Source: a virus. Taken from it: 34,762 bases of DNA. Numbering within the stretch: position 1 is the first letter of the stretch; each line of letters begins with the position of its first letter. Shown here piece by piece: positions 1 to 34,762 of this stretch. The stretch spans positions 1 to 34,762 of IMG/VR virus record IMGVR_UViG_3300036832_000699; one strand, given 5' to 3'. The notes under the pieces were generated by a model. The model had not been told where the DNA came from. It made no database searches and saw only the letters and a list, made by a program, of their open reading frames with translations. The translations under genes and the position numbers were made by a program.

Positions 1-164
1 AGAGCCATACCGTCGTTATGGAGGTTACCAGTACCAGACAACGTTACCGTGTTTCCGGTAATGTTGTTGACGGTTAACGTTACGATGCCCTGCCCCGCAA
101 CCATGTCAGTAATGGTATAAACATAGGTTGGGGTTCCAGTGCCGGACCGTGCAATAGTTGCCAT
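1..164 (-). CDS. Partial hypothetical protein (N-terminus only), beta-rich
   Basis: Only the first 54 codons are in the window; the gene runs off the left edge. It starts MATIARSGTGTPTYVYTI at an ATG preceded by a good Shine-Dalgarno (GAGGAG, 7 bases upstream). The visible part is rich in T, V, G and N with alternating hydrophobic residues, as in beta-structured virion or tail-associated proteins. It follows the glycosyltransferase gene by one base, so it belongs to the same late operon. No family is recognised. Confidence 0.65.
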   Translation of the reverse strand, partial: MATIARSGTGTPTYVYTITDMVAGQGIVTLTVNNITGNTVTLSGTGNLHNDGMA

Positions 165-165
165 G

Positions 166-1557
166 TTAGTTCTCCTCTGAAGAAGGTTGGGAATAACTCG
201 TGTCCTTAGTTAGTTTGACCCAACAATCGTCAAGCATCTCCGACCAATTGTTGGGACCCTGATTCCAGAAGATTTTGAAATCACTGTACCAGGGTAGACC
301 GTTCCCGTTTTCGATGTTCCACCACCGCCAACATGGCGACTGCTGGCTCAGCATCCAAACAGGCTTGCCAAGCGCACCCGCAAGGTGAACAACGCCGGTG
401 TCAACAGATATGACTAAATCCAACTGATTTATCAGTTTGGCAGTGTCGGACCAATCATCGACTTCTGGCATAAGGTCCACAATCAATCCGCCTGCGCCAA
501 TGTCGGCAATATCCTTGGTCCCGGTGTCTCGTTGGAGCGAGAAAAGCTGGACGTCGGGAATCTCTGCTAGTGGAAGCCAAGTCTCCAAGTCGGTAACTCT
601 TCGCCGCCAATTAGCTTGTTTATCACCATGACTTCCGGAGGCCCAGCATATACCAACTTTGAACTTGTTTGTCTTGCTAACAGTTGGGCCGTCATCTGGC
701 GCAAACAAATAGGGTTTGGAATTAATGTCTTGCTTCGTTGCGCCGAGCCAACGCAACATTGAAAACATTGGCGTATGAAAATCATAAACCCTGCTTGCGT
801 TCAGTGGAAGGTTTTCAAGATCAATGACAGAAACCTCATTGCCGAGTGTTTGCGCCTTAAATAACATTACTAACGTTCCCGGCACAGCAAAAGTCACTTT
901 CTTTGCCCTAATCCAACTAATGAAACGACTTAACATGATTGTATCGCCGAAACCCTGTTCGGCGTGAATAAGTATGTGCTTCTTGGTTAAATCTTCTCCC
1001 GTCCATTCTGGTATGTGATGGTCCCAAGCTGGACCGTGAACCATTGTGTGCCAACGATATTCGTAAAGCCCAAGACCGGCTTCGAGGTCGCCTTGGCCAA
1101 GCTTAACATGAGATAGATCGAAGTATGTCGAGTGATGAGTCTGGCCAAGCGACAGAACGTGGTTTAATAGTTCTTCAGCCTTTTCATAGTTACGTCTACG
1201 ATACTCAACGGCGGCGAGATTTACGTGTACGTCGGGATTCTCGGGCCGCAATTCGAGCGCGCGACACAAAGCCGGCATACATCCGACTAACTTATTACGT
1301 CTCATAAGGACGTTGCCCAGCGCTAACCACTGGTCTGGGTCGTTTGGGGTCTGCGAAGTAACGCGGTGAAGTATTGCTGTGGCAGCGACGAGTTTATTCT
1401 GTGCTGATAGCACAGTTGCTAGGTTTGCGAGGGCAGGTAGATGGTTGGGGTCTAGGCTAATAGCTTTCTCATAGCAGGCTTGCGCTTTGACAAAATCACC
1501 TTGGCGTTGGTAGTCGTTGCCAAAGCAGGTGAAGATTTCGGACGTTATCAAAGTCAT
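166..1557 (-). CDS. TPR-repeat glycosyltransferase (GT9/GT41-like fold)
   Basis: This 463-aa protein has two parts. Residues about 8-170 are tetratricopeptide repeats, with units such as the one containing ACYEKAISLDPNHLPALANL. Residues about 185-450 match the C-terminal GT-B half of bacterial TPR glycosyltransferases: EQGFGDTI (200-207), VGICWASG (301-308) and DTGVVHLAGALGKPVW (386-401), the usual nucleotide-sugar-site region. Family members transfer a sugar from a nucleotide-sugar donor to protein or glycan; substrate and sugar cannot be read here. The start ATG directly follows the stop of the collagen-like fibre gene, with AAGG only three bases upstream, suggesting translational coupling. 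Its position suggests modification of a virion protein, possibly the fibre. Capsule or LPS modification is an alternative. Confidence 0.85.
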   Translation of the reverse strand: MTLITSEIFTCFGNDYQRQGDFVKAQACYEKAISLDPNHLPALANLATVLSAQNKLVAATAILHRVTSQTPNDPDQWLALGNVLMRRNKLVGCMPALCRALELRPENPDVHVNLAAVEYRRRNYEKAEELLNHVLSLGQTHHSTYFDLSHVKLGQGDLEAGLGLYEYRWHTMVHGPAWDHHIPEWTGEDLTKKHILIHAEQGFGDTIMLSRFISWIRAKKVTFAVPGTLVMLFKAQTLGNEVSVIDLENLPLNASRVYDFHTPMFSMLRWLGATKQDINSKPYLFAPDDGPTVSKTNKFKVGICWASGSHGDKQANWRRRVTDLETWLPLAEIPDVQLFSLQRDTGTKDIADIGAGGLIVDLMPEVDDWSDTAKLINQLDLVISVDTGVVHLAGALGKPVWMLSQQSPCWRWWNIENGNGLPWYSDFKIFWNQGPNNWSEMLDDCWVKLTKDTSYSQPSSEEN

Positions 1558-3345
1558 TTACCTTGCCCGCCTAGCCCAAGCATAGCCGGTCGCTGTTACG
1601 GTTCCACTGGAGAACGTTGCCCGAGCAGTCAGAAAGACGTTGGTGTTCGCACTGACGTTAAATCGGGCGGCCCCCGTGGGAAGCGTTTGGGCGGTAGCAC
1701 TAGTGAATGTTGCGTTTACGCTATGTAACGCACCTTGGCCCTGAGCGACTTGTGCTGATGTCGGTAACGTGGCGGATGTGGTGCCAAGACCAACCGCTGC
1801 TGCTGTTGCCGCTGCGCTTTGCGTTATTGTTGCAGATGCGCTAACGTCCCAATCGCCAGGCGTTAAAGCCAAAGTGCCAACATTAGCTGTAACATTGGTC
1901 GTTAGGCTTACAGCGGTTGTGACGCTAACCGATATAACTTCGCCTAGGTTTCCAGTGGCAGCGTTACTGGCGTTCGTAGCTCCGGCGATTGGCTGGCGGC
2001 CCGTGTCGCTCGGATGAACATGGTCGCTCCGGGACCAAAAAGTCGATGTTCCACTAGTACCGACTGGGCTATCCATAGCTGGGACGGCGTTCGACCCAGC
2101 GGGATATACCGGGACGAAAATAAGACCGTCGGTTCCTAGCGTTGCTGTGTTGCCACTGTTGGAACTGACTGCTGTTGGGCCGGGTGGCCCAGGGATACCC
2201 TGTGTTCCTTGCGGGCCTTGGGCACCGACTGTACCGTTTGTTCCGGTTACACCTTGAATACCTTGTGGACCTTGCGGCCCCTGTGGCCCCGCGGGTCCCG
2301 CGACGTTACCCAACACTACCCAGCCAGCAGGTGTTAGGCTCGCACCAACCCAAAGACAAACCTCTTGAGTCGGAGAATAGAGTAGCCCTTGACCATTGGC
2401 GAGTTGATTGCCTAGCGGTGGATTGCCAGGACTGTCCCAATTGGCTGGAATATAGCCGCTTGGCGGCAATTCGCTTATTTGCCGGTTGCTAAAGCTTCCA
2501 ATAATCTCCGCGGTTTGACCCGGTGCACCGTCGGTGCCTGAAGGCCCAGCAGTACCTTGCGGACCTATGGGACCGGCAGGCCCCTCGACGCCAGCAGGGC
2601 CTTGTATTCCCTCTGGACCTTGCTGGCCGTCGGCTCCGCTGGGGCCAATTGGACCCTGGGTTCCTTGCGGACCGGGCTGGCCTTGAGAACCGATAGGTCC
2701 GGTTGGTCCTTGCGGACCTGGAACTGTTGACGCTGCTCCAGTTGTGCCTTGAGGTCCGGCAGGTCCTACTGGACCCATAGGACCAACGTCACCTTGGGGG
2801 CCGGCAACCGTAGAGTCGGCACCTGTTGGCCCAGGCGGCCCGACGTTACCCTGGGGGCCAACGTCACCCTGGGGACCGTCGGCTCCAGGGTCGCCCTTTG
2901 TTCCCGGCGGACCGGGCGGACCCACGGGACCGATTGGGCCTTCGACGGTTGAGTCCGCACCAGTTGGGCCAGGATCGCCCTGAGGTCCGGGTGGGCCGAC
3001 TTCACCTTGGGCACCAACTGGACCTTCTGGACCCATTGGACCAATTGGCCCTGGGACACCCGCAGGTCCTTGCGGTCCGGCTGGGCCTGGTGGACCTTGA
3101 GTTCCGTCGCCAGTTCCACCACCAACAAATAACTGACCGTCGATATATATGCTACCTTCGACGTTTAGGTTTCCTGGCCCCATGTCGCCGCTATCGGGTT
3201 CGCCGATACAGACGCCTTGGTCAACATATAACCTTTGCACCATGAAGCCAGAGTTGGGGATCGACGTTTCGATGCTGACGCGCGCGCCCTCGGTGTGAAC
3301 CCTGGCGCGGCCTAGGTCAGTCCTGCTAACTAAATCGTCAGCCAT
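1558..3345 (-). CDS. Collagen-like tail fibre protein
   Basis: This 595-aa protein starts with an ~80-residue domain shared with the fibre at 5203-7227 ([25 protein letters not shown]), probably a virion-attachment domain. A long Gly-X-Y collagen-like stretch follows (about 81-285), interrupted three times by a GA(D/A)STV segment. Then come a globular insert (about 285-345, with GYIPANWD and AGWVVLGNV), a second short Gly-X-Y block (about 350-395) and a C-terminal domain with the SDHVHPSD motif common in phage fibres. Such repeats form trimeric shafts. The start has AGAGG about 8 bases upstream. It lies directly before the glycosyltransferase. Receptor-binding fibre is the best call; the exact position in the virion is unknown. 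Confidence 0.85.
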
Positions 3346-3357
3346 CTCAAGGGCCTC

Positions 3358-4821
3358 TTAGGCTACGTTAACAACTGTATTGATCCCTGGCGTTATGACC
3401 AACGGTGGACCCGTTTGGACACTTTCCCACAACCGCGAGCGCGGGCGGTAAATCGCAAATGGGTCGAACGCATAGACCATGAACTCGGCGCTCGACGCAG
3501 CGTACTGTGCCATCATAATGTTGTGAATGGTCCCGGGCCAAACGCGGGCGTTTGAGTCGTACCCATCCGATCCGATTACCCAATTAAGCGGCACGTACAC
3601 GCCACCGCTCAGATTAATTGTGCTACAAGTTTCAGCGAGAGTAAATGTCTGGAACCCGCTTGTAGGGTCATAATAAAAGATTGTGAATAATGAGGGTGTG
3701 ATAACCATAGCGGCGGAGAAAGGGATGCCGACGGGCGGCCTCATGCCTGTAAGTGCATCGTACTCAGAAGCTGTGGAGTTCCACTCTCCAGCCAGACAGT
3801 TGTTGCTGTTGCCCATATGTAGGCCCATCGCAGTATTATAACCGCGAAGTATTATGAGCCCCTGATAGCGGGAGGTGACACTACCGCTTACGTTGGTGGC
3901 CGTCGCATACAAAGTGAATGGCGGCGACAGGGTGGAAAACCATTCCGGAAGCTGCACAGACATGTGGGTGCCGATCCTGTCCACATCTAGACAAGCCCCA
4001 AAAGGACTGCTCTTCCAAGTAGGGAATGAAGTAGGACTATCAGCGTGCCATGCAGTAGTCGTGCCCCTGGGGTCCGCGATGTTGTTTAGAGTTTGTCCGG
4101 TGTTCTCGTAGAAAGGCCACGCGGCGATTATGTTCCGCGCTAAAGGATGCCCACGCTGCAACTGCGGACGTGGGGGCTTCGAACGATATCCTCTACCCGG
4201 AGGGGGTGTTGTTGTGAACGAAGCGATAGCCGACGCTATGTTTTGGCCGGCGACGTTCCACGTTGGGTTTACTGCCGCAGCGGTGGTCTGTATTAGGTAC
4301 GCGGCACCGCTCCCGACGTAGGAGCCGCCCAGATACGGTATGAAATCCGCGCCCGCGATGGTAAAGCCACTGTCGATAGTGCCCGTGCTGGAATAAGTGT
4401 GCATACACGCCGCGAAGATCATCTCCCCGTCGTAAGTGGGCGTGATCGACCCGGCTTGGGCAGCATTGGTCCCGGCACTAAACCTGTCCAAAAAGGCAGT
4501 GGTCGTTCCGCTGTTCCACGCCTGCACTACGAACGAAGTGTTGTTGGAGCTACTTACGGTGAAGGTATGGCTGGCGCTCGTTACTGGAGCGGCGCAATAA
4601 AATATCCTCACCGTACAGTTGTTGGCCGTCTGCGTGGCTGTGACAGCTAGTAGATAGGTGTTACCCTGGTTATCGGTAACAGCAGGAGGGGTGAAGCCTC
4701 CTATATAATCCGTCTGCTCGACGACGATCAGAGTCGCGCCTGTCGTATTCATGGCAGGCATAGTTATCGAACCGCTGGCTGGCCCTCCACGGGACGAGTG
4801 AGCTACAAGGCTAAAGGCCAT
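3358..4821 (-). CDS. Virion protein with LamG/concanavalin-like C-terminal domain
   Basis: This 487-aa protein has an N-terminal beta-rich domain (about 1-200; T/S/A/V-rich with DNQGNTY and WNVAGQNIASAIASF). A basic proline-rich linker (about 203-225) and a second domain starting HPLARNIIAAWPFYE follow. That opening is typical of LamG-like jelly-roll domains in phage and bacterial surface proteins. The C-terminus contains YRPRSRLW. LamG folds often bind glycans, so a role in adsorption or capsid/tail decoration is plausible. There is no strong Shine-Dalgarno before the ATG; the stop of the upstream 124-aa gene is six bases away, so coupling is likely. The LamG call rests on pattern recognition, not a search. 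Confidence 0.7.
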   Translation of the reverse strand: MAFSLVAHSSRGGPASGSITMPAMNTTGATLIVVEQTDYIGGFTPPAVTDNQGNTYLLAVTATQTANNCTVRIFYCAAPVTSASHTFTVSSSNNTSFVVQAWNSGTTTAFLDRFSAGTNAAQAGSITPTYDGEMIFAACMHTYSSTGTIDSGFTIAGADFIPYLGGSYVGSGAAYLIQTTAAAVNPTWNVAGQNIASAIASFTTTPPPGRGYRSKPPRPQLQRGHPLARNIIAAWPFYENTGQTLNNIADPRGTTTAWHADSPTSFPTWKSSPFGACLDVDRIGTHMSVQLPEWFSTLSPPFTLYATATNVSGSVTSRYQGLIILRGYNTAMGLHMGNSNNCLAGEWNSTASEYDALTGMRPPVGIPFSAAMVITPSLFTIFYYDPTSGFQTFTLAETCSTINLSGGVYVPLNWVIGSDGYDSNARVWPGTIHNIMMAQYAASSAEFMVYAFDPFAIYRPRSRLWESVQTGPPLVITPGINTVVNVA

Positions 4822-4827
4822 CGACTG

Positions 4828-5202
4828 TCACGCGATTGCAGTCACGATGCTGATATCCGCGTCAGCCGTGACGTTTTGACCAGTATTGCTACCCGCGACC
4901 AATCTTATCGCTGCAACACCAATCGGGATCGTTACTGAGAAGTATTGTACGTCGGAATTAGCGCTGGTGCCAACGAATGCCCCGCCATAGCTTGTCCACA
5001 GCGTACCGGCGGCATCATTAGCAACTTGGATTTGGACTTGGGCTGGGATGGTTGGCCCCGTTGACAGGTTAGTCAGTTTTATATCAAGGTTGGCCTCGAA
5101 TGCCGCCGACAGGTTAATCGACGCCGAGGTTAGATTGGCGGCACCGGATATCAGATTTTGTGCTAACCAGATAACGGTACGAGTTTTGGTTGGGACTGCC
5201 AT
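4828..5202 (-). CDS. Small beta-rich virion-type hypothetical protein
   Basis: This 124-aa protein is dominated by hydrophobic/polar alternation (IWLAQNLISGAANLTSASIN; VQYFSVTIPIGVAAIRLVAG), pointing to an all-beta fold. No signal peptide, membrane segment or catalytic motif is seen. The start has GGGAG six bases upstream. It sits between the two fibre-type genes, so an accessory tail or decoration protein is likely. No family is recognised. Confidence 0.65.
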   Translation of the reverse strand: MAVPTKTRTVIWLAQNLISGAANLTSASINLSAAFEANLDIKLTNLSTGPTIPAQVQIQVANDAAGTLWTSYGGAFVGTSANSDVQYFSVTIPIGVAAIRLVAGSNTGQNVTADADISIVTAIA

Positions 5203-7227
5203 CTATGTCTCCCAGCCAATCAGAGTACAGTATATGTTAGCGAAAGTCGTATCGGCAGTTGACGGCCCGATGAGTCGCATAACATCCCCGGCGGCAAAAC
5301 TAACGGCCGCACCTCCTGTCGTGGTGAAGGTCGGAGTAATGGTGCCAGCGGCAAATGTGATCGTGCCAACGGTGCTGAACGAAGTCGGCGACGCGGCTAC
5401 CGCACGTTGCACCGTGATAACTGTCGAAGCCGTAGCATTAGCCGTGCCACCGGCACGCGGGTTGTGTCCGAGATAAGCGCCAAAATTACCGTTGATTGTC
5501 ACTGCTTTGGAGAACTGGTGTAACCCGATTAGTTGGTTAGTCGCCAACACACCACCCACGAACGAAAACCCTACCGAGTATCGAGGACGCTGTACTGTCC
5601 ACGCGCTGCTAATATAAACCAGGGTGTCGTAATCGGCAGTACCACCCGGTAGCCCGCCAACGTGGCTATCCACATATTGCTTAGTCGCGGCTTGCAAGTT
5701 CGTGGTTGGGTCGGCAGGAAGAACGACGGGCCGAAGGAAGGTGGCATTGGTGTCGTTCAATATTAACCAAGTGACGGTCGATGCAAGATTACCAAATCGG
5801 TGTTCAGTGTTTTGGTAGTAGTTCCTCGCGTCACCAGTACCTCCAAGGTAAAGTACTACGTCGGTGCCTTCACCGTGGTAAATCTGGTTATAGGTGCCGC
5901 CCGGATCAGCGAATTTAATGCCGCGCAGATTGTATTGGGTGGCTGCGTTAATCGTGGTGCCGTTCAACGCCCCCGTCAAAGTGCCGCCGGCCAACGGCAA
6001 CACCCCAGTCCATGCAGTGTTCAGTCTACCATAAGTCGTACCGTCACTCGGTGCGTCTGCTATACCTCCTCCACCCCCGACATGAGCATCAACGTATTGC
6101 TTCGTGGCGGCTTGCAGGTTCGTGGTCGGATCAGCAGGTAGGACTACTGGAACGTAGAATGTTGCAGCGGTCGAGTTTATACCTACAAAAGTGGGGCTCC
6201 CGCCGACGCCAGTAATCCAATGCTGGGCCTGCGCGAGTTCCAAAAAGGTTGAACTGAGAACTATAGATACGTTGGTGCCGTTACCGTCGTAAAGATTTGT
6301 GACACCGGCACTGCCAGTAGCGACCCGCTTTCCGCTTATGTTGTATTGGGATGCTGAGAGGTTGCCAACTGTCGAAACGTTTCCGCTTTCGCTAATCGTT
6401 ACTAGGTCCGTTACGTTGTTTCGCAACCTTGCGACAGATGACGAACCATACCACTGCCAAGTCGAGTTGTCGCTTATATCATTAAAGCGTAAACCTGCGG
6501 TCGACCCGGACGAGTAAATTGGCCCTGCAAACGTGCCGCCGCCAGCCATATTTAGGTTGCCGCCAACACTGACTGTAGCAACATCGCCATTAGTAACGTT
6601 GTTTAATCTTGCTGTGCCGCCGTTGGCGAGTAGGGTCCAGTTTGGCTGCGAACCGCCTGTTCGGTCGGCAAACACAAACCCAGCAGAGACTCCAACAACA
6701 TCGACTGTGGGAGCAGTCAGTGTTCCAGTCATGGTGCCGCCGGCCACTGGAACGTAGGGCTGTGCGACGTCAATAGTTGGCGGCGTGGTGGCAAGATTAA
6801 GCTGAAGTCCCGGGCCTGTTTGATATGTTCCAGAGGCTCCCGCTGGTCCCATAGGACCAGTCGCTCCCGTTGCGCCTGCTGGGCCAGTTGGACCTACAGG
6901 CCCGACTGCACCCGCGGGTCCGGTTGCGCCAGTTGGTCCCGGTGCTCCGTCTGTTCCTGGTGGACCTTGGGGACCAGGTGGACCTTGTATGCCCACGCCA
7001 GTCGGCACCAGTAGTTGCCCACCCAGATAAATGTTACCTTCAATGTTGATATGGCCCGGTCCCATATCGCCGCCAACTGGGGTACCGACACAGACACCTT
7101 GATCGACATGCAGTCGACGTAACATTTGCGCGATATGTGTTGGAACAGACGTAGCTACGTCAACTTTGGCACCAGTGGCGTTTACGCTTGATCGCCCTAG
7201 GTCGGTACGGTAGGCGGTATCGCTCAA
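5203..7227 (-). CDS. Tail fibre with collagen-like neck and KQYVD repeats
   Basis: This 674-aa protein shares its first ~80 residues with the fibre at 1558-3345 ([29 protein letters not shown]). A short Gly-X-Y block (about 80-135) follows, then a long beta-rich shaft. The segment [18 protein letters not shown] occurs twice, the hallmark of many phage tail-fibre repeats, and each copy follows an 'ATF-P-VVLP' strand. The C-terminus is beta-rich and ends LIGWET. The start codon is TTG with AAAGG about 9 bases upstream; no ATG fits that spacing. It lies 4 bases after the portal gene. The shared N-terminus suggests both fibres use the same attachment site. Confidence 0.85.
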
Positions 7228-7231
7228 AACG

Positions 7232-9739
7232 TTATGCCTTTGAACTTGCCTTTATTCTCATGGCCCAACGCGGACCCGACTTTAGCCGTTTCTTGCGTTT
7301 CTTTTTTGGCGTCGCAAGGGTTTGGTCGTAGTGGTTGAGGCCCGTCGAGGCGCTGATTGTGTCGGCTTTTTTAAGCCCCCCATTTTCAAGGACGACTTGC
7401 CCGAACCTTTGCTCTTCAATCGGCTCATGAGTCTGACCTGATGTTAGCCAATCTTTGAATTGGCGGATTGACATTTGAACCACAGTTCCGAGACGCTTTG
7501 GTCCATGTCCGTCGGAGTTAGCCTTAAGATAGTCCCGTAGCGCGGCCTTGAGGTTACTATAGCCTAGGAAGACCTTGTGTTCATCAAAGCCCTTGTATTT
7601 CTTCTTCTTATCTGATAGTTTGTTTTGATCGCTGACAAAGACTGTTTGACTGTCGAGTTCGCTTCCTATGAGAACATCCAGTTGGTCGCCATCAGCGCCA
7701 ACAGTGCCGCGAATGTAACCATAGCTAGTCGGAAGACGGCTCTCCCAAGCAACAGTATCACCGTCACGGTGACCTCGAACACTGCCAGGGGCATTCTCGA
7801 TGGATATGGGTAATCCTTGGAACGAAATGTGCCCCTTTGGAAAATTTCCAGCATGAAGTCTAGCGTTTGAGTTATCATGTAAATCACCACCAGCGACTTC
7901 ATTGGCTTGCGCCATCTGCTCAGGGGTAACTTTAACTAGGTCCAAATTAACAAAGCCGCCTACTTTGGCGGCCGGCTTGGTGACTGTATTGGTTGCGGGT
8001 TTGTCTACTTGAGTTTTTGCTCCCGGTTGCTTGGCACCGCGCTGGGGTTGATTTTGAAGATTCGACGGGGGCCTACTCCCCGAACCTTTGCTATCACCCC
8101 CAGGCGGCGGGCCACCACCCCCCGGCATTGGTAAAGCGTGACCAGCGACCGCGTCAGACAGGGGAACGACGGTCGCCCCAATATAAATTAGATGTGAGTC
8201 GCCATCATCAACAGGAGCTAAGCCTAGTTCGTCACGGGCTTCGTTGATTGTTATTTCGCCATTCTTGATCCGCATGTCGTGAATTTTGGCTTGTTTTTCT
8301 TCATCGGGTTCGGGACGCGGCAAGAATACGAACTCTACGTCCTCATAGCCGAATCGTTCCTGTATTATGGGGTCCATAATACAGTCTTTCCAATACGACA
8401 TCAGCGGATATAGACCCTCTTCTTCGGCCATCTGCTGAGCGTTTTGGGCAGTCGCCCGATTTAGCATTTTAATGAATGGCGCGGGGCTGACGCTATATGC
8501 GTAACAAGCTAATCTTATTAGGTTTTCGTCACGTTCGGACCAGAGACTCTCTCCGGACGAGTTTTTAATGTCAAAGGGCTTCATCCCACCAGGAAGGAAC
8601 CGAACCTTGGACTTGAGTTTGAGATTTCCCGATAGGAGGGCGTCGAAGTGAGCTTGGAACATCGCGATTTGCCTGGGGCTCCAGGCATCGGGCACAGTCA
8701 CTATCAGGTCGGGTATGGTTCCGTCTTGCCAAAAATTGAGTTGGTAGAAGTTCTTCCTAATAGCTTCGCTGGCTTGGACGAGTATTTGTTCCGTGGCTGG
8801 ATAACCATACATCGGTTGATCGGGCCTAGGTCTCATCGGAACATACATTAGCTCCGACTCATCTAGGTCAATCATCGGCTGACCTTTGATGATTTGCTGG
8901 AACGCAGGCTGACGCTTAAGATATTCTATCGCGCCATCGGAACCGAAGTTGATTGTTGACTCCGGTGTCCGACCCGCATCGTCGATTAGTGGAAATATGG
9001 TTGCGCCGTCGATAACTTCGGCCGAAATCGGTCGACCCGCCCGGTCACGACTAAAGTAAATACACGGGGCATCGAGTTCCAGTAAGTCGTAGGTTAGTTT
9101 TCGGCTCCACTGAGCATAGTGTAGTTTGCCATCAGGTCTGCGGAAGAACTTCTGCATATGGTCCACACCAGCCGAGCGGCTGCGGGGCCGGTTGTTGTTC
9201 TGGATTGTCCAAGGAATACGCAAAAGTTGATCTTGGCGAGTTGCAATGATGGTTGATAATACTCCCCAAGTCCGGGCCATGCCGCGAAGCATTGCCATTG
9301 TCTCAACTCGTTGGGGAATATAGTTGATATTGTATCCAACGGGATAGTCCCACTCTCTAGGTCGGCTGACATTCGGTGGTCCGAATGGCCAAACTGGTTG
9401 AAACGGGCTAAACCAGTTGGCTTCCATGTCAATGTCATCGACCCAAGGTTTTGGCTCCTCCGGTCGTTCGTTGAGATATTTGGAGTCTCTTAGCGGCCCG
9501 CCGACATTACCGGGGGCTGGTAGTCCGACGTTCCCACCATGAGACCTTGATCCTGGCGTGTAGCCTGGGTGTCGGTAGGCGTCGCCAGCAAAAGGCGCAC
9601 GCTGCTGAGGACGATCAGGGCTATGAGGACCACTGCGACCCATGAGCCCACCGCCAGGGCTAACAGGACTGGAATGCCCTGTAAACCTGGTGGCTTTTGC
9701 CATTTCCTGTCGAAATTCATCGTAGCTCATCCTAGCCAA
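7232..9739 (-). CDS. Portal protein fused to an inorganic-pyrophosphatase-like domain
   Basis: This 835-aa protein has a low-complexity G/P/R-rich N-terminus (about 10-85), then a phage portal domain (about 95-530; [66 protein letters not shown]). The portal forms the dodecameric DNA channel and docks terminase. After a G/P/Q-rich linker comes a second domain (about 630-765) with family-I pyrophosphatase features: SYGYIRGT, the acidic signature DGDQLDV (three Asp kept; the usual Pro is Gln), [11 protein letters not shown] and an FKDWL end. Such domains occur in phage polyvalent proteins. The tail is very basic (KKKRKKRLK). The start is TTG: GGAGAA lies 8 bases upstream, and the next ATG (9730) is too far from it. 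Activity of the extra domain is unknown. Confidence 0.85.
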
Positions 9740-9755
9740 CGATTAAATTCTCCAT

Positions 9756-10004
9756 CTAACGTTGTTTTTGTTTAAGTTCGCAATCGCGAACCATCTGAAA
9801 CACCTCGGCAGCAGTCTCGACCACGCCAAAACCAGCCTGCCTGACTCCCGTATAAATTACGCTATTCGTTCCGGCCGCGACATGTTCACGATGTTGATCG
9901 CTGATTGGTTTGACAACTCGAATAGTGTCTGATTGCACAAGTAACTCGGTGCCGTCCGGTGAATGAAACACCAAGACACATGCAGCAATCATCCAATGAT
10001 ACAT
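9756..10004 (-). CDS. Small hypothetical protein, possibly FlbD-like fold
   Basis: From the ATG at 10004 this is 82 aa. The pattern (VLVFHSPDGTELLVQSDTI; GTNSVIYTG; VVETAAEVFQMVRD) resembles small FlbD-like beta proteins common in alphaproteobacteria and their phages; this is a weak resemblance. The frame stays open back to a GTG at 10097, giving 113 aa, but that version runs through a likely terminator hairpin (10029-10051), so the shorter start is preferred although no clear Shine-Dalgarno precedes it. The stop is TAG and lies just before the portal leader. Confidence 0.55.
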   Translation of the reverse strand: MYHWMIAACVLVFHSPDGTELLVQSDTIRVVKPISDQHREHVAAGTNSVIYTGVRQAGFGVVETAAEVFQMVRDCELKQKQR

Positions 10005-10020
10005 CGGTTCGTATGGCGGA

Positions 10021-10051
10021 CAAGAAAAGGCCCCCGCCGAAGTAGGGGCCT
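10021..10051 (-). terminator. Rho-independent terminator, minus strand
   Basis: A 7-bp stem (AGGCCCC / GGGGCCT) with a 10-base loop is followed, reading leftward, by TTTTCTTG. It lies 28 bases past the stop of the 138-aa gene and before the preferred start of the next gene, a sensible place to reduce read-through between the upstream small genes and the portal/fibre genes. Confidence 0.6.
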
Positions 10052-10078
10052 CAATTAAAACTTGGTTCGACGTCGTGT

Positions 10079-10495
10079 TTAACTTCGATCGCCCCACAAT
10101 TCGAGCCAGAGTGGGTGCAGTCTGTAATAATCGCCGACCCGCACATACGCTATCGGGTCGTTAGGTAGCGCGGCGCGGAGGGCGGCAGTCACTGCATAGG
10201 TCGCGTCAATGTTCTCGGGGTTGCCCGCGGTGGCCGACACAGCCGCTCTTATGGCCGCACTGACTAAAGGCGTAAATTTCGGGCGAGCCTCGTCGGACCA
10301 GATGATCCCATGAAAGGACGCTGTCGCTTCCGCCTCAGCAGCCTCGCGCGCCTCCAGCTCTGCGAGCAACGCTCGCAGACGTTTCAGCATCGGGGCAATA
10401 GTTATGAGCGCGTTATCGTCGGCGGCGAGCCACGCGATCGCACCGCGTAGTGCGTTCAGTTGCTCATCCGGTACGGGCGCGCTCATAACAGTCAC
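10079..10495 (-). CDS. Hypothetical protein with alanine-rich coiled coil
   Basis: This protein is 138 aa from a GTG at 10495, or 135 aa from the ATG at 10486; neither has a strong Shine-Dalgarno. The first half is helical and Ala/Glu/Leu-rich (MLKRLRALLAELEAREAAEA), a likely coiled coil. The second half (TYAVTAALRAALP, YVRVGDYYRLHPLWLELW) is mixed. There is no signal peptide or membrane segment. It begins 5 bases after the PEP-CTERM gene and may be co-translated with it. Function unknown. Confidence 0.6.
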   Translation of the reverse strand: MTVMSAPVPDEQLNALRGAIAWLAADDNALITIAPMLKRLRALLAELEAREAAEAEATASFHGIIWSDEARPKFTPLVSAAIRAAVSATAGNPENIDATYAVTAALRAALPNDPIAYVRVGDYYRLHPLWLELWGDRS

Positions 10496-10500
10496 TTAGC

Positions 10501-11283
10501 TTAACCCGAACGACGACGCCGCCATAGAGCGGTGAAGCCAAACATTAGGATTGAGGACCCCAACACCATTAAAGTCCCCGGCTCCGGGATTGGCGGCGGC
10601 GGGGGAGGTGGTGGAGGTGGCGGTGGACTGCCGCCGGTTGTGTTTACCAAGCCAGTGTTTGTCCACGACGTGTCGAAGATCGTGATGTTGTTGGTCCCCG
10701 CACCGTTCTCGGCAAACGGAAATATAATATCGCCCTTCGCGAACACGCCAGTAAAGTTGATCTCGTCCTTGCCTTGGAAGGCTTGGTTGGCCGTGAACGT
10801 GAACACAGTCAGCGAGTTGGGCACCGTAATGCTATTCGCACTATAGGCTGCGGTGATGTTGCTGCCGTTCAAGCTGTTGTCGCAGGCAACGCATCCGACA
10901 AATGTGTAGAGGTCGGATGAACTAGTCGTTGAAAACGTCCCGCTGACAGTACCAGTTGGTGTGACAGTCACTGGGGTTGCGGGCTGGCTGTCAAAAAGGT
11001 AACTGCCACTGGTGATCGTCGGTGCGGGTGCCCCGGTTGGCACCGCGATGTAGATGGTTAGCGGCTGGCTGATGTTCTGCCCGCCAACGTCTTGAATGCT
11101 GAACGCCGTGCTGTTATTTAACAACACGGGATCGCTTCCAGTGGCGACGCTGCTCGTGACGTGGAACGAGGTCGGGTCGATGTAAGTGACCCCGTTTATG
11201 ATTACGTCGGCTTTGGCAGTTCCAAGTCCAACGGCTAACAGGACTCCTGCTGCCGTCGCGGTCCTAACTAACATGTGCTTCAT
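10501..11283 (-). CDS. Secreted PEP-CTERM sorting-domain protein
   Basis: This 260-aa protein has a clear Sec signal peptide (MKHMLVRTATAAGVLLAVGL, cleavage near AKA-D at about 25). A beta-rich, Thr/Ser/Asn-rich mature domain with a CVAC cysteine pair follows, then a run of 12 prolines (220-231) and a canonical PEP-CTERM tail: P-E-P (233-235), a hydrophobic helix (about 238-254) and RRRR (255-258). In bacteria, exosortase (EpsH family) cuts at PEP and attaches such proteins to the envelope or exopolysaccharide. No exosortase is in the window, so a host enzyme would be needed. It sits inside the late operon between the proline-rich protein and the portal gene. AAGG lies 10 bases before the ATG. 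PEP-CTERM proteins are hardly expected in a phage, suggesting acquisition from a host. Confidence 0.85.
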   Translation of the reverse strand: MKHMLVRTATAAGVLLAVGLGTAKADVIINGVTYIDPTSFHVTSSVATGSDPVLLNNSTAFSIQDVGGQNISQPLTIYIAVPTGAPAPTITSGSYLFDSQPATPVTVTPTGTVSGTFSTTSSSDLYTFVGCVACDNSLNGSNITAAYSANSITVPNSLTVFTFTANQAFQGKDEINFTGVFAKGDIIFPFAENGAGTNNITIFDTSWTNTGLVNTTGGSPPPPPPPPPPPPIPEPGTLMVLGSSILMFGFTALWRRRRSG

Positions 11284-11305
11284 AACGACTTTACCTTAAA
11301 GGGTT

Positions 11306-11335
11306 GATGGTGCCAGGGGAAATCCTGGCACCATC
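11306..11335. repeat. Perfect 12-bp inverted repeat (hairpin)
   Basis: GATGGTGCCAGG and CCTGGCACCATC flank a 6-base loop, a perfect stem between the proline-rich gene and the PEP-CTERM gene. No T-run follows in either direction (three T on the plus side only), so it is either an atypical terminator or an mRNA-stabilising/processing hairpin in the PEP-CTERM leader. Confidence 0.75.
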
Positions 11336-11410
11336 TTTGCAATGCAAGAAGCGAGCCAACCACTAAGTGCTTGATTTTGCTCGCCTTTTCCCATCAGGAG
11401 CCCCCAAAGT

Positions 11411-11436
11411 GTAAAGTGGGCCGACACCCACTTTAC
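11411..11436. repeat. Perfect 10-bp inverted repeat (hairpin)
   Basis: GTAAAGTGGG and CCCACTTTAC flank the 6-base loop CCGACA. It lies 25 bases past the stop of the proline-rich gene and directly abuts a GGCATAC element at 11437. With the hairpin at 11306-11335 it makes a two-hairpin leader before the PEP-CTERM gene; an operator or RNA element is possible. Confidence 0.75.
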
Positions 11437-11461
11437 GGCATACACCCAAATCAACAGTCCG

Positions 11462-12010
11462 TTATGCTGGCGGTGTGGTTGCTGACGTTTCTGGCGGCGC
11501 AACAATGACCGGACCGACCCCCGGATAATTAACGACTATATAGGGCGGCGGCACGATCCCTTGTACTGGCCAACCAGGACTGCCAGCAGGTGGCGGCAGA
11601 GGTGTAGTCGGATCACCCGGGCTAGGCTGGGCGGTATCAGGCGGCAGCGGCGGAATGTAGATCGGCGGCGTAGCGTAGCCTGGCCACGGAGAGTCACCGC
11701 CCCACGTCCCAAGCGGCGGCTGAGGTTGTCCACCGCTACCTGGCGGTGTCGGCCACACGGTCGGCGGGATTGGGTGTTCTGGGTGTCCTGGCCACCACGG
11801 TGGATTTGGCTGACCGCCACCACCGGGCGGATTGGGCCAAACAACTGGTGGGATCGGATGGGAAACCCAAGGTGGTGGTCCGCCCGGCATTGGGCCGCCT
11901 CCGACCTGAAGCCCGGTCAGTGAGGCTTCGCCAAAGATGATGACGTTCTGCTGTGTCCGGTTGTATTTGTCGTAAAGTACGCCACTAATGGTAATTTCTA
12001 CTGCGGCCAT
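11462..12010 (-). CDS. Proline-rich repeat protein, virion-associated hypothetical
   Basis: This 182-aa protein has a short beta-type N-terminal domain (1-35, MAAVEITISGVLYDKYNRTQ) followed by about 130 residues of Pro/Gly/Trp-rich sequence with imperfect repeats (HPIPPVVWPNPPGGGGQPNP; HPIPPTVWPTPPGSGGQPQP). It has no membrane segment. GGAG lies about 9 bases before the ATG. It sits two genes after terL. An extended spacer or adhesive protein is likely, but no function can be assigned. Confidence 0.75.
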   Translation of the reverse strand: MAAVEITISGVLYDKYNRTQQNVIIFGEASLTGLQVGGGPMPGGPPPWVSHPIPPVVWPNPPGGGGQPNPPWWPGHPEHPIPPTVWPTPPGSGGQPQPPLGTWGGDSPWPGYATPPIYIPPLPPDTAQPSPGDPTTPLPPPAGSPGWPVQGIVPPPYIVVNYPGVGPVIVAPPETSATTPPA

Positions 12011-12034
12011 AGAATGTAGCTCCTAAGTTGGGGT

Positions 12035-12187
12035 TTACGACTTTGGTTCGTCTTTTGGTTCGCCTTCGGGCTCCTCGACTGGAGCCGGTGGCGGGGTCGG
12101 TTCGGCGGGCGTTGGCCCAGACGGCGTCTGTCCGGGAGTCGGTTCCTTGGCGGGGTCACTAAGCTTGATATATTTACCTTCTGCCAT
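12035..12187 (-). CDS. Small Pro/Glu-rich protein (50 aa)
   Basis: This 50-aa reading frame (MAEGKYIKLSDPAKEPTPGQ, ending EPKDEPKS) has GAGGA 9 bases before its ATG. After a short N-terminal segment it is all Pro, Glu, Thr and Lys, so probably disordered. It ends 24 bases before the proline-rich protein gene and shares its bias. Function unknown; the strong ribosome site is the main support. Confidence 0.6.
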   Translation of the reverse strand: MAEGKYIKLSDPAKEPTPGQTPSGPTPAEPTPPPAPVEEPEGEPKDEPKS

Positions 12188-12322
12188 CGGGTTGCGTCCT
12201 CAGAGGGTTAGGGTCGGTTGGTGAGAAAAATGAGGCTGGCGGACCTTGGCGGAAAGCACCAGCCCCAAGTAACCCCCAAACGAATATGCTACGGCTGCCC
12301 AGGAAACAAAACGAAGTATGAG

Positions 12323-13765
12323 TCAGTAGCATTGCGGGTGCCAAACAAACGCGCCATCGGTCACACGATGTAAAGTCACCTGCTTTCCACAGCGCCGACA
12401 GAGGTTGTCTTCGGTTTCGTATTTGGCCAACGTCGATTCGTAAAGTTGGGTTAGTTCGTTATCGAAGACGTCGGCTCGTGACGGTGGTGTGTGACTAAAG
12501 CGTTCAACGAACTCTTGTTCTTCACTGGCATTCGTTGATTCTGTTAGACCCGCCCTCCGGGCTGAGTCAGCATAATAATGTATTAGGTTTTGACCAGGAG
12601 ATACGGCTGTCCAACGCTCCCGAGCGAGGGCAAGCGCGCAGACACAGTCGTCATTAAGGCCCTCTGGCGCAGTATACTTTACCCCGGTTCGGGTATATTC
12701 GTATTCGTATGACTCAAGCTCGGACCGAATATGACCCTCTGGGAACGTTATCTCATGGCCTTGAATAGATACCGCTAGACCTTCCATGAGTCGTTGTTTG
12801 CCGATCTGGGAAAATAGGTAGCCGGCGAAGTTGCCGTGGTTGACTTGTAGTTCCTCAAGTACCGGGTCGCCGAGGCCCGTTGAATCGACAAGCGCCGGGA
12901 CGTCCTCGCCGACAATCTCGTGGATACGCCGTATACTTTGCCGCCAGGGTAGACCCTTCCAACGCTGAAATACACAGGTTCGCCCTTCAGCGTCGAGGCC
13001 AATAACCACCAGAAAGTCGTGTTTTTTCGCAAGATCAATTCCGAACGCCGCAGGCGGAGCATCAGAAAGGCGTCCGACACACGCCTCGATATGTGAAAGT
13101 CCAAAGGGATTTCCGGCGTCATCGGACGCTTCCGCCATGTAGAGTTCGCGGAAAACGTCCTCCGGCAGCGTAAGCCGCGCGTCCTCAAGTTCGCCCTTCG
13201 TAATGACTCCCGCTTCGATAGCATCGAGAACCGTGATCTTGGTATAGCGCGCGTCGGGCCAGTCGCCAGATTCAGCCAAGCGGGCAAGTCGGTAGAACCA
13301 ATTCTTGCGGCCTTTGACGTTACCAATAAATCTGCATTCGCCTCGCGTGGCGGTGAGCGTGCTTCGCAGGGCGTACCATGACTCTTCTTTAACGCGCGAA
13401 GCTTCGTCGACAACGGCTGCAAATACGTCTTCACCAAAGAGCGAGTCGGGATTGTCACCGGACTTAAACCAGATCATAGAACCATTGGACAGAGTTATGA
13501 CCGGCGTCGGGGAGTCTTTTGACGTAAACGACCCTTTGGTGGCGTTGTTTTTTATACGTCGATAAGCAATTTCGGCTTGTGAACTTACTGGCGCAACCCA
13601 CCAAAAGTTCTGGCCGGCGAGTCCGTGCCAAGCTTTTTCTAGTATCCAGGCAATCGCGCCAACAGTCTTACCGGCTTTGGTTGAGGCTTCGCATAAGATG
13701 TATCTGGCGTCGGCAAAGAATGCGTCATTTTGTTTCGGATACAGATATGGTCGGACGTATTCCAG
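12323..13765 (-). CDS. terL: Terminase large subunit (ATPase-nuclease), start uncertain
   Basis: This is the packaging motor. The first canonical start that keeps the frame open is the ATG at 13477, but it would remove the Walker A motif. The frame is open upstream to a TAG at 13778-13780 and encodes YPKQ, then EASTKAGKT (Walker A) and QNFWWVAPVSSQAEIAYRR, all terminase-like. The coordinates given use a CTG at 13765 with AGGGA about 9 bases upstream (480 aa). Numbered from it: Walker A 29-34, Walker B VVDEA about 118-122, RNase-H-like nuclease acids near D244, D294 and D372/D373. The C-terminus carries C-x2-C...H-x2-C (456, 459, 476, 479), a possible zinc site. An in-frame ATG at 13783 is followed at once by the amber codon, so a sequence error or mutated second codon is an alternative. 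Confidence 0.85.
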   Translation of the reverse strand: MEYVRPYLYPKQNDAFFADARYILCEASTKAGKTVGAIAWILEKAWHGLAGQNFWWVAPVSSQAEIAYRRIKNNATKGSFTSKDSPTPVITLSNGSMIWFKSGDNPDSLFGEDVFAAVVDEASRVKEESWYALRSTLTATRGECRFIGNVKGRKNWFYRLARLAESGDWPDARYTKITVLDAIEAGVITKGELEDARLTLPEDVFRELYMAEASDDAGNPFGLSHIEACVGRLSDAPPAAFGIDLAKKHDFLVVIGLDAEGRTCVFQRWKGLPWRQSIRRIHEIVGEDVPALVDSTGLGDPVLEELQVNHGNFAGYLFSQIGKQRLMEGLAVSIQGHEITFPEGHIRSELESYEYEYTRTGVKYTAPEGLNDDCVCALALARERWTAVSPGQNLIHYYADSARRAGLTESTNASEEQEFVERFSHTPPSRADVFDNELTQLYESTLAKYETEDNLCRRCGKQVTLHRVTDGAFVWHPQCY

Positions 13766-13789
13766 AGCCTGGAGTCCCTACATGAGTCG

Positions 13790-13948
13790 TTATCGGAGGC
13801 CGGGGACAAAAAGGAAGATCGTGAGTAATAATACGGCGATCCAGGCAAGCCAACTGGTGGCCCAGGTATAGGCGTTAGCTGGTGCAACCGGCAAAAGGGA
13901 AAGGAACCACAGGAACAGGTCGACAACGAGCAAGATTTCGATAATCAT
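13790..13948 (-). CDS. Small membrane protein (52 aa, two hydrophobic segments)
   Basis: The 52-aa frame starts MIIEILLVVDLFLWFLSLLP and has a second hydrophobic stretch (WLAWIAVLLLTIFLFV), consistent with a hairpin of two membrane helices. It ends 6 bases before the in-frame ATG that precedes terL. The ribosome site is weak (GGTG). Two-helix peptides near packaging genes are sometimes holins, but nothing more supports that here. Confidence 0.55.
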   Translation of the reverse strand: MIIEILLVVDLFLWFLSLLPVAPANAYTWATSWLAWIAVLLLTIFLFVPGLR

Positions 13949-13960
13949 ACCCGGTCACCA

Positions 13961-13994
13961 TCAAAAGAAAGGGCAGAACTAAAGAGTTCTGCCC
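13961..13994 (-). terminator. Rho-independent terminator, minus strand
   Basis: A perfect 10-bp stem (GGGCAGAACT / AGTTCTGCCC) with a 4-base loop is followed, reading leftward, by TTTCTTTTGA. It lies between the 38-aa gene and the membrane-protein/terL pair, so terL expression probably needs read-through or its own promoter. Confidence 0.7.
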
Positions 13995-14028
13995 TAGTTT
14001 GGACCGCGTAACCCACGCGAAACCCCAA

Positions 14029-14145
14029 CTAACTACCTAGTAGTCCTGCGCTGGGGAAACCTACTGACGCCACCAGATCGGGGGGACCGGCAACGTCAGT
14101 AAGCAAGCAAGCCGCTTTCAGCGTACCCCCTGCTATATAGGCCAT
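14029..14145 (-). CDS. Tiny hypothetical protein (38 aa)
   Basis: The frame MAYIAGGTLKAACLLTDVAG... ends LLGS with a TAG stop. AGGAG sits three bases before the ATG, a strong but slightly close ribosome site. It fills the space between the HTH protein and the terminator at 13961-13994. It is weakly hydrophobic with no clear membrane helix. No family is recognised; it could be chance. Confidence 0.4.
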   Translation of the reverse strand: MAYIAGGTLKAACLLTDVAGPPDLVASVGFPSAGLLGS

Positions 14146-14228
14146 ATTCTCCTAAATCAAGAAAAAAGCGCATCGGAGGCTCGATTAGTCGCGCGAATAC
14201 CAGGAAGCGGCATACACCCGTAGCAACC

Positions 14229-14681
14229 TTAGCCTTGATTGTCGCCCATAAAGGCTTTTATTTCGCATAGAAGGGCAGGCGTAGTTCGAGTCACTACTTC
14301 GTTCAGGCCCTTTCTGTGCCACGACTTTACGATGTAGGGGCTTGTCTGAAGAAGCTTAGATATTCGAACCCAAGAATAGAGATGCCGATAATTGATCGGG
14401 TGTACCAGCGCGCGGACATGAAGAACGCGGCGCACATTGGGCAAAGCACACACGTTTGGCAACAAGAGGATCTTGTCAACCATAGCGACTTCATGCTTGG
14501 CCGGAGCAGCAGCACGTAGGCTGAGCCGGCCTCTGAAGTTGGTTATCTCCCGACTGTCTTGATTATATTCGGGCCATATGACCTTTGGTTCCGCTGGTTT
14601 GATCCTAGGTTCGGGCATCGCGATAAGCCTGGCTCCCGCCCACTCAAGCCAAAACTGTACATCAGTATTGTCTACCGTCAT
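14229..14681 (-). CDS. HTH-containing hypothetical protein near the packaging genes
   Basis: This 150-aa protein reads in blocks: VQFWLEWAGARLIAMPEPRI (8-27), VIWPEYNQDSREI (34-46), HEVAMVDKILLLPN (63-76), RRVLHVRALVHP (84-95) and a helix-turn-helix-like end, LYSWVRISKLLQTSPYIVKS (101-120) with WHRKGL. The block order resembles the DUF6362-type proteins found beside phage terminase genes; this is from memory and unconfirmed. A DNA-binding role in packaging or late control is likely. GGGGGG lies about 9 bases before the ATG. The 78-base gap upstream holds nothing clear. Confidence 0.65.
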   Translation of the reverse strand: MTVDNTDVQFWLEWAGARLIAMPEPRIKPAEPKVIWPEYNQDSREITNFRGRLSLRAAAPAKHEVAMVDKILLLPNVCALPNVRRVLHVRALVHPINYRHLYSWVRISKLLQTSPYIVKSWHRKGLNEVVTRTTPALLCEIKAFMGDNQG

Positions 14682-14759
14682 GACATCGACCCCCCTCGGT
14701 CTGTCACGACGTAAAGCTAACCCAGTTCTGTGTAGGCCCTCCAGGGGGCTTGCGTTACG

Positions 14760-15239
14760 TCATAAGGTTATCGGACCCATATCGGTCCACTGATAGAGCT
14801 TAGAGTTACTAGACAAGAGCAAACCCATGCGTGGCATAGGAGACTCTGGCGTAAGTCGTTTGACCACGACTAAGGGCTCAGTCTTTCGCGATAACGCCAG
14901 TTCGACAACGGGACAGTACAAGTCCCTAAGCTTGGCGATGGCTTCGCTTACCCAGGTATACTTTACTTCGATGACCCAGGTTATACCAACTTCGTCGTCG
15001 TGTAGTAGGATGTCGGGACAGCAGGCCCCTGCCTGGCCGTCGGCACGCCGGTAGAAGAACCAAGGATTGTATTCAACACGCAGGCTTGGATTCGACTTAA
15101 AGAGCTTTTCAAGTTCGCCTTTGAAGCGACGTTCGTATCGCAGTCCTAAAACGATGCCGGGTCGTTGACTGCGGCTAGGTCGGTGTACTGGGGAAGTTCG
15201 CGTTGCGAACACCACCGTAGAGGTGTTCCCATTAGTCAT
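14760..15239 (-). CDS. PD-(D/E)XK-type nuclease
   Basis: This 159-aa protein has a basic N-terminus and the motif PDILLH (P75-D76), followed by WVIEVKYTW (E91-x-K93) and a helix with KLRDLYCPVVE. The spacing P-D...E-x-K fits the PD-(D/E)XK nuclease fold, in which the acids bind Mg2+ and the Lys helps catalysis. The start overlaps the stop of the TerS-like gene in ATGA, with GAGGA about 7 bases upstream. Next to the small-terminase candidate, it may resolve DNA branches before packaging or attack host DNA; the substrate is not readable. Confidence 0.7.
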   Translation of the reverse strand: MTNGNTSTVVFATRTSPVHRPSRSQRPGIVLGLRYERRFKGELEKLFKSNPSLRVEYNPWFFYRRADGQAGACCPDILLHDDEVGITWVIEVKYTWVSEAIAKLRDLYCPVVELALSRKTEPLVVVKRLTPESPMPRMGLLLSSNSKLYQWTDMGPITL

Positions 15240-15850
15240 GACGGTTCCTCAGACTCGGTTTCGGTTTTGGGGGTCACATCTATCATTTGTTCAGTTTTGT
15301 CTTCTGCGGGTCGTAAGTTACTGGTGCCCATGTTAAAAGTCACTTGCATAGGCGGAGCCGCTAAGGGCGCAGCCTGGCGAGGTGGCGCAACAGTACGGTC
15401 GCTACCAGCGGTCGCTAGCTGACGCAATTCACCTACGGGAATGACCTTAAGCTGTTCGGGGTCCTCTAGGCGGTCGACGATCTCGTCAGTCGCTAGTTGG
15501 GCTATGTCTATCCATGTTTCTTGGAGAGTTTGAGCCTGGTCGAGTGTTGTGTCAATAACCTGTTCGTGATAGTACGTTACCAGGTTCGTGAAGGCTGGGT
15601 CTTTCTGAAGGTCACTAATTCTTTGCGGGGTGCGGCCAACAAGTATGGCGACCTCTTTAACGGGCTTACCCTGAGCAAGCAAGCGCGCCGCAGTATGGTG
15701 ACTTGCCCGTAGCTTTTGGATTATCGGCGGGGCGACCTTGGGCGCGGGGTCCGTTGCCATGTCGATAAGATCGTCCTCGGTGAGTTGGCGGCGCACGGAC
15801 ATAAGTAGAGTCACGCCTGGGCGGCCTCGGGACGGTAAGATGGTGGGCAT
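15236..15850 (-). CDS. Terminase small subunit-like HTH protein
   Basis: This 204-aa protein has an HTH at about 52-84 (HTAARLLAQGKPVKEVAILV then GRTPQRISDLQKDPAF), the arrangement typical of phage small-terminase-like DNA-binding proteins. A helical segment (about 88-140, LVTYYHEQVIDTTLDQAQTL) and a disordered Pro/Glu tail follow. Small terminases bind the packaging-initiation site and feed DNA to TerL. AGAGGT lies about 6 bases before the ATG. It is coupled to the nuclease gene by a 4-base overlap. It could instead be a transcription regulator, since terL is four genes away. Confidence 0.7.
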   Translation of the reverse strand: MPTILPSRGRPGVTLLMSVRRQLTEDDLIDMATDPAPKVAPPIIQKLRASHHTAARLLAQGKPVKEVAILVGRTPQRISDLQKDPAFTNLVTYYHEQVIDTTLDQAQTLQETWIDIAQLATDEIVDRLEDPEQLKVIPVGELRQLATAGSDRTVAPPRQAAPLAAPPMQVTFNMGTSNLRPAEDKTEQMIDVTPKTETESEEPS

Positions 15851-15919
15851 ATGTTTACCTCTGACTGTAACGTTGGCGGGCCTCTCGTAGTTGTTGTTGG
15901 GGCTTCGCGACTTCCTGGG

Positions 15920-16084
15920 TTACGCGGCTATAGGGAGCGACGGTGTGGCCGTCGTCTCAGTTGCGGGTGTCGGCTTGAAGTAGACCTTGGGCCGGCGGAC
16001 AGACATCCGATAAGGCGTTATGGACTTTACGGTTGGCGGGGCCGCGTAGCGGGACTTTACTTGTTTGGGGGTGACTTGGGTCAT
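15920..16084 (-). CDS. Small basic hypothetical protein (54 aa)
   Basis: The frame starts MTQVTPKQVKSRYAAPPTVK and ends PIAA. It is basic in its first 35 residues (RYAAPP, YRMSVRRPKVYFK) and Thr/Pro-rich at the end. Its ATG overlaps the stop of a three-codon leader ORF in ATGA, and GAGAG lies upstream, so coupling is possible. The mix of R, K and Y could suit nucleic-acid binding. A competing 63-aa frame covers the same DNA but looks non-coding. No family known. Confidence 0.5.
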   Translation of the reverse strand: MTQVTPKQVKSRYAAPPTVKSITPYRMSVRRPKVYFKPTPATETTATPSLPIAA

Positions 16085-16145
16085 TTGTGCATACTCTCAA
16101 AAGTCGAGATTTTGCGTGAGGGTGGAGTGCGGGGCTGGCCACACA

Positions 16146-16190
16146 CAACCTTGAGGGGTCCCAGGTAGGGACTGGGGGTGCCTCAGGTTG
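16146..16190. repeat. Two-tier inverted repeat (hairpin)
   Basis: The outer arms CAACCTTGAGG / CCTCAGGTTG pair over 10 bp with one bulged T, and inner arms GTCCC / GGGAC pair 5 bp. It lies between the 49-aa membrane gene and the 54-aa gene. No T-run follows, so it is a structured spacer or weak terminator. Confidence 0.6.
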
Positions 16191-16208
16191 CGTGCGACTT
16201 TAGCAATG

Positions 16209-16358
16209 TTACGACTTCCAAACCATAACCAGGAACGCAACGACTGCTGTTAAAAACGCAACGCTAGTAATAAGCCAGTCGTTGCCGCCCATCGTATTAA
16301 TCATACCAATGCGTTCGCAAGCATTCGCGTTAACCGCGCAATCAATCAGGTTGAACAT
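16209..16358 (-). CDS. Small single-pass membrane protein (49 aa)
   Basis: The chosen ATG at 16358 has GGGA about 9 bases upstream; an ATG three codons earlier (16367) touches that GGGA and is less likely. The protein has a 28-residue N-terminal part with two Cys (CAVNANACERIG) and a C-terminal hydrophobic helix (WLITSVAFLTAVVAFLVMVW) ending KS. An N-outside, C-anchored orientation is likely and the two Cys could form a disulphide. It lies just after the terminator at 16383-16408. A lysis role is possible but unsupported. Confidence 0.6.
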   Translation of the reverse strand: MFNLIDCAVNANACERIGMINTMGGNDWLITSVAFLTAVVAFLVMVWKS

Positions 16359-16373
16359 CGAAGTCATTCCCAA

Positions 16374-16408
16374 GTAAAGAGAACGGGGCGGCACGATTGC
16401 CGCCCCGT
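16374..16408 (-). terminator. Rho-independent terminator, minus strand
   Basis: A perfect 10-bp stem (ACGGGGCGGC / GCCGCCCCGT) with a 6-base loop is followed leftward by TCTCTTTACTT. It starts 15 bases after the stop of the 191-aa gene, so this first late gene is probably made as a separate abundant transcript. Confidence 0.75.
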
Positions 16409-16422
16409 AGTCGTTGGCAAGC

Positions 16423-16998
16423 TTACAAGGTGATCGCGATAGCTTCACCCTTGCTACCCGCTTTCCGGCTCACCGCATAAGTACCGCGCGCCAGAACTTC
16501 CGCTTTCTTATCGGCAATCCAAGCCTTGCCGCCTTCTGACTCAGCCATCTTTTTCAAGGTAGCCGCGATATCATCTTCCGATGCGTTCGGATCGGTTTCC
16601 TTAACCCGCGCGCGAACGTGAAGTTCAAATTCCCGTTCCGCTTCGCGTTCCACGATATCGACTGACCGATCACGCGAAGGCTTGTAACCACCGTTAACGG
16701 CCGATTGTGCCGCCTTGGTAGCTACATCCCTATCGGGTGACTTGCTCGCCTTAAGGCCAGCTTGGCCAACCCGTAGCGCGTATTGGAGCGCGGCGCGGGC
16801 CAAGTTCTCCGGGTCCATATCAACCGGGCACGGGATCGTAGCTAGATACCCGTCTCCCTTTTCACCGGAGATACCGATAACAGCGTTGCCGCTATCATCG
16901 ACTGTATAACCCGCACTGGCGCAAGCTGCGGCCCATACTTCCGGGCTTAAGGTTGCGAGGGGCTTGGTGCTGTTACCGTTACGCTGTCCTTGTGCCAT
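16423..16998 (-). CDS. Hypothetical protein, first gene of the leftward operon (191 aa)
   Basis: The protein starts MAQGQRNGNSTKPLATLSPE. It has a globular part (AACASAGYTVDDSGNAVIGI, GYLATIPCPVD) and a charged helical half (IVEREAEREFELHVRARVKE; DIAATLKKMAESEGGKAWIA). It ends EAIAITL, a weak match to the C-terminal tag of several early proteins. GAGGA lies about 5 bases before the ATG. It is nearest the divergence region and has its own terminator, so strong separate expression is likely. A scaffold or DNA-associated protein is a guess; no family is recognised. Confidence 0.7.
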   Translation of the reverse strand: MAQGQRNGNSTKPLATLSPEVWAAACASAGYTVDDSGNAVIGISGEKGDGYLATIPCPVDMDPENLARAALQYALRVGQAGLKASKSPDRDVATKAAQSAVNGGYKPSRDRSVDIVEREAEREFELHVRARVKETDPNASEDDIAATLKKMAESEGGKAWIADKKAEVLARGTYAVSRKAGSKGEAIAITL

Positions 16999-17458
16999 TT
17001 TATCCTCGTAATGGCGTTACCGCGCCAGCGGAATGCTGGGCGCGGTTTAGTAGGCTTTATTCCCGCTAGGCACTGGCCCACGGCACGATTGCCAGGGTTA
17101 CAGAGGCTAGCTGGTAGATTTGGTGGAGCCCCTGGTTTCCCAGGTTGCATTGAGTTGCCCACCGCGCCTCATCCAACCCGGAGGCTATCGGCTAGGTGAT
17201 ACTTCACTAACCGAGGATCAATAAGTAGCACTGGCAAGCCATACCCGCAAGCTGTTTTTTGAGCCTGTTACACGATTTTTCCGGCTGGCGACTTCGAGCA
17301 TCCGCTCGACCTGGGCTACCGACTTCAGCTACCGACGGTAGCGCCCGGCGGCCGGCGACGCCCAGGGCGAACGCCTGTACAGACCCAGGTGGGTGCGCCC
17401 GCGCGCGTAAGACCCTGTGTGTGTCGCAGAGAGTCTTGGCGACTTCGAACGAATTTCG

Positions 17459-17483
17459 GAAAAAAAAAATTTTTCTTCCAACC
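17459..17483. repeat. A-tract element, copy 1
   Basis: G-A10-T5-CTTCCAACC. A near-identical sequence (G-A10-T4-CTTCAACC) is at 25202-25224, also in a non-coding gap. Long A/T tracts bend DNA; the shared CTTC(C)AACC end makes chance less likely. Confidence 0.6.
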
Positions 17484-17506
17484 TTTCATGAAGTCGGTAA
17501 TCTTGG

Positions 17507-17538
17507 CGGCATATGTTCTGGCAGCCGGAATGTATGCC
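17507..17538. repeat. 32-bp dispersed repeat, copy 1
   Basis: It matches 27 of 32 positions of 27538-27569. Both copies begin CGGCATA and end GTATGCC, with a conserved middle (TCTGGC-GCCGGAA). The ends are inverted repeats of each other, as in an operator or recognition site. Confidence 0.65.
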
Positions 17539-17549
17539 TTCATCGCTCA

Positions 17550-17585
17550 CCATTGCTATAGCCATTGCCGTTGCCATTGCTATAC
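17550..17585. repeat. Iteron array A: three 12-bp direct repeats
   Basis: Consecutive units CCATTGCTATAG, CCATTGCCGTTG and CCATTGCTATAC share CCATTGC with an exact 12-bp period and no gaps. The array lies in inverted orientation to the array at 17734-17769. The overlapping frame that would encode a His/Cys-rich peptide has no ribosome site, so the repeat is taken as a DNA element. Confidence 0.75.
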
Positions 17586-17619
17586 GAGAGCAGCTATGTT
17601 GAGGGTGGTTACTGACTTA

Positions 17620-17700
17620 CTACGGACTTTAATTCTATATTTATTAAAAAAAAAAAAATAAAAATATATAAATAATAACGGCATACGAATAAGGCATACC
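17620..17700. other. AT-rich core, candidate DNA-unwinding element
   Basis: The segment is almost all A and T in a moderately GC-rich genome, including A13 (about 17646-17658) followed by AAAATATATAAATAATAA, and ends with two GGCATAC copies (17680, 17693). It is bracketed by two inverted iteron arrays, the usual layout of an iteron origin. Its role as an origin is inferred; promoters could also lie here. Confidence 0.55.
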
Positions 17701-17733
17701 CTCCCCAACTACCACCGGGCAAGCCATGCTCTC

Positions 17734-17769
17734 GATTGACAATGGCCAGAGCAATGGCCATAGTAATGG
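17734..17769. repeat. Iteron array B: three 12-bp repeats, inverted relative to array A
   Basis: On the plus strand the units are GATTGACAATGG, CCAGAGCAATGG and CCATAGTAATGG. Their reverse complements start CCATTG or CCATTA, matching array A in period and core. The two arrays together form an imperfect inverted repeat of about 33 bp (7 mismatches) around the AT-rich core. Confidence 0.75.
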
Positions 17770-17818
17770 TTGGCGAGATCGCCAAATCGTATGCCCCCAA
17801 CCGTTAAGGACTCAGCCA

Positions 17819-18196
17819 ATGCCCATCCGCCAAGAACAAGTACTGGCTCTGATAGTCGCAGGCGAACAACTCGAAACCAAGTTAAAAGAAGCCACAACCA
17901 GCCTTAACAAAGCCCTCGACGAAGTAAACGAAATCTGCAACCGAATAGCCGCCAAAGAACCAAGTCGAGAACTGCAAGACGATATCCAAGACCTAATCAG
18001 CGCAATAACAACCAGAATATCCATTATAAACGAACAACTATTCATATCAGACGAATACACCAGAGCAATACATAGGTGGCGCGACCACTACAACCTACGA
18101 TATAAAGCCAACCTAAGCTCAAGAAAATACAAAACCCGATACCGCGAACAAAACGAACTTCAAGGCCCACTTCCCGAATACACCCCCGAAAGCTAA
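17819..18196 (+). CDS. Coiled-coil hypothetical protein, first gene of the rightward operon
   Basis: This 125-aa protein starts at the ATG with AAGGA 8 bases upstream; the leader AAGGACTCAGCCA-ATG is identical to that of the next gene. Earlier in-frame codons would read through iteron array B and are rejected. Residues 5-75 form a likely coiled coil (LALIVAGEQLETKLKEATTS); the C-terminal part is Arg/Tyr/Lys-rich (RWRDHYNLRYKANLSSRKYK), suggesting nucleic-acid contact. As the first gene next to the iterons it could be an early regulator or origin-binding protein, but nothing proves this. Confidence 0.7.
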   Translation: MPIRQEQVLALIVAGEQLETKLKEATTSLNKALDEVNEICNRIAAKEPSRELQDDIQDLISAITTRISIINEQLFISDEYTRAIHRWRDHYNLRYKANLSSRKYKTRYREQNELQGPLPEYTPES

Positions 18197-18208
18197 AGGA
18201 CTCAGCCA

Positions 18209-18457
18209 ATGACTCCAATAGAATACGAAACAATCATAGCCATATATGACTCCATAAAAGGTCCATTACAAGCTGCCGTACAACAAGAATACTGTAAAGC
18301 CGAACGTCTGAAACGAAAGCCAATACCCAGGCAATTCATTCGGGACTTCATAGCAGACTATGTCGCAGAGAAAAGGATCGAGGAGATGATAGAACTCGCC
18401 GAACATCGCGGCCTAATAGTCCGCGCGGGATTTGGCTACCAGCCCACCAAGCTTTAA
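18209..18457 (+). CDS. Hypothetical protein, possible small DNA-binding fold (82 aa)
   Basis: The protein starts MTPIEYETIIAIYDSIKGPL. It is helical and basic (CKAERLKRKPIPRQFIRDFI) and ends in a short GLIVRAGFGYQPTKL, resembling a winged-helix beta hairpin (weak). It has the same ribosome-site leader as the gene before it, 12 bases after that gene's stop. Function unknown. Confidence 0.65.
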   Translation: MTPIEYETIIAIYDSIKGPLQAAVQQEYCKAERLKRKPIPRQFIRDFIADYVAEKRIEEMIELAEHRGLIVRAGFGYQPTKL

Positions 18458-18501
18458 CGACTCTACGAGCTAGCACTAAAGAGAACGAACGCGGAACATG
18501 G

Positions 18502-18534
18502 TGCGATCTGGGCGCAATAGTTGCTCAGATCGCA
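18502..18534. promoter_or_regulatory. Inverted repeat TGCGATCTG, candidate operator or terminator
   Basis: TGCGATCTG (18502-18510) and CAGATCGCA (18526-18534) are a perfect 9-bp inverted repeat, with further imperfect pairing inside. A third copy of TGCGATCT lies at 18568-18575, between the elements of a candidate promoter. That favours a repressor operator over a terminator, and no T-run follows. Confidence 0.5.
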
Positions 18535-18554
18535 TCATGCCCCCTGCTAACCTA

Positions 18555-18583
18555 TTGAAAACATTGTTGCGATCTTAGATATA
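18555..18583 (+). promoter_or_regulatory. Weak sigma70-type promoter candidate
   Basis: TTGAAA (18555) is spaced 17 bases from GATATA (18578). The -35 is good, the -10 poor. It precedes the 203-aa gene by about 100 bases and has a TGCGATCT copy in its spacer. Confidence 0.3.
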
Positions 18584-18679
18584 TGCCCAGGGTAGGGGCT
18601 GTGGTATGCTTTCCCTGGCGAAATCCGCCCCTTAGCAACTGTACTATCAACTCTAACTATCAACTCAGGACCCGCCAAA

Positions 18680-19291
18680 ATGACCGCCCAACTAATCATC
18701 TACCTGGACACAGAGGGCAACCCGCACTGCGAACTTCCCGGTCGTAACGGTATGCGCCAAACGGTTGCGTTGCCCTGCGACTTCGCCTTCAGAAATCCCG
18801 AAATCATGGCGACACTACGGGTTGAAGATAAGATCGAACGGGCCGCCAACGCTAAAGTCGCGGAGGCCAACCGCATCGCCGATGAAAAGCGGCAAGCTGA
18901 GTCAGCGCGTATCGCCCAACTAACGAATGCTGAAATCGCGGCCAAGCGCGCGGCAGCGTGGCAAGCCGCCTACGACTCAGCCACGCCCGAGAAGCAGGCC
19001 ATTATGATGGCCAAGAAAGTCGCAGCGAAGGCCCACCAAGATGAACTCAACGCAGCGCGCGCCAAGGGTCTGTGGCAAGGTATCGCCAGCCCGCACGGCA
19101 TTAAGTTGGCCAACCGCGTTATCGACAAGAAGCGCCGGCCCAACAAACGAATTTCAACTTCCAACGGCGGCACCTACAACCCACGAACAGAAAAGCGTTA
19201 CGACTCCAACGGCAAGCGTATCCGCGAACTCGGTGAGCGCTTCACCAAGCGCGATACCACCGGCGGCAAAGTTATCGACATCAAACTGTAG
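18680..19291 (+). CDS. Helical hypothetical protein with C-terminal VIDIKL tag
   Basis: This 203-aa protein has a short beta start (MTAQLIIYLDTEGNPHCELP), a long Ala/Lys/Glu-rich coiled coil (about 50-130, KIERAANAKVAEANRIADEK) and a basic Gly/Arg/Asn-rich tail (KKRRPNKRISTSNGGTYNPR). It ends GGKVIDIKL, the C-terminal motif shared with four other early proteins here. AGGA lies about 9 bases before the ATG. It follows a 222-base gap with operator-like repeats, so it is probably separately regulated. It may bind DNA through the basic tail; no family is recognised. Confidence 0.75.
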   Translation: MTAQLIIYLDTEGNPHCELPGRNGMRQTVALPCDFAFRNPEIMATLRVEDKIERAANAKVAEANRIADEKRQAESARIAQLTNAEIAAKRAAAWQAAYDSATPEKQAIMMAKKVAAKAHQDELNAARAKGLWQGIASPHGIKLANRVIDKKRRPNKRISTSNGGTYNPRTEKRYDSNGKRIRELGERFTKRDTTGGKVIDIKL

Positions 19292-19299
19292 GAGAGATC

Positions 19300-19500
19300 A
19301 TGACTCTTGTGAACAAGCCAACCGAAACCGAGCGCGCCATTGTGCTCCTGACTCGCGCACTCAGGAAGGCGTCAGTAATCGACTTGTATCGCCTGGAGCA
19401 TTCTGAACCTATGCAAGACCTCCTACGCGACTGCGCTAGAACAGTTGAAAGAATAATAGTTTTAGCCGAACGTCTCAACACAGAGGAACCAAAGCCATGA
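19300..19500 (+). CDS. Small helical hypothetical protein (66 aa)
   Basis: It starts MTLVNKPTETERAIVLLTRA and is predicted all-helical (VERIIVLAERLNTEEPKP at the end). GGAGAGATC-ATG gives a good ribosome site. Its stop overlaps the next ATG in ATGA. No family known. Confidence 0.65.
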   Translation: MTLVNKPTETERAIVLLTRALRKASVIDLYRLEHSEPMQDLLRDCARTVERIIVLAERLNTEEPKP

Positions 19501-19664
19501 ACAACTACCTAACTATCGACCTCAGCATGATAGCGCCTGAGCACATCGAACAAATACGCGACGCTATTGATAAAGAAATCTGCCAAACTGATAGCGATGA
19601 AGTCATCATCGCGCTCCAGAAAGCCCACAAAATCTGCGAAGATTATCTAGTCGAAGCCGGATAA
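19497..19664 (+). CDS. Small hypothetical protein (55 aa)
   Basis: It starts MNNYLTIDLSMIAPEHIEQI and is acidic and helical (VIIALQKAHKICEDYLVEAG). It is coupled to the previous gene by a 4-base ATGA overlap, with GAGGA 10 bases upstream. A terminator follows 25 bases after the stop, closing this three-gene unit. Confidence 0.65.
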   Translation: MNNYLTIDLSMIAPEHIEQIRDAIDKEICQTDSDEVIIALQKAHKICEDYLVEAG

Positions 19665-19688
19665 GCAAGCAAAGCCCACGTCCAAGTC

Positions 19689-19720
19689 GGCCCGCCCGGG
19701 AAAACCCTCGGCGGGCCTTT
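19689..19720 (+). terminator. Rho-independent terminator, plus strand
   Basis: GGCCCGCC / GGCGGGCC form a perfect 8-bp stem with an inner GGG-AAAA-CCC, followed by TTT only. It lies between the 55-aa gene and the AAA+ ATPase gene. Confidence 0.7.
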
Positions 19721-19765
19721 GGGCTGACAGTACAATATCAACCCTAAACCAGGACTCGCGTAATC

Positions 19766-21271
19766 ATGACCGCCTCTGAACTCGAACAAAAGTTATACGA
19801 ACTAATCGGCAAATACCCTGGCTTTGGCATCCGCGGCGATAACGTCAAGCTCTTTGACGATATCATGCGGACACGCCAAAGAAATGCCTTCCCAACGCTA
19901 CCAATAGATGAGTTCAACCATCTATTTACCAAGAAAGTCGAAGAAGCAACAACGCTGATCCGTCAGTGGATGATCGCGAAAGAAATCGACCCCAAGATCG
20001 CCTTCAAATCAAGCGCATACGTCCTACAGAACGCCTACAAAGGCGGCGACAGCTATCTTAAAAGTGTGCGCGATAACGCCGCCAACGAACGCAACCAAAA
20101 ACGCTTTGGTGGCGGGCGCGGTGGCAGACCTATCGACATCGACCTCGACCTTCTCGGTGGCGGCAGTCCCGATCCAATTCCGCAAGCTCCACAGGCTCCG
20201 GCGACCATATCGGCCACGGAAATCCGTAAAGCCGTCGAGCAAATCGCCAATCCCCAAATAAACGAACTCAGCAGCAATTTGCGCCGCGAAGTTACAACCG
20301 TATTAGAGGGCAGCATAAAGAACCTCGAACCGGCGATGAACTGGAAGATCGAGCATGAAGTAAACAAGCTCGAACTTGGCCAGCATATGACGACGCAGAT
20401 AACTCGCATCGCCGAGGAAGCTGCGCGCAAATTAGCCGACTCCCTTATCCCGCGCCGCATCGAAATCGGCAAGCCAAACGGCCCCATCGAACTCGATCGC
20501 GCACCTCGCCACGAAAAGTTCGAAGAAGTCCTCGAATGGCTAATATCAAAATCTCACGTCTATATCGTCGGTCCCAAGGGCACGGGCAAGACCCACATGG
20601 GCAAGCAACTTCGCGACGCCCTTAAGGTCGCACTGGACCGGCCCGACTATGAAGTATACTTCATTGACCAGTCGCTAACAAAGTACGACGTTAAGGGCTT
20701 CAAAGGCCCGACCGGCGAATACGTCGATACGCTGGTTCGGCGCGCAGTTGAGCAAGGCCACTTTCTATATATCGACGAAGGCGATACCTGGGGCGCAGCC
20801 GCGCTAAACTCGCTAAACTCAATTCTCGCGAACGACTTCGGTGCGTTCCCCGACAAAGTAGTTGAGGTTCATCCCGACTTTAGATGTGTACTGGCCGCCA
20901 ACACATTCGGCCAAGGCGCTGACCGTCAATATGTAGGCAGAAATCCGCTCGACGCCGCCAGCCTTGATCGCTTTAGCTTCGTAGTCGTAGATTACGACCG
21001 TAAGATGGAAGCCCAACTCTACGGCGTTGGAGCATGGACCCAATACGTTTGGCGCGTTCGCGACGCCTGCATCCAGCTAAAGCGTGAAGACCTTATGCCG
21101 TCAATGCGGGCAATTTCCGCTGGAAACGAAGCTCTCGCCAACGGTATGGACGTTGAGAAAGTCGCCAGTGCCCGCCTGTGGCGCGGAACGGCTCCCGACG
21201 TGGTTGCCAAGATCAAAGAGATCGCAGGAGAGCCGCCAAAAAGGCTGACTCCGATCCGTGAGGTGGCATAA
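19766..21271 (+). CDS. MoxR/CobS-type AAA+ ATPase
   Basis: This 501-aa protein has a helical N-terminal unit (1-120) ending in a Gly/Arg stretch and PIDIDLDL (122-129), an internal look-alike of the early C-terminal tag. A Pro/Gly linker and a helical region (150-230) follow. The AAA+ domain has Walker A GPKGTGKT (269-276), Walker B FLYIDEGD (333-340), sensor-1 AANTFGQG (377-384) and DAASLDRF with a candidate arginine finger. The last features match MoxR/CobS-type ATPases, which usually work as chaperones with a VWA-type partner. The next gene overlaps by one base and is probably that partner. AGGA lies about 10 bases before the ATG. Target unknown. Confidence 0.85.
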   Translation: MTASELEQKLYELIGKYPGFGIRGDNVKLFDDIMRTRQRNAFPTLPIDEFNHLFTKKVEEATTLIRQWMIAKEIDPKIAFKSSAYVLQNAYKGGDSYLKSVRDNAANERNQKRFGGGRGGRPIDIDLDLLGGGSPDPIPQAPQAPATISATEIRKAVEQIANPQINELSSNLRREVTTVLEGSIKNLEPAMNWKIEHEVNKLELGQHMTTQITRIAEEAARKLADSLIPRRIEIGKPNGPIELDRAPRHEKFEEVLEWLISKSHVYIVGPKGTGKTHMGKQLRDALKVALDRPDYEVYFIDQSLTKYDVKGFKGPTGEYVDTLVRRAVEQGHFLYIDEGDTWGAAALNSLNSILANDFGAFPDKVVEVHPDFRCVLAANTFGQGADRQYVGRNPLDAASLDRFSFVVVDYDRKMEAQLYGVGAWTQYVWRVRDACIQLKREDLMPSMRAISAGNEALANGMDVEKVASARLWRGTAPDVVAKIKEIAGEPPKRLTPIREVA

Positions 21272-22392
21272 TGACATATCCATCAGGTTGGCCCATCTGG
21301 AAAATAAAACTCGGCATTCAACCGGACGCCGAACCTCCGCCACCACCACCGCCCGAGCCTGAGGACTCAGAAGACGAACCCGAAGAAGAGTTCGAACCCG
21401 AAGAATTTGAACCCGAGGAAGACGAGGAAGACATCGACGACGAGCCTGACCCTGAAGGCGAAGATATCGGCGACGATCTGTTCGAGTTCGAACTTGGCAA
21501 CCTGCCAAAAGTCACAAGCCAACTCGAACCCCTCGACAACCGCGAATTTCAATCGTGGCACGAGTTCGTACAGTCGGCAATCGACGACGGCCTCTACGCC
21601 TGGAAGCACACTCGCGCCAGCCATGCCACCGACCGTGACATGATACACGGTAGCAATCTGCCGTGGAACGGAACGGCGACTTGGGAAGAATGCGTCAAGA
21701 TGGCAACCCGCACAGGTTGGCCCGAGGGCAGACAGATGCTAGAGGAAAGCCTCGCTATCGTGCGGCCCAAGCCGGAACCATATCGGTCAATCGAAATGAG
21801 CGTTGCAGGCGCATTTCCAATGGTTCCGAACTATTGTGCGGGCGACCCAGAGTGTATGGTAATCGACCCCGGCAGTGATATGCGCCAAAGCAATCCCATA
21901 ATTCGCATCGACTTCAACAATTGGACCCACGCTGGCGTGAGGCCCGAGGACATGATGCTGCGCGGCGCAGCAGTGGTTAGCTTAGCCGAAACCCTAGAAA
22001 GACATGGTTACTCAACCGAGCTTCGCATCGTTGGCAATAGCCGCAGCGGCGGAACCGACTTCAGATACAGCATCGTATTCAAGAAAGCCGGCGAAATCCT
22101 AGACCTCGACCGTGCTGCATTCGCCATCGCCCATCCAGCCACGATGCGCCGACTCTGTTTCGCCATATTGGAACAGCATCCAAACGCCGAGGGAAGCTTC
22201 TCCAGTGGCTACGGATACCCATTACATCAACCCAACGATCCAACCTCTGGCCAACCCGGCGGCGCAATCTATATCAAAGCGTCCGTTGGCCGCGAAACGC
22301 CCGAGTCCGCCCGAGCGGCAGTCGCTAAGGCTGCCGAAACTCTATTAGGCAACATCCACGCCAGCGAGGAAACCGGAGGCAACGATGACTAA
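21271..22392 (+). CDS. Acidic partner protein of the AAA+ ATPase (DUF7192-like)
   Basis: This 373-aa protein has a proline run and a strongly acidic low-complexity region (about 21-75, almost all E, D and P), a conserved-looking block (NREFQSWHEFV, LPWNGTATWEECVKMA, GWPEGR; about 90-155) and an alpha/beta C-terminal domain (SVAGAFPMVPNY; CMVIDPGSDM; IIRIDFNNWTHAG; RGAAVVSLAETLERHGYSTE). The order resembles phage DUF7192-type proteins that accompany MoxR-type ATPases; this is from memory. The C-terminal fold could be VWA-like, with CobT as a parallel (acidic linker plus VWA). GAGG lies 7 bases before the ATG; one-base overlap with the ATPase gene indicates co-translation. Confidence 0.7.
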   Translation: MTYPSGWPIWKIKLGIQPDAEPPPPPPPEPEDSEDEPEEEFEPEEFEPEEDEEDIDDEPDPEGEDIGDDLFEFELGNLPKVTSQLEPLDNREFQSWHEFVQSAIDDGLYAWKHTRASHATDRDMIHGSNLPWNGTATWEECVKMATRTGWPEGRQMLEESLAIVRPKPEPYRSIEMSVAGAFPMVPNYCAGDPECMVIDPGSDMRQSNPIIRIDFNNWTHAGVRPEDMMLRGAAVVSLAETLERHGYSTELRIVGNSRSGGTDFRYSIVFKKAGEILDLDRAAFAIAHPATMRRLCFAILEQHPNAEGSFSSGYGYPLHQPNDPTSGQPGGAIYIKASVGRETPESARAAVAKAAETLLGNIHASEETGGNDD

Positions 22393-22582
22393 CAGCGACT
22401 GCATATGGCAGCTATTCAAGGCTGGCCGCCTGACCTGTATAGACTGTATTAAATACAGAATGACTCGCAAAGAGTTTGAACGTCGGTGGGGCGCACCAGT
22501 CGACTGGCGCAACGCAGCCGAGCTACACTATTCAACGCTGGTTAAGTTACAAACACGTCCGCGAAAGAGGAACAAGCCATGA
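22385..22582 (+). CDS. Small basic hypothetical protein (65 aa)
   Basis: It starts MTNSDCIWQLFKAGRLTCID and contains a C-x2-C pair (CIDC) and a basic tail (LQTRPRKRNKP). It overlaps the previous gene by 8 bases, with GGAGG 5 bases before the ATG. A DNA-binding role is possible; no family known. Confidence 0.6.
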   Translation: MTNSDCIWQLFKAGRLTCIDCIKYRMTRKEFERRWGAPVDWRNAAELHYSTLVKLQTRPRKRNKP

Positions 22583-22713
22583 GACACTTCCACAAAATCC
22601 GCAAGTTCGAGTCCCCATACGGCAAGAAGTTCGTCTTGCCAACCTATCTCTACCTGCGCCTATTTCCACGCCACAGCTATCCTCTCAACTTTTACAAACT
22701 ACCTTGGCGATAA
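22579..22713 (+). CDS. Tiny basic aromatic protein (44 aa)
   Basis: It starts MRHFHKIRKFESPYGKKFVL and ends YKLPWR. It is very basic and Tyr/Phe-rich. It is coupled to the previous gene by ATGA, with GAGGA 8 bases upstream. Unknown function. Confidence 0.55.
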   Translation: MRHFHKIRKFESPYGKKFVLPTYLYLRLFPRHSYPLNFYKLPWR

Positions 22714-22725
22714 GGAACCCATACC

Positions 22726-22950
22726 ATGTCACACCACAGACATAAACCAAAAATAGCCGCTCCACCAATCGAACCATATATCTGCGCCTACAATATCGAC
22801 GGTGGTGGCATTCTATACTTCAAATGCGAAGCAGATAATATCGACCACGCCAAAGAACAACTAACAAACACACAGCCAAACGCATACATCTTCATTTGCC
22901 TACCCTATGCGCGCTGCGACCAAGCAACCCAAGACAAAGTACAGTCATGA
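22726..22950 (+). CDS. Small hypothetical protein, paralogue of the gene at 23611
   Basis: This 74-aa protein contains YICAYNIDGGGILYFKCEAD and HAKEQLTNTQPNAYIFI, closely matched by the 53-aa protein at 23611-23772 (YLCSYFV...YYFKCHADDEAHAKEQLSN). The conserved core is a strand, YFKC, and a helix with HAKEQL. AAGGA lies 11 bases before the ATG. Its stop overlaps the next gene in ATGA. Function unknown. Confidence 0.65.
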   Translation: MSHHRHKPKIAAPPIEPYICAYNIDGGGILYFKCEADNIDHAKEQLTNTQPNAYIFICLPYARCDQATQDKVQS

Positions 22951-23357
22951 AACCCCAAACCAAAACCGCTATTGGTGCCGCTGGACTACTCCTAGGAGTA
23001 GTCACTATCTCTGTGAGCGTTGCACTGGCTATAACTCCAGACGACCAAACATGGTATGTCATAAGGAATGACGAAACCTGCCCAACAATGACCGACTCAG
23101 AGATAAACCAAAAAATAATCGAACAACCTTACGGCAATAAAGTAAAGGACGTATCCTATAGAGTCCCACAACCAAATCTCGACGGCCTATCGGATAAGCA
23201 GAAAGCAGGCATAAAACTCAAGATCCTGGACGTTTCCCGCGACGACTTGTACGCGGGCCGCCTCCACTTTATCGTTGAATACGCCGCAAGCTACGACCTA
23301 TGCAAATTCATGTCCCGAAAAGGCTTCGGCAAAATCCAACCACTTTGGGACAAATGA
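22947..23357 (+). CDS. Membrane-anchored hypothetical protein (136 aa)
   Basis: Starting at the ATG that overlaps the previous stop, the protein begins MKPQTKTAIGAAGLLLGVVT with one hydrophobic helix (to about 30), a signal anchor or uncleaved signal. The rest is soluble (TWYVIRNDETCPTMTDSEIN; LHFIVEYAASYDLCKFMSRK) with two Cys, so a periplasmic domain is likely. It is joined by ATGA overlap to another membrane-anchored gene. Envelope modification or superinfection exclusion are guesses. Confidence 0.6.
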   Translation: MKPQTKTAIGAAGLLLGVVTISVSVALAITPDDQTWYVIRNDETCPTMTDSEINQKIIEQPYGNKVKDVSYRVPQPNLDGLSDKQKAGIKLKILDVSRDDLYAGRLHFIVEYAASYDLCKFMSRKGFGKIQPLWDK

Positions 23358-23614
23358 CCACAGGAAATTCCATAATAATCGCTTTAGCAATCGCCATAAC
23401 CTTAGGTGGCGCAATGCTAATTCACGACGGCATACAACTTCGATCCAACTACATCGAAGCCCGAAAAGAAAGCTGTGAAAATACAACCGACCCAAAGAGT
23501 TGCGAAACGATGTTCGACAAAGCCGTCTGCCGCGCATCCAAACGCGACCCAACAACGTTCTACCAAAAGCTAACTCTTAGTTTCGCAACCACCTGTAAGG
23601 ACAAGGACCAATGA
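23354..23614 (+). CDS. Membrane-anchored Cys-containing protein (86 aa)
   Basis: It starts MTTGNSIIIALAIAITLGGA with one N-terminal membrane helix. The exported part holds four Cys (ESCENTTDPKSCETMFDKAV; then C in VCRAS and TTCKDKDQ), enough for two disulphides. It overlaps genes on both sides by ATGA. Together with the gene before it, it forms a pair of small envelope proteins in an otherwise cytoplasmic early cassette. Function unknown. Confidence 0.6.
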   Translation: MTTGNSIIIALAIAITLGGAMLIHDGIQLRSNYIEARKESCENTTDPKSCETMFDKAVCRASKRDPTTFYQKLTLSFATTCKDKDQ

Positions 23615-23772
23615 CCGAGTATCTATGTTCCTACTTCGTCAACACCGGCAACCACGAAAGTCAATACTATTTCAAATGCCATGCCGACGACGAGGCTCAC
23701 GCCAAAGAACAACTGTCAAACGCGGAACCGCGCGCAACCGACATCTTCTGCGAAATCTACTCAAAGGACTAA
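23611..23772 (+). CDS. Small hypothetical protein, paralogue of the gene at 22726 (53 aa)
   Basis: It starts MTEYLCSYFVNTGNHESQYY and contains YYFKCHADDEAHAKEQLSNA, matching the 74-aa protein at 22726-22950. The start overlaps the previous stop in ATGA; AAGGA lies 6 bases upstream. Local duplication with the two membrane genes in between is the simplest origin. Confidence 0.65.
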   Translation: MTEYLCSYFVNTGNHESQYYFKCHADDEAHAKEQLSNAEPRATDIFCEIYSKD

Positions 23773-23777
23773 CCATC

Positions 23778-24041
23778 ATGAAGCAAGCCGCCAAACTTAG
23801 CGACATCCAGCTCCTAAGCATCCGTTGTCAGCAAAAGGCAACGCCGCACAGAGTTCCCGACTTCAAGAAACTCAAATCCCTCGTCGACGGTGATCCGGAG
23901 ATCACCGGATCAATGGTATTCCTCGAAGAACACAACACAGGCTACGACGGCGTCCTATATCGTTACATACTGCAAGTCGCCGACACGAAAATCCAATTCC
24001 AGGTCGACCTTCTACCCGGCGACCTAACCAACGAAGAATAG
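23778..24041 (+). CDS. Hypothetical protein (87 aa)
   Basis: It starts MKQAAKLSDIQLLSIRCQQK and ends DLLPGDLTNEE with a TAG stop. The middle has beta strands (GVLYRYILQVADTKIQFQVD). AAGGA lies 9 bases before the ATG, inside the end of the previous gene. A hairpin follows the stop. No family known. Confidence 0.6.
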   Translation: MKQAAKLSDIQLLSIRCQQKATPHRVPDFKKLKSLVDGDPEITGSMVFLEEHNTGYDGVLYRYILQVADTKIQFQVDLLPGDLTNEE

Positions 24042-24051
24042 AGTTTCGCAG

Positions 24052-24085
24052 ACAGGGGACGGAAACAACAAAAATCGTCCCCTGT
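24052..24085. repeat. Perfect 10-bp inverted repeat after the 87-aa gene
   Basis: ACAGGGGACG / CGTCCCCTGT with a 14-base A-rich loop. There is no T-run afterwards, so it is an atypical terminator or an RNA-processing hairpin. Confidence 0.65.
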
Positions 24086-24135
24086 GTGCGGCACTCTAAC
24101 AGAGGTCGCGTAACCCAACCAAAAGGAACCGTGTT

Positions 24136-24486
24136 ATGAAAGCCCAAGAACTCCAGACCCTACAAACTATGATCGACTTCAGCCGAGCCCTGGAAATCCA
24201 GAAGCCCGGCTGCGACCCCCAACTCAGCATCCGAGTCCGCGCAACCAGCAATCGCATGGACAACGAAATAACCACCAAGGCCGAACTAAGCTGCCGCTAT
24301 TGGGACGGCAACGAGTTCCACACCATCGCCGGTGCCGACTTCGACACCATCATCGCCGAAGTCAACCGAAGGCTTGGTTTCACCGACCAACAGACTATTG
24401 CCCTCGACAAACTACAAACTGCGTTGAAGGCTCTCCCAGCACCAGAGCCGACGTTCGACGAACTCTTTGAGTACCTAGCATCATGA
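24136..24486 (+). CDS. Hypothetical protein (116 aa)
   Basis: It starts MKAQELQTLQTMIDFSRALE, has a beta middle (PQLSIRVRATSNR; AELSCRYWDG) and a helical C-terminus (DKLQTALKALPAPEPTFDEL). AAAGGA lies 10 bases before the ATG. The stop overlaps the next ATG. Unknown family. Confidence 0.65.
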   Translation: MKAQELQTLQTMIDFSRALEIQKPGCDPQLSIRVRATSNRMDNEITTKAELSCRYWDGNEFHTIAGADFDTIIAEVNRRLGFTDQQTIALDKLQTALKALPAPEPTFDELFEYLAS

Positions 24487-24698
24487 CCCGCGCCGAACAA
24501 CTCGCCGAAGCCTATATCCTAACCTCAATGGTGGACCACTATATGATCGGAGTCGTAGAGCCAGTTACCTTTGACGACCTTGAAGCCGCCAAGGCAATCC
24601 TTATCGACTACGACAACGCCGAAAACAACAAAAACAACATCATCAACCTTGCCCTCGACCTCGTCGAACAGCAAGAACGAAAGGAGAGGTTCCGATGA
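24483..24698 (+). CDS. Small helical acidic protein (71 aa)
   Basis: It starts MTRAEQLAEAYILTSMVDHY; all-helical, acidic, ending EQQERKERFR. No strong ribosome site; coupled to the previous gene by ATGA and to the next by ATGA. Confidence 0.6.
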   Translation: MTRAEQLAEAYILTSMVDHYMIGVVEPVTFDDLEAAKAILIDYDNAENNKNNIINLALDLVEQQERKERFR

Positions 24699-24865
24699 CA
24701 ACCGATCTCGAACCCGGTGAAGTCCGCATCATCATCGCGGCCCTAACCGAATACCTGAACAACGAAGGCCCAACCGAAACCGTTGACTCGCCCGATGCCG
24801 ACGCCGAACTCGCTGACCACCTCTTGCGTCGGCTCCGCGGCGACCTGATTCGAGCGGGGAAATAA
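24695..24865 (+). CDS. Small hypothetical protein (56 aa)
   Basis: It starts MTTDLEPGEVRIIIAALTEY and ends LLRRLRGDLIRAGK. GGAGAGGTTCCG-ATG gives a good ribosome site and the start overlaps the previous stop in ATGA. Helical; unknown function. It is the last gene before a 378-base gap. Confidence 0.6.
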   Translation: MTTDLEPGEVRIIIAALTEYLNNEGPTETVDSPDADAELADHLLRRLRGDLIRAGK

Positions 24866-25032
24866 CAGACCTCAGTATCCGCGAGGGTTGTCAGGTCGTG
24901 TTCCCTCGCGGCGGACAAGACGGTGAGTGTCCGACAGCGGTTACGGCGTCAAGAGACATGGTTCCGTAACCAACCCGACAATAACCCCGTCAGCCGGTGG
25001 ACCGATTTATTCCTGTAGGTCGCGACCGGCGG

Positions 25033-25086
25033 CGGAGGCAACAGACAAAGTTGCCTCCGTCACTACCGACTTTATTTTTTTTCTTC
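25033..25086 (+). terminator. Hairpin with delayed T-rich tract, plus strand
   Basis: CGGAGGCAAC / GTTGCCTCCG is a perfect 10-bp stem with a 7-base loop. A T-rich run (TTTATTTTTTTTCTTCTTC) begins about 11 bases after it. The gap is longer than in a classic terminator, so confidence is moderate. Confidence 0.5.
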
Positions 25087-25201
25087 TTCGAGCAGAGCAT
25101 TGGTTATGGACTTTAACTTTCGCGAGGCCCCGGACGGCTCGCTACGCTCGCCAAATACTATGTCTGTCCCAGCAGGGCCAGCCTCGCGCACGACGTCATG
25201 C

Positions 25202-25224
25202 GAAAAAAAAAATTTTCTTCAACC
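25202..25224. repeat. A-tract element, copy 2
   Basis: G-A10-T4-CTTCAACC, nearly the same as 17459-17483. It lies 20 bases before the start codon of the 103-aa gene. Confidence 0.6.
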
Positions 25225-25243
25225 CCAACCAAGGACTCTTACT

Positions 25244-25555
25244 ATGAAAATCTGGTTAATCGACTCCCGAAGCCGAAGCGCAACAAAAAAGCGCTTCCTA
25301 TATTCTTGGCCCACCGTAACCAAACAGACCATAAAAGCCGTCTGGAAAGTCGTCCTCAAAGAAGAAGTCACCAAAAATGACCGCGGTGAATACGCATACC
25401 TATACGATTATCCCAAGGGCCTATCTGACACTGACAAACTAGCCGCCACCAAAATTTTCCACGACTATTGGGCCGAATACGGCTGGGACCTAATACTCGT
25501 GGAAGACGACGCCATCCCAACAAGCGACATGATCCAGAAAGGACCCACCAAATGA
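25244..25555 (+). CDS. Hypothetical protein (103 aa)
   Basis: It starts MKIWLIDSRSRSATKKRFLY with AAGGA 9 bases upstream. It contains WPTVTKQTIKAVWKVVLKEE and YDYPKGLSDTDKLAATKIFH and ends MIQKGPTK. Mixed alpha/beta, no motif recognised. Its stop overlaps the HIRAN gene start in ATGA. Confidence 0.65.
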   Translation: MKIWLIDSRSRSATKKRFLYSWPTVTKQTIKAVWKVVLKEEVTKNDRGEYAYLYDYPKGLSDTDKLAATKIFHDYWAEYGWDLILVEDDAIPTSDMIQKGPTK

Positions 25556-25935
25556 CCATCAAAACCCGAACCTATCCTATCGTCGGTGCCCATTTCCGGC
25601 CCCCCGCAGAGATCCTTCTAAAAGTTGCTCCCGTCGGAACCCGGCTATGGCTAACCCCTGAGCCTATGAACCCATTCGACCCGAACGCCATCGCCGTCCA
25701 CTGCGACTTGGACGGCCCCCTAACTCTCAACAAAGTCCGCGAAGCCCTCTTAGCTTCCGGCAATACCGACTGGGTAAATAAGTCCTATATTCAAATCGGC
25801 TACCTTCCCAGACCTATCGCCAAGTCGCTAAAAGAGCGCGGCTTCGACAGCGAACACTCAGCCGAACTCTACTACCCATTCGGATCAAACCTTCCTCATG
25901 CCAAATTCGACTTCGACGACCCCGACAAGGAATAA
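25552..25935 (+). CDS. Stand-alone HIRAN-domain protein
   Basis: This 127-aa protein matches the HIRAN pattern: YPIVGAHFRPP (8-18), TRLWLTPEPMNPFDPNAIAV (30-49, the hallmark E-P-x-N-P-x-D-x-N-A-I-x-V) and IGYLPRPIAKSL (82-93). In eukaryotic HLTF the domain binds 3' DNA ends; in bacteria and phages it is usually linked to DNA repair or damaged-DNA recognition. Here it is a separate small protein with an acidic tail (FDFDDPDKE). AAAGGA lies 8 bases before the ATG. It probably acts in phage DNA replication or repair with the nuclease/ATPase pair at 32.5-34.8 kb. Confidence 0.85.
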   Translation: MTIKTRTYPIVGAHFRPPAEILLKVAPVGTRLWLTPEPMNPFDPNAIAVHCDLDGPLTLNKVREALLASGNTDWVNKSYIQIGYLPRPIAKSLKERGFDSEHSAELYYPFGSNLPHAKFDFDDPDKE

Positions 25936-25939
25936 ACCC

Positions 25940-26194
25940 ATGAAAGAACCAAAGGTGTTCAAGTCACCGGATAACGGCCGACTCGCACTGAAATTAGCCA
26001 ATTGGCTAGTTTCCCACAACTACGCCTGCGTCTTACTAGAGACTGACGACGGTGTAATAACAATAACCTACACCGAGGACCACGGTGAGGGTCAAATCTG
26101 GCCGTCAATCCGCATCAACGCCGGCTCTATGATCTGGCCCAAGCAAAGTCCCCTAGACTTAATGCTAGCCTTCCTAGAAGGAAAGGACCTATAA
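25940..26194 (+). CDS. Hypothetical protein (84 aa)
   Basis: It starts MKEPKVFKSPDNGRLALKLA with AAGGA 9 bases upstream. A helix is followed by beta strands (ACVLLETDDGVITITYTEDH). It ends LAFLEGKDL. Follows the HIRAN gene by 4 bases; no family known. Confidence 0.6.
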   Translation: MKEPKVFKSPDNGRLALKLANWLVSHNYACVLLETDDGVITITYTEDHGEGQIWPSIRINAGSMIWPKQSPLDLMLAFLEGKDL

Positions 26195-26380
26195 ATGCAG
26201 ATCGAACTGGATATCCAAGAACGCGAAGTCATCAAACAATACGCCAAACAAATGTTTGCTCTCTTCCGTCGCGAACTCAACGACCGTAACGCAACCGGCG
26301 CTGACGCCATGAGTTTGGCGTTCTGGGAACGTCTCGCCACCAAAATGGACCCTAACAGAAAGAGCCAAAACCATGCCTAA
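26195..26380 (+). CDS. Small helical protein (61 aa)
   Basis: It starts MQIELDIQEREVIKQYAKQM with AAAGGA 7 bases upstream and directly follows the previous stop. It is helical and charged, ending MDPNRKSQNHA. The end overlaps the next gene by 8 bases. Confidence 0.6.
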   Translation: MQIELDIQEREVIKQYAKQMFALFRRELNDRNATGADAMSLAFWERLATKMDPNRKSQNHA

Positions 26381-26858
26381 CATCATAACAATAGACCCAA
26401 CAACCCAAACCATCGCCAACCTCGCCGCCCCAACCGACTCCGACCAATTCTTACAGCTGACTCACGACTACATCGGCAGCCGCGACCTAGATCACGGCAC
26501 CATCGCCGTCAATTGGCCCCGCGCCGGTTACAGACTGTGCATAATCGTCTATGGACAAGGACTCCTCGGTGGTCCCCAAACTACAACCCAGTACTTCGCC
26601 ATCAATCGTCAACTCTACAACGGACGTGCTATACTATACGCTGCCGACCCCCACGGTGAAACGACTTCCATCTCGCAAACTCTTATCGACATCCTTAGTG
26701 AGCACGCCCACCTAACATGGATAAGTTCTCCCGAAGCCGTCGAAAACCTAATAACCCTCGGTGAAATCGACCGCCCCATAACCACTATCAACGACGCCAT
26801 AATTTGGCAATGGTCAAACCCAGAGAAAGAGACCCAAGAAGAAGGTGGCCTCCGATGA
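26373..26858 (+). CDS. DUF3846-like hypothetical protein (161 aa)
   Basis: It starts MPNIITIDPTTQTIANLAAP and has YRLCIIVYGQGLLGGPQTTT, YFAINRQLYNGRAILYAADP and HGET. This order (beta start, central glycine turn, 'N-G-x-A-x-x-Y-x-x-D-x-x-G') recalls the DUF3846 proteins of phages, a weak recollection. No catalytic motif. Overlaps both neighbours, the next in ATGA. Confidence 0.6.
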   Translation: MPNIITIDPTTQTIANLAAPTDSDQFLQLTHDYIGSRDLDHGTIAVNWPRAGYRLCIIVYGQGLLGGPQTTTQYFAINRQLYNGRAILYAADPHGETTSISQTLIDILSEHAHLTWISSPEAVENLITLGEIDRPITTINDAIIWQWSNPEKETQEEGGLR

Positions 26859-27055
26859 TGACCCACGAAGAAGCAATCGAACGAGCCAATAAAATCTGGC
26901 CCAACACAAAGTTCATCCTAACACCCGACCGTCATACCGACCGTTGGTGGGTCGATCTCGTACCCCTATCGGGGCGCGAAACCCACATGCTCGACGGCAA
27001 CGGTCACACCTGTTGCCACGAACAATGCGCGAGACTAGAGCGCAAAAGGACATGA
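26855..27055 (+). CDS. Small hypothetical protein with Cys/His cluster (66 aa)
   Basis: It starts MMTHEEAIERANKIWPNTKF. The C-terminal GHTCCHEQCARLERKRT has a C-C-H-x2-C cluster that might bind metal. AAGGTGG lies about 8 bases before the ATG, which overlaps the previous stop in ATGA. Confidence 0.6.
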   Translation: MMTHEEAIERANKIWPNTKFILTPDRHTDRWWVDLVPLSGRETHMLDGNGHTCCHEQCARLERKRT

Positions 27056-27057
27056 CA

Positions 27058-27369
27058 ATGGAAGACGACGACATCAACCGTCACCCTGGCATCAATAGCG
27101 ACCTAATAAGAATCTACTTCGAGAGAGGCGACATAAAGTCCCTAACCTCTCTATTCGACTTCCTCCGCCGAACAACCCTTCGAGCCGAAAGCCTAAGCAG
27201 AGCTTATCAGTCTCAAATGGTCGAACTCCATCGACGCCTCGAAGACATACGAATGGGCGCTAACGTAAAGAAGAAACAACCGATAGAACCAACGAGTCCC
27301 GAACCCCCGCAAACCAAACCGACGGTAGCGCGAAAGCCCAAAGGAAAAGTTATCGACATCGACCTCTAA
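27058..27369 (+). CDS. Hypothetical protein with C-terminal VIDIDL tag (103 aa)
   Basis: It starts MEDDDINRHPGINSDLIRIY at the ATG with AAAAGGA 7 bases upstream; the ATG at 27052 overlaps the previous stop but touches the ribosome site. A helical domain (about 1-65, SLTSLFDFLRRTTLRAESLS) is followed by a Pro/Lys/Thr linker and KGKVIDIDL at the end. This is the clearest example of globular part, flexible linker and terminal tag. Function unknown. Confidence 0.7.
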   Translation: MEDDDINRHPGINSDLIRIYFERGDIKSLTSLFDFLRRTTLRAESLSRAYQSQMVELHRRLEDIRMGANVKKKQPIEPTSPEPPQTKPTVARKPKGKVIDIDL

Positions 27370-27382
27370 ATCGGAGAACATT

Positions 27383-27517
27383 ATGACAAACATAACTCGC
27401 CTAGCTTACGCCAACGCTATCAGCCGACAACCAAAGCGCATATGGCTGCGGCCGTGGTGGCCCGCCATAATCATCTTGGCCTACCTACTGGGCATACTAA
27501 CGGCGATAGTGACTTGA
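27383..27517 (+). CDS. Tiny single-pass membrane peptide (44 aa)
   Basis: It starts MTNITRLAYANAISRQPKRI and has WLRPWWPAIIILAYLLGILT as a membrane helix near its C-terminus. The basic segment before the helix predicts the N-terminus inside. GGAGAACATT-ATG is a good ribosome site. A non-coding palindrome cluster follows. Confidence 0.65.
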   Translation: MTNITRLAYANAISRQPKRIWLRPWWPAIIILAYLLGILTAIVT

Positions 27518-27531
27518 CCCAAGTTGTAAAC

Positions 27532-27575
27532 GGAAAGCGGCATACAATCTGGCTGCCGGAAGGTATGCCGCTTCC
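27532..27575. repeat. Long palindrome containing the 32-bp dispersed repeat, copy 2
   Basis: GGAAAGCGGCATAC / GTATGCCGCTTCC pair over 13 bp with one bulged A around a 17-base centre. Positions 27538-27569 match 17507-17538 at 27 of 32 sites. Further GTATGCC(G) copies follow at 27600 and a GTATGC at 27641. The 177-base gap (27518-27694) holds no other feature. Confidence 0.7.
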
Positions 27576-27694
27576 AGCCATCCCCCGAAAAAAAAGAGGG
27601 TATGCCGCCAAAAAGCTCTTGCACCCCTCCGCGCATCATGGTATGCTTACCGCACAATAGGCAAGAACCATACGGACCGTAATAGGAACCCCCA

Positions 27695-28039
27695 ATGGAC
27701 CTCAACCCAACTACTAATCCACAAGCCCAGCAAGCCTTAAGTCGCAAATACGGCAACGCCAGCATAATATTACTCCCTCTCGACAACGGCGACATTGCCG
27801 TATTCGACCGCAGCTTCCAATTACACACTATCTTAGATAGTTCTGACGAATCAATCTCTTTCGACCAAATAGCATCCCTAAGCAAAATCTTTTTCGCCAA
27901 ATTAACCTCCCGCGCAGCCGAAGCCAAGTTCTATGGCGAACCAAACGACCGCGCCTACGCTACCGACCTCAAAGCCAATCGCACACCCAAATTCGAGAAA
28001 CGAGCAACCCGCGGCACCGTTATCGACATTACCCTCTGA
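27695..28039 (+). CDS. Hypothetical protein with C-terminal VIDITL tag (114 aa)
   Basis: It starts MDLNPTTNPQAQQALSRKYG with AGGA about 7 bases upstream. It has a small beta domain (ASIILLPLDNGDIAVFDRSF), a helical part and a basic linker (KANRTPKFEKRATRG) before VIDITL. It follows the palindrome cluster and so may be the first gene of a new transcript. No family known. Confidence 0.7.
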   Translation: MDLNPTTNPQAQQALSRKYGNASIILLPLDNGDIAVFDRSFQLHTILDSSDESISFDQIASLSKIFFAKLTSRAAEAKFYGEPNDRAYATDLKANRTPKFEKRATRGTVIDITL

Positions 28040-28063
28040 GAGAAGAAATGAAAAGGAAGGCCA

Positions 28064-28144
28064 ATGTTTCGACGCCACGAGCCAGAAATCATCCTGGCGA
28101 CAGTGCTTCTCGTGTGCCTGCTCGCAATAGCCAGCCACCTATGA
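28064..28144 (+). CDS. Micro-ORF: 26-aa membrane peptide
   Basis: It starts MFRRHEPEIILATVLLVCLL and ends AIASHL. AAGGAAGGCCA-ATG is a good ribosome site, and the stop overlaps the next micro-ORF in ATGA. A competing frame starting at 28048 (GAGAG upstream) would skip this peptide and give a 57-aa protein ending in the zinc ribbon. Both readings are possible. Confidence 0.4.
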   Translation: MFRRHEPEIILATVLLVCLLAIASHL

Positions 28145-28221
28145 AACGCTACTGTCCGTATTGTGACGACAACACAACCGACAACCTATGCTGCCCGCAA
28201 TGCGGACACCAAACACAATAA
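28141..28221 (+). CDS. Micro-ORF: zinc-ribbon peptide (26 aa, or 57 aa from 28048)
   Basis: It starts MKRYCPYCDDNTTDNLCCPQ and ends CGHQTQ. The C-P-x-C ... C-P-x-C-G-H pattern is a textbook zinc ribbon. The 26-aa version has no ribosome site of its own and would rely on coupling with the membrane peptide; the 57-aa version starts at the ATG at 28048 in the same frame with GAGAGAAGAA upstream. The metal site is clear, the start is not. Confidence 0.55.
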   Translation: MKRYCPYCDDNTTDNLCCPQCGHQTQ

Positions 28222-28236
28222 GTGAGGACTCATAAC

Positions 28237-28524
28237 ATGAGCGAACTAACAATAACTCGCAAAATCTCTTTCGAAGAAGCAGTCGACAAAGAAGCTCGCC
28301 ACATCATAACCCAAATGATCGAAGCTGAGTTGGACAAACAAAACCTCCCCCTGCCAAAAGAATCAAGCCTAAACATCCACATCGACCAAGTCCTGAAATC
28401 GCGTCCCGACATCATCGAAAAAGCCAAACAGCGCGTGGACGCCCGACTCGACGCCCACACCGAAAGCCTCCGCCAAATCGGCGTCAAGCTTGAAATAATC
28501 CGCGCAATCGAGATAACCCTCTAG
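28237..28524 (+). CDS. Helical hypothetical protein ending AIEITL (95 aa)
   Basis: It starts MSELTITRKISFEEAVDKEA with AGGA about 10 bases upstream; an in-frame GTG at 28222 lacks a ribosome site. It is helical and charged. The last residues RAIEITL resemble the VIDITL tag with one acid swapped and no glycine linker, so this may be a variant or chance. Stop is TAG. Confidence 0.65.
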   Translation: MSELTITRKISFEEAVDKEARHIITQMIEAELDKQNLPLPKESSLNIHIDQVLKSRPDIIEKAKQRVDARLDAHTESLRQIGVKLEIIRAIEITL

Positions 28525-28536
28525 GAGCGTTACACA

Positions 28537-28749
28537 GTGCAAGAAGGTTGGACAATTCAGGCAATCAGAGCCGCGGTACGAGACGGAAGGCTGGGAAAGA
28601 CATTCAGCCCGTCCGACGTAAATCGCGCCATCAAGATTACCTACGCCGACATATTCCTGCCAAAACATCGCGTGGGCAACCCCGGAAAGCGTTTCACAGA
28701 ACTATTTGTACGACTCAGCCAGCGACCCTCAACTTACAGTCTCCGATGA
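28537..28749 (+). CDS. Small basic protein, possible winged-helix DNA binder (70 aa)
   Basis: The start is GTG with TAGGAG about 9 bases upstream. The sequence (GWTIQAIRAAVRDGRLGKTF, SPSDVNRAI, FLPKHRVGNPGKRFTELFVR) has the shape of a winged helix: two helices, then a basic loop and strand. A DNA-binding function is likely. Its end overlaps an ORF on the other strand (28715-28960). Confidence 0.65.
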   Translation: MQEGWTIQAIRAAVRDGRLGKTFSPSDVNRAIKITYADIFLPKHRVGNPGKRFTELFVRLSQRPSTYSLR

Positions 28750-28960
28750 CAACCTTATTGGCGTTTCCCGCAATGTGCGTCCATAAAGCCAAAGCTGCCC
28801 GGACCATGTCGGTCTGCTGCTTGGCAACATTGCCCCCTCCAAGCCCAACGGACGGCGTAACGGTCCGGTCCCCCGTTGCTGGGTGGCGAGGAGCCACGCC
28901 AGTAGCCAACTGCACTGCAAATATGGCATCAGCAGTACAGTCAAAGTGTGTGCATAGCAC
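28715..28960 (-). CDS. Possible antisense ORF (81 aa), doubtful
   Basis: In the 337-base gap (28750-29086) the minus strand holds a frame reading IFAVQLATGVAPRHPATGDR ... QQTDMVRAALALWTHIAGNA, more protein-like than the plus frames. It starts with GTG and has no clear ribosome site, and overlaps the end of the plus-strand gene by 35 bases. The competing plus frame (28746-29051, MTTLLAFPAM...) is coupled by ATGA but has Cys-rich, shadow-like composition. Either could be real; nothing else is seen in the gap. Confidence 0.3.
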   Translation of the reverse strand: MLCTHFDCTADAIFAVQLATGVAPRHPATGDRTVTPSVGLGGGNVAKQQTDMVRAALALWTHIAGNANKVVIGDCKLRVAG

Positions 28961-29086
28961 CCGCAGGCACAGCTATATCTCGGTATGGGGCCAGCAACAC
29001 GTTGCCATATGCGACGCTGGCCTCTCCACGACAAAAAAAGACAAACAGTGACCGCAATCTAACCCCCAAACAAAGGAAACTTTGTT

Positions 29087-30091
29087 ATGCGTGACCCCAA
29101 GACCGAAGCCTACTTAAATCGTAGTAAGAGCAAGTGGGAATACAAAGCTAAGGTTGACTTTGACAAAATAGACCTCAAACATAGTGCCGAAAACCCCGCG
29201 CGACTTGCTGCCAAAATTGACGAGGATCGCGCCATACACTACGGACTTGAGATGGAAGCTGGTGTCGAATTTCCCGCCATAGTATTGCTAACTCCTAGTG
29301 ACAACGGCAAGTTCCCTTATGACGTTGCGACTGGGATGCACCGTATCGAGGGCGCACTTTGCGCCCGAAAGACCGGCTTCGACGCTTACGTCGTCACCGA
29401 ACCTGATGCGTATCGTCGTGAAGTCATCATTCGCCAACTCAATACCCTAGAGGGTCGTGGCGTCACGGTTCGTGAAAGCATCTTGCAGGTCATTGCTCTT
29501 CACGAGAAGTTTCCCGAAAAATCCCTGACAGCCCTATCTAAAGATTGGGGACTCAAATTCAGTGCAATTTCGGCTGCGTGGCGTGCTGAAGCGGCGCGCA
29601 AACGAGCCCTAAACGCAGGATACAATCTCGACCGTATGAGAGTTGGGCAAACTGTAGCAACAATGCTGAATACAATTCACAGTGACCGAGTATTCACAAA
29701 AGTCCTCGAACTCATCCAAGAACACAACCCAAACGCTACTATTATCGACGAACTCTGCAAAAGGCTCCGCTCCGTTCGCGACGAGAACGACGCCATCGGC
29801 ATAGTTAACCAGTATCGCGAAGGAGAAATTGAAAAAGCTGAGCGCACCCGCGCCCGCCACGGTCGCGTCAATACGATACCCGCAACCAAACTTATCGCGA
29901 ACGCTCGACGCTTCAACAACGCTGTCGCCAAGGGACTCGAACATCTATACCTGTCGTCACTTACGACTCCCGCAACCCGAACGGCTGTTGTTACTCTCGA
30001 AGAACTTATCGCCAACGCCAAGCGCGTTCTAAATGAAGTCGAACGCATCGAGAAGCTCCGCAACGTCGACAAAGACCGAAACGTAGCCTAA
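29087..30091 (+). CDS. ParB-like protein (ParB/sulfiredoxin fold plus HTH)
   Basis: This 334-aa protein shows a ParB-type N-terminal fold: NPARLAAKIDED (36-47), FPAIVLLTP (62-70), YDVATGMHRIEGALCARKTG (78-97, corresponding to the G-x-x-R box) and AYVVTEPDAY. An HTH-like region follows (SLTALSKDWGLKFSAISAAW, 146-165), then a long helical C-terminus with basic stretches. ParB-fold phage proteins act in DNA binding, transcription or nicking; plasmid-style partition is not suggested, as no ParA is present. AAAGGA lies about 10 bases before the ATG. It is followed by a zinc-ribbon protein, perhaps a partner. Confidence 0.8.
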   Translation: MRDPKTEAYLNRSKSKWEYKAKVDFDKIDLKHSAENPARLAAKIDEDRAIHYGLEMEAGVEFPAIVLLTPSDNGKFPYDVATGMHRIEGALCARKTGFDAYVVTEPDAYRREVIIRQLNTLEGRGVTVRESILQVIALHEKFPEKSLTALSKDWGLKFSAISAAWRAEAARKRALNAGYNLDRMRVGQTVATMLNTIHSDRVFTKVLELIQEHNPNATIIDELCKRLRSVRDENDAIGIVNQYREGEIEKAERTRARHGRVNTIPATKLIANARRFNNAVAKGLEHLYLSSLTTPATRTAVVTLEELIANAKRVLNEVERIEKLRNVDKDRNVA

Positions 30092-30127
30092 AAATAAACC
30101 CCCAAAGAGTCCAAAGAGGCTTTCTCT

Positions 30128-30826
30128 ATGAGTTGGCAATCCGACATATACAAAATCCTGCTGGACGGACAGTTACACCAACTGTCTGACCTTTTTTCAG
30201 TCGTAGAACCCCAAATCAAGATGCATCACGCGTACCGACGCGTAGCCGCAGCCCGCCTAACTGAGCGTCCCGAGGAAAAGATGGGCACAGTTGAGGCAAA
30301 ATGGAACCTATTTGCCGTGACTCTCAGTCAGATGCAAATTGAGTGCAACTCATCTAACAAGAACTATTTTCTACGCGATCCCAAGAACTCTGTCAAATTA
30401 AAATCACCTGGAAGCTGCCCTAAATGTGGGACCCCAGCATACCGTATCGGCTGGTATGGCAGCAACAAGACGTCCGCGCTACATTGTAAAAACTGCCAAA
30501 TAAAGTTTGCAGCGACACTAAGCCCTAGACCCTACAAAAGAACCAAACCCAAAGTTGAACCCAAACCTGAACCTAGAGCTGAAGTCATCAATTACGTCGA
30601 TCATGGCTTCCACGAGAACCTATTTATGACTATCATGGAAGCTGCCAAATTGGGCGAAGACCTACACCTAAGTCCAACCGACGTAGCTGTGCTGTCATGT
30701 GTTGGCGACATTCGCGCCAGGGCCTTAAAAGAGGGCCACAGGATAACCGAAACTGACTTCCATCGTCCGCCCGCGTTAGGTAACAGTAACATAGTCCTGC
30801 TTAAAAGAAAAAAGGAATTGCGATGA
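30128..30826 (+). CDS. Zinc-ribbon hypothetical protein (232 aa)
   Basis: It starts MSWQSDIYKILLDGQLHQLS, an N-terminal helical part like a winged helix (about 1-75). A zinc ribbon follows: C97-P-K-C100-G ... C120-K-N-C123, then a Lys/Pro linker (KRTKPKVEPKPEPRAE) and a helical C-terminus (LFMTIMEAAKLGEDLHLSPT). The combination suggests a DNA-binding regulator. It lies 36 bases after the ParB-like gene; its stop overlaps the next start in ATGA. No family is recognised. Confidence 0.7.
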   Translation: MSWQSDIYKILLDGQLHQLSDLFSVVEPQIKMHHAYRRVAAARLTERPEEKMGTVEAKWNLFAVTLSQMQIECNSSNKNYFLRDPKNSVKLKSPGSCPKCGTPAYRIGWYGSNKTSALHCKNCQIKFAATLSPRPYKRTKPKVEPKPEPRAEVINYVDHGFHENLFMTIMEAAKLGEDLHLSPTDVAVLSCVGDIRARALKEGHRITETDFHRPPALGNSNIVLLKRKKELR

Positions 30827-31095
30827 CCCTTGCAGCCGACAACGCGAGAAACATCCTTCGGGCAGCACTTGCAGCCGACATTGGTATCATTGTCGATATC
30901 GAAGCCGATCCGACTATGATACAACCCGCGTCCCGAGCCAAACAGATACTTTACCGTTTCAAACAAGAAGACCACGACTTCAAAGACCTAACTATTCGTT
31001 TTGACAAAGACTCACCCGACAAAGCCCTACGAATAATCAAAATCAGTTCCCTCGAACGACTTACTGAAAAACTTGGAGTCGATGACGATGCCTAG
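30823..31095 (+). CDS. Hypothetical protein (90 aa)
   Basis: It starts MTLAADNARNILRAALAADI and has an alpha/beta pattern (GIIVDIEADPTMIQPASRAK; LTIRFDKDSPDKALRIIKIS). GGAATTGCG precedes the ATGA overlap start. The stop is TAG. Unknown family. Confidence 0.65.
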   Translation: MTLAADNARNILRAALAADIGIIVDIEADPTMIQPASRAKQILYRFKQEDHDFKDLTIRFDKDSPDKALRIIKISSLERLTEKLGVDDDA

Positions 31096-31387
31096 AATAT
31101 ATGAAGACAAGACCCTCGCCCGAATTTGCGTTCGGCTTTGGGCTGACGACTGTGAATTTCTGCGTAACCTTAGCCGAGCCAGAGAACTCGGGCTAAACCT
31201 GCTTATTCGCCAGATAATTCACAGCTACGTTGCCCACGTCAAAGACCGTGAACACCAAGAACTGAACAAGCTTGACGACATAAAACCCTTGGACGCCATA
31301 GACCTGGAAAATCTCGAACTAGACTTTGAAGAAGAACCACAGCCTGAACCCGAACCAAAGGGTCAAGTTATCGACATAACCCTCTAA
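31088..31387 (+). CDS. Hypothetical protein with C-terminal VIDITL tag (99 aa)
   Basis: It starts MPRIYEDKTLARICVRLWAD at the ATG nine bases after GGAG; ATGs closer to the site are less likely. A helical domain (DDCEFLRNLSRARELGLNLL, IRQIIHSYVAHV) reminiscent of ribbon-helix-helix-type proteins is followed by an acidic Pro/Glu linker (EEEPQPEPEP) and KGQVIDITL. It overlaps the previous gene by 8 bases. Function unknown. Confidence 0.7.
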   Translation: MPRIYEDKTLARICVRLWADDCEFLRNLSRARELGLNLLIRQIIHSYVAHVKDREHQELNKLDDIKPLDAIDLENLELDFEEEPQPEPEPKGQVIDITL

Positions 31388-31401
31388 CGAAGGACAACAC
31401 A

Positions 31402-31941
31402 ATGTCAGACGACGTTGAAATCACAAACCTGGAAACCCAAATCGGCGTACCAGCCTTTCACGACGTTGAGCCAATCCAAGGACCAAGAACCCAAAGCCTC
31501 TTGCGTCAATGGATCAAGCTTCAAGGTCTAAACGAAGAGGCTGTCCGAAAGGCCAGTCCAAAACTCTTGGTTGCAGCTTACCGTAGCAAAGGCTACCTAG
31601 AGACTTGGAAAGACCGAACCAATACAACAACTAACCAAGTTCTCGAAGCCACAATCGCCCAGGAAAAGCTTGACGACGACGACGAACCAGCGCCTACGGC
31701 GCAAGAGTCAGAAGCGCCTGCGGCACCAAGAAAGTCAGTTGAAGAACTCACAATCCAACACCTAAATGGAATAATCCGGCGAATAAACTATATCAAAAAC
31801 TACGGCCTCAGCGAAGCCAAACTTAACCCGGTCGTAAATCGTATCCGGGCTAAATGCCAAGAACTCGAAAATAGTCTCCTTGATCGCGAAATCACTTCAA
31901 GCGATCTGTGGGGAATGACTCCAAAAGATCCGCCATTCTAA
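31402..31941 (+). CDS. Hypothetical protein ending in an SSB-like DPPF tail (179 aa)
   Basis: It starts MSDDVEITNLETQIGVPAFH with AAGGA 9 bases upstream. Two helical domains (SLLRQWIKLQGLNEEAVRKA; HLNGIIRRINYIKNYGLSEA) are separated by an acidic Ala/Pro/Glu linker. It ends GMTPKDPPF, which resembles the C-terminal tail (DDDIPF) by which SSB recruits partners, but no OB fold is seen. Unknown family. Confidence 0.65.
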   Translation: MSDDVEITNLETQIGVPAFHDVEPIQGPRTQSLLRQWIKLQGLNEEAVRKASPKLLVAAYRSKGYLETWKDRTNTTTNQVLEATIAQEKLDDDDEPAPTAQESEAPAAPRKSVEELTIQHLNGIIRRINYIKNYGLSEAKLNPVVNRIRAKCQELENSLLDREITSSDLWGMTPKDPPF

Positions 31942-31951
31942 AGGAACCGCA

Positions 31952-32260
31952 ATGTCTGACCCAACTAACCCATTAGCAGCGGCGCTTCGCGCAAGCCTTC
32001 GGATTGTCGAAGACCCCACAATCGACCCCGATAGCCCGCTCAGCGAAGCTACCGTCGACAGCGTTAACATCCTACTCGACGAAATAAACAATGCACTCGC
32101 CGAGGGAATGCCCGAACGCATTACCGACGACAAGCTCGCCCAACTTGTCGACATATACCGCGCCCAAGCCTTGACCTGGGCCACGACCGAAGAAGACAAA
32201 AAGAACAAGCCCAGAGGCAAGCGCGCCCCAAAGGGCAACATCATTGACATAACCCTCTAA
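31952..32260 (+). CDS. Hypothetical protein with C-terminal IIDITL tag (102 aa)
   Basis: It starts MSDPTNPLAAALRASLRIVE with AAAGGA 6 bases upstream. A helical domain is followed by a basic linker (KKNKPRGKRAPKG) and NIIDITL. The linker here is basic while that of the 99-aa protein is acidic, so only the tag itself is shared. Function unknown. Confidence 0.7.
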   Translation: MSDPTNPLAAALRASLRIVEDPTIDPDSPLSEATVDSVNILLDEINNALAEGMPERITDDKLAQLVDIYRAQALTWATTEEDKKNKPRGKRAPKGNIIDITL

Positions 32261-32278
32261 ATCGAAAGGACTTGCGTA

Positions 32279-32488
32279 ATGCCGAAATATGAAGTCGAAC
32301 TCTCCCGCACACAAACCCACTCAGCAGTAATCGAAGTTGAAGCCGACGATGAAGATTCAGCTAGAATGACCGCAGAGAAAATCGCCGAAGAAGACCTAAG
32401 TTCAGAAAACCCCGCAGTCGAGTGGCTTCTCGAAGACGACACCCTTGAAGTCGAAGACGTCAACGAGGCCGACGAAGACAAAGCCTAG
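32279..32488 (+). CDS. Small acidic protein, DpnD/PcfM-like pattern (69 aa)
   Basis: It starts MPKYEVELSRTQTHSAVIEV, then EADDEDSARMTAEKIAEEDL and a very acidic tail. The strand-strand-helix order with 'VEA-x-DE-x-A' resembles small DpnD/PcfM-type phage proteins; this is weak. AAAGGA lies 9 bases before the ATG. TAG stop. Confidence 0.6.
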   Translation: MPKYEVELSRTQTHSAVIEVEADDEDSARMTAEKIAEEDLSSENPAVEWLLEDDTLEVEDVNEADEDKA

Positions 32489-32500
32489 AAAGCAAATCCA

Positions 32501-33481
32501 ATGGACAACCGTATAACCCCACCCGAACCCGTGTCAGCCTTCAGCGAAACCTTACCCAATCTACAGTTGGCTTGGGACTCAACGTCGTTGGGGGCACTCA
32601 AAAAGTGCCCCCAATACTACAAATACCATATAATCGACGGCTATACGTCGGGCCAGCCAAACGCACACCTGGAATTTGGTACGCTGTTCCATAGTGCAAC
32701 CGAACTCTATGAAAGACTTCGCAGTACTGGTCTTGACCACCAAAAGGCCCTGATCGACGTTGTTCGTTGGACCATACTAAATACTTGGGACAACGAAACG
32801 AACCGTCCTTGGCTCAGCGACGAACCCACGAAGACCCGAGAAACCCTAATCCGAACCCTGATTTGGTATCTCGACTTCTACAAAGACGACCGCATAGAAA
32901 CCATAACCCTTCCGAATGGCAAACCGGCAGTTGAAGTCAGCTTTAGGTTCCCGCTTAGCGGCGACGAACACGACACAAGCTTTCGTACAGAAACCACCGG
33001 AGAAGAATTTATCCTCTGCGGACACCTCGACAAAATTGGTTCCTTCAACGGTGGTCACTGGATACTCGACACAAAGACCACCAAATACGAACTCGACGAC
33101 TACTACTTCAGACAATACACTCCCGATAACCAGATGAACCTATACGACATTGCTGGTGCGGTCATATTCAACCAGGAAATCGAAGGAGTTATTGTCAACG
33201 CCATACAGATTTTGGTTAATGGTAGCCGCTTTAAGCGGCGATATATCAATAGGTCTCCCGAACAGCGTGAAGAATGGTTACGAGACTTAAACATTTGGCT
33301 TCACCAAGCCGAGATATATGCCGTCGCCAACCATTGGCCCCAAAACGAAAAGGGTTGCGGCTATGGCAAAGGCCGCTGTCAATTCTGGGGTATCTGTTCT
33401 ACCGACCCCAGCGCGCGGCAAGAACTCCTTGACGGGTTATTTGTCAAGCGTCCGGCTTGGAACCCCCTAGAAACCCGCTAG
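32501..33481 (+). CDS. RecB/Cas4-like PD-(D/E)XK exonuclease with probable Fe-S cluster
   Basis: This 326-aa protein fits the PDDEXK_1 (RecB/Cas4) family: STSLGALKKCPQYYKYH (27-43), GTLFH (60-64), GHLDKIG (174-180), ILDTKTTK (188-195) and a QMNLY motif (211-215). The active-site acids are D177 and D190 with K192. One Cys near the start (C36) and three at the end (C286, C293, C299; CGYGKGRCQFWGIC) form the set that binds a 4Fe-4S cluster in Cas4/AddB-type nucleases. It would resect DNA ends for recombination. The Sak4-like ATPase follows one small gene later. No strong ribosome site; the previous stop is 12 bases upstream. Confidence 0.85.
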   Translation: MDNRITPPEPVSAFSETLPNLQLAWDSTSLGALKKCPQYYKYHIIDGYTSGQPNAHLEFGTLFHSATELYERLRSTGLDHQKALIDVVRWTILNTWDNETNRPWLSDEPTKTRETLIRTLIWYLDFYKDDRIETITLPNGKPAVEVSFRFPLSGDEHDTSFRTETTGEEFILCGHLDKIGSFNGGHWILDTKTTKYELDDYYFRQYTPDNQMNLYDIAGAVIFNQEIEGVIVNAIQILVNGSRFKRRYINRSPEQREEWLRDLNIWLHQAEIYAVANHWPQNEKGCGYGKGRCQFWGICSTDPSARQELLDGLFVKRPAWNPLETR

Positions 33482-33491
33482 AGGACCGGCT

Positions 33492-33722
33492 ATGACAATG
33501 ACTCCAGAGAAATACGAAACCGTAGTCAAAGGCTTACTAAGACTGGCAAAAGCACAACAATTAGTAATAAGGCTTAACACAGCCGCACTAGAACAAGCAT
33601 TCGACATGTTACCAGAATCAGAAAACCGTACAAAAATCGCCCAACACTTAGACTACACCAATTCGTCTCTAACTACTCTCGAAGAACTCGTCACTAGCAT
33701 AATAAAAATCGCTGAAGACTAA
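33492..33722 (+). CDS. Small helical hypothetical protein (76 aa)
   Basis: It starts MTMTPEKYETVVKGLLRLAK with AGAGGA 7 bases upstream. It is all helical (SLTTLEELVTSIIKIAED at the end). It lies between the nuclease and the ATPase of the recombination module and may be an accessory factor, but no family is known. Confidence 0.65.
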   Translation: MTMTPEKYETVVKGLLRLAKAQQLVIRLNTAALEQAFDMLPESENRTKIAQHLDYTNSSLTTLEELVTSIIKIAED

Positions 33723-33744
33723 ACAAACAGAAGGACCGCAATCT

Positions 33745-34762
33745 ATGCCAAGCCTATTCGACACCGAGAACGAAAACGCCAAAATCATCTACATGGGGGA
33801 CAGCGGCCACGGAAAGACTGGCTCGAAGGCCAGCCTCATAGCGGCTGGCTACAAACTGCGTATGCTCGACACCGACCGTGGGTTTCGCGTTCTAAGGTCG
33901 CTGCTAACGGATCGCCGATACCCATACGCGGACTATATCAAAAAAGCCGGAATAGACTTGACCGAACCGGGAAGAATATCCTATATTCCCATCGACGTCC
34001 CAATGGGCCTGAAGTCGATGACCAAAACCGGCACTAGGGAAAGCTATAACATGCTAAGTCCGACCAACTCCAGTGGCTGGACCCAGATCGTAAACACTCT
34101 TTCTGAGTGGAAAGACGGCGAAATAAATCTCGGCCCCGTAACCGACTGGGATAACGACTGCATTCTCGACATTGACACCATCGGGACCGCAGCCGAACTA
34201 GCCAAGTACTGGGTCCAAGACATGAACAATCGCCTTGGAGTGCTTGAGGACGAACACGGACGCGATACTGGCGCGGCCCAAGAAATGATCCGACGACTCA
34301 GTATTCAGCTAACCAATCCAAGCGTCCGTTGTAACGTCATTGCTACGGCCCATATAAACTGGGTCGACACAACCCGTGGCGCGGCCCAAAACCCCAGCGT
34401 CTTAATACGCGACCACAAGCCCGTTGACGCCCGAGGCTACCCAAGTATCATTGGACAGGCTTTGAGTCCAATCTTCGGCAAACGTTGGAACGACATGTTT
34501 ATCGTTAGAAGGACAGGAAGCAGTGCTAACGCTGAACGACGCATCTATTCTGTTCCAACTGACAACGTTGATGCCAAACACTCAGCTTTCGTTGAGAGAA
34601 GCTACTCGCTAAGTACAGGTTTGGCGGAAATCTTCGCCGCGCTTCGATATCAAGACCCCCCAATCGACCTCATAAAAGCTATACGAGGCGACGAGCCTCA
34701 ACCTCCTACCGACCCATCGCCAAGCCCGAATAGCGGTTCTGGGTCGTTAGGCGTGGCCCGCG
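33745..34762 (+). CDS. Sak4-like RecA-fold ATPase (3' end outside the window)
   Basis: About 339 codons are visible and the frame is open at the right edge. It starts MPSLFDTENENAKIIYMGDS with AAGGA about 10 bases upstream. Walker A is GDSGHGKT (18-25); Walker B is CILDIDTIG; a sensor-like NVIATAHINW follows. This is the AAA_24/Sak4 pattern of phage single-strand annealing/RecA-like ATPases. The last visible part (PQPPTDPSPSPNSGSGS) is a disordered linker. It probably works with the exonuclease at 32501 in recombination-dependent repair or replication. Confidence 0.8.
   Translation, partial: MPSLFDTENENAKIIYMGDSGHGKTGSKASLIAAGYKLRMLDTDRGFRVLRSLLTDRRYPYADYIKKAGIDLTEPGRISYIPIDVPMGLKSMTKTGTRESYNMLSPTNSSGWTQIVNTLSEWKDGEINLGPVTDWDNDCILDIDTIGTAAELAKYWVQDMNNRLGVLEDEHGRDTGAAQEMIRRLSIQLTNPSVRCNVIATAHINWVDTTRGAAQNPSVLIRDHKPVDARGYPSIIGQALSPIFGKRWNDMFIVRRTGSSANAERRIYSVPTDNVDAKHSAFVERSYSLSTGLAEIFAALRYQDPPIDLIKAIRGDEPQPPTDPSPSPNSGSGSLGVAR

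Follow-up and report, generated by a model that had tools for sequence, protein, structure and literature searches.

The predicted PEP-CTERM gene and its neighbours

The DNA analysed here (referred to as the window, meaning its whole length of 34.8 kb) is a linear virus record from IMG/VR. Its translation contains an intact 260-aa open reading frame (ORF) on the minus strand, which is followed by a 138-aa gene, a terminator-like hairpin and a small gene, all between a proline-rich repeat gene and the portal gene (Table 1). The original prediction described the protein as a PEP-CTERM substrate with every expected part, and all of these were confirmed (signal peptide, beta-rich mature part, 12 prolines, I-PEP, helix, and RRRRSG). 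Read from the sequence, the N-terminus (MKHMLVRTATAAGVLLAVGLGTAKA, followed by D) resembles a signal peptide of the Sec type, as it does in the relatives.

Table 1 Features of the predicted PEP-CTERM unit and adjoining phage genes (positions in the window)
Feature	Position	Strand	Basis or remark
PEP-CTERM protein gene, 260 aa	10501..11283	(-)	ORF and translation; PF07589; homologues in 5 other phage contigs
Signal peptide, residues 1-25	11209..11283	(-)	Sequence (K/R n-region, hydrophobic core, AxA); predicted cleavage after AKA
Mature beta domain, residues 26-219	10627..11208	(-)	AlphaFold core, six-member alignment, dN/dS
Spacer of 12 consecutive prolines, residues 220-231	10591..10626	(-)	Sequence
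PEP-CTERM segment (I-PEP, membrane helix, RRRRSG), residues 232-260	10504..10590	(-)	PF07589 stretch 231-257; modelled helix 235-258
Motif 1, predicted PrsR enhancer site TGTCGGCCCACTTTACA, 17 nt	11410..11426	(-)	Inside inverted repeat GTAAAGTGGG-TGTCGG-CCCACTTTAC
Sigma-54 -24/-12 promoter-like site TGGCTCGCTTCTTGCA	11343..11358	(-)	51 nt after motif 1, 59 nt before ATG
Strong hairpin at expected start of sigma-54 transcript (5' leader)	11308..11337	(-)	RNA fold
138-aa accessory protein (MSAPVPDEQL.ALRGAIAWLAADD), second gene of unit	10079..10495	(-)	Homologues after PEP-CTERM gene in L002 and L003
Terminator-like hairpin GAGGCCCCTACTTCGGCGGGGGCCTTTTCTTG closing unit, after 138-aa gene	10027..10052	(-)	Sequence
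Small accessory gene	9756..10004	(-)	Listed as 113 aa from 10097; start at 10004 likelier
Proline-rich repeat protein adjoining unit	11462..12010	(-)	Similar genes in L012, L014, L002, L171; kept in relatives without unit
Portal protein fused to inorganic-pyrophosphatase-like domain (PF18823), phage backbone	7232..9739	(-)	
Terminase large subunit, phage backbone, full length from CTG codon	12323..13765	(-)	Alignment to L012

Profile HMMs bore out the PEP-CTERM call in part. PF07589 scored 21.2 bits in a frame search of the window, and it is by this score that the C-terminal PEP motif, hydrophobic helix and basic end are found above the curated cut-off of 20.7; none of 14 control genomes matched in the same search. 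On the 260-aa protein, however, PF07589 gave 19.8 bits using hmmscan, and TIGR02595 gave 15.1 bits against a cut-off of 16. Borderline alone, the assignment of the ORF as a predicted PEP-CTERM exosortase substrate is secure through its family, because six phage contigs with dissimilar neighbourhoods (window counted) keep the full layout and because the homologue on contig L004 (P0004) is above both cut-offs, with 24.0 bits for PF07589 and 24.3 bits for TIGR02595.

A structure was modelled using AlphaFold with six sequences (mean pLDDT 66.9). Its core, approximately residues 51-191, had pLDDT values of 74-92 by ten-residue block, and the C-terminal helix was also modelled (Table 1). The top structural rows were CBM3, chitin-binding and adhesin beta-sandwiches; these are weak matches (Foldseek E ≥ 0.018, Z ≤ 6.5) that would fit, rather than show, a surface or carbohydrate-binding role.

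It was originally proposed that the gene belongs to a phage late virion operon. The gene does lie within a virion gene block, but by its sequence context it forms an accessory unit that has a putative promoter region of its own and is not plainly a part of the virion operon. Four contigs (L012-L015) with portals 82-90% identical to that of the window contain terminase and portal and gave no PEP-CTERM match, and the proline-rich gene is present in three of them. This gene is separated from the portal by 23 bp in L014 and by an 82-aa membrane-protein-like ORF in L012, while in the window the same place is occupied by the PEP gene, the 138-aa gene and the small gene. The absence of the unit from these close relatives, together with a sigma-54 site and a terminator-like hairpin recognised by sequence, are the features by which it was classed as a moron. 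A sigma-70 scan returned a weak site inside the unit only, no more than expected by chance; read-through from upstream genes may also express the PEP gene.

The later start of the small gene is preferred because its L002 homologue aligns from residue 32 and because the terminator precedes 10004. A pattern scan found no viral relatives of the 138-aa gene, although direct alignment does show the homologues in L002 and L003. The terminase large subunit starts with CTG (LEYVRPYLYPKQ...) and aligns over its full length with the L012 terminase; given this start, ORF lists using ATG, GTG and TTG contain only its last 384 aa. A similar pyrophosphatase-like domain (about 35% identity) is present in the portal of the unrelated L003 phage. 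Elsewhere in the window are two large collagen-repeat, tail-fibre-like proteins (1558-3345 and 5203-7227, minus strand) and a TPR and glycosyltransferase-9-like protein (166-1557).

Control region upstream of the gene

The 178 nt before the PEP gene (11284-11461) are highly structured (RNA fold z -5.3; locally about -27 kcal/mol) and contain motif 1, the sigma-54-like site and the leader hairpin. Motif 1 is exact, and it is the sole match in the window when up to two mismatches are allowed. Haft et al. 2006 (PMC1569441) reported a 17-nt motif ending in TTTACA before proteobacterial PEP-CTERM genes, then a sigma-54 -24/-12 site, with a spacer of 32-92 nt between the two (mean 62.8) and the start codon 23-221 nt further on (mean 71); they saw this control region in Proteobacteria only and tied it to PrsR/PrsK. 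The window fits all of these published numbers. The gene resembles the PrsK/PrsR/RpoN-controlled genes of that source in its signal peptide, PEP-CTERM tail, motif and -24/-12 site, and in the distances involved (a spacer of 51 nt, with 59 nt left before the start codon); unlike them, it is found in a tailed phage, where it shares its unit with a second gene and a terminator-like hairpin and has no exosortase or prs genes alongside.

The 17-nt word was reached by k-mer enrichment without use of the published description, but its exact form was tuned on data including the window, which makes a separate p-value for motif 1 circular in part. Independent of this tuning are the description in the literature, the sigma-54 consensus and the phasing of the spacers (below). 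Judged by sequence, the arrangement of PrsR motif and sigma-54 site appears to be of host type and points to expression under the host exopolysaccharide programme. A second, exact sigma-54-like site (TGGCACCATCTTTGCA) is formed on the opposite strand by the leader hairpin (11326-11341, plus strand), and may be due to chance or be a divergent promoter.

Homologues, related phage genes and possible hosts

The expectation that other phages would carry homologues was upheld by five further phage contigs. Close homologues (67-88% identity) are encoded on the IMG/VR contigs L002 (37 kb), L003 (42 kb) and L004 (111 kb), and distant ones (47% and 39%) on L170/G480 (66.6 kb) and L171/G475 (114 kb, encoding a tail sheath). 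The order of signal peptide, beta domain, proline run, PEP, helix and basic end is kept in all six proteins; the proline run has 11-12 prolines in five of six relatives and is shorter in L112. In the alignment, C131-x-x-C134-D is invariant in all six members, as is a TNTG motif of the mature domain, and the dN/dS of the mature part (0.07-0.11) indicates purifying selection. The signal peptide changes rapidly between relatives and the tail likewise drifts, with chemistry preserved in both.

A second PEP-CTERM gene adjoins the family gene in five of the six phages, the window being the one without a partner. Those of L002, L003 and L004 were above the cut-off, and the partner proteins fall into four different mature-domain families. 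Between the window and L003, the DNA is similar only across the PEP gene (beginning near codon 21) and the first part of the gene that follows, apart from a single 234-bp stretch in another place. Given this narrow overlap and the fact that the portals of the window, L002 and L003 fall in different PHROG families, the PEP gene is taken to move between phage backbones. The 234-bp piece (window 26836-27068, about 80% identical to L003 5671-5903, in backbones otherwise dissimilar) is perhaps another shared mobile piece.

Searches of isolate phages (INPHARED), plasmids and GTDB genome contigs found no close relatives of the PEP protein. A tblastn search of phages with the short PEP tag returned nothing useful, probably owing to low-complexity masking. 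One candidate bacterial homologue (L030) scored 42 bits with the tail included, whereas its mature part alone scored 10 bits against up to 8 for shuffled sequences, and no mature-domain homologue was found in 385 alphaproteobacterial-class genomes, where matches were at the C-terminal end only.

PEP-CTERM genes of other kinds were sought across viral IMG/VR contigs using a degenerate DNA pattern for [VIL]PEPx[TSA]LxLLG, which returned at least 120 stretches. Among the matches listed, at least 119 are PEP-CTERM C-termini (in 119 of the 121 frames with a match, the end lies no more than 40 aa from the motif), and most such frames have a recognisable signal peptide. One PHROG family alone detected a terminase in 27 of 47 records (44 from the pattern scan and the three first relatives, among the matches listed). 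The 101 proteins with an assigned start, again among the matches listed, formed 34 mature-domain clusters, the largest having 25 and 15 members. Within L050-L169, the matches listed include a family of 25 proteins with FGQTSG-like mature N-termini and one of 15 with LQISADINGT-like N-termini, the latter including the L003 partner gene. The PepA model (NF033554) gave weak matches along much of the length of some other phage PEP-CTERM proteins (43.8 bits for P0005 and 35.9 bits for L058; cut-off 80).

The host-type control signals recurred in this set, for which counts are approximate, as a simple rule was used to place the start codons and near-duplicates were filtered by the last 60 nt only. 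Among the matches listed, sigma-54-like sites scoring at least 10/11 preceded 7 of 82 PEP genes and 2 of 732 other ORFs on the same contigs (p 2.5e-6), and motif 1 paired with a sigma-54 site 32-92 nt away preceded 10 of 81 PEP genes and 1 of 741 other ORFs (p 5e-10). The spacers of these ten listed pairs (41, 41, 42, 51, 51, 51, 62, 63, 63, and 73 nt) group at intervals of the DNA helix (R 0.94 at 10.5 bp, p about 1e-5; 5e-5 when the period is not fixed), a pattern that would be predicted for an activator that has to face the polymerase. In L121, motif 1 occurs twice in exact form (near 2439 and 3160) before ORFs outside the PEP-CTERM calls, which are possibly other genes under the same control. 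In L108, a PEP-CTERM gene of another phage (1150-1899, minus strand) lies 3 bp after the major head protein gene.

Use of the host exosortase, as originally suggested, seems a sensible reading: no exosortase was found in 21 phage records (the window and 20 others), and the enzyme is common in a proteobacterial group to which distant portal relatives led. These relatives (31-39% identity) occur in 10 genome contigs, of which 8 are alphaproteobacterial judging by their titles; this gives a class-level lead only. In the order of one bearer, exosortase was above the cut-off in 16 of 43 genomes and PrsR (TIGR02915) in 13, all among the 16; the four exosortases typed in that order were three XrtA and one XrtD. 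The portal-relative genomes themselves had an exosortase in 3 of 10 cases. The control motif, as described by Haft et al., likewise points to Proteobacteria as a probable host group.

Interpretation and rival readings

The sequence shows an accessory unit located in phage DNA, its sorting tag, purifying selection, the arrangement of regulatory sites and wide occurrence; on these grounds we consider it likely that the unit is a phage moron that plugs into the RpoN/PrsR PEP-CTERM regulon of its host, and that its product is secreted by Sec and processed by the host exosortase onto the matrix or surface. For transcription, export, processing and placement, we infer the following course. In an exopolysaccharide-making proteobacterial host, PrsR and RpoN would transcribe the PEP gene, the protein would be exported through Sec and the C-terminal helix would retain it in the inner membrane. 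The host exosortase, most likely of the XrtA type, would then cut at PEP, and the cut protein would be handed to the cell surface or matrix, which its beta domain would alter.

The benefit to the phage is the least certain part, and would most likely lie in controlling adsorption (keeping other phages out) or the aggregation and matrix state of infected cells. In the Aquincola study (PMC9850573), a PEP-CTERM gene with a -24/-12 promoter is RpoN-dependent, its product PepA binds exopolysaccharide to cells, and PepA overexpression converts soluble exopolysaccharide to a cell-bound matrix. Because PepA makes soluble exopolysaccharide cell-bound, a phage PEP-CTERM protein could change aggregation or mask receptors. 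The window protein is like PepA of Zoogloea and Aquincola (NF033554; PMC9850573) in being a predicted secreted PEP-CTERM protein, and its gene has a -24/-12 promoter-like site, as does the RpoN-dependent gene of Aquincola; unlike PepA, it has no reported match to the PepA model.

The position of the gene could also be read as that of a late virion-operon product, transcribed with the capsid genes and then exposed on the dying cell or borne by virions as a matrix-binding protein. Head genes surround it in the window and in L002, where the major head protein is encoded a short way downstream of it; in L108 the gene immediately after the major head protein is a different PEP-CTERM gene, and the PEP-CTERM genes of L171 are some kilobases from the tail sheath gene. 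We nevertheless consider this unlikely given the unit's own enhancer and sigma-54 site, the terminator-like hairpin after it, its absence from close relatives, and its location away from the head genes in L003 and L004. Somewhat less probable is that the phage protein or the extra PrsR sites act as a decoy, competing with host PEP-CTERM proteins for exosortase or PrsR and thereby weakening the matrix of the infected cell and easing lysis and spread. The intact sorting tag, the PrsR-type site and the partner proteins that vary while the tag stays would all agree with this, but strong purifying selection on the mature domain and the invariant CxxCD and TNTG would be unneeded in a mere decoy.

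Capture of a host PEP-CTERM gene together with its promoter, as a neutral passenger useless to the phage, might explain a control region that looks host-derived and the many different PEP-CTERM families in phages. It is nonetheless quite improbable, as the same protein recurs in six phages with low dN/dS and an accessory-unit structure, and no close cellular homologue was found in the genomes scanned. An assembly chimera or misclassified host contig was named in the original prediction as one way in which it could fail, and might be suspected of a linear fragment from IMG/VR when some pattern-scan contigs lack a terminase detectable by one PHROG family. Phage genes are, however, near the PEP gene in six contigs with homologues, the window gene is flanked by portal and terminase genes, and phage relatives have the same flanks with no insert, which leaves this explanation with hardly any weight.

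As a moron wired into the host regulon, the unit would have known counterparts in lambda bor and lom, P22 gtr and the Sie proteins, which we take to be phage morons for surface change. They share the form of an accessory unit with its own control signals, in or beside virion genes, and an envelope-bound product. The window unit would differ from them in taking the exosortase route and in its predicted host sigma-54/PrsR control, a combination of which we know of no description for phages. No earlier report of phage-encoded PEP-CTERM genes was found in the open-access passages, titles and abstracts covered. The nearest earlier notice concerns 13 viral TIGR03118 proteins of hot-spring viruses with a putative exosortase-interaction C-terminus, described as horizontal acquisitions (PMC11003980).

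On balance, and with less confidence than for the single unit, we favour the view that tailed phages of exosortase-bearing Proteobacteria commonly carry genes for secreted matrix proteins, wired into the host exopolysaccharide programme by PrsR enhancers and sigma-54 promoters that are complete and of host type, and that these form a broad, undescribed class remodelling the biofilm matrix or the surface of the infected cell. Among environmental Gram-negative bacteria, the PEP-CTERM/exosortase system is a major route of protein sorting, with links to flocs and biofilms; to our knowledge, most of its substrates have no known function. The same kind of gene in many other environmental phages suggests that phages use the matrix-building machinery of their hosts. 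Phage-carried substrates with regulatory DNA of the host kind offer a direct handle, in that PrsR-controlled surface or matrix composition would matter for phage success, and each phage-host pair becomes a test. The pairing of motif 1 with a sigma-54 site also provides a DNA signature for linking uncultured phages to PEP-CTERM hosts.

Follow-up and report, generated by a model that had tools for sequence, protein, structure and literature searches.

The DNA analysed here is a 34,762-nt stretch of a virus, IMG/VR record IMGVR_UViG_3300036832_000699 (hereafter the window), in which 58 proteins were called. Five of them end in the peptide [VI]IDI[TDK]L, and all five are products of early genes on the plus strand: a 203-aa protein (18680..19291) ending GGKVIDIKL, with its tag codons at 19271-19288; a 103-aa protein (27058..27369) with a Pro/Lys-rich linker and the end KGKVIDIDL (tag 27349-27366); a 114-aa protein (27695..28039) ending RGTVIDITL (tag 28019-28036); a 99-aa protein (31088..31387) in which an acidic Pro-Glu linker leads to KGQVIDITL (tag 31367-31384); and a 102-aa protein of family F2 (31952..32260) ending KGNIIDITL (tag 32240-32257). 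The initial annotation had singled out these five, and their C-termini, in genes ending at 19291, 27369, 28039, 31387 and 32260, were all confirmed in frame. The two weaker cases that it had listed are also present: AIEITL closes a 95-aa early protein of the widespread family F8 (28237..28524, plus strand; tag 28504-28521), and EAIAITL closes a 191-aa protein encoded on the minus strand upstream of the terminase genes (16423..16998). An early protein of family F3 (30823..31095, plus strand) has no tag in the window. The plus strand further encodes a MoxR/CobS-like AAA+ ATPase (19766..21271; phrog_249, 4e-38; PF07728) paired with a DUF7192 protein (PF23822; 21271..22392), a PD-(D/E)XK exonuclease (32501..33481; phrog_1218/phrog_69) that belongs to a conserved replication/recombination module, and the start of a RecA-like P-loop ATPase gene (AAA_24; 33745..34762) that is cut by the contig end. 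The match of this last product to PF13479 (E 7e-5) lies below the cut-off in the window and is clear in the related contig G001.

The tag is real, strictly C-terminal and carried by unrelated bodies. In its general form, [VI][IV]D[IV]xL, it ends 5 of the 58 called proteins compared with a mean of 0.0005 in shuffled proteins, and it has no internal match in 9,990 positions of the window proteins, which excludes chance. With the tags removed, a profile comparison of the tagged bodies other than those of 31088 and 31952 found them mutually unrelated, in agreement with the unlike bodies described earlier; the tag-less body of the 28237..28524 protein matches F8 (E about 1e-12). Divergent, flexible linkers precede the tags, as indicated by linker composition and by an AF2 model of the 31952 protein, in which helices span residues 35-50 and 59-84 and low-confidence coil lies before and in the tag (pLDDT 52-55 in the tag region). 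The tag end is thus predicted, from this single model, to be disordered behind folded helices. A PDB profile search with F2 returned nothing beyond weak trigger-factor-like helix matches.

From phage to phage the tag is replaced as a set. Four contigs (G001-G004) have the early-gene order of the window and keep the protein bodies, and each has its own ending: [VI][LM][DE]I in G001, AIDIDL in G002, LDLDL in G003 and A[IL]DL in G004, against VIDITL in the window. These relatives required an alignment of the AAA+ protein, as scans with the single AAA+ or exonuclease protein found nothing; when IMG/VR was searched at the DNA level with a pattern of the strict window tag, seven contigs came up, none with a true tagged gene, because the relatives carry other variants. 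Over the five phages, the mean tag score is 23.9 between different families of the same phage, compared with 16.1 within a family and 15.8 between different families in different phages, and the within-phage likeness was reached by none of 100,000 permutations. The same five phages take ranks 1-5 in an all-locus scan of C-terminal similarity.

The exchange can be followed gene by gene. Homologues of the 18680..19291 protein end DDAIEIDL in G002 (22076-22594) and LAIDL in G004 (67096-67698), with G001 24996 and G003 22072 counted in this family on position. For 27058..27369 the ends are SQVLDI (G001), AIDIDLDL (G002), LDLDLDLDL (G003) and LSLALDL (G004), and for 27695..28039 they are AQVLDI (G001), AIDIDLDSLL (G002) and DDLAIDL (G004). 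Both weaker window cases have tagged homologues too: QVLDI, NAIDIELG, AMDLDL and ALDLDIDP close those of 28237..28524, and relatives of the 16423..16998 protein, only 35-37% identical in their bodies, are found in L005 (end EAIEVTL) and L007 (EAIDVVVELTPEQPQS), with positional equivalents ending AVMEL in G001 and AALDL in G004. Not every family member is tagged. The homologues of 31088..31387 in G001-G004 have no tag, nor do those of F3 in G001 and of F6 in most phages; F3 is tagged in G002 (EVEIDL), in G004 (DEIDL) and in many contigs of a wider phage group (ADLLGDD). An SprT-like protease in G003 also carries a tag (VLDLDL). A late homing-endonuclease-like protein of G001 ends GIVLDI; its gene score is low and the ending may be due to chance.

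The initial annotation had argued from differing third codon positions that the peptide, and not a copied DNA end, is under selection. In the window itself, identical tag residues use the same codon 46 times out of 67, where the codon usage of the early genes would give 26.8 (p=0.0008 by Monte Carlo), and GTTATCGACAT is present exactly four times, all inside tags, so that DNA ends have likely been copied in part within this lineage. The argument is only partly right and weaker than first put. In G001 and G002 codon sharing is close to expectation (and nearly so in G004), so that there it is the peptide itself that is maintained. If the shared ends were a copied DNA element, such as an operator, a recombination site or a translation-coupling signal at gene junctions, with the peptide incidental, then the repeated DNA and the excess codon sharing of the window would be explained, as would the position of every tag end directly before the start of the next gene. 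We regard this as very improbable, and a purely DNA-level repeat is disfavoured, given the codon usage of G001 and G002, a peptide theme that spans 80 distinct tails with differing codons, and a motif that is always in frame and C-terminal.

A wider group of phages with the same replication module, many of them represented by contig fragments, behaves in the same way with other endings (SLADLGL, TIEDLGL, DELLSGLD). The tag has z=12.2 in this group compared with 3.7 and 0.8 for control segments, and there are 49 tag-like C-termini where 4.3 are expected from the control segments. A second set, collected with F8 and having a few contigs in common with the exonuclease-derived one, has 130 similar C-terminal pairs compared with 23 in controls. 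Within single loci, three unrelated families of L215 end VTLEDLGL, ITLEDLGL and ITLEDLGL, and SLADLGL occurs three times in L241. Family F2 is found in 148 contigs with 82 distinct last-7 tails, 50 of which contain [hyd]x[DE][hyd] compared with 1 of 85 control 7-mers; among the 73 distinct tails of F8, only 16 have the motif. The group has a cultured relative in Caulobacter phage Kuura, with the tag AELNIDDLFSE and an F2 protein at L028:10440-10766; F8 and F13 had no match among the INPHARED cultured phages.

The tags are accompanied by a module of exonuclease, RecA-like ATPase, DUF669-like single-stranded DNA-binding protein (SSB), ParB-methylase, UDG and PolA. Relatives of the exonuclease, 42-50% identical, occur in 80 IMG/VR loci, and the RecA-like family has 80 members. 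The F2 gene usually lies directly upstream of that for the exonuclease. Among 73 F8 loci, 71 contain the exonuclease, 70 the RecA-like ATPase and 66 the SSB, a linkage that is partly by construction, as the wider-group loci were retrieved with the exonuclease or F8, which lie in one cassette. The F8 scan fails to separate tags from the exonuclease, with both in 71 of the 73 loci; the remaining two have their F8 gene near a locus end. Mirror-tree covariation, a weak test, does not single out any core protein (partial correlation with the tags 0.19 for the exonuclease and, in a smaller set, 0.25 for the ParB-methylase).

Virion genes do not travel with the tags. In contigs G006-G008, related through the terminase (62%), both the module and the tags are missing, and G003 retains its tags with a different terminase and capsid set. 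The linkage of the tags to the module and not to the virion genes, together with the tagged SprT-like protease, would place the partner, with less certainty, in the replication/recombination complex. It also bears on the idea that the tag sends early proteins into the capsid, in the manner of an encapsulin cargo-loading peptide or the T4 capsid-targeting sequence. LTIEDL presumably has a loose resemblance to encapsulin cargo peptides, but the tag does not track the virion module and its capsid; capsid targeting is disfavoured, and we consider it extremely improbable. Hardly more probable is a C-terminal degron that would time the turnover of early proteins. A hydrophobic C-terminal peptide on many small early proteins would suit such a role; an invariant acidic residue would not be expected, however, and the endings LDI, LDL, LGL, GDF, GDD and GLE are unlike the known ClpXP or Prc C-degrons.

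The AAA+ ATPase contains a tag-like sequence of its own, PIDIDLDL, confirmed at residues 122-129 (20129..20152, plus strand), where it had been noticed before. D126 is invariant in five relatives, and the neighbourhood of the motif differs per phage (DVLDLD, INIDLDD, SLLDTND, GIDLDKPNPIDLL). A similar internal motif in a phage-dependent local sequence is what could be expected if tagged proteins docked on the adjacent AAA+/DUF7192 pair, acting as a MoxR/vWA-like remodeller. Such docking is nevertheless disfavoured and highly improbable: the AAA+ protein is not needed for tags, since in the exonuclease group most phages with tags do without the pair. As a general partner the pair is ruled out, since outgroup phages that have it show no common tags.

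Of the partners proposed in the initial annotation, a replication-linked one fits best and a clamp is possible, while a compartment, a capsid or a protease found no support. A sliding-clamp-binding peptide, tethering early proteins to DNA through the host beta clamp or an unrecognised phage clamp, would be close in form: the window tags, written [V/A]-[IL]-D-[IL]-x-L, are one residue (Q) from Q-L-[S/D]-L-x-L, and the SprT-like protease is tagged, the eukaryotic SPRTN being recruited by PCNA. The L-[S/D]-L hydrophobic spacing of the beta-clamp motif recurs in the IDI, LDL and DLGL endings. The C-terminal xLDLxL and LGL spacing resembles QL[S/D]LF and, for the wider group, QLVLGL, the C-terminal clamp motif of E. 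coli Pol IV (PMC3716654), but the Gln highly conserved in the bacterial motif is absent here and the tags are lineage-specific. The missing Gln had been remarked on at the outset; none occurs in the window tags, and only 3 of the 82 distinct seven-residue F2 tails have one within their first four positions. A further likeness is offered by T4 gp43, gp33 and gp55, whose common, interchangeable hydrophobic-acidic C-termini bind the gp45 clamp and which, like the proteins here, are unrelated phage proteins bearing a short exchangeable epitope on divergent linkers (PMC2988020). In T4, however, three proteins are tagged and the clamp is known, whereas here there are about seven at most per phage, all of a phage's tags change jointly from one phage to the next, and the polymerase is untagged (PolA ends SEIKIA, GIRIN, GIRLQ and GIRIAA in G001-G004). 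Among tag-bearing records, the beta clamp was detected in 0 of 17 (PF00712) and 0 of 19 (PF02767), with Tunturi_4 as a positive control that matched PF02767, and the T4-type clamp (PF02916) in 0 of 18, a search with no strong positive control and in which the window stops before the replication genes; phmmer with the Tunturi_4 clamp found no phage clamp. If the pocket were a conserved one of the host, tags would not be predicted to change as sets between phages. We regard a clamp as an unlikely candidate.

The phage SSB is similarly doubtful as the hub. Its DUF669-like OB fold (AF2 pLDDT 87; Foldseek matches to PrgE and DUF669 phage proteins) could offer a groove like that of RPA70N for unrelated acidic-hydrophobic motifs, and the protein is conserved in the group (69 contigs in one set, 66 of the 73 F8 loci in the other). 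RPA70N is a comparable OB-fold hub in that it binds mixed acidic and hydrophobic short motifs of many unrelated proteins, but these are eukaryotic, about 20 residues long, internal rather than strictly C-terminal, and dissimilar in sequence (PMC10479964). The phage protein has a net charge of -5, which makes it a less than obvious acceptor of acidic tails, and in the weak mirror-tree test its covariation with the tags is not above that of other core proteins (partial 0.04-0.10). The tags do recall the C-terminal tip of SSB (DDDIPF), an acidic-hydrophobic peptide behind a disordered linker; there, one carrier has many partners, whereas here many carriers presumably have one. No IPF ending occurs in the window, where tags end ITL, IDL or IKL, and the SSB-like G001 protein ends IYGVKR, not in an acidic run and I-P-F. 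In T7, the replication protein gp4 docks its acidic C-terminal tail on basic patches of the replisome protein gp5, but this tail is longer and no short epitope is common to many small accessory proteins (PMC5997990).

Taken together, we consider it quite probable that the peptide is a lineage-specific short linear docking epitope for one common putative partner, probably in the replication/recombination complex. That it is a docking signal selected as a peptide, as first proposed, is strongly supported by its place at the extreme C-terminus, the unrelated bodies, the concerted swap and the predicted disorder. Carried on flexible linkers by several unrelated early proteins, the terminal epitope would let all of them bind the same pocket, which would either gather them at a single site or make them compete for it. 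The set-wise change suggests that tags and partner co-evolve, with the pocket of the partner changing as well. This partner is probably phage-encoded and, with less certainty, may lie within the replication/recombination complex, and DNA-end copying may help a new tag variant to spread within a genome. A bolder proposal, to which we give somewhat less than an even chance, is that this large group of tailed, mostly uncultured phages has its own address-tag system. In it, a varying set of accessory early proteins would bear a per-phage C-terminal code, to be read by a single hub that the phage encodes and that is of a novel type. Joint changes of the code and its reader would insulate each phage from its relatives and host.

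If true, there would be a common recruitment code for many phage proteins of as yet unassigned function, and the tag would allow such proteins to be grouped and placed, with the tagged ones joining one complex. An unlinked peptide that changes in concert on many genes would be a clear example from nature of co-evolution driven by a partner, and the cultured relative Kuura makes the tag system open to bench testing.

The 34,762-base window is a linear IMG/VR virus contig with virion genes on the minus strand (about 0.2-17 kb) and an early cluster on the plus strand (about 17.8 kb to the end); because it ends inside a RecA-like ATPase gene, it lacks most of the replication module. The five shared C-terminal endings reported in the initial annotation (GGKVIDIKL, 18680-19291; KGKVIDIDL, 27058-27369; RGTVIDITL, 27695-28039; KGQVIDITL, 31088-31387; KGNIIDITL, 31952-32260) are all present as described, as is the internal PIDIDLDL of the AAA+ ATPase (residues 122-129). 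The strict pattern [VI][IV]D[IV]xL ends 5 of the 58 called proteins, against a mean of 0.0005 after per-protein shuffling, and has no internal occurrence in 9,990 positions; none of these endings is present in two Rhizobium phages whose AAA+ genes are related. The bodies had been called unlike, and profiles compared after tag removal are unrelated save for two pairs, each merging into one family (28237-28524 with early family F8, and F13 with F92). AlphaFold2 of 31952-32260 gives confident helices at residues 35-50 and 59-84, with linker and tag as low-confidence coil, as expected of an exposed linear motif. Elsewhere in the early cluster are two short paralogues (22726-22950 and 23611-23772), a weak HIRAN-domain match at 25552-25935 (PF08797, E 1e-4; family common to the wider group) and a MoxR/CobS-like AAA+ gene adjoining that of a DUF7192 protein (19766-22392 for the two), a pair present in many phages (Staphylococcus, Mycobacterium, Rhizobium) with no role known.

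A terminase search found virion-gene relatives (L004-L008 at 57-84% identity, others further away at 54-62%) and recovered no relatives of the early region. Homology of the terminase itself (12323-13767, minus) continues in an open frame for ~290 bases ahead of the first ATG/GTG/TTG; aligned with contig G001, the gene seems to start at a CTG near 13767. Other minus-strand virion genes include a portal fused to an inorganic pyrophosphatase-like domain (7232-9739; PF04860 plus PF18823), G-P-P collagen-like repeat proteins, likely tail fibres (1558-3345 and 5203-7227), TPR repeats with a heptosyltransferase-like Glyco_transf_9 domain (166-1557), and a protein (10501-11283) with a PEP-CTERM-like sorting signal at its end, unusual in phage, preceded by a poly-proline stretch (PF07589, E 8e-4, just under cut-off).

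With the AAA+ homologue alignment as query, four contigs were retrieved whose early genes come in the same order as in the window: G001 (70,983 bases), G002 (22,594), G003 (57,999) and G004 (92,987), their exonucleases 46-50% identical to that of the window. In each, several unrelated proteins have a common C-terminus unlike those of the other phages: AVEI, VLEI, ILEI, VLDI (three times) and IMDI in G001; AIEIDL, VIDIEL, AIDIDLDL, AIDIDLDSLL, AIDIELG, EVEIDL and AVDIEL in G002; VLDLDL, ILDLDL, LDLDLDLDL, LELDLDL and AMDLDL in G003; and LAIDL (twice), LALDL, LAMDL, DEIDL and AALDL in G004. Over five families and five phages, mean tag similarity is 23.9 between different families within one phage, 16.1 for one family across phages and 15.8 for different families across phages; the tag therefore marks its phage, and hardly its gene family. 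None of 100,000 permutations reached the observed within-phage similarity. An all-locus scan of C-terminal similarity places the window and these four contigs exactly at ranks 1-5, with nothing comparable in AAA+/DUF7192 phages outside the clade. A low-scoring late gene of G001 (57582-58127, minus) encodes a homing-endonuclease-like protein ending PGIVLDI, the G001 tag, and homologues at 15236-15850 (minus) in the window and 63209-63814 (minus) in G004 carry tag-like internal MIDVTP and IIDVTP near their C-termini.

Codon differences had been taken to argue for selection on the peptide rather than a copied DNA end. Identical tag residues sharing a codon, compared with the number predicted by codon usage, are about as predicted in G001 (19 versus 16.1) and G002 (14 versus 12.1), slightly above in G004 (11 versus 7.8), above in G003 (15 versus 8.8) and clearly above in the window (46 versus 26.8, p=0.0008), so that the argument holds only in part. 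We infer selection on the peptide, with copying of DNA ends as one route by which variants spread within a genome.

The tags accompany a cassette of early families F8, F3, F6 and F2 (the last at 31952-32260), a PD-(D/E)XK exonuclease, RecA-like ATPase, DUF669-like SSB, ParB-methylase, UDG/exonuclease, PolA and DUF3987. In the wider group this linkage is to some extent built in, because loci were retrieved using cassette members. Targeting to the capsid is disfavoured: terminase relatives G006-G008 have neither cassette nor tags, and G003 keeps its tags with a different terminase and capsid type. A tagged SprT-like protease in G003 (15104-15493; PF10263) fits a DNA-replication-linked destination.

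Two wider sets of 80 loci each, retrieved with alignments of the exonuclease and of tagged family F8 and overlapping in a few contigs, show different endings in other lineages, again common within one phage: TLEDLGL on three unrelated families (L215), TIEDLGL and TIGDLSL (L173), SLADLGL three times (L241), and DELLSGLD together with DELLEGLE at several loci. Cultured Caulobacter phage Kuura, whose genes are reported to be mostly unmatched (PMC9959647), has LSIDDLLSTL and LNIDDLFSE; DADELLAGLE and DTDALLAGLE occur in Manatee Spring phage ctMlz233, which is uncultured. C-termini resembling their own phage's F2 tag number 49 versus 4.3 in control segments, and the F8 set holds 130 similar C-terminal pairs versus 23 in its controls. 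Between-family similarity within a phage gives z=12.2 over the last nine residues; control segments further upstream give 3.7 and 0.8. Since the phages are related to one another, these z-values exaggerate significance. F2 alone, in 148 contigs, has 82 distinct last-seven tails; [hydrophobic]-x-[DE]-[hydrophobic] is found in 50 of these and in 1 of 85 control segments. A HIRAN-family early protein (L173, 3796-4221) ends in ELDDEIPF, closely resembling the bacterial SSB C-terminal tip.

As to a partner, the SSB-like protein (model pLDDT 87) matches PrgE and phage DUF669 proteins, and an OB groove reading many acidic-hydrophobic motifs has a precedent in RPA70N (PMC10479964), but the overall acidity of the SSB-like protein counts against it as tag acceptor. 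Partial distance correlations are weak throughout, those of the exonuclease (0.19) and ParB-methylase (0.25) slightly above the others. The acidic C-terminus of T7 helicase, which docks on polymerase (PMC5997990), is a further precedent. The beta-clamp motif (consensus QL[S/D]LF; QLVLGL in E. coli Pol IV; PMC3716654) has its spacing in common with the tags, but its Gln is absent from them, and no beta clamp was found in tag-bearing records by a search that did detect the Tunturi_4 positive control. The T4 clamp epitope, an acidic and hydrophobic C-terminal end that gp43, gp55 and gp33 carry on divergent linkers (PMC2988020), is the closest mechanism to the tags, which by analogy would work like it; we do not assign the tags to that family because the polymerase lacks a tag and no clamp was found, the T4-type clamp search of tag-bearing records having no strong control.

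The tag is thus a real, selected, lineage-specific and putative C-terminal docking tag. Shared C-terminal docking peptides are known already; what is new is their replacement as a set over many proteins and phages.
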